Source of the DNA: Malassezia japonica
Taxonomy: Eukaryota; Basidiomycota; Malasseziomycetes; Malasseziales; Malasseziaceae
Reading direction: 5' to 3'
Length of the DNA stretch: 64,000 bases
Assembly (NCBI RefSeq): GCF_029542785.1
Contig: NC_083375.1
Location: 372,001-436,000 of the forward strand
A program made the translations under genes and the position numbers. The notes below the pieces were generated by a model. It had not been told where the DNA came from. It ran no database searches and worked only from the letters and a program-made list of their open reading frames with translations. Every line of letters begins with the position of its first letter. Within the stretch, counting starts at the first letter, position 1. Positions 1 to 64,000 of this stretch are shown in pieces.

Positions 1-2
1 GC

Positions 3-164
3 CACTGGTTCGCCAGCGACAGTGCGCCGCCTGATGCGCGCTTCTTTCGCCCGTTGCTACGCGTCCTGCGGCGTACGGCACTCCCGCACGACCCCGCGCT
101 CGTGCGCGTGCTGGCCGACATGGCAGTGCTTGGCTTGGAGCCAGGCCCATACCCTAGTACGTAG
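3..164 (+). CDS. 3' end of an unidentified protein (partial)
   Basis: An open frame enters from the left edge and stops at TAG 162-164, giving the last 53 codons of a protein. The visible tail is Arg/Leu-rich with a helical stretch (LVRVLADMAVLGLEPGP) loosely like the end of a pentatricopeptide-type helical repeat, but that resemblance is too weak to name a family. It converges on the SH3-domain gene, whose stop codon lies 17 bp downstream on the other strand, which fits the tight convergent packing seen throughout the window. The start and any introns lie outside the window. Confidence 0.45.
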   Translation, partial: HWFASDSAPPDARFFRPLLRVLRRTALPHDPALVRVLADMAVLGLEPGPYPST

Positions 165-181
165 GAGGATGCGCTACAACT

Positions 182-625
182 CTACAGTTTTTGCAAGTAG
201 GCCCCGGGAACCAGACCCCGTTTTGTGGGCTCGTCCAGGCGCTGGGCAAGGACCCAGCCCCCGTCAATGTCACGGAGGACGTGCAGCTGCGTGCCGCTCG
301 CGACGCTCAGCTCGTTGCTGGACTCGGCACGAAAGTCGTACATCGCAATAAATAGAGGCGGCGCGTCAGACGCTGCTTTCAAGGAGGGGAGAACGGACCC
401 GCGTCCGTCGCGGCGCTCGTCACCGTCGTCAAACGCAAAGTCGCGGATGTGCATTACGCCGCGCTGCGCCAGTTCGAGCGTGAGTGACTCGGTATTGCCC
501 GGCGCGCGGGGAGACAGTGCGGCAGTGATGGATGTAGGCCCTTGTAATGTGCTTGCAGAGTTTTCAGGGCTCTCCACAAGCTGGGTGCCGAGCGAGCCAG
601 ATCCCGCGTCTGTCAACACGGACAT
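182..625 (-). CDS. Small SH3-domain adaptor protein (Skb5/Nbp2-like)
   Basis: This 147-residue protein has a Ser/Thr-rich first 85 residues and one C-terminal SH3 domain (about 90-147). The domain shows the ALYDF-type motif (AMYDF, 94-98), the acidic RT loop (AESSNELSV), the conserved Trp124 (DGGWVLAQ) and the closing GLVPGAYL. Length and layout match Schizosaccharomyces Skb5 and yeast Nbp2, adaptors that bind PAK kinases and MAPK-pathway phosphatases through SH3 contacts; that role is inferred from family. I chose ATG 625. The frame stays open upstream but has no other nearby ATG, and I found no clear upstream exon. An unrecognised first exon remains possible. Confidence 0.72.
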   Translation of the reverse strand: MSVLTDAGSGSLGTQLVESPENSASTLQGPTSITAALSPRAPGNTESLTLELAQRGVMHIRDFAFDDGDERRDGRGSVLPSLKAASDAPPLFIAMYDFRAESSNELSVASGTQLHVLRDIDGGWVLAQRLDEPTKRGLVPGAYLQKL

Positions 626-1008
626 GCTGCGCACCCAGCCACGGTTGTAGAACAAATGAAGAGTTTCCACCTCCACATGGGTTACCCCAGGCGGCGCTGG
701 CGGTGCGTGAGGAGGGTGTGATCGATAGAGGAGATAGACAGGCAGAAAGGCTAGGCAACTATGAAAGACGACCGGACAGCATGTCGTCCGCCGCCAGGCG
801 CCGCGCCGCGCGCGGAACCACGACGACTATCACGTGGTGCGGACGTGCGAGCCTCCACGTCATGGCCATCGTGTGGACCTTTCAGGGGGCGCTTGCGGCC
901 GCCGAAGGTGGCGAGCCACATGCGCCTGTAGCATGCACACTCGCGCATGCGAGTGCAGAGATCCGCCGTACAGCGGCGGCAGCAGCCAAGCACGTCCGCG
1001 TCACTCCG
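626..1008. other. Divergent intergenic region between SH3 and ZZ genes
   Basis: This 383-bp spacer separates two divergent start codons. The ZZ gene's frame is open across it and contains an in-frame ATG at 781, so part may be coding or 5' UTR. The translation here is basic and low in complexity and resembles non-coding GC-rich DNA. I see no RNA gene or repeat. Confidence 0.4.
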
Positions 1009-2991
1009 ATGGACCTGCGTGTGCTGCTCTACGATAAGAGCTCGATGCGTGCGATCCACATTCCCGCCGAGCACGACGGCGACGCGGTGGGCCAGGTCTG
1101 GCACACGCGCGACCCAGCGTACATTGCAGCGTCGATCCCGTCGTGGTCAGAGCGGGGACGCGGCGTGCCCGTGTCGCTCGTGCAGTCGGACGATGCACAG
1201 CGCGTCGTCTGGTGCCGCAACCACAGCCTGTCCGTGCGCGATGCCGACGCGGTACGCACGCTGCTCATGCAGCTCCCGACCCTTTTGGCGGATGCGCCGC
1301 CGCGGGGCAAGTCGGGGACCGCACACGTCTATTACAAGCGCCCTGCCGGCCAGGCACACCGAGATACCAACGTGAATGCGGTGCGTGCGATCGTCGGCGC
1401 GCTGCGGAATGAGCAGGCCCTCGAAATCGCATGCTTCTCATGGGATCACTCGCATCCAGGCGGATCGTTTGCAAAGTGGCCGACGCCAGGAGAAGCGGCG
1501 CCCCTGCTCGACGATAGGGTGTGGTCGGCGTGCCTCGCCGTGTGCGATCCGGCATGGGCCGCCGCACAGTCGCGCGAGAGCGAAATGGTGCAGGATACAC
1601 TGGCAGCAACTGCTGCAGCGGCCGTCGTTGCGGCCGCCAAGTCGGTGGCGGCGGCGAACCACGAGGCAGAGCACGACACCGAAAAAGACCAGGAAAAGGC
1701 CGAGGCTACACCAAAGGAGAGCAAGGCCGCCGACATCACGTCCAAGGCTCAGGTGGACAAGCCTGCCGCGTCCACGCCTGCGCACGAGACGGAAAAGACT
1801 GCTACGACCCCTGCCAAGAGGGAAACGGCCCAAGAAGCGACGCCAGACCCAGCAGAGGATGACGATGCACCCACCAAGACTACATTGGACGCTGCCGATA
1901 CCGACGCATCCTCGAAAGCCGTGCATGATCCTGCCGAGGTCGACGACGGCTCTATGCCCGACCCCTCGGAAATCGACAAGATTCAGAGCGCATCGCTCAA
2001 TACAGACGAGCTACTTGACGAGCTCCAGCGTGGCTTTTCGCGCCTGGTCAGCGATGCAGCTGATCGCCCGGCATGGTGCAACATCTGCCAAAAGACGCTG
2101 TACAAGGACCGCTACAAGTGCATCTCATGCCCGAACTGGGACGCATGTCAAGCGTGTGTCGCCCAGGCTGCGACCGTGCACCCCGGCCACAAGCTGCTGC
2201 TTCTTGCCGATGCCGACTCTGTCCCTAAGGACGCATACCCCACCCAGTGGGTCGCGCACGTCGGCGTCGACTGTGACGTGTGCCAGAAAGAGATTGTCGG
2301 GCCACGGTACAAGTGCACGCTGTGCGAAGACTACGACCTGTGCACGTCGTGCGAAGCCAGTCCTCTGCAAGCCCACCACCACCAAGACGGAAAAGAGCAT
2401 ACGTTTGTCAAGCTCGATACGCCCGAAGACGCCGACGCGTGGGAGCGTCACGCGGCCAAGCACGGCGCCGACGTGCAGCCGATCCTCGATGCCTTGTCGC
2501 ATGCACAAGCGCTCGTGCCCCACGCCGAGGCGCGCGAGAGGCCCACTTCAGGCGGTGACGCTGCGCACGCGACGCTCGGCGTGCTCGGTGGCCTGCTTGG
2601 CATCGGCCAGGCCGTGCTCGACAACCCTGTGCTTCAAGACCTGGTGCCCGGCCTGCGCATAGCGTCGCTCTTTGCGTCTGCGTTGCAAGCCAGCGAAAAT
2701 GGCACGCCATTTGTGGACATGCAAAAACTGGCGGATGCCATCTTTCACGTCCTGCACCACGCGCAGCCCGGCCCGAGTCAGGACGAGCACGAGACCGCGC
2801 CATGCCCCGACCCCGTGGAGCCGGCAGAGAGCGAAGGCGCGGCGCCGTACTATGTCCCGACCGTGCGCACCCCTCATATCGAGCAAGCTGACCTGAGTGA
2901 CGATGACTGGGAGCATGCCTCGCGCGATTTGCACGATAGCCAAGCGCTGCAGGACGCCATGGAAGAGGCGCTCCGCAGCGCACGTCCGTAG
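1009..2991 (+). CDS. Protein with two ZZ-type zinc fingers
   Basis: Intronless frame of 660 residues from ATG 1009 (ATG 781 would add 76 residues). Two consecutive ZZ fingers are plain: about residues 354-405, beginning AWCNICQKTLYKDRYKC, and 418-470, beginning DCDVCQKEIVGPRYKC, each with the paired CxxC knuckles and distal His residues typical of NBR1/dystrophin-type ZZ domains. Between the N-terminal globular part and the fingers lies a 150-residue Ala/Lys/Glu/Thr-rich disordered stretch. The C-terminus holds a hydrophobic patch (GVLGGLLGIGQAVLDNPV) and an acidic DDDWEHAS motif that could act as an Atg8-interacting-type sequence; this is inference. ZZ fingers bind N-terminal or histone peptides and ubiquitin-pathway partners. 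The next gene, ALG10, starts only 22 bp downstream on the same strand. Confidence 0.75.
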   Translation: MDLRVLLYDKSSMRAIHIPAEHDGDAVGQVWHTRDPAYIAASIPSWSERGRGVPVSLVQSDDAQRVVWCRNHSLSVRDADAVRTLLMQLPTLLADAPPRGKSGTAHVYYKRPAGQAHRDTNVNAVRAIVGALRNEQALEIACFSWDHSHPGGSFAKWPTPGEAAPLLDDRVWSACLAVCDPAWAAAQSRESEMVQDTLAATAAAAVVAAAKSVAAANHEAEHDTEKDQEKAEATPKESKAADITSKAQVDKPAASTPAHETEKTATTPAKRETAQEATPDPAEDDDAPTKTTLDAADTDASSKAVHDPAEVDDGSMPDPSEIDKIQSASLNTDELLDELQRGFSRLVSDAADRPAWCNICQKTLYKDRYKCISCPNWDACQACVAQAATVHPGHKLLLLADADSVPKDAYPTQWVAHVGVDCDVCQKEIVGPRYKCTLCEDYDLCTSCEASPLQAHHHQDGKEHTFVKLDTPEDADAWERHAAKHGADVQPILDALSHAQALVPHAEARERPTSGGDAAHATLGVLGGLLGIGQAVLDNPVLQDLVPGLRIASLFASALQASENGTPFVDMQKLADAIFHVLHHAQPGPSQDEHETAPCPDPVEPAESEGAAPYYVPTVRTPHIEQADLSDDDWEHASRDLHDSQALQDAMEEALRSARP

Positions 2992-3013
2992 CCCGATCGC
3001 CCGATTCACCACC

Positions 3014-4434
3014 ATGTTGCCGATTGCGAACCTGCTGGTCAGTGTCGGGGGCAGCTTTTTGTTCGTGCGGGGCTCGTTCCTGGCGCGCGACCTGGTCAAT
3101 CGCTATGTGTCTCAGCCCTACATGGTAGGTCCTTTCGCTAATGCAGGACGAAATCTTCCATGTTCCCCAGGCCGAGCGAATCTGCCGCGGGGTGATGGAG
3201 TGGGATCCCAAGATTACCACGCCGGCGGGCCTGTACTATGTGCCGGTGCTCTACCAGCGCATTGCGCCGCTCATTGGGCTTCCTTCGAGTTGTGAGGACA
3301 TTACGACGCTCGAGTGGCTGCGCTCGGTCTCGTTCGTGTGCATGATTCTCTTTTGCGGCGTGATCATGGCCAGCATCACCAGGAACCAGACCAGCATGTC
3401 GGTGTATGCGCCGCTGTACCGCTCGCTGGTGACGCTTGCAGTGGTTTCGCTGCCTCCGATGTATTTCTTTGGCTTTCTGTACTACACAGACATGCTGAGC
3501 ACCTTTCTCGTCTTTCTCGCACTGACCTTCTCTCAGATGGAGGAGCACTTTACCGCATCGCTGCTCGGCATGCTGGCCATGACGGTGCGCCAGAACAACG
3601 TGGTGTGGGTCGCATTTATGATCGGGCAGGCGATGCTCGCGGAGCTGCGCCGGCACGCGCCGGGCCTGGCATGGTCGCGTACGCCGCCGCTTGGTCTCCT
3701 GCTCAAAAAGAGTGTGTGGGAAGACCTCGGGGGAATCGAGCTGCCGTACATTCCCGCCATCTTTGGCTTTGTCGGTTTCGTGCTCTGGAATCAGGGCAGC
3801 CTCGCGCTGGGCGACAAGAGCAACCACCAGGTCACCTTTCACCTCCCCCAGCTCGGCTACTTTTTCGCGTTTGCGCTCTTTTTTGGGTGGCCCGCGCTGG
3901 TGCCGCACATGCGCCTGCGCATCCGCCGCAAGCAGGTGCTCATCTTTGCCGCGCTGACCGCGCTGGGCCTAGTCGCAGTGCACTTTTTCACGGTGGTGCA
4001 CCCCTTTTTGCTGGCAGACAATCGTCACTACACCTTTTACGTGTGGCGCCGCATTGTCGACGTGCGCCCGTGGGCGCGCTACGCGCTCGTCCCGGTCTAT
4101 GTCGCAAGCGCCATGCTCTGGATCTCGGCACTTGGTACGTACCTGCGCTTACCCAGCCAAAACGCGGTGCGCGTTCTGGATTGCGGGCTTTGTCGGGGCG
4201 ACGGCGCTTGCCGTGGTTCCCACGCCGCTGATTGAGCCGCGGTACTTTGTGGTACCGTACATCATCATGCGCCTCGAAGTGGCGCGCGCAACGACTGTCC
4301 GGCCGAGGGTGCTGGCGCTAATCGCCGTCGAGGTGCTATGGAATGCGGCGTTGAATGCGGAAACGATCTATGTCTTCTGTAAGCGGCCATTCTCTTGGGC
4401 CCATGAATTAGGCATCCAGCGGTTTATGTGGTAA
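3014..4434 (+). CDS. ALG10: Dolichyl-P-Glc alpha-1,2-glucosyltransferase (Alg10/Die2)
   Basis: Exons 3014-3124, 3147-4134 and 4157-4434 give 458 residues; both introns are 22 nt. Alg10 adds the terminal alpha-1,2 glucose to the dolichol-linked oligosaccharide in the ER lumen, completing the glycan recognised by oligosaccharyltransferase. The family signature near the N-terminus, YMDEIFHVPQA followed by WDPKITTPAGLY, is recovered only when the first 22-nt intron is removed. Removing the second joins the last multi-pass segment to EPRYFVVPYI, the conserved C-terminal motif. The protein is a polytopic membrane protein throughout. Its stop codon TAA directly touches the stop of the convergent hydrolase gene (TAATTA, 4432-4437). 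Confidence 0.95.
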
Positions 4435-5467
4435 TTAGACACGTCCAGCACGCTTCCCACGCTCCTCCTCGTGGGCCTTGCGAACGAGCTCGACCGAGGC
4501 ATCGTAGGCCGTCTCGCGCCATTTGATCGACTCCTCGCAGTTGGCGAGCTCGTCAAAAGCGTGCGATTCGCCCGGGACCTGCACAAACTCGACGTTTGCC
4601 TTTTGCTTCTCCGAGCCCTTAGCCATGACCATCTTGTAAAAGTCGTTCGAGTCCTCAAACATCACGTCGCAGCGACCGGCGCAGAGGAGGATGTAGTCGG
4701 GGTAGCGCTCGATCGGAAGGTAGAGCACACTGACTCTGGGGTCCGAGGGGGAGAGGTGCAGCGGAATGTACGATTGGAAGAACGTCGCAAAGACCCACGG
4801 AATCAGGTGCACACCGCTGCGGCTCGATTCCTTCGGCTCGGGGTGGGAGCGGATGCCCCTCGAAGCACCCGGGGAGGTGGCGTCGATCGGAGCGTAGAAC
4901 GAGATCACCGCCTTGACCACCTCGCGGCCGAGGTTGTTCGCCGTCGAGAGACACAGGTTGCCGCCCGCGCTGAAGCCGCTCATCGTGATCATGTCGAGGT
5001 CAAAGCGCTTCGGCTGCGTTTGGACCCAGGTAACGCAATCCTCGATGTCGCGCGGCTGGAATGGTAAGGGGTACTCGGGCGCCTTGCGGTAATCCGTATC
5101 GATCACAACGCACTTGAGCTTCGACGCAATCTTGTAGCAGAACCAACGCGAGTTACCAAAGAACGCATAGACGGCTGCGTTAGTGCGACAACATACTAAA
5201 TCCAGAGCCGTGTACATTCACGTGCACAGGCGAAGGGCCGGGAGGCAGATCCTTTGGCGTGTAGACGTATGCAGTGATGGTACGTCCTGGATCGCGCGAA
5301 GGGAACTGGATCCGCTCCACCGTGACGTCATCGCCCACCTGAGGACGGAGGTGGTCCGAGTTCCTCACATCCAGGATGGCCATCACACGAAGGAAGTACA
5401 CCTTCAGCAATAGCCAAAAGTAGTGAAAACTATAGGCATGGTGCTCCTGCTGTGCCGGAGGGGACAT
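4435..5467 (-). CDS. Alpha/beta-hydrolase (HSL-type esterase/lipase), copy 1
   Basis: Exons 5467-5197 and 5174-4435 encode 336 residues; a 22-nt intron interrupts the sequence just after the oxyanion-hole region HVNVHGSGF. The catalytic nucleophile lies in GFSAGG (around residue 156), the acid in the CAGRCDVMFED region and the histidine in ESHAFDEL, the layout of hormone-sensitive-lipase/Abhydrolase_3 enzymes. An N-terminal hydrophobic stretch (FHYFWLLLKVYFL) suggests a membrane anchor, as in fungal steryl-acetyl hydrolases, and not secretion. Substrate is unknown. ATG 5467 was chosen because the paralog downstream begins at the equivalent place. It is one of three tandem family members, the outermost of which is decayed. 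Confidence 0.88.
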
Positions 5468-5555
5468 TGTGGTTAAAGATGCGGAGTTCGCGGCCTTGGC
5501 GCAACCAGGGGGCGTGGGTCGAGCGAAGGGTAATTTACGACTCGTGCTTACAAAT

Positions 5556-6512
5556 CTACAGGGAGTTGTCACTCCACGCCGCCTGAATCATGGCGATCGC
5601 CGCGTCGTAGAGCTTGTCGCGCCAGGCGATCGTCTCGGGCGTCTTGGGCATGTTGTTGAACTCGTGCGACTCGTTGGGGATGGTCAGGAACTCTGTGCCG
5701 CGCTTCTGAGCGACAGAACCCTCGCGCTGGATCTTTTCGTATAGCATGCGGCTGTCGTGATACAGCGTGTCGGCGTCGCCACAGGCCAGCAGGATGTGGT
5801 TCGGGAGCTTGGACACGTCGCCGTAGTACGGGGAGAAGCGCGGCTGCTTGAACTCGTCCTCGCTGTTCGCATAGGCACGAATAAACACCTTGAACATCCA
5901 GGGGACTAGGTACACACCGCTGTTGTACTTCTTGTTCGGAGACACCTTCTTCGCGGCGATCTGGTCCATCGGAACAATCTCGGTCACTGGGTACAGCGAA
6001 AAGACACCCTTGATCTTGGGGCCGAACTTGGCGGCGGTGACAAGCGCCATGCAGCCGCCCGCGCTCGAGCCACCCAGGGTCAGGCGGTTGACGTCGTACT
6101 TTTGGGGGTAGGACAGGACATGTGCCACGGCGTCTTCACAGTCATTCTGTGCCGTGGGGTACTTCTCCTCGGGGCCCTTGCGGTAGTCACAGTCGAGCAC
6201 GATGGCGTTCAGGCGCTTGGCAAACGTCGCGTGCATGAAGCTGTCGAGACCGAGGCGCTTGAGCAACCAGCCGGACGCGTGCCAGCTCAAATGAACGGGG
6301 AGGGGTGCACTCGCGTTTGCGGGCGAGTACTTGATCGCATCAATGTAGCGGCCCTCGTCGCGCGAGCGGATCTTGATGCGCTCGACACGCACGCCGGGCA
6401 CCAGGGGACGGCTGGCCTTGGTCAGCCGGATGTTGATGTAGTCATGCAGACGCATGATGTACGTAAGGAGGTACACCACGATGCAGGTGAATCCACTGCA
6501 GAGAGACGACAT
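5556..6512 (-). CDS. Alpha/beta-hydrolase (HSL-type esterase/lipase), copy 2
   Basis: Intronless paralog of the neighbouring hydrolase, 318 residues, in tandem on the same strand and 88 bp upstream of it. The triad elements are intact: GGSSAGG (about residue 148), Asp in LACGDADTLYHDS and His in NESHEFNNMP. The N-terminal membrane stretch (FTCIVVYLLTYIMRLHDY) matches that of copy 1 in position. The oxyanion motif is altered to WHASGW in place of HGSG/HGGG, so activity or specificity may differ. Unlike copy 1 it lacks the intron after the oxyanion-hole motif. ATG 6512 was chosen although the frame is open upstream into the decayed copy 3. Lipid-ester hydrolysis is likely; the substrate is unknown. 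Confidence 0.88.
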   Translation of the reverse strand: MSSLCSGFTCIVVYLLTYIMRLHDYINIRLTKASRPLVPGVRVERIKIRSRDEGRYIDAIKYSPANASAPLPVHLSWHASGWLLKRLGLDSFMHATFAKRLNAIVLDCDYRKGPEEKYPTAQNDCEDAVAHVLSYPQKYDVNRLTLGGSSAGGCMALVTAAKFGPKIKGVFSLYPVTEIVPMDQIAAKKVSPNKKYNSGVYLVPWMFKVFIRAYANSEDEFKQPRFSPYYGDVSKLPNHILLACGDADTLYHDSRMLYEKIQREGSVAQKRGTEFLTIPNESHEFNNMPKTPETIAWRDKLYDAAIAMIQAAWSDNSL

Positions 6513-6569
6513 GATGGGCAACCAGATGGAACGGAACCAAGTGGGCCGAGCGGGGTCATTATTCGGTCT

Positions 6570-7052
6570 GTTTACTAAACACGCAGGGCCCCTCCACGCC
6601 GCTTCGACGTGCGCAATGGCAGCGTCGCAGAGCTTGTCGCACCAGGCGATCGTCGAAGGCGTCCTGGGCATGTTGTTGGATTCGTGGGATTGTTCGGAAA
6701 TGTACATAAAGTCTGGGCCGTGTTTCTGCACCGCAGAGCCCTGGTGCTGGATTTTGCCGTAAACGGGCGACTCTCGTTGTACAGGGTGTCGCCGTCGCCG
6801 CATGCCAGCAGGATCTGGTTGGGGAGGCGCGCGACATCGCCATGATACGGGGAGAACCATGCGTCCTCGAGGTCCTCGTCGCCCCGGGAGTATGTTCGAA
6901 TAAAGAGCCTGATGACCCGCAGTCGATCACGACTGCATTCAGGCGCCAGGCACGAGAGGCCGGCTGGACTATGTCATTCAGATCATTACATAGTCACAGA
7001 TGCGTATGATGTACGCAAGTGCGTAGACTGCGAGAGTATTGCTCATGGACAT
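6570..7052 (-). pseudogene. Decayed third alpha/beta-hydrolase copy
   Basis: Remnant of the same family. Starting at 7052 it preserves a start codon and a recognisable membrane segment (YALAYIIRICDYV), then two in-frame stops, then SSRPLVPG, then RLNAVVIDC. The following block containing the GxSxG nucleophile is deleted, and the sequence resumes at the equivalent of FIRTYSRGDEDL and PYHGDVARLPNQILLACGD, then shifts frame before SHESNNMPRTPSTIAW near the end. Stop codons, an internal deletion of roughly 110-120 codons and at least one frameshift make it non-functional. It lies directly upstream of copy 2, so the three copies arose by tandem duplication. Confidence 0.85.
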
Positions 7053-7314
7053 GGCAAGGACCACGTCTGGGGTAACGCTCCTCGGTGCTTAGTCATATGA
7101 GGACTATGGGAGTTGGGCGTAGTAGCGAAGGTGTGTGAAAGAAGTCAAGCGCCGGCGTAGTGTCGTGTGGATTGATGCTAACTATCCTGGAATTCAGCCA
7201 TGCGATCTTCGGTCCTGGGCCCGTGCACGGCCGGAGGTCGGCTTTATTGGTAGCTCCTGGATTAATGCGCCTATTTTTGCAATTAGGCCGAATTTCGCTT
7301 GCGCACGTCCCGCC

Positions 7315-7957
7315 ATGTCATCACGCGTTTCGCTGCGGGTGTACGATGGCGAGGGCATGTTGCCCGACATTGTGCGGCTGATTGAAACGCAGCTCAGGTG
7401 CGTTGCGACGCTCACCCAGCGAACCCTACAACATCTATACCTACCGCTACTTTCTGCACCAATGGTACGTTGCACGACTGACCCAGGCCCCAGCTTTGTT
7501 TTCTTGTGCGTATTTTTTCTCACACAGGCCTACATGGACGACGCGGAAAAGGGAACGGTGCCAGTCGGCGTCATTGTCAACAAGCTCGACCGGCATCTGC
7601 GCGGCGCACGGATGTACCGCGGCTACATTGCGATGCTGAGTGTCGATCCCGAATGGCGGGGCCACGGAATCGGTACGCTGCCCTCCTTCTTACCCAGGCG
7701 CGCAGCTCGTCCAGACCGCCGTAGACGCCATGGTCCAGCGAGGCGCCCAGGAAATTGTGCTCGAGACGGAAGTGGACAATGCAGCGGCGCTGCGGCTCTA
7801 CGAGCGCCTCGGCTTTTTGCGCGAAAAGCGCCTCTTTCGCTTCTACCTCAACGGAAAAGACTCGTTCCGGCTCGTCCTACCGGTTCCTGCGCAGCGGCCA
7901 CAGCCAGCAGTCATGCCGCCCCCGCGGCGCTTAATTCCATCCGATACCATTCTCTAG
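7315..7957 (+). CDS. NAA30: NatC N-alpha-acetyltransferase catalytic subunit (Naa30/Mak3)
   Basis: Five exons: 7315-7397, 7420-7464, 7487-7505, 7528-7672 and 7698-7957 give 183 residues; introns are 22, 22, 22 and 25 nt. Naa30 acetylates nascent proteins starting Met-Leu/Ile/Phe. Conserved pieces fall on successive exons: [13 protein letters not shown], then PQLCFL on a 19-nt microexon, then [21 protein letters not shown] and the acetyl-CoA loop RGHGIGAQLV, which spans the last intron, and finally [17 protein letters not shown] and [16 protein letters not shown]. Removing every intron is required to keep the GNAT fold in one frame. Converges on VMA21 with 9 bp between the stop codons. Confidence 0.95.
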
Positions 7958-7966
7958 CGTACATCT

Positions 7967-8289
7967 CTACTGGCTCTTCTTCTCGGCCACACGAGCCTTG
8001 GTTCCGTCGTCTTCCAAGCAGGCTACCGCAATGTAGCCCGCCAAAACCAGGTTCGCAACCAGCGCCGCAAGACCACCTGCATACACCGAGTCGCCTGCGT
8101 CAGCCGATGCACCTACCACCCAGCCAGCGGTCCTTTGCGACGTAGTACGCGGTGATCGGCGCGACGAACAGTGCAATGCTAAACAGCGCAAGCTTATAGT
8201 AGACGCCACTGCATTAGCCACGCAACCTACCGCGCAGGATCGGGGCCGCGCGGCGCGACACGCGACGGCGTCACCTCAATCGACGCCAT
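7967..8289 (-). CDS. VMA21: V-ATPase assembly factor Vma21
   Basis: Exons 8289-8231, 8208-8117 and 8094-7967 encode 92 residues with two 22-nt introns. Two membrane spans are evident (KLALFSIALFVAPITAYYVA and YAGGLAALVANLVLAGYIAV), ending ACLEDDG, the typical Vma21 pattern; the protein chaperones assembly of the V0 sector in the ER. The C-terminal EKKSQ is lysine-rich as in ER-retrieved homologues. The start codon is 49 bp from the start of the divergent CWF19-like gene, so both share one tiny promoter. Confidence 0.92.
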
Positions 8290-8338
8290 GGTGGACGGGC
8301 TAAAGATGTGGAGGTCGCCCGATGCGGTTTCTCTGACC

Positions 8339-10239
8339 ATGGCAGCACGCAAAGTGTACGTGCACCGACTGACGCAGGCTGGTCATCGGACCGGTGGACG
8401 GACAGATCCGCGAGCTTGTCGAAAAGGTCGGCGCGATCCAGGCGAAGCATGGGCCGTTTGCCGCTGCATTTTTCGTCGGCGATGTGTTTGACGAGGACGA
8501 CGAGCAGGCCCAAGCACTGCTGGACGGGCGCCTGACACGTACGTAGCGTTGCTGACGCAGTACCGATCCCGAGCTATTTTTACCAGGGGACGCGTGCGCT
8601 CCCTGAGTTTGTGCGCGCGCGCCTCGGCGAGCCGGCCGACGGCCGTGTGCAGCTCGCAACGAACTTGTACTACCTCGGCCACGCAGGCATTGTCGACGCC
8701 GAGGGCCTGCGTGTCGCATTCCTTGGCGGACAGGGTACAGATGCGCGAGGCGACGGCGCACCGCTGCCGCAGTTTGATGACCTCGACACGCCCCAAAAGT
8801 CCGCACAGGCCCTGCAGGCCTTGCTTGCGGACCCCGCGCTGGCGCTCGGCACGGCGCCGCCGCCGCCCAACAGCGAGGCAGAGAGTCTGCAAGAGGCGCG
8901 GGCGCACCTTGCAGCCATGTCGCAGTATGCGGAGCGCCTTGCCGAAGACGCAGAGCGCCTCGCACACCGCAAGCCGATCGACTTTTTGTTCTGCAATGCA
9001 TGGCCCAAGGGCATCGAGCAGCTCTCCAAGAACGCACTGCCTGACGAGCACGCATCGTCGTGGGGCCTGCGCAGCATTGCGCGTCTCGCCGAGGCCGCAC
9101 GGCCTCGCTACCTCTTCTCTGCCGCACCGCGTCCCGCCGAAGCAGAGAGCCGCTCGCTAACGCTTGATCCCGAGACGCTGGAATGTGGCGTGTTTTGGGA
9201 GCGCGAGCCGTACGAGAACCCGCCATTTGCGGCGCTGCCCGCGCCGGAAATCCCCCCCCTGACGCGCTTCCTCTCGCTGGCACGTCTCGCCAACGCACGC
9301 AAAGCACGCTGGTTTATGGCGCTGCAAGTCGTTCCTGGCGACGAGCTCTCGGCGACGCATACACCGTCGGCGAGCATCCGCCCGTCGAACCTCACGCCGT
9401 GCCCCTTTTTCGAGGCGGCGCCGCCAAAGCGCCGCGCCCAAGGCATGGACGCGGTGCGCTTCGACAGCGCGCCCGCGCCCAGCCAAAAGCGGCGCAAGAA
9501 AGGACGCCAGGCAAAAGAGGTGATGCAGGTCGGCCCCGAAAACTGCTGGTTCTGCCTGAGCAACCCCCGCCTGGAAAAGCACCTGGTGGTCACGGTGGGC
9601 GAGGAGTGCTATATGGCGCTCCCCAAAGGGCAGGTCCCCGTGTCGTCCGACGAGTCGGCGCTTGTGCCTGGCGGCGGCCACGTCCTGCTTGTGCCGATCG
9701 CGCATATTGCGACGCCGTACGCGTCCGAGGCGTCGAGCGGCGCGCTGCGTGCCGAGACGGACGCGTACCGCCAGGCGCTTGCTGCGTGCTATGCGTCGTA
9801 CGGCGCTGTGCCGGTGGCATGGGAGGTCGTGCGTCGCTCGAATACCCGTGCTGGGCATACGCAGATGCAGGTCGTGCCTGTCGCTCAAGCGCAGCTCGAC
9901 GGCGCCGAGGCCTTTTTCCGCGAGGCCGCCGAGGCCGAAGGGCTCGCGTTTGAAGGGGACGAGGTGGCGGCAGCGTTTGACGATCTGTCCTCGCCGCTGC
10001 TCACGGCCAAGGACCGCGAGGACTACTGCTGGATCGACTTGAACGGCAAGCGCCTGCTGCTCCTGCTGCGTGGCGAGCGCTTCAACCTGCAGTTCCCCCG
10101 CGAGACGCTCACGACCTACCTCGGGATGCCCGAGCGTGCCGAGTGGAAGTCGTGTGCGCGCCCCGAGGAAGTCGAGGCGGCAGAGTGCGACGAGTTCAAA
10201 GAGGCCTTTGCCGACTTTGGGGCTGGTATTGGCGAATAG
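8339..10239 (+). CDS. CWF19L1/Drn1-like lariat debranching-associated protein
   Basis: Exons 8339-8355 (17 nt), 8378-8538 and 8561-10239 encode 618 residues; both introns are 22 nt. The N-terminus reads KVLVIGPVDGQ and IQAKHGPFAAAFFVGD, the metallophosphoesterase-like start of CWF19L1/Drn1. The C-terminal half has the CwfJ domains: ENCWFCLSNP, the HIT-like GGGHVLLVPIAHIAT and a second CwfJ part ending in WIDLNGKRLLLL. Homologues bind the debranching enzyme Dbr1 and help intron turnover, which is notable in a genome with such small lariats. Converges on condensin YCS4 with 7 bp between stops. Confidence 0.88.
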
Positions 10240-10246
10240 TATACAA

Positions 10247-13200
10247 CTACGAGGCAGCTACTTTGCGCCGCGGTGCGCGCTGTGCGCGCTTGCGCTCGGT
10301 GCGTGCGACGTGGGCGTGCGCCGCATGTTCGAGCGCCTGGTCGTCGCGGCCCTGGGCGGCGGTCTGTGCGAGGATCTCTTCAAACTCGCGCAGGTCTGCG
10401 TCGCCCGCCTTGGCCTGCGCCGTGGACTTGCCCTGGCGCATCTTGGTGAGGATTTCCGCAAAGCGCTTGTACACCTCGGGCGAGTAGAGCTTGTCCTGGT
10501 AGTACGGCAGGCCTTCGACGAGTTTCTTGATCGAGCGCTCCGAGCGGTACGGCAGGAGCGAGAGGCAGTAGGCGATATCGCGCCACTGGCGCTCTTCGGT
10601 CGTGAGGCGGAAACGCTGGCAGAGTTTTTCGATCACGTTCTCGGCCTGGCGCTCCTTGTCGATAAACGTAAAGATGAAGCGCATGGTATTCACAAACACG
10701 TCCTCTTCGACGGCGTGTTCGCCGCTCGAGAGATGCGAGATGATATCGGGAAGGTTGTTGTACACGGCGTTCTCCTTGGTCGCGAGCTCGCTAAAGAAGA
10801 GCTTGGCCAGGTCGCTCACACGCGGCTCTTCGTCCTCGAGGCACTTGGCCAGCTCGCCGAGCTGGCCCTTGACCTTGATCATGCCGTTGAGGATCAGGTG
10901 CGTGAGCACCATCAGCGTGTTTTTCTTCACACCGAGGTTGCCGTCGTTCAGACCGGCGTACAAACGCTCGCTGTTCTCGTCGACAAGCGTGCCGAACGAG
11001 ATGGCGACGTCGCCAAGGCCAATCACGACATTCGCACGCACCACCGGGTCCTTGGCGCTCTTGAGCACATGCAGCAGGAGCGCGAGGTGCGTGTCGCAGT
11101 ACTCGGACGAGATGCACATGAGCTTGGCGAGCGACAGCGTCGCGGCACGCTGCACATAGACGTCGGCGTACTCTTTCGGCGCGCTGCAGATCTGCGCAAC
11201 GAGCGGGCCGTAGAGGCCCAGCAGGCTCTGGGGGGCATAGAGCAGCTCGCGGTCCTTGATATAGGCAATCATATCGCCGATCTCGTCCTCGGCGTTGCCG
11301 GCGACCTGGTCGAGCTCCGAGGCGCGCTTCTCTGCGCCGTCGGCCGCATCCTTGACCGCCTTGCGCCGCTTCAGCTCGCGCTCGACCAGCTCGAGGTACA
11401 CGATCTGCTTCAGCGCGACGTGGCCCACGACAAAGAGGAGCTGCGCAAAGCGGAACGCCTTGGCCTCTTCTGCACACTCCTCGTCAAAGGCAGCCAGCGT
11501 CAGCTGGCGCACAATCTCGGTGCACAGCGCGTCGGGCTGCTCGCCGAGCAGGTAGATGGCCTGGACCGCGTGCTCCGCGAGCGAGAACCAGCCCGCCTTT
11601 TGCTCCTCGCCGCTGACCGGCATCTGGATCGCGGCACGGAGGCGTGCAAAGAGCGGGTGCGCCATGGGATAGCGCACGTTGGCATCGCTTAGCGCGCCCT
11701 TGACCTTTTTCGCGCTGCCCGCAACACGCTGGAGGGCGACGCAGGTGTGTGTCGCGAGCGTCACGTCGCGCATGCCCAGCGGCCCGAGGCCGATCTGGAG
11801 CAGCGTCTCGATCTTGTCGGCAACCAGCGCGCGGTCGGCCGTGGCGAGCATGCTCAGCACGAGGATCGCGCCGCGGCGCTGCGCCTTGGCGATCGGGCGG
11901 GAGGCCGCGTACACTTCCCAGAGTTTTTCAATGACCTCGTCGCTGATCATGCGCTCGGACTGCATCAGGCTCAAGAGCTGCTCGAGCGAGGTGAGCTCGG
12001 CGAGCGTCGCGCCAAACGTGCGCTCAATCATGTTGCGCGAGATCCGCGCGACATTTTCTGCGCGGCTCAGCTCGGGGTATGCGTCAAAGTACAGTGCGCG
12101 GTACACCTCGATCAGGCGGCTGCGGATGCCCTTGAGCTGCGACCCGTCCTCCATGACCAGCGCATTGTCCTTGGCCCACACAAGGTGCACCATGGCACGC
12201 ACGCCGTCCATCGCGCCTTGGATCTTGTACTCGTGTGCGACGCGGAAGAATTCCATACTTTCCAGGACCTCTGCCTTGAATGTGGACGCGAGAAGCTGAA
12301 CCAAAATCGGGATCGCCTGCTCCATCAGCTCGATAAAGCGCAGCGCGTCTGTGTAGTACTGTACGGTGAGGCGGAGCTTGACGAGTTTTTCCTGGTCCTC
12401 TTGCGTCATGGACTGCTGCGATGCGGCGAGCGCCTCGAGGTCGAGCGCCGACTTGCGGGGCTTGCGGCGGTCCGTGGTATCTTCTTGCTCCGGGGCCTCG
12501 GTCTCGGGAAAGGTGAGCACCGACTCGGCCTTTTCGAGCTCGGTTTGGACGACGGCGCGGCGCTCTTCCCAGGCGCTCTTGTTGAGCTCGCCGCCGTGCA
12601 AGAGGCCGTACGGGTGCGTGAGAATGAGCTTGATGAGGAGCGCAATGGCGTTGCGGCGCACGTTGCTTCCCTTGTCCTCCAGTGCACGCACCGCGAGCGC
12701 AGCCATTTGCAGCCGCTGCGGCGCAAACTTGACCGGGAGTTCGCACAGCGCCATGCACGTCTGGATCGTCTTGGTGCGCACAAACGTGGTCAAGTCGAGG
12801 AAGCGCTCGAAAATCTTGCCAAAGAACATTTCGATCTGCTTCTGGTGCGCGCTGCCCGGGCGCTCGTCGTCGTCGTCGACGTCGGCGGCGGCCGGCGCAA
12901 AGTCCTCGTTCATGCTCAGCTCCTTGATGAGCAGCCCCTGGACTTCGACCATGGCGTTGCGCATCGGGTACGACTCGCTGTCGAGGTGCGTCTGCAGCAG
13001 CGAGATCTGCTTCAGCACGCTGCGTGGATTCAGCTCGGCCATGCGCACAAGGAAGCGGCCGTAGCTGCGTGGGCTCTTGCTGTCGAGCGACGTAAAGGTC
13101 TTGGATGCGAGGTCGCGCAGCACGTCTTCGGCGATGCGCTCCACGTCGAACTCGACGCGCATCGTTTCGAGCAGCTCGGCCATGAGCTCGGCGAGGTGCT

Positions 13201-13894
13201 CGTAGTACTGCAGCGACTGCAAGATGCTCGTCTGTACGTTAAACGCCTGGCCGTGCAGCTTGACGCCCAGGCACATCACACGAAAGAGGCCGTTTTTGAT
13301 CGCCGGCACCTTGCAGTACGCCTCGTTTTCGAGCAGGAGCGTCGCCGGGCGCAGCATGCAGCGCGAGACGAACGTGTCGCGCACGGCGGTCGCCTCCCAC
13401 ACCCGTTCCGACAAGGCGCGCAGCGCCCGCGCCATCGTCGCGAGCACCGGCGGAATGGACGACGGCCACGTCCAGCCGTCGCCGGTCGGCTTGCCGCGCG
13501 TCGGCGCGCCTCCCCACTGTGAGCGGTGCTTCTCCAAGCTCTGCACGAGGTACTGGAGGAGAAATGCGTACCGCTCGAGCGCCTCGAGCGACGGCGCTTC
13601 GTCCTCGGCGAGCTCGTCGACGACACTCTGCATACCGCTGAGCACCGCATCCACGAGCTTGTGGCACGCGCTCGCACGCAGCGATGCAGCGTACTTGATG
13701 CACGACAGCAGCCCACCGTACACCTCGCTCTGCTGCACGGACGTCGGGGCGTGCGCCACCGCGTCGACCGCGCGATCGACCGTCGCGGCCTGCTCCTCCG
13801 CGTCGAGCGTATCTATGAGCACCTCATGCTCGATCTCGAGCTCATCCTCCTGCAGACGCAGCAGCTCGTCCGCCAGGACGAACGCCGACGCCAT
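10247..13894 (-). CDS. YCS4: Condensin complex subunit 1 (Cnd1/Ycs4/CAP-D2)
   Basis: Single-exon frame of 1215 residues from ATG 13894. HEAT-repeat alpha-solenoid subunit of condensin, which compacts mitotic chromosomes. Diagnostic blocks include KTIQTCMALCELPVKFAPQR and ALEDKGSNVRRNAIALL in the middle, DALRFIELMEQAIPILVQLL, and near the C-terminus PDIISHLSSGEHAVEE and FTFIDKERQAENVIEKLCQR. The tail is basic (KRAQRAPRRK) as expected for a nuclear protein. Length is close to fungal homologues. The start codon is 53 bp from the start of divergent SEC62, with a TCACGTGA palindrome in the shared spacer. Long open frames on the opposite strand here are shadows. Confidence 0.95.
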   Translation of the reverse strand: MASAFVLADELLRLQEDELEIEHEVLIDTLDAEEQAATVDRAVDAVAHAPTSVQQSEVYGGLLSCIKYAASLRASACHKLVDAVLSGMQSVVDELAEDEAPSLEALERYAFLLQYLVQSLEKHRSQWGGAPTRGKPTGDGWTWPSSIPPVLATMARALRALSERVWEATAVRDTFVSRCMLRPATLLLENEAYCKVPAIKNGLFRVMCLGVKLHGQAFNVQTSILQSLQYYEHLAELMAELLETMRVEFDVERIAEDVLRDLASKTFTSLDSKSPRSYGRFLVRMAELNPRSVLKQISLLQTHLDSESYPMRNAMVEVQGLLIKELSMNEDFAPAAADVDDDDERPGSAHQKQIEMFFGKIFERFLDLTTFVRTKTIQTCMALCELPVKFAPQRLQMAALAVRALEDKGSNVRRNAIALLIKLILTHPYGLLHGGELNKSAWEERRAVVQTELEKAESVLTFPETEAPEQEDTTDRRKPRKSALDLEALAASQQSMTQEDQEKLVKLRLTVQYYTDALRFIELMEQAIPILVQLLASTFKAEVLESMEFFRVAHEYKIQGAMDGVRAMVHLVWAKDNALVMEDGSQLKGIRSRLIEVYRALYFDAYPELSRAENVARISRNMIERTFGATLAELTSLEQLLSLMQSERMISDEVIEKLWEVYAASRPIAKAQRRGAILVLSMLATADRALVADKIETLLQIGLGPLGMRDVTLATHTCVALQRVAGSAKKVKGALSDANVRYPMAHPLFARLRAAIQMPVSGEEQKAGWFSLAEHAVQAIYLLGEQPDALCTEIVRQLTLAAFDEECAEEAKAFRFAQLLFVVGHVALKQIVYLELVERELKRRKAVKDAADGAEKRASELDQVAGNAEDEIGDMIAYIKDRELLYAPQSLLGLYGPLVAQICSAPKEYADVYVQRAATLSLAKLMCISSEYCDTHLALLLHVLKSAKDPVVRANVVIGLGDVAISFGTLVDENSERLYAGLNDGNLGVKKNTLMVLTHLILNGMIKVKGQLGELAKCLEDEEPRVSDLAKLFFSELATKENAVYNNLPDIISHLSSGEHAVEEDVFVNTMRFIFTFIDKERQAENVIEKLCQRFRLTTEERQWRDIAYCLSLLPYRSERSIKKLVEGLPYYQDKLYSPEVYKRFAEILTKMRQGKSTAQAKAGDADLREFEEILAQTAAQGRDDQALEHAAHAHVARTERKRAQRAPRRKVAAS

Positions 13895-13923
13895 GGTGAT
13901 GGGTGTTGTCGCGACGCGTCGGA

Positions 13924-13931
13924 TCACGTGA
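13924..13931. promoter_or_regulatory. TCACGTGA palindrome (E-box) in the YCS4-SEC62 divergent promoter
   Basis: Perfect 8-bp palindrome containing CACGTG (13925-13930) in the 53-bp spacer between two divergent start codons. bHLH proteins such as Cbf1 bind this core in yeasts. Several other short divergent promoters in the window carry the same core. Function is inferred. Confidence 0.5.
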
Positions 13932-13947
13932 CACAACGTCTTCCACC

Positions 13948-14767
13948 ATGGTACGTGCCCCGACTGACGCAGGATCGGCAGGTGAACGCGCCGCCGGAGG
14001 TGCGTCGTGTAATCGACTTTCTGCGGACCAAGTCCGGGATGAAAGTGCGTCCCGGCGTGCTGAACGGCCAACGTGCGGACTACTTTAAGGGCAGCGCGGC
14101 GATCAAGGCGGTGCTTTCGCCCGAGTATGCCAAGCTCAAGGGCGTCCCCAAGGTTACGAGCGAGGAGGAGGCCGAGAAGATGCTGCACCAGACGCTCCCG
14201 TATGCCTTCTTTCTGCGTGTGGAGCGCGGCGAGAAGCCCGGCAAGGACCAGGGCGACCGCCGCCCCCTCCAGGTGAACCAGATGCAGCTCTTTGAGAAGG
14301 ACATGTACTACGCGTGGTTCTACGAGGGCTCGCAGCTCATGATGAAGCTCGCGGGTCTCGGCATGATTGTCGTGATGCTCGCTGCGGTCATGTTCCCGCT
14401 GTGGCCGCGCGTGATGCGCCTTGGCGTGTGGTACTTGAGCATGGTCATCCTGGGGCTGTTTGGCCTGCTGATGGTCATTGCCGTGCTCCGCCTCATCTTT
14501 TGGGTGTTTTCCATCGTGGCCTTCCCGCCCGGCATCTGGATCTTCCCGAACCTGTTTGCCGACGTCGGCGTGATCGAGTCGTTTATCCCGCTCTGGGCGT
14601 GGGACGTGCCGCCGCCCAAGCCCAAGGCCAAGAAGGCCAAGAAGGCCAAGAAGTCGAAGCGCGCCGACGCCGCGGCGCCCGACGCCGCGCCGGACGCTGC
14701 GGCGGAGCCCGTGGAAGAGAACGCACCGGCCCACGGCCTTGAATCCTCCATCTCCGATCTGAACTAG
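13948..14767 (+). CDS. SEC62: Protein translocation component Sec62
   Basis: The first coding exon is only the ATG (13948-13950); after a 22-nt intron, exon 13973-14767 starts Asp-Arg-Gln and continues PPEVRRVIDFLRTK, giving 265 residues. Sec62 is an ER membrane protein that works with Sec63 in post-translational translocation. Visible features are the N-terminal cytosolic domain (VLNGQRADYFKG), two adjacent membrane spans (around MIVVMLAAVMFPLWPRVM and LLMVIAVLRLIFWVF), the conserved PPGIWIFPNLFADVGVIESF segment, and a Lys/Ala-rich acidic-ended cytosolic tail. Converges on ALG6 with 2 bp between stop codons. Confidence 0.93.
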
Positions 14768-14769
14768 CG

Positions 14770-17582
14770 CTATAGTACACGAGCCTTGCTCTTGCTTGAG
14801 AGCGACAAGAGCCCCGTTGCGAGCCCGATACCCACCTGCTTCTTCGTCGTCCAGAGGAAGAGCAAAACAAGCACGGGGGTGACGAGCAGCACGTTGAACA
14901 CCGCGAATAGATCAGGGTACCGCGCCAAGAGCGACGGCGCCGCCCGGGGGACGACCGCCTCGAGCACCAGCAGCCCGCCCATGCCGAGGTGCACTGCCGC
15001 GCTGAGCCAGGCGACAAACGTCTGGCGCGTCGTGTGCAGCGCCGCGAACGGATTGTACCCGATCAGCGCGTTCCATCCGAGCGTGAGGAGCACCAGCGGC
15101 ATCGCCTGCCCGTCGCGCTGCAGCAGCGGCCAGAGTCTGTGTGAGTTGGAAGAACGTACCCAAATACGCCCACATTGTTCGCAAGCACCGCCCACTCCCA
15201 GTCCGCCACGGCCGCCCCGGCGCCGGTGCGGTCGCCTTTGGTCGTCAGCAGGAGCGTAAGGGGGAGCAGGGGCAGCAGAATGCTCTTTTCGTGCGTCTGG
15301 AAGCCCAGCAGGAAAAAGGCGAGCGAAGTCGAGAGCAGGGTATAGGGGAGGAGTGTCGCGGCGGGCGACGGCGACGACGACTGCGGCCGCGCAGGCGCTT
15401 GTCGCGTCTTGGGTCGCGGGCGCGGCGCACCGTTCGCCATCCACGTCGACGTGCTGCCCGCAAAGAGCGAGCCGCTGGTCGTCGAGCGCCGGTCCGAGAG
15501 CGAGCCGCGGCTCGACTCGTGCGCGGACGGCGCGACGCTCCGCGCGACCGACTCGCGCACGCTCGTCGGGCGCTGCGAGCCGACTTGCGTCCCTTCGCGG
15601 CCGGACGCGACCGACCCGCCGCGGCGGCGCACGTTCGCGACGACCTGCTCGGCCTGCGCGTCGTCGAGGATCATTTCCAGGCGGCACGTCTCGACCGCCG
15701 CGCGAAACAGGAGGATGCAGCCCGGGAGCAGCGCGACCAACGTCGCGACCAGGCTCACCTTGGCGAGCGTCGTCGCGGCAAACGCACGGTGCAGCTTGTA
15801 CTTGCCGAGCGGCAGCACACTCAAAAAGCACCACACGTTTGCGACCTTGTCCTCAAACAGGCCGCGCGCCAGGGGAAAGATGCGCACGATGCACTGCTGC
15901 AGACTCTGCCAGTGGCCGACCCACGGCAGGAATGCCACGAGGAACGTGGCGCTCGTCGCCGCGCCGAGGCCTAAAAAGAGCCACGCGCCGCGCCGCCAGC
16001 CCTGGCCGGCGAGGCCGACGCAGCGGCCGAGCATCACGGCAAAGACCGCGGGCGCATAGTACAGCGCCATCTGCTTGAAGCACAGGCTCAGCGAGAAAAA
16101 GATGGCCGCAATCACGTACTCGTAGCTGATCTGGCGGCTGAGCGAGTCGAGCAGCATGCGCTGCAGGCCAGCCGAGTTGGCCGTGTCCGTACCGGGGCGC
16201 ATGCCTGCGCGGACGTGCACGTTGGGCAGGCGCGAGTAGAGCAGTGCAAACGACATGGCGCTCAGGCCGAGCATCACGGCATTGTACTGAAAGTGGCCGT
16301 GGTCGATAAGGATCAGCGCGGGCTGCAGCAGGACCGTGTACAGCGCAACGTGCCGCGCGCGCGTACTCCGCCCTTCGAGGCGGCGCTCGAGAAAGAAGGC
16401 GACCGCGGGCATGTACACGAGCGCCTCGAGCGCGAGCACCGAGAGGCGCATAAAGACGAGGAGGCCGGGCGACTCGGCCCCGCGCGACGTGTCCAGCGCA
16501 AAGCTCGCGCGCAGCGCCGGGAAGAGCGAGGCGACCCATCCGCACGCCATGCTTACCCACGCAGTGAGCGGGGGATAGTCGAGGCCCCAGTACGGCAGGT
16601 CGTAAAAGTACCAGCGGCTCGTCGGCAGGTGCAGCGTCAGCTCGATCCAGTGGCGCTGCGCCTCAAAGTCGCCGTACATGGGCGGCATGCCGCGCCCGCT
16701 GTAGCCACCGAGCGCCACGAGCCAGCGCACGAGCACCACGGCCGCGTAGCCCAGGAGGGGTATCATGCCTTGCATCTCTTCCTGGCCCATCCACCGGAGC
16801 ACGTTGCGCAGCGGCGAGTCGGCATTGTACGGCGTCGCGTTCGGCAGCGCACGCCGCTCGGGCACTGTTGCAGTCGTCGGCGCCTCCGAGGCGCGGGGCG
16901 CACGGCGCGAGCTCGCGACGCTCAGCGCGTCGAACTGCGTCCGGGGGCGGCTGCGCGCCGACGGCGTGTCTGCGCCGCTGAGCCAACTCGTCGACTTGCG
17001 CAGCGACGGCGGGACGATGCCCTCGACCGCTTCGGATGCGACAGCGTTGCGCTCGCGCCAGTTGGCGATGCGCTCGTAGGTCTTGGCTGACGCGTCGCCG
17101 ACGTCGCCCCCGACGTCGCCCCGCAGCGACGCCGTGTCGCCCCGGCCAGGCCAGAGGACACGCGACGAGGACGAGAGCGCCTTGGCACTCATCACCTCCG
17201 CGCGGTCGTTGCGCGAGATGCGCTCGCGCACCGACGCCGTGTCGTCCGTCCGCATACGGTGGCTCGACGACGGCGCACGCTCGCGGCGTGCGCGCCGTTC
17301 GCCCGTGCGCGCGCTCGGCGCACTCGACTCAAGCCACTGCTCGACCGAGGGCGCCGCCGACTCGTCCGTGTCTGCATCCGGAATATTGGCGAGGCGCCGG
17401 CTGCTGCCCGGGCGCTGTGCGTGCTGCGAGAGTGACGGCGGCCGCGTCCCGCTGCCGACCGACGACGAGCTGGGCTTGTCGCGGGGTGCGCGGTTGCGTG
17501 GCCGCACGGCCCCTAGGGGAATGTCGGCTGCACGGTCGAGGTCTGCATCCACGTCCATGCCCGCCTTGTCCGAGATACGCAT
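14770..17582 (-). CDS. ALG6: Dolichyl-P-Glc:Man9GlcNAc2-PP-Dol alpha-1,3-glucosyltransferase (Alg6)
   Basis: Exons 17582-15160 and 15136-14770 (23-nt intron) encode 929 residues. Alg6 attaches the first glucose to the lipid-linked oligosaccharide in the ER lumen. The catalytic loop is clear: MYGDFEAQRHWIELTLHLP, WYFYDLPYWGLDYPPLTAW and later LIDHGHFQYNAVMLG, CFKQMALYYAP. Splicing joins NNVGVFG to LWPLLQRDG and the last membrane spans. Unusual are a Ser/Arg-rich N-terminal extension of about 250 residues before the first span and a roughly 100-residue Ser/Arg-rich insertion between later spans, making it well over the roughly 500-550 residues of yeast and animal Alg6. An internal ATG could shorten the N-terminus. 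Confidence 0.93.
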
Positions 17583-17669
17583 CAGAGGCCAACACGCCCG
17601 CCGGGCGCGCGGCTGTTGACCACGCGCTGACTAAACAACAACGCGTCGCGCTTCCGCTGTGGGACGGCG

Positions 17670-18921
17670 ATGGCGACCGAGTTTGACGATGTGCTGACGA
17701 ACCAGCCGGTGGTGATCGACAATGTACGCAGTGCTACTTACGCAGGGCTCTGGCACCATCAAGGCGGGTTTTGCTGGGCAGGATACGCCGAAATGCTTCT
17801 TTCCGAACCTGTACGTGGCTGATCTGACCGCAGCGTGGGCCGGCCGAAGCACCCCCGCGTGATGGCGGGCGCGGTCGAGGGCGACCGGTTCATCGGGAAG
17901 AAGGCGCAGGAGCTGCGTGGGCTGCTCAAGGTGCGGTACCCTATGGAGCACGGCATCGTGACGGACTGGGCGGATATGGAACGGATATGGAGTCATATGT
18001 ACACAGAGGAGCTCAAGACGCTCAGCGAAGAGCACCCCGTGCTCCTCACCGAGGCGCCGCTCAATCCCAAGGCGAACCGCGAGCTGGCGGCGCAGATCTT
18101 CTTCGAGACCTTTAATGTGCCGGCCATGTACATTAGCATCCAGGCGATTCTCAGCCTGTACTCCTCCGGCCGCACCACCGGCGTGGTGCTCGACTCGGGC
18201 GACGGCGTGACGCACGCCGTACCTGTATACGAGGGCTTTGCGATGCCCAACGCGATCCAGCGCATCGACGTCGCAGGGCGCGACGTGTCGGACCACCTGC
18301 AGTCGCTGCTGCGGCGGGCGGGCTACTATCTGCACACCTCTGCCGAGCGCGAGATCGTGCGGGCGATCAAGGAAAAGTGCTGCCAATTTACCCCTCCCGC
18401 GGCGGCCGACGACCGCGACGCAAAGCGCATCGTCGAGTTTCCGCTCCCGGACGGCAACGTGATCAAGCTAGGCTCGGAGCGCTTCCGCGCGCCTGAGGTC
18501 CTCTTCCACCCCGAGATCGTCGGGCTAGAAGACCCCGGGGCGCACCAGATCCTCGGCGACGCGATCGGGCGCGCGGACCTCGACCTGCGCCGCGGCCTCT
18601 ATGGGAATATCGTGCTGAGCGGCGGCACGACGCTGACCAAGGGTGCGTTGCTTGACTAATGCAGGGTACGGAGACCGGATGCTCTACGAAATGAAACGCC
18701 TGGCGCCGCCGGACATGAAGATTAAAATCTCTGCGCCGCCGGAGCGCAAGTACTCGACGTGGATCGGAGGCAGCATCTTTGCGGGCCTCAGCACCTTTCG
18801 CAAGATGTGGGTCTCGGCGGAAGAATACCAGGAGGACCCCGGGTGCATTCACAAGGTACGTATTCTATCTATCCCTTGCGCGTTCGTGTACTTACGCGGT
18901 CTCGCCGTGCAGACGATGTAA
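17670..18921 (+). CDS. ARP1: Actin-related protein 1 (centractin, dynactin subunit)
   Basis: Exons 17670-17723, 17746-17810, 17834-18642, 18665-18855 and 18913-18921 encode 375 residues, the usual Arp1 length. Introns are 22, 23, 22 and 57 nt. Arp1 forms the short actin-like filament of dynactin, linking dynein to cargo. Matches include [44 protein letters not shown] and [11 protein letters not shown], plus [17 protein letters not shown]. The last exon is only Thr-Met-stop. The 57-nt final intron is a multiple of three without a stop, so its retention would add 19 residues in place of a truncation; I prefer splicing because it restores the IHK-T-hydrophobic end of the family. Confidence 0.93.
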
Positions 18922-19317
18922 CGCCCCGCTTTGGCCAGCCCCAACGGCAAACGGTGCCTGGGCATCCAACGCCCAATCATGCATAGCATAATGACGGCGC
19001 ATCAGCGTGCCACGTACGGCCACGTGCCGATCCGTATCGTTCGTTTCCTGATTGGCTCTCGTCTGTTGCTTAGTCGGTGCACGGATATGGGCGTGCACGG
19101 CGCGCACTGGTTGGTGGCGCTTCCCCAGCCCTTGCGGCGCGTCTTCGCGAACTGGGTGCGGGGCGCGGCCCAAAATCCATTACAGACAGCTTTGTACGCG
19201 ACGTGCAAAGGCGGTCCTCGCTTGTCAAACAGGTCGGAAAAGGAAGGTGGTCTAGTGCTCTCTTATTTTGTGCCATCGCTGGTAGATGGGTGTGCCGGAC
19301 TTGTTTGGTGCGCACGG
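18922..19317. other. Intergenic region upstream of the Ime2-type kinase
   Basis: 396 bp between ARP1 and the kinase gene, both on the plus strand. It contains a CACGTG core at 19021-19026. I see no gene or RNA here; it most likely holds the kinase promoter and 5' UTR, and an unrecognised upstream exon cannot be excluded. Confidence 0.4.
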
Positions 19318-21277
19318 ATGCGAAAGAGTGCGTACACCGCACCGTCCACCGCGGCGCTCCTACGCGGAATTCCGGCCCCACCTGCGCCCCACACCGTAGA
19401 GCATGGCTTGTTTTCCTCCATCCTTGGATCCGCAGCGGCATCAAGCGGCTTCCATGACGCCGAGCGCAAGTATACCATCATCAAGAGCCTCGGCACAGGC
19501 TCTTTTGGCACCGTGTATGTCGCCGACTGGCACAGCGCGCTGCCCAGTGGCGCGATGGTGCCGGCGATGCAGCACAGCTATACGCGTCCCGCATACGCGG
19601 GGAAGCGTCTCGTGGCCATCAAGCGGATGAAGAAGCCGTTTGCATCGTGGGACGACTGCATCAAGTTAAACGAACTGCGGGTACGTTGCGCAACTAACCT
19701 AGTCTCTGCTCATCATTCCACCCCACGACCATATTATCCCGCTGTACGACGTATTCCTCCCTTCGTCCACCCGCGAGCTGCACATTGTGTTTGAATGCAT
19801 GGAAGGAAACTTGTACCAACTCACCAAGACACGAAAGGGTCGGCCACTTGCCAAGGGTCTCATTGCTTCCATTCTCCGACAGGTCCTCCTGGGACTGGAC
19901 CACGTACACTCCCACGGCTTCTTCCACCGCGACTTGAAGCCTGAAAACTTATTGATCACCACTGTGGGGCTTGGCGACTACCCGGCAATGCCAGGCGCCA
20001 CACGCGTCGTGCAGGACGTCCTGGTCATTGTCAAGATCGCCGACTTTGGTCTCGCACGGGAGGCGGAAAGCGCACCGCCGTACACGGAATACGTTTCCAC
20101 ACGCTGGTACCGCGCCCCAGAAATCCTCTTGCACGCACCGGAATACTCGCCGGCGGTCGACGTCTGGGCACTGGGCACCATTATGGCCGAGCTCTCGCGC
20201 CTCGAGCCGCTCTTTCCGGGCAGCAGCGAGCTCGACCAGGTGCTGCGCATCACTGCAGCGCTCGGCTCGCCACTGCGCAAGCCGGCTGCCGAACCGGCTT
20301 CGCACTTGCAGGGAGGAGGATACTGGCCCGAGGCAGCCAAGTATGCCGAGCGCCTTGGTTTCCTCTTTCCGGATCAGGAACCAGTGCCATTTGCGCCGCT
20401 ATTCCCAGTACATGTGTCAGAGAATCTTATTCAGCTGATCTACTTGATGCTGCGCTACGACCCCCAGTCGCGTATGAAGCCCAGCGACTATCTCCAGCAT
20501 CCGTACCTGACTGAAGACGCACCGCTTTTGAAGCCGCGCGCAAAGCTCGTGCCGCAGTCGAGCGCACCGATGGCGTCGGCAGAGCCCATGCCATCCCGAC
20601 AGCGCACGGCCTACTCGATGCACAGCTCGCCGACACAGGCGCGGCGCTCGGGCGAGGACACCACTGGCCGGACCGGCGCGCTGCACTCGACGCAGCTACA
20701 CGACCACCTGCGTCAGGCGCTCGAACTCAACTCGCCCACATCAAGCGCGCGCTCGTCGCCGAGCGGGTTCATCGGTGCACCGATTCGCCTGCGCGACTCG
20801 TCGGGCCTGCGGGAATACGACACGCCCGCTGCAGTGCCCCACGAGCCCCTCTTTTTGCACCACAGCGACACGCCCTCGCCCGTCTCCTCGCGCGACTCCT
20901 CGCCGGCGATCGGGCTCGTGGACGGGCCCCGCATGAGCCATCGGTCCAAATCGTTTAGCTCGAATGCATACCCGCACGACGAGGGGCCGTCGGTGGCCCA
21001 TACTCACCCCCCTGAATCGAACCGGCCAAGCAGCGAAGGCGTGTGGCCCTCGGACGAGGCGCCGCCTTCCCAGTCGTCGCCCCACGCGGGCTCGCCGACG
21101 ATTGGATTCCTCGGCGCTTGGAAATCACGAAAGAATGCCGGCGCACAGCGCCAATCGAAAGAGGCGCAGCTGAAGCGGCGCGAAGCAGAGCTCATTGCGA
21201 TGCGCGAACGCTCACGCGCCGTCTTGCAAAAACGAACCCAGCTCTATTCTCATGAACGACAACCGAGTGATTTGTAA
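19318..21277 (+). CDS. Ime2/MAK-family protein kinase (Crk1-like)
   Basis: Exons 19318-19680 and 19703-21277 (22-nt intron) encode 645 residues. The kinase domain begins at YTIIKSLGTGSFGTVY (Gly-rich loop), with VAIKRMKK (catalytic Lys), HRDLKPENLL (catalytic loop), KIADFGLARE (Mg loop) and a TEY activation-loop motif in PYTEYVSTRWYRAPE, followed by DVWALGTIMAEL. A TxY motif with this spacing and a long Ser/Pro-rich tail is typical of Ime2/MAK/RCK kinases, which in smut fungi (Crk1) link nutrition, mating and morphology; that role is inferred. The spliced joint ELRSLLIIPPHDHIIPLYDVF covers the region after helix C. An insertion between HRDLKPENLL and DFG is longer than in most kinases. Confidence 0.88.
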
Positions 21278-21351
21278 CGCTCGTGACGAAATCTCCCCCG
21301 TATATAGAACCACATATATGCAGTTTAGATCGAACAAAGACGATTATGAGA

Positions 21352-23656
21352 CTAACTCTTCTCGGAACGATCCAGCTTTAAGGTCCGACTCAGTCCAGAA
21401 CGGCCAAAGAAGGAGCGCTTGGTCGGCGCCTCTTCCCTCGGTCGGCGCTGCTCGCTACTCTTTAGCGGCGAGAACAGGTCGCTGATCGTGTGCGAGCGCG
21501 GCATCGCGGGCGCAGGCGCCTCGGACACGCTCGGAACGTCGGGCGACTCGTGCGCCGACGGAGCATGCACCTGGGGCGCAGGCGGCATCGCTTGCATCGC
21601 AGGCACGGCCATGGGCGCAGACGCATCCAGCTTGGTCGGAATCGTAGGCGACGGCACGTTTGCAAAGAGCGCGGGCGCAGGCTGCACACCTTGCGCACCA
21701 TCACTGATGATCGGCGGCGCAAGCGCGATGGGTGCCGGCGCGCCGTGTGAGGCGACCGGCAACGGAATAGCCCGCGGCGCGACGTACGCACCGCCGCCTG
21801 CGCTCTCGCTACTCGACGAAAGCGGCTGGAGTGCAGGCGCGGCGACCGGCGCGGCGACCGGCGAGGCGACCGGCGAGGCGACTGGCGCGATAACCGGCAC
21901 TCTCTGTTGCACAGTCTGCGTCTGCGGCTGCGGTGCACTCGGCTGCGGTGCACTCGGCTGCGGTGCGGTAGACAGCGTGCTCGGTGCGGCACTCGGCACG
22001 GGCGGCCGCTGCTCGAGCCGCGCACGGCGCGGCTTCATGTCCAGATCGGTCGCACGGTAGAACAAGACGTAGGCGCTGCCGATTTCCGGCGAGTCGCCAT
22101 AGTACTTGGCGATATCCGACTCGGCAATAAACTCCACCGTTTCGTCGTCAAACAAGGCCCAGCGGTTGCCGATCTTTACGACCGAGATGTAGTGGCCCTG
22201 GTGCGCGCCGGCTCCGACGTGGATCACGATACCAAAGAGTTCGTACGAGCGATCGGGATTGTCCGACTGGTCCGAAGTGTTAAACAGGCGCAAATCGAAC
22301 GGAAACACGACGCGACACGCGTGCTTCACGTATGCCTGAGCCTTTTCGTCCCACTTGAACCGCTTGAGGTGCAAGGCCAAAATGTTGGGCGAGTGCCGAA
22401 TCTTCATCCTCTTTTCTGCCTCTTGCAAGCTCGAGCACGAGTCGCAAAAGAACTTGTTTCGGCCGCACAGCATCTCGCTTTCGGAAAATTGACGCAGGCA
22501 CGATGAGACGGACGTAAAGGGCGAGACATTGATCGACAGGTCCAAAAATTCTTCGTCGCGGTAGGAGATCTGGGTAAGAAGAATAGAAAAAAAACGTACC
22601 GTTTCACATGTTAGACAGCGTGTCTCGTTGGTGAGGATCCCTTGGAAAAGATGGTACACATACGTCTTTTGGGTATCGTCAGCGGCACTTGCCGAGAATG
22701 CGTCCTGTGCCGGGCCGATGGCACCTCGGGGGCTCTGCGCCTTGCCGCGCTTGGCACGGATCGCAGAGAGGTCCTCACCCGTTTGGTTGAGAATATAATT
22801 GAGGAACTCATGCGCGTCGTGGTGCATGCTGCTGTCAAAGAGATCACAATTGCGCATCAGGGTCTCTAGGAACGACTTGATCGCGTCCTGGTTGACCGTT
22901 TGCGTATAAATCGTGGGCGCTCCCGACGGATTCGTGGGCTTGGGCGGCCCCTGCGCCGCCTCGGCAGCCACACGCGCCGAGCCCAGGGCAATGGCATGGA
23001 AGAGACGTACGAGCGACGAGTGCAGCGTGTCGTTCTGTCTCACGACAGGCGACACGCCCGCTGCATCCACCTGCATCACCGCCTCGCGTAGCGGCGGACA
23101 AAAGTAGAGGATCTGGAGTACAGAATTGGCGTAACTAGGTGAGCATAGAGCAGTCGTACCATGTGTTTCCAAACTGTCGGTTAGCCTCTTCCTTTGCTAA
23201 TTAACATACATTTTCGATGCCGAGCAAGGCAACCTTATTCTCCGATTCGTGCACCGAGCGGCCATTGTCGGTCACCCACTTCTGCCATTCGGGCATCGGC
23301 CAGCCCAGCGACGCGGGAAATGGCGCAGATCCTACCTGCCTTCCGAACTGCGACGGTGATCCCTGCGACGCAGCGTTCATTGGTGGCGACTTAGGCTGGG
23401 TCCCTGCCGACCCCGGACTTGATGACTCTAGGCGCGCTTGTCCATCCCCGTTTCGCGCAGTTTGTATGGCTTGCGGCGTAGTGAGGACATGGGGCGGCGA
23501 AGCGGACTGCGCTGCGCCCTGCGTATTCGACGCAGGGGTGGCGGAGCGCGAGAGACCCGCGGTACGTCGGAAGGAATTCGTGCGAGACTCTTGCGATCCC
23601 GACGGATCTTGGCCATTCATGCCAAATATTCCTTTCCACGAGAACGACATGATCAA
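21352..23656 (-). CDS. Ubiquitin-specific protease, Ubp9/USP12-USP46 family
   Basis: Exons 23656-23210, 23173-23160 (14 nt), 23134-22600 and 22569-21352 encode 737 residues; introns are 36, 25 and 30 nt. The catalytic cysteine box is assembled across three exons: LLGIEN, then FGNTC on the 14-nt microexon whose last codon (Cys154) is split by an intron, then YANSVLQILYFCPPLRE. Further family marks are QDAHEFLNYILN-type HHDAHEFLNYILN, CLTCETISYRDEEFLDLSI (joined by the third intron), zinc-binding CxxC pairs, and the His/Asp boxes GAHQGHYISVVK and RWALFDDETV. The C-terminal 200 residues are Ala/Pro-rich. Ubp9 homologues act with WD40 partners on membrane traffic and signalling targets. Confidence 0.92.
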
Positions 23657-24098
23657 GAGGTAAAGATGACACTATCACCGTAGCACACGCGGCACCTGGG
23701 GGTATATCTGTGGTGGTGTGCCTGTGCACCCGCTGGGAGTTGGAGGTGCTCTGATTAATATTCCCCAGGTTTACTAAAGGGGGCGGGACACCCTGTGCAT
23801 CTGCCAAGCCCTGGGGACCGCGCATGGCGAATCTTGGAGAAACCAAGCGCACAAAACATCAGTGTCTAAAGCAATAGATTGGGAAAGGCTACAAGAGGAT
23901 CCAGTCACAAATGCAGCACAACGTCTACGTGTCAAGGGAAACGAAACATGAAACTTGACCACGGATGGAAAGGCCCTCTGGGCGCACCAGTCGCCCAGGG
24001 GAAAGAAATCGAAACAAGAAGGCATTCGCAGAATGCTCAACTTTTTTTGCGCCAGGCATGATAGTACAGTTGGGTTCGTCACATAAAGTTCACAACAC
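23657..24098. other. Intergenic region between Ubp9-like and DPBB genes
   Basis: 442 bp that is the promoter side of the minus-strand protease gene and the 3' flank of the secreted-protein gene. The composition is less GC-rich than the surrounding genes and short frames have no recognisable product. I see no tRNA or repeat. Confidence 0.4.
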
Positions 24099-24737
24099 TT
24101 AGTTCTTCAGCTTCAGAGGGCCGAAGAGCGAGAAGTCCCACGGGTTGGGGTTGTGGCTGGCGTACATCTGGAGACCAGTGGTGATGCCCTCGTCGAGCGT
24201 GCCAGTGGTAGCAAGGTGCTTGAAGGCGCTCTTGGTCAGGTCGACATGGTTCTGGGCACAGCCAGCGCACTCGTCGACGATGCGGACCTTCACGCAACGC
24301 TCCACCTTGGGGTTGCAGAGACGGACGAACTCACCGCACTGGGGACCGTTGGTCCAGGACTTCTGGACGGCACCAATGTGGTTCTTGTTGTTCGGGTTCC
24401 AGTTCTCATCACCGCAGGCGGGGTTCTTGAGGTCCTCCGAGGCGTACCAGGTGATCTTGACGTTCTCCAGCTGGAGCTTCTCGTTGGTGCTGGGGCCATG
24501 GGTGAAGGAGTTCTCCTTGATATGGCGGGCCGAAAGACCGAACGACGACTTGCCGCGAATGTTCAGCGAACGCTTCTCGGTAGCGTCGTCCTCAAAGTCG
24601 AGGTCACCGACCTTGGAGTCGAAGAAGACGACCTCGCGGCCCTCCTCGTCGACAACCTTGTCATCGGCGCGGACAACGGCGGCAAACGCGGCAAGCGCGA
24701 AAAAGACGAAAATAGCAAACTGCATAACACGGGACAT
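24099..24737 (-). CDS. Secreted double-psi beta-barrel (RlpA/expansin-like) protein
   Basis: Intronless, 212 residues. A clear signal peptide (MSRVMQFAIFVFFALAAFAA, cut near VRA) leads into an acidic propeptide-like segment with a possible Lys-Arg site at EKRSLNIRG. The C-terminal 110 residues form a double-psi beta-barrel: KITWYASEDLKNPACGDEN at the start, GPQCGEFVRLCNP, the core KVRIVDECAGCAQNHVDL with its conserved Asp, and LTKSAFKHLA. Six or more cysteines suggest disulfides. Barwin/RlpA-type secreted proteins in fungi include cerato-platanin-like and plant-interacting proteins; enzymatic activity is usually absent and the role here is unknown. A TATATA motif 150 bp upstream and a long promoter suggest strong regulated expression. 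Confidence 0.88.
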   Translation of the reverse strand: MSRVMQFAIFVFFALAAFAAVVRADDKVVDEEGREVVFFDSKVGDLDFEDDATEKRSLNIRGKSSFGLSARHIKENSFTHGPSTNEKLQLENVKITWYASEDLKNPACGDENWNPNNKNHIGAVQKSWTNGPQCGEFVRLCNPKVERCVKVRIVDECAGCAQNHVDLTKSAFKHLATTGTLDEGITTGLQMYASHNPNPWDFSLFGPLKLKN

Positions 24738-25741
24738 GTTGATTAGCGCAAAGAGGTTAGTTGAGCAAGAGGGTTCCACTAAGAGGGTGTTGAAGAGGGT
24801 AGGTAGGGCCTTTGGCGTCTGGCGCTCGTAGGCAAAGTTGAGGGAGGGTAGTGGTGTAGGGACAACACAAACGCGCAGTCCTTTCCCTATATACTGGCAC
24901 GCTCTGCGGGCTTGTTTGGCTACGCCGCAGAGTTCAGCTGCCTGCGGCAGTGCGCTATTCCGAGCACACCCGTTTTTTTTAGCCAATCATTATTTATTCC
25001 GTATGTCAGGGGGTATGCACAAAAGTGACATAACCCACACATTGAACAGTACAGGGCGATTCTTATTAATTTGACCAGTCTTTGCGACATTTCAGTGCCA
25101 TCGAGGTGCGCCTGCAGGTACCCATGTACTCCGACGTCCCCCGTCCGAACCTTGCGTTGGTTCGCATGCGCCTACTGCCAGGGAGTGGCTGACACAAAAT
25201 CGGAGCCGGCGTTGTCATCGACACGAGGCGATATAGTTTCCCTATTGGATCGTGCACTCGGACTTGTATACCGGTGGCCGATTGCGAGGTGTACGTACTC
25301 TCCTCTGCATAACCTCCCTGCAACCGACGCGTGCCAACAAAGATGAAAAAGAGATAGGTCAGGGCGCAAGTATGGCCGCAGCGGCGTCGTCGAGTGACAC
25401 GCAGGCCGGCGACATGCAGAGCTCCATTTCCGGGGTCAGGTTCACGGATTGCTTGGCGTTGGCCGCGGTCCATTTGGCCGTAACAAAGACTAGGAACGTG
25501 GCCCTGAGGCGGTGTAATAGAACGTGGAATGCCTTGGCGCGGGGGTATATTAGTGCATCTATCGACGGCCAGGGTACTGGTTCGAGGAGGGTCTTGCTGC
25601 ACCGCTATCGCTTGGCAATAAGAACGGGGCAAGGACGGCTGCGCCTCGACCGCAGCCGTCTTTCTCTCTCGCTTGGCTGGAATGTGTGTGTATGTGTCGC
25701 GAGCGGGCCAAACGATAGAAGTGCGCAGCAGCCATTCTGCT
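24738..25741. other. 1-kb gene-poor region upstream of the secreted DPBB gene
   Basis: The longest stretch without a recognised gene. The first 200 bp are promoter-like (TATATA at 24888-24893, pyrimidine-rich runs). Between about 25080 and 25740 several frames on both strands stay open for long distances, one of 235 codons (plus) and one of 277 (minus), but none has a recognisable domain. On the minus strand a third frame ending near 25374 translates to a plausible hydrophobic stretch (FHVLLHRLRATFLVFVTAKW) behind a possible acceptor site. No tRNA is evident. Confidence 0.45.
24888..24893 (-). promoter_or_regulatory. TATA box of the secreted DPBB gene
   Basis: TATATA lies 150 bp upstream of the start codon on the minus strand within an otherwise GC-rich context. 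It is one of few TATA elements in the window, consistent with a strongly or conditionally expressed secreted product. Confidence 0.5.
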
Positions 25742-26141
25742 TCATTGCACGTCGTCCAGTAGGCTTGTCTCGAGAATGTATTTGCCTTCCTTGTACTTTT
25801 CCGCCGAAACGAAGGCCCGGTCCTAGAGTCGTCAGCCAGCGAGGATACGTACATATTTCCATCCCACATAGGATTTGCAACGCATACACGAAACATCACG
25901 CACAGTATGCTTGCCCGTACGCATGTGCCTGTCGTCTGCCTCGCCTAGGTCGACGTTGACGACATTATCAAAGAGAAAAGCCCGTCCCATTTGCCCATTG
26001 AATTCCTGTCGCATGAGCCACGCCGCTCTCGCGTCCACCTACCTTGCTGATCAGTGCATCCAACGAGGTCAGATGCGTCTTGCACTTGGCACAGCCGTAC
26101 ACGTACGGAGACTGCAGATACGTCTTGTGTTTCATCCCCAT
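25742..26141 (-). CDS. Yippee-like zinc-binding protein
   Basis: Exons 26141-26043, 26005-25853 and 25822-25742 encode 110 residues; introns are 37 and 30 nt, both longer than the 22-nt norm. The protein shows the Yippee fold order: YVYGCAKCKTHLTSLDALISK (first CxxC), GQMGRAFLFDNVVNVDLGE, TGKHTVRDVSCMRCKSYVGWKY (second CxxC) and EKYKEGKYILE at the end. Yippee proteins are highly conserved zinc-binding proteins tied to chromatin or CTLH/GID ubiquitin ligase function; in animals YPEL5 is a GID/CTLH partner, and GID8 lies 6 kb away here. Start codons of this gene and TIM21 are 95 bp apart, divergent. Confidence 0.92.
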
Positions 26142-26236
26142 CGTGCACCAGGGCAACGCTCACCCCCAGAGGTCCGTGCTTTCGACCCCGCCACGTGACT
26201 CTCCTTCGGTAACGTCCATCGCGGAGAAGGTCGGCC

Positions 26237-27410
26237 ATGCGGTCCCTTTCGATGAGTAGTATGCCTCGCATGGCTCTTGCACGCCCTTCACTGGCACACC
26301 GCATTGCGTATATCCCTGTGGCGAGCTGCTCGCGTTTCTTGGCCACGGATGCAAAGCCCAGTAACGACAAGGAGGCTCAGCTCGCGCGCGAACAAGCGGA
26401 GCTTCTCCAGCGTCTGCGCGAGGGCATGAAACAGAGCGAGGCGAGCCGCCAGCAAACCTCGCTTGGCCTCGCAGGCACCGCACTGGCTGAAGGTGCGGCT
26501 GGCACGCGCTCTTCGCGCTTCGACCGGTGGGTCGGCGAAGGAAAGAAGTGGGACCAGCTCAAAGGCGAGCAAAAAGGTACGTTGTCTCTCTGACCCAGTC
26601 GCCCGCGCCACGGTGAACACGTCGCGTTTCTTCTTTATTGGTATCGGCGCGGCGCTGACCGGTGTCATTGTCTACGCCCTGGCCAGCGAGCTCTTTGCCA
26701 AAAACAGCCCTACGGTGATTTACGACGAGGCGTGCAAGTACATCGAGAAGAACCCCAAGGTGCACGCCTACCTCTTGAGGCCGTACAACTTCCAAACGTC
26801 GCTGACCGAATTCAGCGACTACTCGCCCCTAAACCCCCCATCGCACCCCTCGCGCCCGTCGCAGACGGTGGCTTCGATGCACACGATCAACCCCCGGACC
26901 GGCCAGGACACGCTCTACCTGCACTTCTTTGTGGAAGGCCGTGACAAGGACAAAGCGCTGAGCTACTGGCAGATTGTGCGTAGCGGCACGATTGACGGTG
27001 CGCACTGGCTCAAGGAGCGTGCGCTCGACGGCGTCGATGCTGCGAAGAAATGGTGGGAGGAGCAGCAACAGGCGTCCGAGGAGGCGCCTGTGCCCGCCCC
27101 CGCTGCCGCCCCCGTGGCGCCTACGAAGCCATGGTGGATCACGCGCAAGCTGCGCAACACGGTGCACAGCGTCGGCGAGCTCGTCGGTAGCTCGAAGGAT
27201 GCGCTGGGCATGCGTGCCGTCGACCTCAGCTCTGGCTTCCGCTCCGAGCCCGGCACGTGGACCGAAGGCGAAGTGCACATTGAGCTGGTCAAGGACGAAA
27301 AAGGCGTCTACCAATACAAGCGCTTCTACATCGACGTGCCTTCGACCGCCTCGCCCCTGCACCGCCGCGTGTACCTCGACCAAAAGTCGGGCGATCTCCC
27401 CCTTCGGTAA
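26237..27410 (+). CDS. TIM21: Mitochondrial import translocase subunit Tim21
   Basis: Exons 26237-26576 and 26599-27410 (22-nt intron) encode 383 residues. An N-terminal presequence rich in Arg/Ser (MRSLSMSSMPRMALARPSLA) ends near FLATD. One membrane span follows (FFFIGIGAALTGVIVYALA) and then the intermembrane-space Tim21 domain, with YDEACKYIEKNPKV, DTLYLHFFVEGRDK and YWQIVRSGTIDGA. Tim21 couples the TIM23 complex to TOM and the respiratory chain. The intermembrane domain is interrupted by an Ala/Pro-rich linker (APVPAPAAAPVAPTKPWW), longer than in yeast. Divergent promoter with the Yippee gene contains CACGTG at 26192-26197. Confidence 0.9.
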
Positions 27411-27453
27411 TGATAGTGCGGATATTCCCTACAAATACGTATTCGTTTGCTGT

Positions 27454-28344
27454 CTACAGCTGGACGTCTTCTGGCAGCATCATAGCATTGTCGCGGTTCT
27501 CGATCGTGTCGATTTCGTTCGGCTCGTCGTCCATCTCCTCGTCGTCCTCGTCGTCATCCGCCGTGGCAGCTGGCCGGATGGCGCTCTTCTTCTGGCCGAG
27601 CGAGGCGCGCGACTCTTCCACCACTTCGCGGTCTTCGTCGCTGAGCGGAAGCGTCACAACGGCGCCTTCCTGCTCGTCGCCCGGCGCACCGACCGCCGAC
27701 CAGTACGCAATCGGAACGAGGCGGAAGTGGGCCATGCGAACAACGAGGTGCTTGAGGATCTGGGCCTTGTCCGCAGTGAGCTTCTCGCCCTCCTTGCACA
27801 CCGGAAAGTTCTGCAGGAGCGTCGGCACACCCTGTTTCAAGGCAGTAGGCATGCCAAGCGTACGGAGGTGGGGCTCGATGTTATGCGGCAACGTCTCTGG
27901 GGGCTCGGTGCGCGTGAGCACCGGACCCTCGGGGAGTTCGATGGTCTCGGTGGCCTTGCTGCCCATGCGCGCAAAGTCCAGGCGGCGATAGTCACCGCAC
28001 CAGTCCAGCACTTCGGCCGGGGGCGAGTCGGTGAGCAGTACGCCGACGTTACCGCGCAGGTGCGAAGTAATCTTGCCGAGACCCGGGCGGATCTCCTCCT
28101 CCGGCGTCTCACCGAGTGCCTTGGCAATCACACGGAGCTTGCCGAAGAAAATCTTGGAGCCCGCCCAGAGCTTGCGCACCTCGTCGAGGTAGGCGTTGCG
28201 CATGTTGCCCACAGCAAAAATATACACATAGTTGTACTGCTGCACGGCCTCACGCACGGTGTCCACAAAGTTTTCTTTGTGCTCCCGCGTCTTTGACTTG
28301 GTGCGCGTGAGCGAAATGACCTTGGCGCGCTTGGTCCTGGCCAT
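27454..28344 (-). CDS. MRT4: Ribosome assembly factor Mrt4 (uL10-like)
   Basis: Intronless, 296 residues from ATG 28344. Mrt4 is the nucleolar paralog of stalk protein P0/uL10 that occupies its rRNA site during 60S assembly. Hallmarks are the basic N-terminus MARTKRAKVISLTRTKSK, KENFVDTVREAVQQYNYVYI, KIFFGKLRVIAKALG and the insertion-domain region LRTLGMPTALKQGVPTL. The acidic C-terminal tail DDDEDDEEMDDEP is longer than in yeast. Start is 96 bp from divergent LIA1. Confidence 0.93.
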   Translation of the reverse strand: MARTKRAKVISLTRTKSKTREHKENFVDTVREAVQQYNYVYIFAVGNMRNAYLDEVRKLWAGSKIFFGKLRVIAKALGETPEEEIRPGLGKITSHLRGNVGVLLTDSPPAEVLDWCGDYRRLDFARMGSKATETIELPEGPVLTRTEPPETLPHNIEPHLRTLGMPTALKQGVPTLLQNFPVCKEGEKLTADKAQILKHLVVRMAHFRLVPIAYWSAVGAPGDEQEGAVVTLPLSDEDREVVEESRASLGQKKSAIRPAATADDDEDDEEMDDEPNEIDTIENRDNAMMLPEDVQL

Positions 28345-28440
28345 CGTGTCCGTTCGAAAGAGAAGTGAGCGGCGCCGCCGACGAAATTTTTTCCCCGATT
28401 TAGTCAGCGCTTTTTCGAAGGGCGTGGTGCCTGACAAGCG

Positions 28441-29548
28441 ATGCTGCCGAATCTGGACGCTCTAGAGGCGTCGCTGCTCAATACGAGCGGCGACGTGAAG
28501 CTCGATGCGCGTTTCCGTACGTTATTCACCCTCAAGGGTCTTGCGTCGCTCTCCGAGGACCGCCTGGAGCGCGTGATTGAGATCATCTCCAAAGGCTTTG
28601 CCGACGACTCGGCGCTGCTCAAGCATGAGATGGCCTATGTGCTCGGCCAGCTGAAGGACACGCGCGCGCTGCCGTGCCTGAACAAGGTACTTTCCGATGA
28701 AAAAGAGCACGCGATGGTGCGCCACGAGGCCGCCGAGGCCATGGGCGCGATTTCGTCTCCGGACGCGCTTCCGGTGCTCAACCAATACCTGCACGACCCT
28801 GACGTGTCGGTGCGCGAGACGTGCCACCTCGCGATCAACAAAATTCAGCTGGATAACTCGGACACGGGCAAGGCCGAGCAACAGGTCAAAGAACAGCGCG
28901 ACAAGGCGCACGGCGACGCGATCGACGCTGCCGCTCGGTACGTACCTCCTTCTAACGCAGTGCCGCCGCACCGATCGACCCTGCGCCTGCGATTGTCCAC
29001 GTCCCGGACGAGGCTACGCCGGAGGAAAATGTGTACACGCTCAAGAACGTGCCGCACTTCCGCGCGACGCTGCTGGACAGCAGCCTCCCCCTCTTTGAGC
29101 GCTACCGCGCGATGTTTGCCCTGCGCAACACCGTGCAGCAGGGCGGCAAGGAGGCCGAGGCCCCGGCCGTGCACGCGCTTGCCGACGGCCTGCAGGACGG
29201 CAGCGCACTCTTCCGCCACGAGATCTGCTTCGTGTTCGGCGAACTGTGCCACCCCGCATCGGTTCCGGCCATGTCCAAAGTGCTGGACGACAGTGCAGAG
29301 CACGAGATGGTGCGGCACGAGGCCGCCGAGGCGCTCGGCGGTGTGCTGGAAGAGGCGGACGGCGATGACGAGTCGGCGCAGGCCACCGTCGTTGCGACGC
29401 TCAGGCGCTGGGCCGAGGACCTCGCGGCCCCCCGCGTGGTGCGGGAGAGCTGCATTGTGGCCCTCGACGAGATTGCATGTACGTTTCTATCCTTGACACA
29501 GACAACAACGACCCCACGCAGTTCCAGCCGATGGACTCGGTTGCGTAA
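28441..29548 (+). CDS. LIA1: Deoxyhypusine hydroxylase (Lia1/DOHH)
   Basis: Exons 28441-28937, 28961-29478 and 29502-29548 encode 353 residues; both introns are 23 nt. The di-iron HEAT-repeat enzyme completes hypusine on eIF5A. Four His-Glu metal motifs are present in two symmetric halves: KHEMAYVLGQL and RHEAAEAMGAI, then RHEICFVFGEL and RHEAAEALGGV. The halves are joined by an acidic linker with the first splice junction. The last exon adds NNDPTQFQPMDSVA. Converges on LSC1. Confidence 0.94.
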
Positions 29549-29609
29549 TTCTCTAGCCGGTATAGAACGCTCAATTGCTACGGATACTGGCATACTGTCC
29601 AGCACGTAC

Positions 29610-30645
29610 TTAGGCGCGACCCGCGTCCTTCATGGCCTTGAGCATCAGCTCACCAATCTTGGCGGGGCTGTCCGCGACCACGGCACCGGCCTGCGTGAGC
29701 GCACGGACCTTGTCGTCGGCGCCACCCTTGCCACCGCTGATGATGGCACCGGCGTGGCCCATGCGGCGGCCCGGAGGAGCAGTGCGGCCGGCGATGAAGG
29801 CAACGACCGGCTTGGGGTTCTCCCTGGTCTTGTTGTACTTCTCCAGGTATTCCGCGGCGTCCTCCTCCATGCTGCCACCAATCTCACCAATGATCACGAT
29901 ACCCTCCGACTTGGGGTCGTCAAGGTAGAGCTTCACCAGGTCCAGCGTGGTGGAGCCGGGGTAAGGGTCACCACCGATACCCACACAGAGCGACTGGCCG
30001 AGACCGACGTTGGTGGTCTGGTTGACGGCCTCGTATGTCAGCGTACCCGAACGCGACACGATGCCGATCTTGCCGGGGGAGTGGATGTGACCGGGCATGA
30101 TACCAATCTTGCAGCCCTCGGGGTTGATCACACCAGGGCAGTTGGGACCAATCAGGCGCGACTTGCTCTGCTGCTTGAGCACGTTGGCGACGCGGATCTC
30201 GTCCTTCTGGGGAATGCCCTCGGTGATGGCGACAATGAGGGGGACCTCGGCCTCGATAGCCTCGATGATCGCATCAGCCGCACCCGGCGGGGGCACGTAG
30301 ATCACCGACGCCTGGGGCTTGGTCTTGTCCACGGCCTCCTGCACGGTACCGAAAACGGGCAGACCAAGGTGGGTGGTGCCGGCCTTCTTGGGCGAAACAC
30401 CACCAACGAGGTTCGTGCCGTAGTCAAGAGCCTGCTGGCAGTGGAAGGTGCTGGTCTTACCAGTGAAACCCTGGCAAATCAGCTTGGAGTCCTTCTGCAC
30501 GTAAATGTTCTTGATCGTGTCCTCGTAGCTGCGGCGCACAGCCGAGGTCGACAGAAGGCGCGGAGCACAGGCTGCTGTTAGATAATGAAAACGCACCAGT
30601 GCGGGGGGCCGAGCGGAGCAGGTTCAGAGACGTCCTAGCAATCAT
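29610..30645 (-). CDS. LSC1: Succinyl-CoA ligase alpha subunit, mitochondrial
   Basis: Exons 30645-30597 and 30574-29610 (22-nt intron) encode 337 residues. The first exon supplies the start of the mitochondrial presequence ([16 protein letters not shown]); without it there is no ATG. The mature part has the CoA-binding [19 protein letters not shown], the family signature around [29 protein letters not shown] and the phosphohistidine loop [17 protein letters not shown]. It converts succinyl-CoA to succinate in the TCA cycle. An alternative acceptor 3 nt downstream is possible. VTA1 lies 70 bp upstream on the same strand. Confidence 0.95.
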
Positions 30646-30715
30646 CGTCTGGCTATGTGTTCGACGGGAAGTACAGCGTTGCCAGCTCGGTTTGCGCCCG
30701 GGACGCGTCACATGA

Positions 30716-31874
30716 CTACACACGTGGATCGTCCTGCGCGGCGTCGAGGATCCTCAGCGCGTCGCGCAGGTGCGTCCGCGCGGTGTCTACATCTTCATAG
30801 TCCAGGGCGCTCGAGGCCCACCGCGATAGCTTTTGCACCTTGGCGATCTCGGTCACACTCAGTGCACACTCGCGCTCGTCCGCAGGAGGGGGGGCGGTCG
30901 GTGCCACGTGGGCCGTGCGCGCGGGCGGCGCCGTAGGCGCCGGCGACGGAGCGGGGGGCGCGCTCGGCGCAATGACGTGCACGGGCGGCGAGCGCGCATC
31001 GTCCTGAGGGACTGTGGGAAGCTTGGGGGCGCCTCCGACTGGCGACGGAGCCGCAGGCGCGGACGGCGTGCCGAGGTCCGAGGTGGGCGGAGGAGGGAGC
31101 GTTGGCGCGTGGTCCGTCGGTGGCGCGGACGGCAAGGACGTGGGGTCGCTGGGTCCGACGTCCTTGGCATGCGTTTCGGCCGCATTCGTGCCCTCGTCAG
31201 CAGTATCCTGGGCGTCTGGACCCTGCTCGCCGCCGGCTTCCTCGCCAATTTGCATCGGGGTAACGAGCTGCGCGAGCACCTCGTCCTCCTCTGCATTCGC
31301 CGGCCCCGGCGCAGGCTTCACGCCCTCGCGGAGTGCCTTGGAGATCTGTGCGGCCTTCCACTTGGCGTACTTGATCTTGTGGCGCGTCTGTGTCAGTGTC
31401 GCGACGTACGTCCTCGTCGACCTCGCCAAACACCTTGAGCAGCTCGAGAAAGTGGCTTGCAGCGACAAACGTCCGTGCCGTTCCCCTGTGTGAGGATGGC
31501 AACCTACCTCGACGCACGTCCCTCGCGGTCCTCGTTATCCGCCCCCAAAAATATATTCAACGCAAAGTTCATGACGTACGCCTGGCCCGCCGCATCGTCA
31601 GTCACGGCCACATTATCCTCGAGCTCGGATTTGCACTGCATGAGTTTCGCCACGCACCTTTTCGAGGTCGTCCATCAGCTCGAGCAGGTAGGTCTTGGAC
31701 GCTGGATCGCTGCTGGGCTGCGCAATCCCGAGCTGCGCCGCATAATACTTGCCTGCGTTAGTCGCGCGACATACACCAGTAGGCTACCACAGGGTCCACG
31801 CCCTCGACCTCGTTCGCACGCTGCACATACGCGCCCGCATCCTTAAGCGCCGGGGGCGCCGCGCGGAGTGGCAT
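30716..31874 (-). CDS. VTA1: MVB sorting protein Vta1 (LIP5)
   Basis: Five exons, 31874-31775, 31752-31658, 31635-31508, 31485-31410 and 31387-30716, encode 356 residues; all four introns are exactly 22 nt. Vta1 activates the Vps4 ATPase in ESCRT-III disassembly. The two N-terminal MIT-like modules are rebuilt only by splicing: YVQRANEVEGVDPVVAYWC, KYYAAQLGIAQ, NFALNIFLGADNEDREG and TARTFVAASHFLELL, then KIKYAKWKAAQISKALREG. A long Pro/Ala linker leads to the C-terminal VSL dimerisation helices IAKVQKLSRWASSALDYEDV. The four in-phase-breaking microintrons make this the clearest test case of the 22-nt class. Confidence 0.95.
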
Positions 31875-31930
31875 CGTGTCGCAACCTCCACATATCCTCG
31901 TGACTATTCTACACTGTACACTATCGTTAT

Positions 31931-32912
31931 TTATTCTTCGGTGGTCATCGCCTCTTCGCGGCTGTTTGGCAAGGAGCGCGACAAGAGCCCTGCGAGGTCG
32001 AGGCGCGGAAAGTCCGTCTTTCCCGGCCCGTCCGGCCCCAGGAGCTGCTGGCCGTAGGAGAAGAGGTGCGCGAGGCGCGCGAGGCGCGCCGTCGGGCTGT
32101 AGCTCTGCGAGGCGAGGATCGCTGCGTTGAGTTCTTCGGCGACGCGCTTGCGGTACTCGGTGTCGTACAGCTCGGCGGCGTACGCCGGCATGGCGGGCGT
32201 CGGTGACCGCATATCAAATACAAAGAGCGACATGGTCTGCTCGAGCTCGCTCAAGAGGTGGGGATGTTCCTCGCCGAGCGGAGCGAGGTGCTCGGAAGCA
32301 AAAAGAAGCGCCTCGTCCAGCTCTTCACTCCGCAGCAGCTCGATCATGCGCAGCTGCTGCATGTGAAAGAAGAGCAGGGGGCTCGTATCGAGGATCTGGA
32401 GTAAGTATTGTTCCACGGTTTGGCGCGTCGATCAGTCGAAAGATGGTGATTAGGTTTGTATTCCGCACAGCAGCAAGCCGCTCGGCGTGGTGCATGTAAT
32501 GGATCTTCCTTTCGACGCGGGTGTGCACGTACCTCGGGATTGAGCTCGTTGGTAATCTCCATCGCCGCCACGACGTCGCCTTGGAGGAGCGCGTCGCGCG
32601 TCGCGATGCGCACTTCCATGCTGGGCAGGTCCATGTCCGGCACAATGCCCGACTCGGCACTAAAGGCCTCGGCCGCATCCTTGTGTCCTTCGACAACAAA
32701 ATAGTCCATCACGAGACGGTCCAGATCCCTAACGGTTAGCTTGCTCACACAACGAGGATTCAGAAGTAGAAGAAAAAATAGAGTGTCCTCATCGTTTCGG
32801 AGAGATTCCCACTTCTGTATAGACTCATCCTCTACAGGGCATGGCCTCATACGTACTCTTTCGAGATCCGGACCTGCGCGAGACGCGCGTCCCACTCATC
32901 CTGGGCGCCCAT
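31931..32912 (-). CDS. GID8: GID/CTLH ubiquitin ligase subunit Gid8
   Basis: Exons 32912-32857, 32728-32533 and 32395-31931 encode 238 residues. Introns are 128 and 137 nt, the two longest in the window. Gid8 scaffolds the GID/CTLH E3 ligase. The LisH region (ISKEDLDRLVMDYFVVEGHKDAAEAF) crosses the first splice site; CTLH and CRA segments follow (RIATRDALLQGDVVAAMEI, ILDTSPLLFFHMQQLRMIEL, LFVFDMRS). The first intron stays open in frame with exon 2 and contains an ATG in good context, so an alternative N-terminus is possible. Divergent with MPE1 (108 bp, two CACGTG cores). Confidence 0.9.
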
Positions 32913-32971
32913 CGCCCATGCCCGCGCAGAGCAAGGAGAAACGCAGACCGACCCGCTTTTGCGCCTTTTCT

Positions 32972-32986
32972 CACGTGATCCACGTG
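32972..32986. promoter_or_regulatory. Two adjacent CACGTG cores in the GID8-MPE1 divergent promoter
   Basis: CACGTG occurs at 32972-32977 and again at 32981-32986, within the 108-bp spacer between divergent start codons. The repeated core suggests a bHLH (Cbf1/USF-like) input; this is inference from motif recurrence at other spacers. Confidence 0.5.
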
Positions 32987-33020
32987 GCGCGAAGCTTGGC
33001 CGGAACGCACAGACGACGTG

Positions 33021-34687
33021 ATGGCGACCTCGGCGGTCTTTTACAAGTTCCGGTCGCAGAAGGAGCCGCAACGGCTGACCTTCGATGGGACCGGCATCAG
33101 CGTATGGGAGCTCAAGCGGGAGATTATTCTCCAAAACAAAATGGGCAAGGGCACCGACTTTGACCTCGCGGTGTTCGACGCGGATACAGACGACGGTACG
33201 CACACGGCCTCACACAGAATACAAGGACGACAACTATAGCATCCCGCGCTCGTCGCATGTCGTTGTACGCCGACTGCCGCCGTCGCGGCCGGGGCGGGGG
33301 ACTGCACAGCTGTACGTCGCCGACATGCAGGCCCCGACCACTGGCGGCGCCTCTGAGCCCCAGCCAAGTGCCCCGACGCCTGTCACACACGCGTACCGCG
33401 GCCCGATGACGAAGCGCTTCGACGGCCGCGAGGTCGGGCCGAGCGCGGCGCCTTCGGCACCGTCGGCAGACGGCGGCGACGAGGCTGCGCGCATCGCTGC
33501 CATGTTCCAGGCGACCACCGAGCAGTGGGACGAGACGCAGGAGCGCATGGCCCAGTACGTGCCCAATCTAACGCAGCGCAACCTATCGCGAGCGCACCGG
33601 CATGCCGCGGCGCGCGCCGCCCCCGCGCGCCGGCCAGCCGTATACCGTGCCGGCAGCGGAGCGCCCGCCGCCCCCAGCGGGCTATATCTGCTACCGCTGT
33701 GGCCAAAAAGGGCACTGGATCCAAGAGTGTCCTACGAACGACAACCAGGACTATGACAACCGGCCTCGCTTCAAGCGCACGACGGGTATTCCGAAAAGCA
33801 TGCTCAAGACCATCGAGCAGCCGACGGCCGAGCAAATGTCGGGTGTGATGGTCACGCCTGACGGCTCGTACGTCATCGCGACACCCGACTCGGGCTCGTG
33901 GAACAGGAGCAAGGCGCGTGCACGGCCGCTGTCCAAGACGGACGTCTACCAGTCGGTACCGTCGGACCCGACGCTCGCTTGCCCGTACTGCTCCAAGCTG
34001 CTGCGCGACGCGGTCAAGACGTCGTGCTGTCAGACCTCGTTCTGCGAGGAGTGCGTGCAGACCTACCTGTTTGAGCACGACTTTACATGCCCAGAGTGCG
34101 AGAAGCACATCCCGGACATTGAAATGCTCAAGATCGACGACGTGAAGCGCAAGCTGGTGCGCGAGTACATCGACAAGACGATCGAGCGGAGCGAAGAGGT
34201 GTTTGAGCAAGGCACGCGCGTCGACGAGGAGGCGAGTGCGGCCGCCGACGAAGCCCACGCCGCCGAGCTCGCCATGAACGAGCCGACGAAGGACGCAAAG
34301 GACGATGACAAGCCTTCGGACGACGCCGCACCGCCGCCGCCAATGCCGCCGATGCCGCCGATGCCCGGCATGGGGCCGGGTGAGCCACCGGCATTCAATC
34401 CGCAGATGGTGCAGCAGCTCGCCATCATGCTGCAGAACCCCAACCTGCCGATGCCGATGCGCATGCAGCTCCAGATGCAGATGCAGATGCAGCAGATGCT
34501 CTTCTTTCAAATGTTTCCGCCGGGCAGCGCGCCGCCGATGCCGGGCATGCCGGGCATGCCGCCGATGCCAGGCGGCCCAGGCGGACCTCCTCCGCCCGGC
34601 CCTTCGCAGGAGGCGGAAACCGGCCAGCGCCGGCGGCACAACGATGCGGGCGGCCGCGAATCCAAAGCGCCGCGCCGGCGTGGATAG
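33021..34687 (+). CDS. MPE1: Cleavage and polyadenylation factor subunit Mpe1 (RBBP6-like)
   Basis: Exons 33021-33195, 33218-33554 and 33577-34687 encode 540 residues, with two 22-nt introns. Domain order is that of Mpe1/RBBP6: N-terminal ubiquitin-like DWNN (SAVFYKFRSQKEPQRLTFDG), a CCHC zinc knuckle (YICYRCGQKGHWIQEC) and a RING/U-box-type domain (CPYCSKLLRDAVKTSCC, SFCEECVQTYL). Mpe1 activates pre-mRNA 3'-end cleavage. The tail is low complexity, Pro/Met/Gly-rich, with Gln-Met repeats. It is functionally relevant here because the very short gaps between convergent genes make 3'-end formation demanding. Confidence 0.93.
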
Positions 34688-34696
34688 TGTATTCTA

Positions 34697-35651
34697 CTAA
34701 TCATACATAGTACGGCTGAGCATGAGCCACTCAAACGTGTCGACGCCCGACATGTCCGTATCAAACACCTCGTGCGGCTCTTTTTCGACGACGCGGAAAC
34801 CTTGCAAGAGCTGGGCATCCGACGCCGGCGGCGCCTGGCGCAGCGTCGCGGGCCGGCGATGCGCGACAAAGACAAAGTAGTCGTCCGGCACCTGGCCTGG
34901 CGGGCCGTGCGCGAGATGTGTGGCATCCGACCCCAGCGGCGCCCACGCCGTCGGGCGCGTGGCCGGCGCGCAGTACACGACCTGGAAGTCGAACCATGCC
35001 CCAAAAGCGGCCCAGAACGGCTGCTCTTTTGTGAGCGAGCGGATCTTGTACCCGATCACGACTTCCGGCGAAGGCGTGCACGCCGTCAGGTCGAGGAGTG
35101 TGCGCAGGAGCGGCGCAAGGAGCTCAGGGAAGTACACCAGGTCCGAGCACAGGACGTGCGTAATCGGCCGCGGCAGCGCACGCTGCACGGCGGCGGCGGC
35201 GGCGGCATCGCCCCACGGCAGTGCATGTACACGCACGTCGACGCCACGCTCCTGCGTCGTGCGCGCATTGCGCTCAAGCAGCGGGCACACCTCAGCAAGG
35301 TCGGTCAGCACGACCGTGTGTCCAAGGCCGGTACGGTGCAGCGCTGCAGCGGCCGCCAGGCCGGCAGTCCCGACGCCCGAACCAAGCTCCAGCACGGTCC
35401 GTGGCGCATCGTTGCCAATCATGGAGCACGGGGGGTCGTACACGTACGCGTCGTCCTCGACGTAGCGCATCAGAAGAAAAGCCGATTCCCTGCATCAGCG
35501 AAAACACGTACCAGATGCGCCCAGCAATCCCAAATGCGGCAATGTCCGCTGCGCTATCGTGCTGCCATGCCTCTGTCCCATGTCCAGCGTCCGGGGCATT
35601 CGGCGCGATCGCCAGCGCCGCCGGAAAGTTGGGGCCCCTGCCCTGCGCCAT
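34697..35651 (-). CDS. Protein-lysine methyltransferase, METTL21/Methyltransf_16 family
   Basis: Exons 35651-35512 and 35489-34697 (22-nt intron) encode 310 residues. Splicing creates the family signature GIAGRIWESAFLLMRYVE. SAM-binding motif I is TVLELGSGVGTAGLAAA, motif II VVLTDLAEVCPLLERN and the post-motif site VLCSDLVYFPELLAPL corresponds to the D/E-x-x-Y active-site element. Members methylate lysines of elongation factors, Hsp70 or ribosomal proteins; the exact substrate cannot be read from sequence. Start codon is 60 bp from divergent SEC8; stop is 9 bp from convergent MPE1. Confidence 0.85.
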
Positions 35652-35711
35652 GCACTTGGACGTGGAGGTTTCGGCCGATCCTCGCTCACCGCACAGACAG
35701 CGGGGACGACG

Positions 35712-38700
35712 ATGCTGAAGCGGACGACCGGCTCGAAGCGCCGGCCCCAGATCCGCCACGAGAATACCCAGCTCGGGACGGGCGCGGGTGTGACCGAAGG
35801 GCCGATTGCGGTGCCTGGCCACAACGCGTTTCACGCCGGCGGAGCGAACACGGCTCCGCAGCCCGCCGCCTATGCCCAGGGGCACAGCGAGGCGTACGCG
35901 CAGGTGCCGCAGGCTGCCTATGCGCCTGCGCCTGCCGAGGTGCCGCAGGGCGGCCGGCCATCGATAGACTACACTGCGTCTGCACGGCCGTCGGTCGACT
36001 ACCACGCGTCGGCGCGGCCGTCGGTCGACCAACACGCGTCGGCGCGTCCGTCGGTCGACGGATACAACACACCGGCGTGGCCGCCTACTGAGGGATACAA
36101 CGCGATGGCGCGTCCTTCGGTTGACGGATACAATACTTTGGCGCGTCCGTCGGTCGACACGTACGCCCCGAACGACGTGTATGCGCAGTACGCCGTCACG
36201 CCGCGCGGGTCGGTCGGCGACACACACAGCGCGTACGCGGCGCAAGCGCGCGCGGCCGTGCCGGAGCGCCCGGCGCTGACGCCGTACGAAGAGGCGTTGC
36301 GTGCGACCGAGCCTGTGCCCGAGCCCGAGCCCGAGCCTGTGCCTGAACCCAAGACGGAGCCGGCGGCGCCGATGCTCGGCGTGCGCGACCGCCTGCGCCC
36401 TGCGCCATCCATGTCGCGTGCGTCGCCACAGCCTGCGGCACTTGCGCCCCCCGCCGATGCTCTGGAGGTCGGCTCGCTGACCAAGGAGCGGCAGCCGGCC
36501 GCCCTCGACGCGGTGCTGAGTGCGCTTGTCGCCGCGGGCCGCAAGCGCCAGACGGCGCGCATTCTGCGTGGCGACAGTGACCCCGATGAGAAGAGCGGCA
36601 CGTCCCAGGTGATGGTGCCCCAGGCGAGCCGCGTGATCAACGACTACGTCTCGCCGTCCGACGATCCCAAATTCCGTGCGCTGAATGCGGTGCTGCGCAA
36701 GCTCAAAGCCGAGTGGTCGTTTTTGATGGACGATGGATTCAATCCCCTGGCGCTCGTCCTGTCGCTCTTGCCAAACGGCGGCCTGCGCGAGCGCCTCGTC
36801 GACTTTACGTCGCTCAACTCGCTTATTGAAGGCACGCTGCAAGGCACGCTCGACGACCACTACGAGTCGTTTGCGATGGCCATCACGGTGAACCACGGCA
36901 TGATCCAGTCACTGGGCGAGGCGCAGGACCATGTCTCTGGCACGCGTGCCAAGCTGCAAAACGCCCGCGACGCGCTCGGCGCGCGCCGTGCAGACCTTGT
37001 GCAAATGTGGCAGCGTATTCAGAGCGTCAAGGAGGCGATGCGTGTCCTGGCGCTCATCGAGCAGCTGCGCAATGTACCCGATGAGCTCGAGACACTAATG
37101 TCCGAGAAGCAGTTCCTCCAAGCGACGCAGCTGCTGATGCGCTCGCTGCGCATGATCCAGCGCGAGGAGCTCGTTGAGGTCGGCGCGACGGCCGATCTGC
37201 GTACGTACCTGCGCTCGCAGGAGCACTCGCTGCTCGAGATCCTCATCGAGGAGCTGCACAACCACCTGTACCTCAAGTCGTACTACTGCGACGCGCGCTG
37301 GAAGAGCTACGTGCAAGGCCAGGACGCCCTCCCGGACGTTCTCTTTGGTGCAGACTACGCGCCAGAGGTCGACGGTGGCGCGCGGCCGACCAAGCTCGCG
37401 CGCTTCATGCACCTCCTCCGCGGCCGCGTCGTGTACGATGCGCCAGAGGCCGATACGCACCTCGACCGGGACCTGGACCTGAGTGCCGATGCGGACCACG
37501 AACTCGAGACGCAGGCCGAGCATGCCGTCGACGAAAAGACAGCGCAGAACCCCGAAAAAGATTCGTTCCTCTACCTCGAGATGCTCCTCGAGAGCCTTGC
37601 GCGCCTCGGCAAGATTGGGTATGCGCTCGAGATGATTGGGCAGCGCCTGCCGTTTGAGGTGCACCAGCTCGTCGATGCAACGATCGACGAGGTGGACCGC
37701 CGCCACGATCCCCACCGCCACACGATGGCCGGTGCGGCGCGGTCCGAGTCGGTGTTCTTTGCGCCTTCTGCGCTCACCGCGTCCTTTATGGAAGACGGCG
37801 TGCGCAAGTCGTTTTCCTTGCTTTCTGCCGCACAGCTCGCGGAAAAGAGCAAGACAAACCAGCACGAGCTGTCCGCGCTGCAGCGGGACATGGACACGAT
37901 GCGCGACTTTTTCTGGACGCTCTTCTCCAAGCTCGATGCCATGCTCCAAGGCCACCGCGTCGTGCAGGACGTCGCGGGCGCCATCTTTAGCCGCGCAGAC
38001 GTCAAGGACGCCGCCGCGGCCGACCGCGCCTCGGCAGAGCTCGGCACGACGGCGCTGGCGCGTGTCTGGCAGGCGGTCGAGTACGAAGTGCGTGCGCTTT
38101 TGCACGACTACCTGTCCGAAGACACGCAGGCCGTTTCGTCAGCAAGCGTATCTGCACCCTCGCTGAACGAGCTGCTGCGCACCAAAGGCTACGAGCGCGA
38201 CAAGAGCCACACGCTCTTTCGCATGGCCGACCTGCGCAAACAGCAGAATGCCGTACGCCGCTCCGAAGACAAGGTCGACACAGCGCTGCGTACCTTTGTT
38301 CCGGGTCTCGTCGTGCAAGACGCCGGCCCGGCGAATGCGACGTACCTCGTCAACACAAGCACGTCGACGCGCCCAGATGAGTACACGGGCGCGGGCCACC
38401 GCCTCTTGGTGCGCCCGCTTACCTTTACCGTGTCGGTGCTCTTCCAGCCGACACTGGCGTTTATCTCGCGCGTTCCGCACGTACTTCCCGAAGACGCCGC
38501 CGGCGCCTCGGCGCGTGGCTTTGGCGGCTTCCTGCGCGAGTTTGTGCAGCACATGTTTTTGCCGATGCTCGAAGAAAAGGTGCAGACTCTCTTGTCGACG
38601 GCCACCAACGTCCCCGAGGCGTTTGCCGCGGAGCCTGCCAAGCGCACGCACGCCGCGCGTCCGATCGTGAAGAGCGTCGGGCAGGTGATTGCACTGGTCG

Positions 38701-39866
38701 ACAGTCTGTACACCATGCTGCAGGTCGCGCCGTTCCACCGCGCGTCGTACTCGCGGCTGATTCTGATGGTCTTTGTCGAGTACTACGAGCGGTGCAACGA
38801 GCGCTTCAAGCAGCTCGTGTCGGAGGACGCGGACGCGACGCACAGCGGCGGCCCGTACGTGCTTGCGGCGACGTGGACGCAGCGCAAGGAGCTCTACTTG
38901 TGCCTCACCGAGGCGCTGACGGCCGATCCGTCGAGCACGCGTGCGCTCGACATCCGGTACGCCGAGTCGCAAATCGAGCGGCGGTACGCGGCGGCAGCGC
39001 CGGTGCAACGCGCAGACCTTGTTACGTCGCGCAAGCGTATTCTTGCGCTGGGCCATTTGCAGTACAGCATCCAGTTTATTCTGCAGCATATGGCGCATCT
39101 GCGTGCGACCGACGCCGACGACGAGCGCAGCGAGCGGGCGCTGGCCGAAAATGAGCTGCCGCTGCCGCTCAGTGCGGCGCTCGCTAGCCGCTTTGACGAG
39201 ATTCCCCGGCTGTTTAGACTGCTTGGCCATGTCGTGCTGATGACGCTGCGCGTCGAGCTGCGCCTCAAGACGCTGTACTACCTACGCCTGGCGATTACCG
39301 AAGGCGCGTACATTGTCGACGCCGGCTCGCTCGAGCCGGACTCGCATGTGGTCGATCTCAACACGGAGCTGAGCGCGTACAACGACATGCTCAAAGAGAC
39401 GATTTTGCCCGAGCACCAGCGCTTTGTCCTCGACGGCCTCGATATCCTGATGGACGCCGTGATGATCGACGGCGTACGCCACCTCCGGGCCATCAACCGC
39501 CACGGTGTGACAAAGATGATCCGCAACATTTTGTCGCTGCAGCAGAACCTGAAAAACATCGTGGCTGCGCCGCAGCGTGTCGACCTCGAACGCAGCAAAA
39601 AGTTCTGGGAGATGCTCTCGCGCGAGCCGGAGCAGTGGCTTGCGATGGTGCGACGTACCAAGGCGCAGCATACGTTTGAGGAGTACAAGGCAGCGCTTGA
39701 TCTGTGCCTCGGCATTGACAACGCACGCAAAGGCGAGCGGCCTGTGTCGGGCGTGCCGTTGCCGCGTATTGCGCATGCGGGCACGTCGTCCGAGCGCGAT
39801 GTCACGCAGCAGCGGTACAATGAGCTGCTGATTGAGCTGCACGAGGGCGTAGGTGCTACTATGTAG
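35712..39866 (+). CDS. SEC8: Exocyst complex component Sec8
   Basis: Intronless, 1384 residues, the longest gene in the window. Sec8 is a rod-like exocyst subunit tethering secretory vesicles at growth sites. The Sec8 N-terminal domain starts around residue 315 (VINDYVSPSDDP, LNAVLRKLKAEWSFLMDDGF, PLALVLSLL, LEGTL-type LIEGTLQGTLDDHYESF) followed by coiled-coil and long helical CorEx repeats up to the C-terminal ELLIELHEGVG. The first 300 residues are an added disordered region with seven RPSVD-type repeats and Glu/Pro runs. Antisense open frames are shadows. MRPS5 converges 288 bp downstream. Confidence 0.9.
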   Translation: MLKRTTGSKRRPQIRHENTQLGTGAGVTEGPIAVPGHNAFHAGGANTAPQPAAYAQGHSEAYAQVPQAAYAPAPAEVPQGGRPSIDYTASARPSVDYHASARPSVDQHASARPSVDGYNTPAWPPTEGYNAMARPSVDGYNTLARPSVDTYAPNDVYAQYAVTPRGSVGDTHSAYAAQARAAVPERPALTPYEEALRATEPVPEPEPEPVPEPKTEPAAPMLGVRDRLRPAPSMSRASPQPAALAPPADALEVGSLTKERQPAALDAVLSALVAAGRKRQTARILRGDSDPDEKSGTSQVMVPQASRVINDYVSPSDDPKFRALNAVLRKLKAEWSFLMDDGFNPLALVLSLLPNGGLRERLVDFTSLNSLIEGTLQGTLDDHYESFAMAITVNHGMIQSLGEAQDHVSGTRAKLQNARDALGARRADLVQMWQRIQSVKEAMRVLALIEQLRNVPDELETLMSEKQFLQATQLLMRSLRMIQREELVEVGATADLRTYLRSQEHSLLEILIEELHNHLYLKSYYCDARWKSYVQGQDALPDVLFGADYAPEVDGGARPTKLARFMHLLRGRVVYDAPEADTHLDRDLDLSADADHELETQAEHAVDEKTAQNPEKDSFLYLEMLLESLARLGKIGYALEMIGQRLPFEVHQLVDATIDEVDRRHDPHRHTMAGAARSESVFFAPSALTASFMEDGVRKSFSLLSAAQLAEKSKTNQHELSALQRDMDTMRDFFWTLFSKLDAMLQGHRVVQDVAGAIFSRADVKDAAAADRASAELGTTALARVWQAVEYEVRALLHDYLSEDTQAVSSASVSAPSLNELLRTKGYERDKSHTLFRMADLRKQQNAVRRSEDKVDTALRTFVPGLVVQDAGPANATYLVNTSTSTRPDEYTGAGHRLLVRPLTFTVSVLFQPTLAFISRVPHVLPEDAAGASARGFGGFLREFVQHMFLPMLEEKVQTLLSTATNVPEAFAAEPAKRTHAARPIVKSVGQVIALVDSLYTMLQVAPFHRASYSRLILMVFVEYYERCNERFKQLVSEDADATHSGGPYVLAATWTQRKELYLCLTEALTADPSSTRALDIRYAESQIERRYAAAAPVQRADLVTSRKRILALGHLQYSIQFILQHMAHLRATDADDERSERALAENELPLPLSAALASRFDEIPRLFRLLGHVVLMTLRVELRLKTLYYLRLAITEGAYIVDAGSLEPDSHVVDLNTELSAYNDMLKETILPEHQRFVLDGLDILMDAVMIDGVRHLRAINRHGVTKMIRNILSLQQNLKNIVAAPQRVDLERSKKFWEMLSREPEQWLAMVRRTKAQHTFEEYKAALDLCLGIDNARKGERPVSGVPLPRIAHAGTSSERDVTQQRYNELLIELHEGVGATM
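35952..36159 (+). repeat. Tandem 30-33 nt coding repeat in SEC8 N-terminus
   Basis: Seven units of 10-11 codons, each with the core ARPSVD (variants RPSID, WPPTE) followed by a Tyr-containing spacer such as YHASA or GYNTLA. Nucleotide identity is high between units 2 and 3, suggesting recent slippage. The Ser within RPS has an Arg at -2, which could be a kinase site; this is inference. Confidence 0.8.
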
Positions 39867-40154
39867 TGTAATGAGGTGGAGACATGCTGATGAGGGTGCG
39901 AAGGGCTTGGGTGTGGTTGTCCATCGTTCCAACGCTGTTCAGGCACAGTAGCACAGGACGGCCAGGTTATGGTGGTACTGTATTGAGTGCACGTCAAGGG
40001 ATCGTGCAACATGGCAGTGCGCCGCGGCCAAGTCACCACCACAAACTACCTCACACCCTATGCCTTTGTCTCGTGAGAAGAAAAGTGTTGCTATCGAAGT
40101 GGCCTACCATAGCAAGACACACAAGCGCAACACTATACTGCGTACCTGCTGCCT

Positions 40155-41150
40155 CTACCGGTCCATATCGAGCTCCTCCAACCGGCGACCGCGGCTCAGC
40201 TCCATATCGCGGCGGCTGCGCGCGCCCTGCTTTTTGTTTTCGCGGCGCATCGGGCCACGCACGCCGCCGCCCATCCCCATCGGTGCGCTGCCGCCCCACA
40301 GCACCTGCAGCGCGGCTTTGACGACGTTCATCGCATTCGCCGAGCCGTACACGGCTGCACTCAGGTCCGTGTATCCCGCTGCACGCGCGATGGGGTGAAT
40401 GACGTTTGGCACACGCAGACCAAAGCCCGCCGGGCGCGGCCGGATGACGACGCGCGTCGCGCCCCAGCGTCCCTCGACGCTCGTCTCGACGGTATTCGCG
40501 CCGCTCTTGGCGCGGTGCACGGCGACCATGTCCATATTCTTTGCCGCGGCGTGGAAAGCCTTCTTGTTGGCACGTCCCGCGTTCGTGTCCTTGCCCTCGC
40601 CATAGCCGACGAGGCCGCGGCCGTTGCCTGCGACGACGAGCGAGTACCAGCTCGCGACGCGGCCCTTTCCGGTCATATTGACGACACGCTTGAGCGTGAT
40701 ATTGTAGCGGTGCAGCTGCTGCACTTCTTGTGCTGTGAGTGGCGTGACCGAGCTCAGATAGCTCTCCGAGTTCACCTCGTCGCCCGCGCCGCCGCTGGCG
40801 CGCATCACGTTTTGCACCGCAGGCGGCGGCGTGGGAAAGTGGCGCTCGCCGTCGTTGTACACCGACACGCTCGATCCAAACCCGTTCTGCGCATCCGGCC
40901 CCTTGCGCGCGGTCGTCGCGGCGCTCCCGTCGAGGACGTCGTCGCGCGCAGCCAACAGGCGCGGAAACTTTTGCAGATCCATCTTGGAAAAGAGGATCGG
41001 GAGCGCCTTTTGCATCGCGCTCGGCTCAGGAGCCGCGGTGGACTGCTTTTCTGTAGACGGCTGGTGCTCCGCAGCCTTTTGCACATGCGTCGAGCTGCAG
41101 CGCACGCCAGGGCGCACCGCGGCGCGCACGCGCACGATCCGAGCAAGCAT
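40155..41150 (-). CDS. MRPS5: Mitochondrial ribosomal protein S5 (uS5m)
   Basis: Intronless, 331 residues from ATG 41150. An Arg-rich presequence (MLARIVRVRAAVRPGVR) precedes a fungal-specific N-terminal region. The S5 double-stranded RNA-binding fold starts LKRVVNMTGKGRVASWYSLV and continues GNGRGLVGYGEGKDTNAGRA; the C-terminal S5 domain includes ARAAGYTDLSAAVYGSANAM. Start codon is only 32 bp from the divergent RRM gene, with CACGTG in between. The 288-bp gap to SEC8 is the longest convergent spacer in the window. Confidence 0.93.
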   Translation of the reverse strand: MLARIVRVRAAVRPGVRCSSTHVQKAAEHQPSTEKQSTAAPEPSAMQKALPILFSKMDLQKFPRLLAARDDVLDGSAATTARKGPDAQNGFGSSVSVYNDGERHFPTPPPAVQNVMRASGGAGDEVNSESYLSSVTPLTAQEVQQLHRYNITLKRVVNMTGKGRVASWYSLVVAGNGRGLVGYGEGKDTNAGRANKKAFHAAAKNMDMVAVHRAKSGANTVETSVEGRWGATRVVIRPRPAGFGLRVPNVIHPIARAAGYTDLSAAVYGSANAMNVVKAALQVLWGGSAPMGMGGGVRGPMRRENKKQGARSRRDMELSRGRRLEELDMDR

Positions 41151-41173
41151 CGTGGGAAGGAAACGAAGAACGC

Positions 41174-41179
41174 CACGTG
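41174..41179. promoter_or_regulatory. CACGTG core in the 32-bp MRPS5-RRM divergent spacer
   Basis: The six-base palindrome lies 3 bp upstream of the plus-strand ATG at 41183, inside a spacer of only 32 bp between two start codons. If functional it must serve both genes. Confidence 0.45.
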
Positions 41180-41182
41180 AGA

Positions 41183-43402
41183 ATGACTAATCAGACCCCT
41201 TTGGCGTACCGCCCGCGGCGCCGCTTCCTTTCGCCCGGTGGGATGCGCGAGTCAAAGGCGCCTGGTCGCGTCCCGGCCGCGCTAAATCTGCCCGCCAGTA
41301 CACATTATGACACCTTCCCAGGCCTAGGTGCACTGTCGCCGACGTCCGCCGCTCATCCGATGAGCGCCCGTGAAGCACCGCGAGACTATTCGCATGATCT
41401 TGCTCCGCCTACCGGCCGCAGCCTCGGCTTTGGGGCGATCCACGACAGTTTCCAGTCGGCGCCGTCTACGGCGCAGAACGCGACGTTTGCTGCGTTTGCC
41501 CCCCCCGGTTCGGCGAATCCTGCGCTGTTTCTGCCAAGCGACCACAGCGGATCGAGGGCGCGCTCAGCGGACGAAAGCGCGCGCCTCTCCCCTTCTTTCC
41601 CCAGACGCCCGGTGAGCTCGCAAGAGACGCGCATGCACGACCTGCGCCCGGGATACGATACGGGCAGCGGGCCCAACACCCCGCTGCTGAGCTCGCGGAG
41701 CTCTGGCGCCCGAACGCCACGCAGCGCATCGCTCGCCGTGGGGTCGATGCAGCGCATGCCGCTCACGACAGCGGCCGCAGCCGCGAGCGACCAGCGCACG
41801 CAGCTGCAGGTGCGCAACCTTCCGTACAGCGTGCGCTGGCAGGACGTCAAGGACCTCTTCCGCCGTGCCGGGACGGTGCTGCGTGCCGATGTGCACCTTA
41901 CCGCAGATAAGCGCAGCTGCGGCACAGGCTCCGTGCTGTTTGCCACCGAAGAGGATGCGCTGCGCGCCGTTGACACGCTACACGGATACACGTGGCAGGG
42001 GCGCGTGCTCGACGTGCAGCTCGAGCGCGACGCACCTCCCAACGGCGCGTCGCACCGCTCTTCGGAGGCGAGCACGCCCGGGGCGCGTGCCGATGAAGCG
42101 ACGCCGCCGACGCGCACGCCGACTTCGGCGCTGTTTCCCGGCTTTGACTCGCTCCCTGCGCCGCCGACGCGCTTCCCCGGCTTTGCGCCCCGTCGTGACG
42201 GCCCCGAGCTGCCGTGGCCGCCGATGGGCATGCCGGCCCCAATGCCGAACCAAGTTTCGCTGCCCTTCCCTGGGCGCGTGCTGTTTGTGGGCAACTTGCC
42301 CTTCCACTGCCAGTGGCAGGATCTAAAAGACCTATTCCGCGCTGCGGGCAATATCCAGCGTGCAGACGTCGCGTTGAACGCCGATGGACGCTCGCGTGGC
42401 TTTGGTACGGTGCTCTTTGCATCGCCAGAGGATGCGCAGAACGCGGTGCGTCTGTACCACGGCTACGAGTACAACGGGCGCGTGCTCAAGGTGCACTTTG
42501 ACCGCCTCGCGCACTACGGTCCTTCGAACGGCATGGTGCCGACCGACCCGTCGCAGTACACAGCGGCCTTTTCGTCACACGGCCCCGCGCCGCCGGACTT
42601 GGCGCATGCCCCGATGGACCCGTCGTTGGTCGACGGCGACTTGCTCGAGGCCCCGGGCGAGCCTTGGGGCGAGCACGGCGCCGGTGCCGAGGCGCGCCGC
42701 CCGGGGCACATTGCGCTGCCGCCGCTCTCGATGGCGAATCCTACTGCGGCGACGCCGGGCATCGGTGTGCCGATGACGCCGGGCATGCCGGGCTTTATGA
42801 TGCGTCCGGTGCTTGACACGCCCCCGCTATACCCCCACCTCCTGAGCCCGGGCACGGGTTTCGGCAGCCCTCTGTCGGGCAATACGCCCATGTTCCCGGC
42901 CATTAACCCCTACATGAATGCTGCGCCCGGCGCGCCGCTCGACTTTGTCCCGAACGCGTACGGCTACGGCGACCTCGGGCAGTCGGCCTTCTTTCCCCAG
43001 CCGGGCAACCTTCCGCCGACGCCCCACTGGTCGCAGCCTGCACGCACGCGCGTGCGCGCCTCGTCGCTTCAATCAGAGAAGAACGAGGGCGTGCAGCAGA
43101 CGCCAGGGGCCAAGCGCGAGCCGGTCGACGGCGAGTACCCATTCCCTGCACTCGGCCCCGAGGCGCAGGACGAAAAAGAAGACGCAGAGACGCCGCCGGC
43201 GAAGGACAACAGCGCCGTGCAAAGCAGCACCAAAGAGCTTACCGAGGCGATCGCCAAGCTCAGCGTCCACGGCACCGCGCGCTCCAAGCGTGGCAGCGCG
43301 GACGCGGGCGATTCGCGCGACGTTGCTGAAAAGGCTCTTTCGCGCCTGCGCGAGGGGCTCGCGACGCCGAACGAAGCGCCGCAGAACGACACGAAACAGT
43401 AG
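41183..43402 (+). CDS. RNA-binding protein with two RRMs (Gbp2/Hrb1-like)
   Basis: Intronless, 739 residues from ATG 41183. RRM1 (about 209-285) has RNP2 LQVRNLPYS and RNP1-like GTGSVLFA; RRM2 (about 365-440) has VLFVGNLPFHCQWQDLKDLF and RGFGTVLFA, and the two domains share the unusual xxRWQD/xxQWQDxKDLFR core, typical of fungal Gbp2/Hrb1-type mRNA export or stability factors. Flanks are Pro/Gly/Met-rich and disordered. A short C-terminal helix (SSTKELTEAIAKLSV) could be a docking site. The stop TAG directly touches the stop of the convergent EFM7 gene (TAGCTA, 43400-43405). Confidence 0.87.
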   Translation: MTNQTPLAYRPRRRFLSPGGMRESKAPGRVPAALNLPASTHYDTFPGLGALSPTSAAHPMSAREAPRDYSHDLAPPTGRSLGFGAIHDSFQSAPSTAQNATFAAFAPPGSANPALFLPSDHSGSRARSADESARLSPSFPRRPVSSQETRMHDLRPGYDTGSGPNTPLLSSRSSGARTPRSASLAVGSMQRMPLTTAAAAASDQRTQLQVRNLPYSVRWQDVKDLFRRAGTVLRADVHLTADKRSCGTGSVLFATEEDALRAVDTLHGYTWQGRVLDVQLERDAPPNGASHRSSEASTPGARADEATPPTRTPTSALFPGFDSLPAPPTRFPGFAPRRDGPELPWPPMGMPAPMPNQVSLPFPGRVLFVGNLPFHCQWQDLKDLFRAAGNIQRADVALNADGRSRGFGTVLFASPEDAQNAVRLYHGYEYNGRVLKVHFDRLAHYGPSNGMVPTDPSQYTAAFSSHGPAPPDLAHAPMDPSLVDGDLLEAPGEPWGEHGAGAEARRPGHIALPPLSMANPTAATPGIGVPMTPGMPGFMMRPVLDTPPLYPHLLSPGTGFGSPLSGNTPMFPAINPYMNAAPGAPLDFVPNAYGYGDLGQSAFFPQPGNLPPTPHWSQPARTRVRASSLQSEKNEGVQQTPGAKREPVDGEYPFPALGPEAQDEKEDAETPPAKDNSAVQSSTKELTEAIAKLSVHGTARSKRGSADAGDSRDVAEKALSRLREGLATPNEAPQNDTKQ

Positions 43403-44198
43403 CTATGGGTCGCTATTGCGCCCTGGCACGCCGCATGGCACACGTGTCAGCAGCCAGCCGTGCACGGTAGCACGGACCGTGGCATCTCCGGGATCTTCGG
43501 GAAACATAGGCTGGGTCAGATACGGGACATACCTGCAATCTCCATTCGCGGATTTTTTCGCAGCGGTAGCCACGCTCCTCGGCGAGCGTGAAAAAGTGCT
43601 GGTCCTTGTCTGCGAGGTGGGGCCGGTGGTGCGAGAAGAACACGAGCACACACGGCGCCCGCGTAGCGTCGCGCGTGAGACATGCGTCGCACGTATCGAG
43701 CAGCGCAGGGTGCGCCTGGTGATTAAAGATCAAGTCCGACATGAGCACCACGTCGTACGACGGCACGTCCTCGAGTAACGGCGCACAGTCTGCGCCCCAA
43801 ATGTAGCCGCGCGCAGAGGCATTCGTGCACGCATTCTGCGCGAGGTTGATCCGCAGATTCTCCATCAGGTCGGGGTCGGGGTAGTCGGTCGCGACGACGT
43901 GCGCCGCACCCGCGCGGTCCGCGGCAATCGAAGGCAGGCCCGCCGCCGCGCCGAGCTCGAGGATCGACTTGCCACGCACAAAGTGGCTCGCATAGGTCTG
44001 CAGATAGTCGGCCATCGTCGGCGCCGCGTTCCACAGATAGTGGCCCCACAAAGGGTGCGTGCCGACGAGACGCAGGCGGGCCTCGGAGCCGTCCACGAGC
44101 CGCTGCGTGACCTCGGTCGGGGGCGGGGTCTTGGGCCGAAAGTCGGCAGGCTCCTCAAACAGGCCCCAGCCGCCCTCTTCGCCCTCTCCACTGGCCAT
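43403..44198 (-). CDS. EFM7: Elongation factor methyltransferase Efm7 (Nnt1)
   Basis: Exons 44198-43533 and 43510-43403 (22-nt intron) encode 257 residues. Efm7 methylates the N-terminus and adjacent lysine of eEF1A. The signature GGWGLFEEPADFRPKTPPP, the SAM motif SILELGAAAGLPSIAA, VVATDYPDPDLMENL and SYDVVLMSDLIFNHQAH match the family, and the last exon restores the conserved PMFPEDPGDATVRATVHGW. The next gene upstream, HapX, is divergent with a 196-bp promoter, one of the longer ones in this block. Confidence 0.93.
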
Positions 44199-44224
44199 GC
44201 TTTTTTGCCACGCGGCGCTGCCAG

Positions 44225-44286
44225 CCAATCTGGGTCACGTCAAGTAAAGGCCACGTGGTTGTTATGGGATCTGCATAATCTGATAT
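44225..44286 (+). promoter_or_regulatory. HapX promoter elements: CCAAT box, CACGTG and iron-GATA-like site
   Basis: Within the 196-bp EFM7-HapX spacer: CCAAT at 44225-44229, CACGTG at 44252-44257 and ATCTGATAT at 44278-44286, which matches the fungal iron-GATA repressor consensus ATCWGATAA in eight of nine bases. CCAAT is the binding site of the Hap2/3/5 complex that recruits HapX. Regulation by this pair is inferred from other fungi. Confidence 0.5.
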
Positions 44287-44394
44287 CCAGAACGAGCCGC
44301 GGCGGCGCGCGGAGCGCAGCTGCTGCTCTTACCACGCCTAGGACAGCAGGAAGCAAAGGGCGGTCACATCAGATTCGCCTGCAAGCGCCACGGC

Positions 44395-46015
44395 ATGTCC
44401 GTCGCTCCTGCGCCTGTTCAGGCAGGCATGACGGCCTCGTCCGAGCCAGAGGATATCATCCAGCCGACCAAGGAATGGGTCCTTCCCGCACGCGGCAAGC
44501 CAGGGCGCAAGCCTGCGGTCACTGTTCCGCTCACGGTATGTCGCACGACTAACCCAGAAACGAAAGGCACAGAACCGCGCGTCGCAGCGCGCATTCCGCG
44601 AGCGCCGGCACGCCTACCTCGCCGAGCTCGAGGAAAAGGTGGCGCGGTACGAGGCCCGCGAAATTGATGCGAATGTACAGATGCAGCGGATCGCACTGCA
44701 GTGCCGCGAAGAAGCATCCATGCTCCGCCAGAAAAACGAAACACTCACCGCACGGTGCGAGCAGCTTGAGAAACAGCTGCGGGCGCTCAGCACGGCCGGC
44801 TCGCCACCGCAGTCCAACGGTGGCACGCCGAGCGGGTGTTTGCCACCGAAGCACGAGGCGCGTACGCACGCCTCGCCAGAAGCCGTGCCGACCAACAGCA
44901 CGGTGTCTACTGGATACTCCCCGCCGCCGAGCACCGGCGCAGCGACGCCGACGCCCAACGGGTCGATTCCTCATATGCCCATGCTTCGCCAGTCGAGTAC
45001 GCCGAGCGATCCAGACGAGATCGGATTCGACTGCGGATTCTGCCCCGACCAAAACCTGTGCGTGTGCCGCGGCAAGGCCAAGCTCGAGTTCGGCGAGGAG
45101 ATGCACGACCCCCTCACACCAGGCGCTACGCCGAGCCTCTACCAGAGCGTCCCGCCACAGACACAGGCCGCCGTGCCGCTCGTGCGCTCTACACGCCCCA
45201 AGCCGCGGCTGTGGGCAACGACGCCAATGAGCGACGCGTCCAATGCCCCGTCGCCAATCGGGACACGCGTGGGGTCGTGGGCCGCCGGCACGTCGCCTGG
45301 AGCGATCGCGCAGCGCGCAGGATCTCGCCCCCGGCTCTGGGCCGTACACGAGCCCGAGCAAAAGTCTGCTCCGAGCCCGCGGCGGCCGAGTGCACCGTCG
45401 TGCACCGGCGACCAAAAGACATGCAGCGCATGCAACGCGGACCCTGCGCTCGCGACCTTTTGCTCGGCCGTCTCGCGCAGCGTCCAGGTACCCATGTCGA
45501 CGCAGCGCCAGGCGCCCCTGCCCCCTCCATCCGCGGCGTCGGCTGCGAGCCCCGGGCGCCGCGAGACGGTGCCGCATGCCTTTACACGGATCCGCAACCA
45601 CCCCAACTTTTCGCAGTGGAAAGGCGACGGTGGGCTGCAGATGCTCGCCGAGATCGTCTCGCGCGACTCCAAAGACGAAGAAGCGTCTCGCGGCGATGCG
45701 GAGCGTCTGCCGCCCCGGCCGGCCGGCGGCGGCTCGCCGTCGCGCAAGCGCAGCTCGCCGTCGCCGCCGGCGGTGCAGCCGATGCGCCGCAGTGCGCCGG
45801 ACGCGTCGCCGGACGTGGCCAGCGAAGGAGAGCGGCGAAAGCGGACGCGTGCGGACAATATGGTTTACGTACGCAGCGAGGCCGTTTCGGAGGCGCTTGC
45901 CATGCTCGACCGCCCCGGCGAAGGGGAAGAGGATGCGGGAGCAGCCATACCCCACGCGAAAGCGTGCCCTTGCCCGTGGGTGAATACCTCCTCGCGGCTG
46001 CCATGGCCACGGTGA
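44395..46015 (+). CDS. HAPX: Iron-responsive bZIP regulator HapX
   Basis: Exons 44395-44535 and 44558-46015 (22-nt intron) encode 532 residues. The CCAAT-complex-binding motif comes first (PTKEWVLPARGKPGRKPA, residues 24-41), then the bZIP basic region KRKAQNRASQRAFRERR and a leucine-zipper/coiled coil; the intron sits exactly between them. Two cysteine-rich segments, FDCGFCPDQNLCVC and TCSACNADPALATFC, correspond to the iron-sensing CRRs. HapX represses iron-consuming pathways under starvation and can activate under excess. The C-terminus carries basic patches. Converges on the histidine-phosphatase gene with 6 bp between stops. Confidence 0.92.
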
Positions 46016-46021
46016 TGACGA

Positions 46022-46813
46022 CTACAGACGCGATCGCGCGCGGTAAATAAGCGAGGTATCTTTGGGCGCGTACCGGTCGGTCCAACCGACCCCCATGCCC
46101 GGCTCTGTGTTGTTCTCGGGAACGTAGCCAAAGTCCCATTCACGTTCGGACCCTCCAGGTAGGAAGGATGTATTGCCATTGTACTCTTGTTTCCACCGGC
46201 CGTTTTCGTACGCATACTTGCTCACGCTCGCCGTACCGGCGCGGATATCGTGCTTCGCGTGCTCGACCTGGCCGGCCGTCAGTAGCATGCGGCCCAGCGC
46301 GATGCTCGAGGCGGCGTGCGAGACGAGCAGGACGCGGTGGATGCCCCACTCCTCGCACCGGCGGTTCAGTCGCTCGAAGCACGCGTACATGCGGTGGTGC
46401 ACGTCCGCGATCGTCTCGCCCTCAGGGTCGGGGTACATGAGCGGCGTCCAGCGCGTCGACACCCGGGGAAAGTAGTCCTTCACTTGATCGGCACGCGGCG
46501 GCGACGGATGCACACCAGTGTCCGTCGGCCACACCGGGGGGAACCACTCGGCAAGGCCAGGCTCGATCACCAGCTCGAGATCCAAGCGCTCGACCGTCGG
46601 CATGGCCGTCGTGATGCAGCGTGAAAACGGCGAGCTGATCACGAGTTGCGGCTGCTCGTCCTTCGGCAGCGACGCGAAAAAGTCGGCCATCTTGCGTGCC
46701 TGTCCCTCGCCATGCGCCGTCAGCGGCGGGTCGCGAGGCAGCTGATTCGCCGCATTAAAATGCGTAATGGCCATCCGGAAGCCGTGCCGGGCCACATAAA
46801 CCGTATCGACCAT
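46022..46813 (-). CDS. Histidine phosphatase superfamily protein (Tfc7/tau55-like)
   Basis: Intronless, 263 residues from ATG 46813. The catalytic VARHGFRM motif near the N-terminus, the second arginine in SPFSRCITTA, the Glu of EPGLAEWFPP and the second histidine in VLLVSHAASSIALGRML define the branch containing yeast Tfc7 and UBASH3-type phosphatases. Length fits a stand-alone enzyme. Whether it serves TFIIIC or a metabolic substrate is unclear. Its start codon is 36 bp from divergent RIB7. Confidence 0.82.
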   Translation of the reverse strand: MVDTVYVARHGFRMAITHFNAANQLPRDPPLTAHGEGQARKMADFFASLPKDEQPQLVISSPFSRCITTAMPTVERLDLELVIEPGLAEWFPPVWPTDTGVHPSPPRADQVKDYFPRVSTRWTPLMYPDPEGETIADVHHRMYACFERLNRRCEEWGIHRVLLVSHAASSIALGRMLLTAGQVEHAKHDIRAGTASVSKYAYENGRWKQEYNGNTSFLPGGSEREWDFGYVPENNTEPGMGVGWTDRYAPKDTSLIYRARSRL

Positions 46814-46849
46814 CGTGACCGGTTGCCGACCTCCACATTTCCCCACGCC

Positions 46850-47655
46850 ATGAATCCAGAACAGCAAGCGGCTTGCGTTGCGTTCCTCGCGCGGTATGCG
46901 CCTCCTCCGGGTCACCCGTGGACGACGCTGACTTTTGCGCAGTCTAGCGATGGAAAGATTGCGGGTCCCGGCCGCAAGACAGTGCGTATTAGCGGTGACG
47001 CGAGCATGGAGATGACCCACCGGTACGTCCTCTGCCTAACCCAGCCTGCGTGCAATGCACGATGCGATCGTGATTGGTATCGGTACCCTGCTCAATGATG
47101 ATCCCCAGCTCAACGGTACGTTTTCGCGCTGACGCAGCCCGCCTCGCACCGGAGCCGGCACACAACCCCCGACCTGTGGTGCTGGACGACGCTTTGCGCA
47201 TGCCCCTCGACTGCCGCCTGCTCAAGAATGCGGCGGACGGCAGCGGACGCACCCCGCTGATCCTCGCGATGTACCCGGTGAATGCGGCGGACGTCGCCGA
47301 GTGGAACCGCCGCCGCGAAGTCCTCACCCACGCCGGAGCCGAGGTCGCGATCGTCGAGTCCGAGACCGAGGGCATCCTCACCTGGGACGCAATCCTCACG
47401 CGTCTCCAGCAGTTCCACCTCTTTTCGATTATGGTCGAAGGTGGGGCGACTGTCATCGACAGCCTGCTGACCGCGCACGCCACCAATCCCCCGAAAGTGC
47501 AAGCGGCGATCGTGACCATTTCCCCCAACCCCCTTGGCACGGACGCCTATGGATACAAGACCAGCCTCCCGCTGGCCGGCGGCGAGGCTAGTGCGCTGCA
47601 GTATGCCGAGACGTTGGAGCTCGACGGCGATCGTGTCGTGGCCCTGCGTGGCTAG
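46850..47655 (+). CDS. RIB7: Riboflavin pathway reductase Rib7
   Basis: Exons 46850-47022, 47045-47115 and 47138-47655 encode 253 residues; both introns are 22 nt. Rib7 reduces the ribosylamino-pyrimidinone intermediate with NADPH in riboflavin synthesis. Conserved blocks are TLTFAQSSDGKIAGPGR, MTHRLRAMHDAIVIGIGTLL spanning intron 1, NDDPQLNARLAP spanning intron 2, NPRPVVLDDALRMP and IMVEGGATVIDSLL near the C-terminus. Its TAG stop directly abuts the stop of the next gene (TAGCTA, 47653-47658). Confidence 0.94.
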
Positions 47656-48108
47656 CTATTCATCTGCACGCAAAATGCTAAAAACGAGAGCAGAAGCATC
47701 GCTAAGCCGGGCGCGTTGCTCAAACGTATTGCGTGTCTGCGCCCGCAGCTCGCTGGGCGACGTCGCAGCGGCGCTCAGGGGGATGCCTGCCAACCCTTTG
47801 TCGCGTAGAAAAGTTTGCAGCGCTTCGAGTTTTGAGTCGAAATCGTCAAGTGCGTCGCTCGCATTGCCATCATTCAAGAGCGCGTACAGACTAGATGAGT
47901 GAGGGGGGACGTACACCTTCTCGAGCATCGCATCACCGGCCTGCCGCGTCGCGGGCAGGTGCGTCGTCTCGAGCTCCGCCAGGAGGCGTTCCAGCGCAGC
48001 GAGCGTATGTGCCTCTTGCTTCGGGCGCGCTTGCAGCGCGGCGCCGGCCGGGGACACGCTCACGTCGCCCGCCGCGTCCGGCACCGAGGCGGGGGGCGCA
48101 GAGGCCAT
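47656..48108 (-). CDS. Small hypothetical helical protein
   Basis: Intronless, 150 residues from ATG 48108. I do not recognise the family. The first 30 residues are Ala/Pro-rich; the rest is predicted helical with Leu-rich stretches (LAALERLLAELETTHLP, FDSKLEALQTFLRDKG, TFEQRARLSDASALVFSIL), as seen in small kinetochore, Mediator or tethering subunits. No signal peptide or membrane span. Position argues that it is real: it is wedged between RIB7, whose stop touches its own, and a divergent gene 32 bp from its start. Confidence 0.6.
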   Translation of the reverse strand: MASAPPASVPDAAGDVSVSPAGAALQARPKQEAHTLAALERLLAELETTHLPATRQAGDAMLEKVYVPPHSSSLYALLNDGNASDALDDFDSKLEALQTFLRDKGLAGIPLSAAATSPSELRAQTRNTFEQRARLSDASALVFSILRADE

Positions 48109-48140
48109 CACGGTTGCTGACTAAGCTTACTCCTGCCGCG

Positions 48141-48600
48141 ATGAGCGAAGCGAGCCAAGCGCCCAGCGGGCGTGCCTCGCTGCCGACGCTGCCGGATCTG
48201 CGTCAGGAGCAGTTCTTCCTCTCGACCGTGCGCCAGTACATTGACGTGGAGGATACGGAGGAGAAAGGAGAGCTGGTGCCCATCACGGAGCGCACCACGC
48301 CGTGGCACCACACCAAGAACATCCGATGGTAGGTTCTCGTGCTAACGCAGGGGGGCGTTTTTGTACAGTCTGTTTATGGAGCAGTTTGTATCACCGCTAT
48401 GGCAAGGGATGCTATGGGGCCTCGGTGGCGTGGCGCTGGCGCACGCGCGCCAGGCGATGGCCATTGCACGTGCCCACCGTATGCGCTCGCCGACCGCCCA
48501 GGCCAAGACGCTCGCAAAGGAGGCGGAAAAGACAGCGCCTACGCGCCAGCTCTTTTCGTCGTGGATCGCGCGGCTGGGCCTGTCGCGCCTTTTTCTATGA
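48141..48600 (+). CDS. Small conserved-looking membrane protein, unknown function
   Basis: Exons 48141-48328 and 48351-48600 (22-nt intron) encode 145 residues. An N-terminal soluble part with LPTLPDLRQEQFFLSTVRQY leads through the splice site to one hydrophobic segment (SPLWQGMLWGLGGVALAHA) and a basic C-terminus (ARAHRMRSPTAQAKTLAK). The LPDLRxEQ-FL start and single late membrane span resemble small fungal membrane proteins of unknown function; I cannot name it. Its stop lies 4 bp from the convergent CHCH gene, and its start 32 bp from the divergent hypothetical gene. Confidence 0.68.
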
Positions 48601-48604
48601 TACC

Positions 48605-48947
48605 CTACTGGGAGGGGCCTTGCGCCGCCTTTACACGCTCCGTACACTCCCATAGAGCACGCAGCTTCGGCGTGCATGCATGCGCCAGCTCGTCATCACC
48701 CATCTTGGCATTCTGCTGGAGGCACAGGTCGTACGCGCGGATCACCGGGCCGCACTGGTCCTTGACCGCCTGCAGCATCGGCACGGCACGGGCTGCACAC
48801 TGCGCAAGCGACTGCTGCGCCTCGGCACACTTGCTACCGTCACCTTTGTTTGCGACAATACACCGCTCAAACGAGGCTGCGTCAGAAGCGCGACCTACCC
48901 AGCTCCGCGGCGCAGTTTTTGCCCACCGTCTCCATTGCGTTTTCCAT
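48605..48947 (-). CDS. Double twin-CX9C protein (CHCHD5-like)
   Basis: Exons 48947-48899 and 48876-48605 (22-nt intron) encode 106 residues. Four CX9C motifs are visible, two pairs: CAAELASFERC (made by splicing) with CAEAQQSLAQC, and CGPVIRAYDLC with CTPKLRALWEC. This is the CHCHD5 layout of small intermembrane-space proteins oxidised by Mia40/Erv1. Function of CHCHD5 homologues is poorly known. ERV2, a different sulfhydryl oxidase, is 13 kb away. Divergent start 47 bp from the isomerase gene. Confidence 0.88.
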
Positions 48948-48994
48948 GATGAGGGGAGTGGAGGTGTGTGTCTGTCCGTGCGTTCCCCACAAGT

Positions 48995-49825
48995 ATGCCC
49001 AGCGTCCCCGAGAAGGCTGTGCGCCGCCGCGTCGTCGGCACGTCGACCAAGATGTACTTTGACTATGCTCGCATGCAAGACTATGCACGCAACGTTACCA
49101 AGCTGCTGAATGAGCACCCCGCGTTCCCGCTTACCGAGCACTCGGGCGACCAGGCGCTCGACCTGTTTGTCATCCCCGACTTTGTCTCGATCATCCCGGT
49201 GCAGCACCTGCTGCAGGAGTGCACGAGCAGGGTGTGGGTCGGTGCGCAGGACACTTCGGACAAGGACGAGGGCGCCTTGACTGGCGAGGTGTCGCCGCGC
49301 ACCCTCGCACAGGCCGGCTGCAAGCTCGTCGAGATCGGCCACGCGGAGCGCCGCAGGCTCTTTGGCGAGACCAACCCGTGGGTCGCCAGCAAGGCAGGCG
49401 CAATCGTGCGCAACGGCATGATTCCGCTCGTGTGTATCGGCGAGATTACGCAGCCCGACAACGACACGGAGCTCGCCGTGAACGAGTGCTGGGAGCAAAT
49501 CGCCCCGGTCCTCGACGCGATCCCCGACACGGCCGACGTCATCCTAGCGTACGAGCCTGTGTGGGCCATCGGCAAGCCGGAGCCTGCAAGCGCGAGCCAC
49601 ATTGTTGCCGTGACGCAGGCGATGCGCCAGCGCTGCCTCGACGAGCGGCCGGGCCGGACGGACGCCTCGCTGCGCATTGTGTATGGCGGCTCGGCCAAGC
49701 CGGGGCTCTACGAGAATATTTACGAGGGGGTGGACGGGCTGTTCCTGGGCCGCTTTGCGCATGACCCGGCGCAGTTTGTCAAGACCATTCACGAAGTGTA
49801 CACGGCCGGCCGCACCGGCGCCTGA
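48995..49825 (+). CDS. Divergent triosephosphate-isomerase-family enzyme
   Basis: Intronless, 276 residues. The TIM barrel is recognisable: catalytic Lys in GTSTKMYF, His in VEIGHAERRRLFGE, Glu in AYEPVWAIG, and phosphate loop IVYGGSAKPGLY followed by GVDGLFLGR. However the Asn-Trp-Lys-Met-Asn core of true TPI is replaced by Thr-Ser-Thr-Lys-Met-Tyr, loop 6 reads AIGKPEP in place of AIGTG, and SERR is AERR. These changes match the erythrulose/ribulose-phosphate isomerase branch (LerI-like) better than glycolytic TPI, so I infer a sugar-phosphate isomerase outside glycolysis. Its last 37 nt overlap the 3' coding end of cyclin C on the other strand. Confidence 0.82.
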   Translation: MPSVPEKAVRRRVVGTSTKMYFDYARMQDYARNVTKLLNEHPAFPLTEHSGDQALDLFVIPDFVSIIPVQHLLQECTSRVWVGAQDTSDKDEGALTGEVSPRTLAQAGCKLVEIGHAERRRLFGETNPWVASKAGAIVRNGMIPLVCIGEITQPDNDTELAVNECWEQIAPVLDAIPDTADVILAYEPVWAIGKPEPASASHIVAVTQAMRQRCLDERPGRTDASLRIVYGGSAKPGLYENIYEGVDGLFLGRFAHDPAQFVKTIHEVYTAGRTGA

Positions 49826-50843
49826 TCGACAAGCGCCATATGGCGTGCAACGTGCATGCGATGGACACGCGCAAAGATCCCTGCATGGTCCTTAAGCATG
49901 CTCGGAGTGCCATCTGGACCCGGCTTTTGCAGCTGGTGCCACAGCTCGTAGTACGAGAGCATGTCTTGTGCGACACTGGCAATAAGAGGTAGTGATACAT
50001 TGAGGCCCGCCAAGAAGGAGAGGAGTGCGGGGGGCGGCGGCTGCGTCGCACCGCTCGCAAGCGCGGCCTGCACATGCTCAGCACTCGTTGGCAGCAGGAC
50101 CAATGCAAGGTACAGGCATACGATCGCGAGGATGTACGGGGGCTGCTGCAGAGGGAGGTCGGTGCGGTACAGGTCATTCGCGACGAACCAGGCCATTTGC
50201 AGCAGCTGGTTCTCTCGGGGCTTGGCATCGTCGTCCAGTGCGGATATTGGCGTTGACGGCGATCTGCTCCGCTTCATCGGAATGGTGGGCGTGCGCTCGG
50301 GCATGAGCACAGAACTGCACGCTTCGCACAGGCGCTGCAGCACATGGTAGGGATGGAAGACGATGAGGTCAAACTCGAGCTCTTCCAGCAGGTAAAACTC
50401 CATCTCGGCCACGACGGGGATCGAGTTCGGGAGCTCCGTGTACCCCATTTCCGAAAACATCCTCGACGCTTCCGCACAGAGCGTTCGGATCCGCACCGCG
50501 GCTTCCTCGACCTTTGCTGCGAGGTACACGCACGTCGTAAGCACCAGGAAGCAGTCCGTACTTGCGAACGTATTCTTGCTGTAAAAGCGCTGAAAGTAGA
50601 CACTCGCCGTGGCCACAATGCGCTGCCGCAGGTTCAAACGCTTGGAAAGCATGGCAATCGCTGCATCAGTACGACGACCTACCCTGAATGCACCACGTCG
50701 ATATCCCTGCGAGCTCAAACGAGTCGGCATATTTGCGGTCCTCATCGCGGATCGACTCGAGCACGGCACGGTCCAAGAGCCAAGAGTTGCTGCATCAGCC
50801 AAGCGACGTACCATTGCGTCGAGTGCCAGTAATTCGCGGCCAT
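49789..50843 (-). CDS. SSN8: Cyclin C (Ssn8/Srb11), Mediator kinase-module cyclin
   Basis: Exons 50843-50812, 50789-50683 and 50660-49789 encode 336 residues; both introns are 22 nt. The N-terminal signature MAANYWHSTQC is produced by the first splice, with the Cys codon split. The cyclin boxes follow: QRIVATASVYFQRFYSKNTF, VLTTCVYLAAKVEEA, LEELEFDLIVFHPYHVL and NDLYRTDLPLQQPPYILAI. Partners Cdk8 in the Mediator kinase module. The second half holds an insertion with SRSPSTP, a possible phosphosite. The 3' coding end overlaps the isomerase gene by 37 nt. Confidence 0.94.
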
Positions 50844-50894
50844 GCCGCCAAGCGCCTGTGCGCTGTGGAGAAGCAGGGTGGAGGCGGATCCTGC

Positions 50895-52781
50895 ATGCCA
50901 CCACGGAAACGCGCGCGCGAGCCGGCGCTGTGCCAGACGCCGCTCGCGCCGTTTCTCGCCGAGGGGTCATCGCCAAGCAAGCGCGTCGCACGGAGCGAGG
51001 ATGCGGAGCTCGAGGCGGCGCTGGCCGCGAGCTTGGAAGAGGCCGAGCGGCACGTTCCCTGCCCGTTGTGTGGAGTGGCGTTCCCTGCGGAGGCGATTCA
51101 GCGCCATGCAAGCGCGTGTGCAGATGCAGTAGAGGACACGGGGGATGCAAGCGTGGCGTTTGAGGTGGCCGAGGCTATGGGCGGCCGCCGCGAGCTGTTT
51201 CTGGGCATAGACGAGGCGAGCGACGGCGATGTGGACAAGGCCGAGGCCGAGCCGTGCGAGGAGCGAAGCAACGAGCCAAGCGAGGAGCAGCACGAGCCCA
51301 AGGCGACCATAAAGGCCGAGGACGGAGACATATACAGCGCCGTCGATACGGATACCAAAGTGATCCAAGCACGCCTATCAAGCGCAGACGTAAAAGACAT
51401 TCGTGCGGCCGAGCTTGCGCCTGGTCCTTGGAACGCGCCGCGCGCAAAAGCAGGGAAGAAGCGTTCTGTCCCATTTTACAAGGTCCTCGAAGGCATGCCA
51501 ATCTCGGTCGACGCCTTTTCGTTTGGGTCGATCGCGGGGTGCACTGCCTATGTCCTCACGCATTTTCACTCGGACCACTACGGCGGCCTTTCTGGGCGCT
51601 GGGAGCACGGTCCCATATATTGTTCGGCCATTACTGCGCGCCTGGTGCGCTGCAAGCTGCATGTGGACGAAAAGTGGCTGCGTCCGCTGCCTATGGATAC
51701 CCCCACGCTCCTGCCGGATACCGGCGGCGTGCACGTAACGTGTATCGACGCGAATCACTGCCCTGGCGCATGTATCATGCTTTTTGAAGGGAAGCAGACC
51801 GCGCACATTCTCCCCGGGCCCCGCCGCTCGATGCACATCGGCTCTGCCCGCATCTTTCGATACCTGCACTGTGGCGACTTTCGCGCCTGCCCTGCGCAGG
51901 TGCAGCACAAGGCGCTGGATCGGCCAGTGGACATCGTGTACCTCGATACGACGTACCTCAATCCACGCTACTGCTTTCCCGCACAGCCGCAGGTGATCGA
52001 GGCGTGCACTGCGCTCGTCACGTCGCTCGCCCTGGGCCAGGCGCCGCAGGCTCGTCAGACGACGCTGCCGTGGAACGCCCCGCGCCTCTCGCTCATGGCG
52101 CAGTGGCTGGGCCGTAGCGACCACGCTCCCCAACCCGGCCAGTGCGCCGTGCTGGTTGTGGTCGGCACCTACTCGATCGGCAAGGAAAACTTGGTCGTCG
52201 CACTCGCCCGTGCGCTGCGCACCTCGATATACTGCGTCGACGCACGCAAGTATGAAACGTATGCGCAGCTGCAGGACGCGTCGCTCGACGCTCTCCTGAC
52301 GCGCGATCCCCTCTGCGCGCGTGTCCACGTCACCAACCTCTTTTCCCTCTCGCCTGCTGCGCTGCGGGGATGGTCGGACTCGCTACGCACGAAAGGCATG
52401 TCCATATCGCATACCCTCGCCTTTCGTCCGACCGGGTGGGCATACCGCGGAAGCGACCGCGGCGTCATTCCCGATACCCCCCTCGAGAAGCTGCTTCCGT
52501 TGGTCGTCCCCCGCCCGTTTGGCATTGATGCGCTGGTGCCGACGCGCGACAGCACGTCCGAGACGCAAGTGTACAGCGTCCCCTACTCGGAGCACTCGAG
52601 TTTCTACGAGCTCCTTGCCTTTTTAGTCTCACTGCCGCACCACCGCGTCATTCCGACGGTGAATGTAGGCAGCGAGGCATCGCGCAACAAGATGCGGCGC
52701 TGGACGGATGTCTGGACGCGCGCCGCACAAAGGCACGCCGAGCACCCCCTGGTAGAAGCACGCTCCGATTTGTACTGGTAG
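50895..52781 (+). CDS. PSO2: DNA cross-link repair nuclease Pso2/Snm1
   Basis: Intronless, 628 residues. A UBZ-type finger CPLCGVAFPAEAIQRHASAC (about 58-77) precedes the metallo-beta-lactamase domain with HxHxDH motif THFHSDHYGG, HCPGACIMLFEG, HCGDFRACP and DIVYLDTTYLNP, and the beta-CASP region with VVVGTYSIGKENLVVALA and YSVPYSEHSSFYEL. Pso2 is the 5' exonuclease that processes interstrand cross-links. ATG 50895 lies 51 bp from the cyclin C start, divergent. Its stop is 1 bp from that of ADE13. Confidence 0.94.
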   Translation: MPPRKRAREPALCQTPLAPFLAEGSSPSKRVARSEDAELEAALAASLEEAERHVPCPLCGVAFPAEAIQRHASACADAVEDTGDASVAFEVAEAMGGRRELFLGIDEASDGDVDKAEAEPCEERSNEPSEEQHEPKATIKAEDGDIYSAVDTDTKVIQARLSSADVKDIRAAELAPGPWNAPRAKAGKKRSVPFYKVLEGMPISVDAFSFGSIAGCTAYVLTHFHSDHYGGLSGRWEHGPIYCSAITARLVRCKLHVDEKWLRPLPMDTPTLLPDTGGVHVTCIDANHCPGACIMLFEGKQTAHILPGPRRSMHIGSARIFRYLHCGDFRACPAQVQHKALDRPVDIVYLDTTYLNPRYCFPAQPQVIEACTALVTSLALGQAPQARQTTLPWNAPRLSLMAQWLGRSDHAPQPGQCAVLVVVGTYSIGKENLVVALARALRTSIYCVDARKYETYAQLQDASLDALLTRDPLCARVHVTNLFSLSPAALRGWSDSLRTKGMSISHTLAFRPTGWAYRGSDRGVIPDTPLEKLLPLVVPRPFGIDALVPTRDSTSETQVYSVPYSEHSSFYELLAFLVSLPHHRVIPTVNVGSEASRNKMRRWTDVWTRAAQRHAEHPLVEARSDLYW

Positions 52782-52782
52782 T

Positions 52783-54231
52783 CTATACGCTGAGCTCAGC
52801 CTTGCCCGCCGACTGGAGCGACGCCTCGTACGGCTTGAGCGCGGGCTGGACCCACTTGGCCAGGAAGCTGTCCACCTGCTGGGGCGCACGGCCCACAAAG
52901 CTCGAGGGGTCGAGCAGCTCGTCGAGGCGCGGCGCGACCGGCGCAAAGTAGGGCTCCTTGCGGATGCGCTCGATCAGGTCATTCTCGCCGCCCTCCTCCT
53001 TCACCACGCGCGCGGCCTGGTGGGAAAGCACGCGGATCTGTTCGTGGCACTCCTGGCGGTCGCCGCCCGCACGGACCATCGCCATGATCACGTTCTCGGT
53101 GGCCATGAACGGCAGCTCCGCCTGGATGTGGCGGTTGATGATCGCGGGGTACACGACGAGGCCCTCGGAGATGTTCTGAAGGAGCGTGAGGATCACGTCG
53201 GCCGTGAGGAAGGCCTCGGGGATCGACAGGCGGCGGTTCGCACTGTCGTCGAGCGTGCGCTCCATCCACTGGCCACCGGCGGTCTCGCGGGCGGAGCTGA
53301 GCGTGTTGCCGAGCCAGCGGGCAAGGCCACACACGCGCTCGCTGCGCATGGGGTTGCGCTTGTACGCCATCGCGCTCGAGCCGATCTGGTCCTTCTCAAA
53401 AGGCTCTTCGATCTCCTTAAGGTGGCAGAGCAGGCGGATGTCCGTGGCCATCTTCAGCGCCGAGGCCGAGAAGGAGGCGAGGGTAGAGAGTACATCAATG
53501 TCGATCTTGCGCGAGTAGGTCTGGCCCGTGACCGGCATGGCGTACGGGAAGTCGAACAGGCTCGTGACACGCTCGTCGAGCGCTTCGACCTTGTCGTGGT
53601 CGCCGTCAAAGAGCTGCAGGAAACTGGCCTGCGTACCGGTCGTGCCCTTCACGCCACGGAAGCCGAGGTCGTCGCGCGCACGCTGGATGTTGCGCAGGTC
53701 CCAGAGGAGCTCCTGGATCCAGAGCGTGGCACGCTTACCGACCGTCGTCAGCTGCGCGGGCTGCATATGGGTGAAGCCGAGCGTCGGCAGGTCGCGGTAC
53801 TTTTCCGCAAAAGCCGCAAGGCGCTGGATGACCAGCGCAAGCTTGGGCAGGAGCAGGTCCAGGCCACGGCGCAAGAAGATGAGGTCGGCATTGTCCGTGA
53901 CGTAGCACGACGTAGCGCCGAGGTGAATAAAGGCCGCAGCAGCCGGAGCCACCTGGCCAAAGACGTGGACGTGCGCCATGACATCGTGGCGGCGACGCTT
54001 CTCCTCCTCGGCCGCGAGCTTCATCTGCTCCTCGTCGAGAGTGAGATGCGCCTTCATCTGCTCAATGGCCTCATCGGGGATCGGGAGACCGAGCTCCTTC
54101 TCAGCGATGGCGAGGTTCAGCCACAGCTCACGCCAAGTGCCGAAGCGCGTGGCATTGGAGAAGAGCGACGACATTTCCTTGCTCGCATAGCGGCTCGAAA
54201 GCGGCGACTGCCAGCTCTCAAAGGACGACAT
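52783..54231 (-). CDS. ADE13: Adenylosuccinate lyase
   Basis: Intronless, 482 residues, full length for the fungal enzyme. It performs two beta-eliminations in purine synthesis (SAICAR and adenylosuccinate). Motifs: substrate-binding [15 protein letters not shown], catalytic His in [15 protein letters not shown], and the fumarase/lyase signature [16 protein letters not shown]-terminal ADSL domain continues to residue 482. The upstream spacer holds CACGTG at 54279-54284. Confidence 0.96.
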
Positions 54232-54677
54232 GGTTCAAATGGGCGAATCGGAGCGCACTCGGCCGCAAGAAAAAGGGCCACGTGGCGGAAAGGCCGGCGC
54301 CGGTTTTGCTTCTCACCGTCATGGACGGCTGCTGAATTGGTAAGTGTCCCCCCCCCCAATCCCCTACTGTGATGAGACATATGTACCAAGCTCTAGAATT
54401 ACTCTGTATTCAAAGATGGAGACAAAGTCTACGTTATCAGTTTCAGCCTTGTCTGATTTCCCCCCTCGTCGCGAGCAGTGCTAACCTGCAGAAGTAGGTA
54501 CATGCTTTAGGTCATCAGGATGAACTATTTCCGATGGGCGGACTGAATCGGGGTGCACCCTGGCGCAAGCCAGCCGCGGCGCAGTGTACAAAAGCGTCAT
54601 ATGCGGTCGTGGTGCATGCCGTTGAGGATTCATCGGTTTCTGACTTGACCTATATATAAGAACATGCTGACCACAGT
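54232..54677. other. Divergent ADE13-SHG1 intergenic region
   Basis: 446 bp, unusually long for this block. It contains CACGTG at 54279-54284, a C10 tract at 54348-54357, and TATATATAAG at 54651-54660. No gene or tRNA was recognised. A GTGATGA and a CTGA occur about 80 nt apart near 54369-54455, but there is no terminal stem, so I do not call a snoRNA. Confidence 0.4.
54651..54660 (+). promoter_or_regulatory. TATA-like element upstream of SHG1
   Basis: TATATATAAG ends 17 bp before the SHG1 ATG. If it positions transcription as a usual TATA box, initiation would fall at or inside the start codon, implying an almost leaderless mRNA or a different promoter. Confidence 0.45.
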
Positions 54678-55160
54678 ATGTCTGATTCTCCGGCGACGCC
54701 GGATGTGCAGCAGCCTCTTCAACTGACACCGGATGCACTGGTCGACGAATTCAAGCGCCAGGGGCACTTTGATCAGATTCGCAAGCAGCTCTTCCAGGAG
54801 TTTCAGCAGAGCGCTCAGCTCGCCGAGTTCAAAGAGGCCGCAGAGGCGTGTATGATGCAGTACACCGAAAAAGAGCCGGATCGCCTCGTGTTTCGCGACG
54901 CGCGGCTGCGGCACAGCGACCTGATCCGCGAGCTCGATCGGCACCCGCTGCTCGACCAGCTCGTGGAAAAGATGAGCCGCACCGACGCAGTCAAGGCCGA
55001 GGGCGAGGGCGAGGGCCAGGCCAGCGCCGATACCCTCCTTGGCGCGCACGGCCAGATTGCGCAGCAGATCCGCCAGCAAATTGTACAAATGGCACGGCCG
55101 GGAACGGAGCCGCTGTCGGCAGACGACACCGGTACGCCCAGCACGGAGCATGTAGAATAG
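54678..55160 (+). CDS. SHG1: COMPASS histone methyltransferase subunit Shg1 (BOD1-like)
   Basis: Intronless, 160 residues. The SHG1/BOD1 domain fills residues 20-115: ALVDEFKRQGHFDQIRKQLF, a helix with EACMMQY, and LRHSDLIRELDRHPLLDQLV. Shg1 is a small subunit of the Set1/COMPASS H3K4 methyltransferase. The acidic linker GEGEGQ and Gln-rich end are species-specific. It converges on MSRB with 13 bp between stops. Confidence 0.85.
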   Translation: MSDSPATPDVQQPLQLTPDALVDEFKRQGHFDQIRKQLFQEFQQSAQLAEFKEAAEACMMQYTEKEPDRLVFRDARLRHSDLIRELDRHPLLDQLVEKMSRTDAVKAEGEGEGQASADTLLGAHGQIAQQIRQQIVQMARPGTEPLSADDTGTPSTEHVE

Positions 55161-55173
55161 GATACCATACTAC

Positions 55174-55622
55174 TTATACCTTCTTGTCCTCATCGTGGAA
55201 GGCCAGCGACACCGAGTTGACGCAGTGACGCTCGTCCGTCGGCGTAGGGAATCCTTCGCCGTAAAAGACGTGCCCGAGGTGGCCTTTGCAGTTGTGGCAG
55301 GTGATCTCTGTGCGTTTCTGCGTAAGCAGAGCGACGTACCATCCCGAACGAAAAATCGTCGTGGCGGTCGATCGCGCCGGGGATCGCATCGAAAAAGGCG
55401 GGCCAGCCGCAGCCGCTGTCAAACTTCGTCGCACTCTTGTACAGCGGCGCATCGCAGCCGGCACACGTGTACACGCCGGGCTCGTAGTGCTTGTTAAACT
55501 GGCCAGTACCGGCCATCTCGGTGCCTTTCTGGCGGAGCACACGGAACTGCGTGAGTCGCACGACCACTTACCTGCTCGGGGCTCAGCACCGCGCGCCATT
55601 CTTGGTCGGACTTGGTCGACAT
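55174..55622 (-). CDS. MXR2: Peptide methionine-R-sulfoxide reductase MsrB
   Basis: Exons 55622-55572, 55546-55340 and 55317-55174 encode 133 residues; introns are 25 and 22 nt. Complete SelR domain: [20 protein letters not shown], zinc Cys pair [20 protein letters not shown], second pair CHNC and the catalytic RHCVNSVSL. No targeting presequence is visible, suggesting a cytosolic enzyme. It reduces methionine-R-sulfoxide in proteins. Confidence 0.95.
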
Positions 55623-55950
55623 CGCTGCACGGAGATGCGTAATGCGGGGTAGTGTAGCGACAGGGAGAGACGTGCGTACAGACGAACGAGATGCACGGGC
55701 CCACACGCGCGCACAATGCATACGGTGGCAAGAGCGTCGTTCGCGCACGGGCGTGGCCACGTGGCTGTGGCAAGCATGCGGGGACGCCGTTGGCGCACCG
55801 CCCGCCCGCACCTTGTCGCTGCCGATTCGGATCACTGTACCATATCTGTGGACCTATACACATGCTGCAGGCGCGAACTCCAAAGGGTGGGGCAGCATTC
55901 AGGGGCTCCGGGGCTCAGAGGCCACCACGATCTTTGGTACGCCACCAGAG
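55623..55950. other. Intergenic region upstream of MSRB
   Basis: 328 bp between two minus-strand genes. I see no recognisable gene; it presumably contains the MSRB promoter and the 3' flank of the small hydrophilic protein gene. Confidence 0.35.
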
Positions 55951-56204
55951 TCACTTGTTCTCGGATGACTTGCTGATCTCCTGCTGAGTCTCCTTCTCAG
56001 CAGACGACGCATCGTTCGCCTTGGACGACGCCGAGTCGTGCTCGGCGAGGGGGTGCTCCTGACCGGTATTGCGCTTAAAGTTTTCGAGATTTTGGGTGTA
56101 TTTGCTGGGTAAGTAGGCAGTACGTACGCTTGCAGGTTCTTGCCCTGCATGGCCAGACGCGCAAGCACGTCGTTCGTACCGGACGGGACGTTAGGGTCGC
56201 TCAT
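55951..56204 (-). CDS. Small hydrophilic protein, unknown function
   Basis: Exons 56204-56128 and 56104-55951 (23-nt intron) encode 76 residues. The protein is charged and Ser/Lys/Glu-rich, with RLAMQGKNLQAKYTQNLENF spanning the splice site and the tail KETQQEISKSSENK. No membrane span or domain recognised; it resembles small stress-induced hydrophilic proteins of fungi in composition only. Support comes from the canonical intron and divergent position 57 bp from SARAF. Confidence 0.6.
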
Positions 56205-56261
56205 GGTTGGGAGAGGAGGACGAGAGGTCGTATGTGGAGGCGGCAGTGGCAACCTTGGAAA

Positions 56262-57087
56262 ATGGCCATGGCATCCATGTGGGGCCGTGTGGCGGGGATC
56301 GCGCTGGTGCTGCTGTGCTTCTTTGCCGTGGACGTGAGCGCAAAGAAACCGGCTTATGAAAAAGTCCGCTTCGATGACATCCAGGCGCTGACCTTTTTCC
56401 GAGGCAAGGAGACGCTCGCGCGCCGGACGCATCCCATCCCGCAGCTGCGGTGCGAAGGCGAGCTGTGCTCCAAGTTCCAGCCGCGGGTCGTGCAGTGCGT
56501 CAGTCGCGGCGACGCACAGTGGAAGGTACGTAGCATGGCTCACACAGTGCGAGGCTGAACTGCCGAACTGGGCGAGCTTGGGCGCCGTAAAGGTGTCATG
56601 CGAAGGCTGGGACCGTGCAGACGACAAGTACGTCCTGCGTGGATCCTGCGGCCTGCGCTACGAGCTTGTCTCGTCTGCAAACAGCAGTGGGTCAGACTGG
56701 GCGTCGACGCTCTTCCTGATTGTCTTTTGGGCTTTCTTCGGCTACATTGTTCTGTGCTGCCTCTACGCCATCTTTGGGCCGCGCCCGGATACGCTCGGAA
56801 GCGCGCCAGGGCAAGGGCCGGATGCACCTCCGCCGCCGTACCCCGGACAAGGCAAGCCCGACTCGTGGCGCCCTGGCTTCTGGTCGGGCATGGGGCTCGG
56901 CGCGATCGCTGCGCGCCTCTTTGGCCCTGGACGCCAACGCACGGCCTACCCATACGGCCCGTCTTATGGAACCATGCCGCCGTCAGGTGCTCAAGACTAC
57001 TATTACGGACATAACCACGCCGCCGACGTCCCGTCGTCTTCCACGACGCACAGCAGTGCTGGATTCGGCGGCACAGAAAACCGCTAA
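56262..57087 (+). CDS. SARAF-family ER membrane protein (TMEM66-like)
   Basis: Exons 56262-56525 and 56548-57087 (22-nt intron) encode 267 residues. Signal peptide (VAGIALVLLCFFAVDVSA), luminal SARAF domain with VRFDDIQALTFFRGKETLA, PQLRCEGELC, VVQCVSRGDAQWKCEAEL (across the intron) and VSCEGWDRADDKYVLRGSC, one membrane span (STLFLIVFWAFFGYIVLCCL) and a Pro/Gly/Tyr-rich cytosolic tail. In animals SARAF restrains store-operated calcium entry; fungal function is unknown. Confidence 0.9.
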
Positions 57088-57140
57088 GCCATAGAAATAC
57101 CGCGCAAGTGCCACCTCCACATTGCATGTTCCCCAGCGCC

Positions 57141-58843
57141 ATGGCACGGTCCCTACTCTGGACAGCGGCCGTAGCGGCCCTTGCTGCGGTCGTGTCTGTC
57201 CGCGCGACGCCCGCAAGCGAGTTCTCATATGAAGTGTTGAAGTCGACGACCTACGACATTGTCTTTGAGAACGAGACAGTGTCCAAGACAGACGCGCTGC
57301 AGCTGCTTCGGCACGAAGGCGCGACGGGCGTCGAAGTGCAACACTATATGCAAGATAGTTTCAACCTTACGTGGGGCGACCCTGCAAGGTATGAACTGTA
57401 CCGCGTAACACCACTCGAGAGCTATGTGTGCCGTTATCCTCCCCGTGAGGCGATCGACGCAGTAGAGACCAAGCGCAAGAGGCTTCTCACCCTGGCAGAC
57501 AAGCAGGCCATCCTGCAAAAAGGCCTCGAAGCGATTCAGGAGCGTAAAGGAAAATGTATCGTCAACGTGCGTGGCTATTTTGCCTATCACTTTTGCTTCA
57601 ACACAAGACTGCGCCAGCTGCCGACTACGACGTACGTTGCCAAGCTCCAGACGGCGACCTCGGGCGACGATCCCCAGCACGACGAGTACATCATGGGTGT
57701 ATGGCGCCCGGAAATGGATCAGGTGCCTGAAAAACAGCTGAATGGAGTGCAGGCGTTCGGCGATGTGGACAGCGGCACGGCCCTGCGCCCGGTCGTCGAA
57801 GCCGAGGATCGCAGTGGGATTTATACAGACCAGACGCTCTACTTGGCACAGACCTGGCGGGACGGCACAGTGTGTGATTTGAACGGGCTTCCGCGCAAAA
57901 CAGAGATTCGCGTATGTACCTCGACTCACCCAGTACTTTTGCGCCCCGGACGACATCGAGCGGATCGAGTCCATCTCGGAGCAGCGGACGTGCGACTAGT
58001 ACGTGGATTGACTGACGCAGCCTTGTGGACATTTATACGCCGAGCCTTTGCAACGAAACGGCTTTTGCACGTCTCGCAGAGGAGCCGGTGCACTTTATCC
58101 AGTGCCGTCTTATTACGCCGGACAGCGAAGAGCAAAAGACCAGCTACCTCAAATCAGTCAAGCGGCACAATCGCAAGCACCACCACGTCGTGGAGCCGGA
58201 GGCCAAGCCGGAGCTCGGCGAGGTCCCCGTCGATACGTACCCCGATGATGTGCCTCTGGATCTTGACGATGACATTCCCGAGTACAATGACGATGAAGAT
58301 GTCAAGTTCCTTGAGAAAATGACTGGGCAAGGCGAAAGCGGCCGTGAGCCTGATGCGCAAAACGATATCCTGCGAGAGTTTTTGGCTGTATTGCAAGAGC
58401 GTACCGATGAGCTGGAAGAGAAAATTGTGGCAAAGATTCCCCAACAGGGCTTTGAATCACCTCACGAGGACCTTGACACGGAGATCACCAAGGCGGGTCA
58501 AGAAGCGCGCGAGGCGCTCGAGCTGCTCAAGAAGAGCATCGAGAGCATTGGGAAAAAGAACGACGCGCAGGAACTCCAACGATTGGCCAAAATTCAAGAT
58601 TGGGATATTGTTAAGGAGACCGAAGAGCTCAACGATGCCTTGCTTGGAATTAACGATCGATTGCTCCAACGTCAGGATAGCATTCAGCGCCAACTGGATG
58701 CGATCGAGGGCAAGGAGAGTAAATCTGACCCGTCTGAGACTACACCCACGACTATTGACAAGAAACAAGGCATAACGGACACCACCGCAAAGCCGGTCAA
58801 GAAGCAAGCCGCCCAGAAGTCTAGAGTCAAAGACGAATTGTAG
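57141..58843 (+). CDS. YOS9: ERAD lectin Yos9 (OS-9, MRH domain) with C-terminal KDEL
   Basis: Exons 57141-57911, 57934-57998 and 58021-58843 encode 552 residues; introns are 22 nt. Signal peptide MARSLLWTAAVAALAAVVSV (an upstream ATG at 57126 is in frame). The mannose-6-phosphate-receptor-homology domain includes YVCRYPP, KCIVNVRGYFAYHFCFN, the Trp-containing TLYLAQTWRDGTVCDL and EQRTCDYLVDIYTPSLC, whose last part is assembled by two splices. Yos9 delivers misfolded glycoproteins to the Hrd1 ligase. The C-terminal half is an acidic coiled coil and ends VKDEL, a classical ER retrieval signal. ALG6/ALG10 in the same window build the glycan it reads. Confidence 0.94.
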
Positions 58844-58892
58844 TGAATAATCGAGTAATTTTTGGCCCGTGCGAGACATTCGTCGCTCCACG

Positions 58893-59688
58893 ATGGCGTG
58901 GCGCTGTTCGGGAAAGACGAATGCCGAGCTGATTGCCAACATGCAATCGGCGGGCCTTATTCATTCGCAGCGCGTAGCCGAGGTACGTTTCTCTTCTGAT
59001 AAAGGCCATGCTCCGCGTCGACCGTGCCAACTACGTCTTGCCGCGTGCGAAAGCAATGGCGTACGAGGACTCGCCCCAGTCGATTAGCTACAATGCTACT
59101 ATCTCGGCACCCCACATGCATGCGCATGTCGCCGAGCTTCTTCTTTCTCACTTGAAGCCTGGAAGCTCTGTGCTCGACGTGGGATCTGGTTCGGGCTACA
59201 TGTTGGCCGTTTTTCACCAACTGACCAAGACAGAGCCCAAGCGTGGTCATATTGTCGGCATCGAGCACATCCAGGGCCTGACCGACTTTAGTGTTGCGAA
59301 TATGCGCAATGACGGTCTCGCTGATGAGCTTCGCTCCAAGCGGATTGCCGTTGTGACGGGCGACGGTCGAAAAGGTATGTGGCGCGTCTTACCGCAGGGT
59401 ACGAAACCATGGGACCGTACCATGCGATCCACGTCGGCGCGGCCGCTTCGACCGTCCCTGATGCATTGGTCGAGCAGCTTGCGCGCCCGGGCCGCCTGAT
59501 CATTCCGGTCGACAACCCCAAAGGCAGCGGACAGTACGTTACATATTTTGACCTCTGGGAGCTCTGGCAGATTGACAAAGACACGGATGGCAAAGTTGTT
59601 CGAAAAAAGCTATTCGACGTTATGGTGCGTACATTTTCTGATACAGTATGTGCCTCTTACGGATGCTGCATCGCAATGGGAGCCATAG
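58893..59688 (+). CDS. Protein-L-isoaspartate O-methyltransferase
   Basis: Exons 58893-58982, 59005-59374, 59398-59624 and 59647-59688 encode 242 residues; introns are 22, 23 and 22 nt. The first acceptor is the unusual AAAG. PCMT methylates isoaspartyl residues to start repair of aged proteins. Motifs: NAELIANMQSAGLI, EAMLRVDRANYVLP, QSISYNATISAPHMHAH, SAM loop LDVGSGSGYMLAVF, GDGRKGYETMGPYHAIHVGA spanning intron 2, and VMYVPLTD spanning intron 3. Four same-strand genes (SARAF, YOS9, PCMT, RNH203) sit in a row here. Confidence 0.95.
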
Positions 59689-59806
59689 ATGCACTATTCG
59701 TACATTCTTCAGACATGCTAGAGGAGTTGATTATTCACCCGATGGACACTCCACAACCGCCGTTAATTTGGCCCATTTCTTCACTCCACAAACGACAGCG
59801 ACGACG

Positions 59807-60498
59807 ATGGATCCGGACACCTTTTTGCCGCTGGCAGCACGGTTAAACACGACCGCAAAGGCGTATGCGGCCACAGAAGCGGTAGCTGCACACCTCATGC
59901 CTTTTTCGATTGAATACAATGGCCCTGCACCTGTTGATACGTACTTGGTCCTTCACAAGCCTGACGAGAAAGCGACCGAGCCTGTGGACTTGCAAGCCGA
60001 TACCGAGGCCGTGTCGGCCTTTCGTGGACGAAAAATCCACGGCACCAAGCTTCAACTCCCGAAGAACTACACACTCGGCTTCTTTCATATGCGCGAGGAA
60101 GAAGCGCCCGTTGACTTTAACGCCGCGCCGAAATCTACTCGCGTCAAATCGAGCGTCAGTGCTGTGACCGCTCCTCCTGCTCCTGTGCGTGGATCGCGCT
60201 TCACATTGGATGACGACGAGGACGAGGAAGACGAAGAAGGGGCATTGGACCACACAGGTTTCCACGACTATCCTTCTGCAGCAGACGAGCCAGAAGAAAC
60301 TTCGGCTGGGCCAGAGCCTTTGGCATGGGCCAAGCACGGACTGCACCCCGTTGCCTCGGCGGGCAACTCGCTATGGGTATGGGGTCCAGACGGCCCGATT
60401 GACTCGGGCGACGATGCCTATATCCGGACATGCAACGAATGGCTCACTGCCATCGCACCCGTCGTACGTTTTTACCACTAACCCAGTTGCATCGCTAG
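59807..60498 (+). CDS. RNH203: RNase H2 subunit C (Rnh203)
   Basis: Exons 59807-60463 and 60487-60498 (23-nt intron) encode 222 residues. Accessory subunit of RNase H2, needed for removal of ribonucleotides from DNA. Signature: MPFSIEYNGPAPVDTYLVL and AFRGRKIHGTKLQLPKNYTL, with a closing WLTAIAPVLHR helix of which the last three residues come from the 12-nt final exon. An acidic DDDEDEEDEE insertion separates the two halves. Confidence 0.88.
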
Positions 60499-60642
60499 TG
60501 TATATATTTCATGTCGGAACGCAATATATATATTTAGATTGTACGAATATATCAATTAATATGTGTGCAGAAGGATCTCGGCGCTTTTATGTAAGACCTT
60601 AGATCCATGCTCCTGTATAGACGAGTAGAGTACAGGGGGTGT

Positions 60643-61598
60643 TTAGTAGTTGTTACCGTAGCCACCCTGGCCACCGCCGTAGCCGCCCTGCTGGCCACCG
60701 CCGTAACCGCCCTGGCTACCACCGTAGCCGCCCTGGCTACCACCGTAGCCGCCGGACGAGCCACCGTAGCTGTCCGAGCCGCCGAAGCCGCCGCCGCCGC
60801 CGCCGCCAAGACGGTCGCTGCCGCCGAAGCCACCGCCGCCGCCGCCGCCGAGGCGGTCGTTACCACCACCGTAGCCGCCGGAGCCGCCGAAGCTGTCCGA
60901 GTTGCCGCCGGAGCCGCCGAAGCTGTCCGAGTTGCCGCCGTAGCCGCCGGACGAGCCGCCGAGGCCACCAGACGAGCCGCCGTAGCTGTCGGAGCCGCCG
61001 CCGAAGCCGCCGCCGCCGTGGTGCTTGTTGTGGTGGCCGCCGGAGCCACCGAAGCCGCCGGACGAGCCGCCGAAGCTGTCGCTGTTACCACCGTAGCCAC
61101 CAGACGAGCCGCCGTAGCCACCGGACGAGCCGCCGAGGCCGCCGGACGAGCCGCCGTAGCTGTCGGAGCCGCCGCCGAAGCCGCCGCCGCCGTGGTGCTT
61201 GTTGTGGTGGCCGCCGGAGCCACCGAGGCCGCCGGACGAGCCGCCGAAGCTGTCGCTGTTACCACCGTAGCCGCCGGACGAGCCGCCGAGGCCACCGGAC
61301 GAACCACCGTAACCGCCCGACGAGCCGCCGAAGCTGTCGCTGTTGCCGCCGTAGCCGCCCTGGTTACCACCAAAGCCGCCCTGGTCGCCGGCGTAGTTCT
61401 GCTGGTTGCCGCCGAAACCGCCCTGGTTGCCGCCCTGGTTGCCGCCCTGGTTGCCACCAAGGACCTTGTCGGTCACCTTGTGCATGAGCTTGTCGGCGAG
61501 GCCGCCTAACGGTTAGCGTACTTCTCTTTCGGATACGTACCACCCTGCTGCTGGCCCTGCTGGCCGCCACCACCGGTCAAGTTGTTGAGAAGATCCAT
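60643..61598 (-). CDS. Glycine-rich repeat protein (GGY/GGS repeats)
   Basis: Exons 61598-61541 and 61505-60643 (35-nt intron) encode 306 residues. A short N-terminal part (MDLLNNLTGGGGQQGQQQ and LADKLMHKVTDKVLGG) precedes about 230 residues of GGYGGSSGG/GGNSDSFGG repeats. No signal peptide, so it is not an obvious wall protein; the composition resembles intrinsically disordered, phase-separating proteins. Two HHNKHH clusters could bind metal. A TATATAA 43 bp upstream suggests strong expression. Function unknown. Confidence 0.85.
60700..61440 (-). repeat. Nested coding repeats in the glycine-rich gene
   Basis: Heptad-like GG-x-GG units (about 21 nt) fill this region, and a higher-order unit of 58 codons (174 nt) that includes HHNKHHGGGGFGGGSDSYGG is tandemly duplicated, copies lying roughly between 60960 and 61310. 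Near-identical copies imply recent duplication or gene conversion. Confidence 0.85.
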
Positions 61599-61940
61599 TG
61601 TTGTATGAGTTGTTGGGGTACCTCTATCTGCTTCGGCCCACTTTATATAACCTGCGTTGTCCCCGTGCGCGCTCCGTCCATGCACCGACGTTTCGCCGCC
61701 GCCCGTCCCACAGATCTGCACGGCACGATCAGGAAGGGCACGGACCAGATTTCTGCATGATTATATAAAACACTGCCTCAACTACAACGGCGGGCCAAAT
61801 TAAGCCGCGGGGATGGGCCGATTAAGCGGTGGCGCATGCGCAATCACGTTATGGGAAACGCCGTGAGAAAAGCACCCAATTGGCACCCGTTCGCAACTGG
61901 CCCGTGCTGTGCGTCATATGGGGCTACGCAGGCACCGTCG
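61599..61940. other. Promoter region of the glycine-rich gene
   Basis: 342 bp between two minus-strand genes. It holds TATATAA about 43 bp before the start codon and a second TATATAA on the plus strand near 61763. No gene was recognised. Confidence 0.4.
61644..61650 (-). promoter_or_regulatory. TATA box of the glycine-rich gene
   Basis: TTATATA (minus strand, within TTATATAAAG) lies about 43-50 bp upstream of the ATG at 61598, a typical distance for a short 5' UTR. Confidence 0.55.
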
Positions 61941-62719
61941 CTATCCAATGGGCATGATATGCGCTTCGCCCGTCGCGTCCGCTGGGCGGATCGAAGCGAG
62001 GGGTTCGACAGGTTCAGGGCCACAACCGCAATCGTACGTGGAGTTGAGTTGGCGGCAGTCAAACTCTGGCTTGCCCAGCCGCTCGTTCACGGCATTGTGC
62101 GCATTGCAGAGCCAGAGCGCTGCATTTTTGCGCGAGCCGACTTGCGGGGGCAGGTCCTTCAGTAGCTGCTGGAAATGCGACGCACAGTCGCCGCAGGGGT
62201 ATAGCAAGGAAAAAAGGTGGAAGAATTGGCGCAGGTCCTCCGACTGCTGTTTTGTGGGCTTCTCGGGGAACCGGAGCGTCATGGTGTGCAAAAAGTGCCA
62301 CGTAGCGCGGCCGAGCGCGGCCCTTAGGTCAGTATGATGACGTACTTGGCGGTAGCATTGGCCATTTTGTGTGCGTAGGCGCCTTGCACCTCGGGCTCGT
62401 CGAGCACCGTGGGCGCCGTGGGCGCAGCGGTGGGTGCCGCAAACTGCGTGCTGGTGTGCACCGCCGCACCGGGGGTAGTCGTGTGGCCCATGTTCCACAG
62501 GTTCGAGAACCCCTTCATAACATTGGAATAGACGCCGGGCCCGTGGCCTTGCTGAATCTGCGCCGGTTTCTTGCCATGTGCGTATGAGTCCTCCGAGAAC
62601 CACTCGCCGGACTTGGGGTCACGAACAAAACCATTCTGCTGTTGTGACAGGTAAACAAACGACGGAATGACTACCAAGAGCACGGCAAGGATAAAGAACC
62701 GCAGAAATCGTGACGCCAT
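61941..62719 (-). CDS. ERV2: FAD-linked sulfhydryl oxidase Erv2-like
   Basis: Exons 62719-62346 and 62322-61941 (23-nt intron with a TAAG acceptor) encode 251 residues. N-terminal signal anchor (LRFFILAVLLVVIPSFVYL), a linker, then the Erv/ALR domain: TAKAALGRATWHFLHTM (formed across the intron), FPEKPTKQQSEDLRQFF, active-site LYPCGDCASHF and the CNAHNAVNERLGKPEFDC pair. Membrane-anchored ER form, which passes disulfides to client proteins using FAD and oxygen. The C-terminus carries an extra CGCG. Confidence 0.93.
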
Positions 62720-62773
62720 CAATCTGTTCGCCGCAGATGTTGTGGCGCTGGACAAATGTGGAGGCTCCACTCG

Positions 62774-64000
62774 CTACGAGAAACGCGGCAGGGTCTGAGC
62801 GACGGCCTGGGCGCTGTACAGCGTGTGGACGGCGGCCTGTTGCCCTGCGTCTATCAACGAGAGAAGATCGTCACGACTCCATTCCATCTTAGGTTGGCGG
62901 TGCGATCGGGCACTGATTCCGGCGAGAATGGCGCCGGTAAAGGTATCGCCTGCCCCTGTGCTGTTGTGTGGCTTGCTTGGATCCAAGGGAATCGGGGGAA
63001 TGTGGTATAAAGTGAGTGCGTCACTCGTACAGTGCGCAAGCAAGACACCATATGCACCGAGCTTGATGAACTGCGTGCGGACGAGCACCGACAAGATCTG
63101 CGCGTCCTGGACGATTTTTTCGGCTGCCGTTTGGGGTATACCGTCCAGGAGCGAACGGGGAGCAGGCGGAGCTGTGCCGGATACCGGTACCTGCTCTGCC
63201 ATTGCAGCCAGTTCATACACGTTTGGCGTTGCGAACTGGACCTGCAGATCATGAGGGAGCAGTGCCTCGACCAGGCGGACCGACTTGGCGACAGACGTTG
63301 GCTCAAAGAGCACAGGAACATTTGCTTCATCACCGAGAGCAGCCAGGCGCGCGAGCGCAGCAGGCGCCATATTGGCATCTGCTGCCACGATGGCCAACTT
63401 TTCCGTAGCATGTGCCTTCCACACCCGCTCGATCGTCTCGCCCGAGAAAGCCGCTTCGACAATCTGCATATCGGCGATGCCCGTTTCGAGATCCCCGGCA
63501 GCGTCCAGCAAAAGATTGCACACGGCCGTACGCCCGCCCGGCACATGCACGAGCGCATCGCATCGCAGTGCTCTCCGCTCCATTTCAGCCTGCATGTACT
63601 GGCCGAGCGCATCGTCGGGGTTGCACGGTGCGGCGAGGACCACGGCATCTGGCCGCGGCGCCATGGCGTGCGCCGCGCGCGCCACGTTCTGCGCTACGCC
63701 GCCCAGCGAAAAACTCACTTGGCCCGGCGCGGTCGACCGAAGCGCTGGTTCCGACGTGCACTGCGCCGTAATGTCGACGGCACTGCAGCCCATCACGAGG
63801 ATCTCGCAAGCTGCCTGGTGCGCCTACTATCGTGATTAGCAAAACAACATACCTCGAGCGTGGCGCCGCCATACTGCTTCGGCGCCTCGTCCATAGGCTC
63901 TTTGAGCACGGCACTCAGCTCCACGGCGCACTCGGCAGCGGTGCGTGCATTGTTCAGCATGAGACCAATGTTGCTCTTGACCGACTCTTTGGCGAGCTGC
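62774..64000 (-). CDS. Bifunctional pseudouridine-5'-phosphate glycosidase / pseudouridine kinase (partial)
   Basis: The window cuts the 5' part. Visible exons are 64000-63853 and 63823-62774, separated by a 29-nt intron (a 38-nt version using a later acceptor is also in frame). The first exon ends the glycosidase (SNIGLMLNNARTAAECAVEL). The rest, about 350 residues, is a PfkB kinase: VMGCSAVDIT, SLGGVAQNVARAAHAM at the start and the anion-hole GAGDTFTGAILAG. Fused IndA-PfkB proteins in fungi degrade pseudouridine. Substrate assignment follows from the fusion. Confidence 0.88.

Follow-up and report, generated by a model that had tools for sequence, protein, structure and literature searches.

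A dominant class of 22-nt introns in Malassezia japonica and the apparent lower size limit of its splicing machinery

The closest described systems with ultrashort introns are heterotrich ciliates (Stentor), with introns of 15-16 nt, and chlorarachniophyte nucleomorphs, with introns of 18-21 nt, as given in the available text of PMC10245619. A preliminary description of a 64,000-nt stretch of the M. japonica genome (contig NC_083375.1, positions 372,001 to 436,000; hereafter, the window) placed its introns near this length range and ascribed spliceosomal-type features to them, and both points are supported by our analysis. No 22-nt intron class is reported for Malassezia in those parts of the open-licence literature that were searched.

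The 22-nt class in the window and in the genome

The existence of a 22-nt intron class in M. japonica is confirmed at the level of sequence. In the window, 35 elements, each of 22 nt, fit the motif GTRNGN-N7-CTNAY-N-YAG, with a GT donor, a branch adenosine motif and an AG acceptor in the order of U2-type introns. The gene finder placed 30 of them, and the remaining five (7398, 7465, 7506, 13951, and 57999) also lie inside genes on inspection. The curated set (Table 1) comprises 50 introns, namely 35 of 22 nt, seven of 23 nt, one of 24 nt, two of 25 nt, and one each of 30, 35, 57, 128, and 137 nt; the preliminary description had 37 of 57 at 22 nt, eight at 23 nt, and three at 25 nt, so that its 22-nt dominance stands with somewhat different counts. 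The dominant length thus falls below 25 nt, as in ultrashort introns, both here and among the automatic calls (88 of 157 at 22 nt). The set equals the 48 introns of the finder minus four calls, plus five introns of 22 nt and one of 57 nt. The call at 49914-49954 (41 nt) was dropped as having no branch motif and that at 30572-30723 (152 nt) as fusing two unrelated genes, while the call at 7465-7527 (63 nt) was reread as two 22-nt introns flanking a 19-nt exon, and that at 57990-58020 (31 nt) as a 22-nt intron. Since the finder misses lengths divisible by three, 50 may be an undercount.

Table 1. Curated introns of the window, with one microexon, and the support for each.
Host gene	Feature	Position	Strand	Support
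ALG10 homologue	22-nt intron	3125..3146	+	splits invariant PYM|DE; ungapped, 6-row alignment
ALG10 homologue	22-nt intron	4135..4156	+	ungapped, 6-row alignment; ISALAKTR vs ISAIAKTH in M. psittaci P0123
alpha/beta hydrolase	22-nt intron	5175..5196	-	gene finder; junction within Pfam Abhydrolase_3 stretch
NAA30 homologue	22-nt intron	7398..7419	+	ungapped vs PDB 7mx2
NAA30 homologue	22-nt intron	7465..7486	+	ungapped vs PDB 7mx2
NAA30 homologue	19-nt microexon	7487..7505	+	flanked by two 22-nt introns
NAA30 homologue	22-nt intron	7506..7527	+	junction aligned; five-residue gap three residues on, 3' end less firm
NAA30 homologue	25-nt intron	7673..7697	+	ungapped vs PDB 7mx2
VMA21 homologue	22-nt intron	8095..8116	-	gene finder; Pfam match 8 residues short of profile
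VMA21 homologue	22-nt intron	8209..8230	-	gene finder
gene 8306-10239	22-nt intron	8356..8377	+	gene finder
gene 8306-10239	22-nt intron	8539..8560	+	gene finder
gene ending 14767	22-nt intron right after start codon	13951..13972	+	motif; removal puts ATG in frame with ORF at 14039
presumably glucosyltransferase-like	23-nt intron	15137..15159	-	gene finder
Arp1 (centractin)	22-nt intron	17724..17745	+	ungapped vs PDB 5nw4 and 7 relatives
Arp1	23-nt intron	17811..17833	+	ungapped vs PDB 5nw4 and relatives
Arp1	22-nt intron	18643..18664	+	ungapped vs PDB 5nw4 and relatives
Arp1, C-terminus	57-nt intron	18856..18912	+	retained, gives extra residues vs all 7 relatives; divisible by 3, missed by finder
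protein kinase	22-nt intron	19681..19702	+	signal-free run and gene finder
presumably ubiquitin hydrolase-like	30-nt intron	22570..22599	-	gene finder
TIM21 homologue	22-nt intron	26577..26598	+	signal-free run and gene finder
deoxyhypusine hydroxylase	23-nt intron	28938..28960	+	gene finder; PDB alignment gapped at junction
deoxyhypusine hydroxylase	23-nt intron, TTGAC branch	29479..29501	+	gene finder; junction at PDB alignment end
Vta1 homologue	22-nt intron	31388..31409	-	gene finder
Vta1 homologue	22-nt intron	31486..31507	-	gene finder
Vta1 homologue	22-nt intron	31636..31657	-	gene finder
Vta1 homologue	22-nt intron	31753..31774	-	gene finder
GID8 homologue	137-nt intron	32396..32532	-	ungapped vs PDB 7nsc
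GID8 homologue	128-nt intron	32729..32856	-	ungapped vs PDB 7nsc
DWNN-domain (Mpe1-like) gene	22-nt intron	33196..33217	+	74 residues for 74 DWNN profile positions across junction
DWNN-domain (Mpe1-like) gene	22-nt intron	33555..33576	+	gene finder
gene 34697-35651	22-nt intron	35490..35511	-	gene finder
lysine methyltransferase family	22-nt intron	43511..43532	-	gene finder
presumably bZIP-like	22-nt intron	44536..44557	+	gene finder
riboflavin reductase (RIB7-like)	22-nt intron	47023..47044	+	ungapped at junction vs PDB 9l1f
RIB7-like	22-nt intron	47116..47137	+	ungapped at junction vs PDB 9l1f; next gap five residues on
gene 47656-48108	24-nt intron	47891..47914	-	gene finder
gene 48141-48600	22-nt intron	48329..48350	+	gene finder
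CX9C protein	22-nt intron	48877..48898	-	44 residues for 44 CX9C profile positions across junction
cyclin C	22-nt intron	50661..50682	-	ungapped vs PDB 5fgk
cyclin C	22-nt intron	50790..50811	-	ungapped vs PDB 5fgk
MsrB	22-nt intron	55318..55339	-	ungapped at junction vs PDB 6tr8
MsrB	25-nt intron	55547..55571	-	ungapped at junction vs PDB 6tr8
small gene 55951-56204	23-nt intron	56105..56127	-	gene finder
gene 56262-57087	22-nt intron	56526..56547	+	gene finder
PRKCSH-domain (Yos9/OS-9-like) gene	22-nt intron	57912..57933	+	gene finder
PRKCSH-domain (Yos9/OS-9-like) gene	22-nt intron	57999..58020	+	motif; CDY residues kept, lost in finder's 31-nt version
isoaspartate methyltransferase	23-nt intron	59375..59397	+	ungapped at junction vs PDB 1i1n
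isoaspartate methyltransferase	22-nt intron	59625..59646	+	ungapped at junction vs PDB 1i1n
glycine-rich repeat gene	35-nt intron	61506..61540	-	gene finder
Erv1/Alr family	23-nt intron	62323..62345	-	gene finder

The peak far exceeds the chance level. A motif scan of the window over lengths of 16-60 nt returned 28 matches at 22 nt versus 0.3 expected, six at 23 nt, and at most two at any other length; a frame-blind scan of the window together with C1:100001-300000 (264 kb) returned 100 matches at 22 nt versus 0.75 expected. Genome-wide, the strict pattern GTANGTN7CTRAYNCAG has 806 + 764 = 1570 matches versus 0 + 1 for the reversed pattern, which by extrapolation (1570 x 107/60) points to some 2,800 introns sharing a single length, whereas lengths of 15-21 nt yield five matches, as does the reversed control. 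Flanking frames favor removal in 79 of the 100 candidates of 22 nt; the other 21 (nine with an uninterrupted frame, 12 with the third frame) count against the class. Among control 22-mers of the form GT-N18-AG without the motif, the uninterrupted frame fits 1024 of 1624. The length peak remains at 22 nt (17 of 75 introns) even when the gene finder is given GT..AG alone.

Comparison with related proteins bears on the question, raised by the preliminary description, of extra residues in homologs: 18 short junctions in nine genes (14 of them of 22 nt) are continuous after removal, 16 by residue alignment and two by equal profile coordinates, and the two long GID8 junctions likewise restore the host protein, as expected of U2-type introns. 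The genes compared were chosen for having known relatives and cover a minority of the window introns; the 18 exclude the third NAA30 junction, both deoxyhypusine hydroxylase junctions, VMA21, and Vta1. For ALG10, related proteins were used because PDB gave no match. The Pfam comparison covered 10 of the window's 45 gene models; the Vta1 model fused two genes, and residues 1-355 of it were used. With four introns removed, the Vta1 homolog has 139 residues against 141 Pfam positions and is near-colinear only.

Length spectrum and explanations of the 22-nt size

In the 264-kb scan, the motif spectrum runs 100, 25, 8, 7, 6, 3, and 3 at 22-28 nt, with none at 20-21 nt, and introns are not confined to two or three lengths: the tail reaches 36 nt, and further introns have 57, 128, and 137 nt. 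In the 22-nt form, branch A is base 17, 16 nt from the donor G and 5 nt from the last intron base, just as first described. Among 150 introns with a branch motif, the donor-A distance is never below 16 (exactly 16 in 99) and the A-end distance never below 5 (exactly 5 in 120), whereas both segments are lengthened in longer introns. Because the acceptor score of the gene finder favors an A-to-end distance of 5, this second floor leans on the unweighted 264-kb scan, with no matches one base shorter. On this spectrum, we read 22 nt as a minimum and not a ruler.

The most probable explanation takes the elements for ordinary spliceosomal introns of the U2 type that have been reduced to two minimum distances, one of 16 nt between donor G and branch A and one of 5 nt between branch A and the final base of the intron. 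These floors sum (16 + 1 + 5) to 22 nt, and most introns rest on both. Deletion pressure would shorten introns and the spliceosome would refuse anything shorter, thus producing a wall at 22 nt and a tail above it. What we infer is that the introns are spliced, that the assigned A is the branch point, that the floors are steric in origin, and that deletion drives the shortening.

A possible, though on balance doubtful, alternative is that recognition sequences rather than space set the floor, the donor (with U6 pairing extended to +9) and the branch helix (from +13) filling the intron; that a longer recognition sequence gives a longer minimum is argued in the available text of PMC10245619. Among 106 loose matches, +9 is a pyrimidine in 92 and would face a G of U6 CGAUACAGAG, and +13 is a purine in 77 and would lie opposite a U in the GUAGUA of U2. 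However, +8 prefers G (58 of 106), which U6 pairing does not explain, and positions 10-12 show little preference, leaving about three bases unexplained by signals. The "seven variable bases" of the preliminary description are therefore nearly free at positions 10-12 and biased at +8, +9, and +13.

The same description had proposed a fixed geometry. Taken to mean a spliceosome that measures the intron, so that 22 nt would be favored as such and would not mark a lower bound, we consider this unlikely: the single branch-to-end spacing of all 100 motif matches at 22 nt and the 99 of 150 donor-A distances of exactly 16 would agree with it, but the smooth tail is one-sided (25, 8, 7, 6, 3, and 3 at 23-28 nt), both segments lengthen, and introns of 57, 128, and 137 nt are indicated by protein continuity. 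Retention of 22 nt does shift the frame, as had been stated, but we see no sign that this is selected. All three phases are present (31/34/23), and selection for a phase, or for avoidance of multiples of three, was rejected, with eight matches at 24 nt in the motif spectrum; the finder itself can miss introns of such lengths, as it did the 57-nt one. Finally, that the 22-nt elements are skipped in translation or are assembly errors is highly improbable, given the GT..CTNAY..CAG signals shared with the introns of 57-137 nt, the presence of spliceosome genes, the 1570 strict matches against one in the control, and the occurrence of all three phases.

Splicing components and the RNA-contact residues of U2AF65

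Six of the seven components searched were found, namely U2, U6, U2AF65, SF1, Slu7, and Prp18, and the U2 (GTAGTA) and U6 (ACAGAG) genes carry the canonical boxes of U2-type splicing. For U1 snRNA there was no Rfam match, a result that does not show absence. Four of six ATACGTACCTG matches considered as U1 candidates look, on visual inspection, like donors of introns on the opposite strand, with no U1 match at E up to 5; a U1-loop pattern gave seven matches, and the one followed up looks coding. Rfam at gathering thresholds gave no matches in 200 kb of C1. The idea that the 128- and 137-nt introns of GID8 might contain snoRNAs gained no support, as Rfam gave no match there up to E = 1 and the fold z-scores are 0.27 and -0.96.

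A pyrimidine tract is lacking downstream of branch A: in 120 of 150 introns, only four bases stand between A and the G that closes the intron. We compared 111 U2AF65 homologs, of which the top 18 (P0241-P0258) were taken as Malassezia-like (six named, and 12 unnamed that each share 50% identity or more with one of those six, a level that fragment P0297, which has no RRM1 and lies outside the group, also reaches with 53%). Of the 93 others, 11 have no RRM1 column, leaving 82. The two RNA-contact aromatics tested in RRM1 are kept together in none of the 18 versus 78 of 82 others (the exceptions being P0326, P0329, P0340, and P0350), although the loss is incomplete, with the RNP2 tyrosine kept in three and the RNP1 phenylalanine in two of the 18. 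RRM2 is less changed: its aromatics at the same two positions are conserved in all 18 and in 79 of 82, respectively, whereas a third aromatic, in RNP1 of RRM2, is lost in 14 of 18 versus two of 93. The U2AF family match (224 bits) is below the curated cut-off of 310, and the name U2AF65 rests on other evidence. The RRM1 loss fits introns without room for a pyrimidine tract.

Since there is no such room between A and AG, the 3' end would be selected through the branch helix together with the closest CAG. U2AF65 would be held mainly by protein contacts, which would explain the decayed aromatics of RRM1 and the one in RRM2. Tentatively, and with somewhat less than even confidence, we propose that Malassezia chooses 3' splice sites without reading a pyrimidine tract; U2AF65 would be a protein adaptor with RRM1 dead and RRM2 weakened, A and AG would be locked about 5 nt apart, and introns would thereby be released to collapse to 22 nt, the smallest size physically possible for a spliceosome that is standard in other respects. 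An altered reading of the donor may accompany this shift: C is the usual base at +4 (GTACGT) and A is very rare there, and the assembly lacks the canonical 5' end of U1 (the 11-mer ATACTTACCTG). Several observations count against the most probable explanation and its account of U2AF65. U1 was not found, and the U2AF65 change is incomplete. The change goes with the genus, and M. restricta and M. globosa are reported to have longer introns; moreover, Slu7 and Prp18 are present and the 57-nt Arp1 intron apparently has about 18 nt from branch motif to end, so that longer distances would still be handled.

Significance and relation to known systems

The 22-nt class looks like the smallest size accepted by the splicing machinery of the skin yeast M. 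japonica, in which the smallest working donor-branch-acceptor distances would be readable from statistics and testable by mutation. Malassezia also offers a natural case in which a good part of the RNA-binding surface of U2AF65 appears to be gone. In practice, gene prediction that overlooks introns of 22 nt yields broken proteins; for example, the clustered database ALG10 protein starts within intron 1, continues through intron 2, and ends in a frame-shifted tail.

M. japonica shares very short introns with its genus as described in PMC7426719, while longer ones are given for M. restricta (mean 37.2, median 30 nt; PMC9241646) and M. globosa (mean 76-79 nt; PMC4634964), as far as the available texts go. 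Human SPF45-dependent short introns are similar in their truncated pyrimidine tract and weak U2AF65 binding, but the model intron there has 56 nt (available text of PMC8363638). Type B introns of Trichomonas vaginalis (about 23-25 nt) are likewise short, with a branch motif near the 3' end and a longer class alongside (PMC12316389, as available); however, 24 such introns are described there, in contrast to 1570 strict pattern matches in M. japonica. Chlorarachniophyte nucleomorph and mikrocytid (16-17 nt) introns also fall within a narrow span among the shortest lengths and belong to reduced genomes (PMC10245619, in the part available), whereas M. japonica is neither a remnant nucleus nor an intracellular parasite with a reduced spliceosome but a yeast with six of seven searched components (U1 not found). 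Heterotrich ciliates (Stentor) resemble it in combining an ultrashort, narrow class with most spliceosomal proteins kept, according to the portions available of PMC10245619 and PMC9505925; unlike Stentor, M. japonica is a fungus, and its introns peak at 22 nt and tail off toward greater lengths.

Length spectrum and intron status of the 22-nt elements

The dominant class of 22-nt introns claimed in the preliminary description is upheld by sequence evidence. In 264 kb, comprising the window (C6:372001-436000) and 200 kb of another contig (C1:100001-300000), motif matches with branch CTNAY and acceptor YAG number 0, 0, 100, 25, 8, 7, 6, 3, and 3 at successive lengths of 20-28 nt, with less than one match expected by chance at each length; at 14-19 nt, there are three matches vs. 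approximately two expected. A scan of the window for lengths of 16-60 nt, in which both donor GTRNGT and branch CT[AGT]AY were obligatory, returned 28 matches at 22 nt (0.3 expected), six at 23 nt, and at most two at every remaining length. Across the whole assembly (8.43 Mb in nine contigs), the strict 22-nt pattern GTANGTN7CTRAYNCAG occurs 1570 times vs. once for its reversed version used as a control. Elements that combine GTACGT with CTNAYNCAG at lengths of 15-21 nt occur five times in the genome, equal to the reversed control. The density of strict matches is higher in the window (22 in 64 kb) than in the genome (1570 in 8434 kb). Since the 264 kb hold 60 strict-pattern and 107 loose-pattern matches, a genome total of approximately 2,800 22-nt introns is a fair extrapolation.

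The probable intron status of these elements is supported by three tests that have few assumptions in common, namely reading frame, gene finding, and protein comparison. In the frame test, 120 bases were scored on either side of 100 motif candidates, and the outcome was removal of 22 nt in 79 cases, an uninterrupted frame in nine, and the third frame in 12; the corresponding numbers for 1624 motif-less GT-N18-AG 22-mers are 300, 1024, and 300. A gene finder given GT..AG alone placed 75 introns, including 17 of 22 nt and eight of 23 nt; in a separate run of this kind, all 14 calls of 22 nt end in CTNAY-N-YAG. The preliminary description had named extra residues in homologous proteins as grounds for refutation. 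In nine genes, picked because their relatives are known, the proteins agree with those relatives at 18 short junctions, comprising 14 introns of 22 nt, two of 23 nt, and two of 25 nt; 16 junctions agree by ungapped residue alignment and two via equal profile coordinates. These genes are Arp1, PCMT, RIB7, MsrB, cyclin C, NAA30, ALG10, the DWNN gene, and the CX9C gene. Left out of the 18 are the third NAA30 junction, which has a five-residue gap three residues on, both deoxyhypusine hydroxylase junctions, the VMA21 junctions, and Vta1, which is two residues off over four junctions.

Intron anatomy and its two minima

Supplied with splice signals and no preferred length, the gene finder predicted 157 introns in 155 genes, of which 88 are 22 nt and 26 are 23 nt. 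In the 150 introns whose branch motif lies no more than 60 nt from the 3' end, the distance between donor G and branch A is at least 16 nt in every case (exactly 16 in 99), and that between branch A and the last intron base is at least 5 nt (exactly 5 in 120); thus, 22 nt is the two minima added together. The tail above 22 nt shows that neither segment is fixed, and the fixed geometry proposed earlier is unlikely.

Among 106 loose matches, the donor consensus is GTACGT, with C, G, T, and A at position +4 in 72, 19, 13, and 2 cases, respectively. Further preferences are G at +8 (58), Y at +9 (92), and R at +13 (77), T at +19 is found once, and 98 matches end in CAG; the remaining consensus positions are set by the search pattern itself. 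The preferences at +9 and +13 would fit extended pairing to U6 and U2. The 144 introns shorter than 60 nt are distributed over successive fifths of the coding sequence as 53, 36, 23, 17, and 15, and are even in phase (50/47/47). Four introns, three of 22 nt and one of 25 nt, and an exon of 19 nt are predicted in the NAA30 homologue. In the GID8 gene, two long introns of 137 and 128 nt stand out amid mostly tiny ones, and the protein agrees with its relatives across both.

Location of the features discussed and of other features in the window
Feature	Location	Strand
ALG10; open frame represented by the database protein P0121 (7 members, 19 contigs), which starts inside intron 1, continues across intron 2, and acquires a shifted tail	window 3141-4235	
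Two adjoining same-strand genes, alpha/beta hydrolase paralogue-like (Pfam run on the first gene)	window 4435-6512	-
Microexon of the NAA30 homologue between two 22-nt introns	window 7487-7505	
Long introns of GID8	window 32396-32532, 32729-32856	-
RRM-like stretch weakly matching the family of U2AF large subunits	window 42281-42499	+
C/D snoRNA-like match to Afu_455 (E 0.022, under the gathering score)	window 54365-54458	+
Glycine-rich protein of repeated GGYGGSSGG-like units	window 60643-61598	-
U2AF65 locus	contig C9:360833-365026	

Splicing machinery and the RNA-binding domains of U2AF65

The U2 and U6 genes carry the canonical boxes GTAGTA and ACAGAG, respectively, and SF1, Slu7, and Prp18 have matches above their family cut-offs. 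Slu7 and Prp18 are needed mainly where branch and acceptor are far apart, and finding both accords with the longer introns. U1 has no Rfam match and its canonical 5' end, ATACTTACCTG, is absent from the assembly, which alone is no proof of absence; ACUUACC is described as invariant among the U1 candidates covered by a Saccharomycotina survey (PMC10581693), hence a change there would be remarkable.

The splicing factor U2AF65 read from contig C9 matches M. japonica MJAP1_004289 (100% over 487 aa); it scores under the curated cut-off of its family, but its top-ranking relatives of known structure are U2AF 65 kDa. We compared the RNA-contact motifs RNP2 and RNP1 of its domains RRM1 and RRM2 in 18 Malassezia-like sequences at the top of the homologue list, 12 of which are placed in Malassezia by list rank and identity, and in other sequences. 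The aromatic residues tested, at the second position of RNP2 (kept as Y/F) and the fifth position of RNP1 (kept as F), presumably stack on uridines. In RRM1, both are kept in none of the 18 Malassezia-like sequences vs. 78 of 82 others, the latter including Pseudozyma, Moesziomyces, and Tilletia; taken singly, the first is kept in three of 18 and the second in two, with W or Y at the second in six more. The RRM1 RNP2 motif reads LDVSGI in M. japonica, VLVGNV in M. obtusa, LVVSNV in M. yamatoensis, LRVFNV in M. vespertilionis, LQVGNV in M. sp. CBS 17886, and LQIDSV in M. cuniculi. Non-Malassezia sequences have LYVGNI or similar, and human U2AF65 has LYVGNI and NFAFLEF at the corresponding RRM1 sites. 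In RRM2, the same two positions are kept in 18/18 Malassezia-like sequences and 79/82 others, but 14 of the 18 Malassezia-like sequences have lost the aromatic third residue of RNP1 and carry I, M, V, or A there, compared with F/Y in 91 of 93 others. We read these replacements as a putative loss of pyrimidine reading by Malassezia U2AF65, most of all in RRM1, parallel to introns in which four bases separate branch A from the final G. What links the altered RRM1 to intron length is a correlation that has a single origin.

Short introns in Malassezia and other eukaryotes

Relative to the literature searched, the 22-nt class in M. japonica, the one genome on which the intron spectrum rests, the two floors on its segments, and the RRM1 change in Malassezia seem to be new. 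Very short introns in Malassezia are the subject of a one-sentence statement in a review (PMC7426719). Values given for annotated introns are a mean of 37.2 and a median of 30 nt in M. restricta (PMC9241646), for which an annotation pipeline used minimum intron lengths of 20 and 15 (PMC6473144), and a mean of 76-79 nt in M. globosa (PMC4634964). Elsewhere, introns of approximately 23-25 nt are described in Trichomonas (PMC12316389), and of 18-21 nt in a nucleomorph, 16-17 nt in mikrocytids, and 15-16 nt in heterotrichs (PMC10245619). The latter source, a paper on mikrocytids, proposes a balance between deletion and a functional minimum, which may also account for the 22-nt class.
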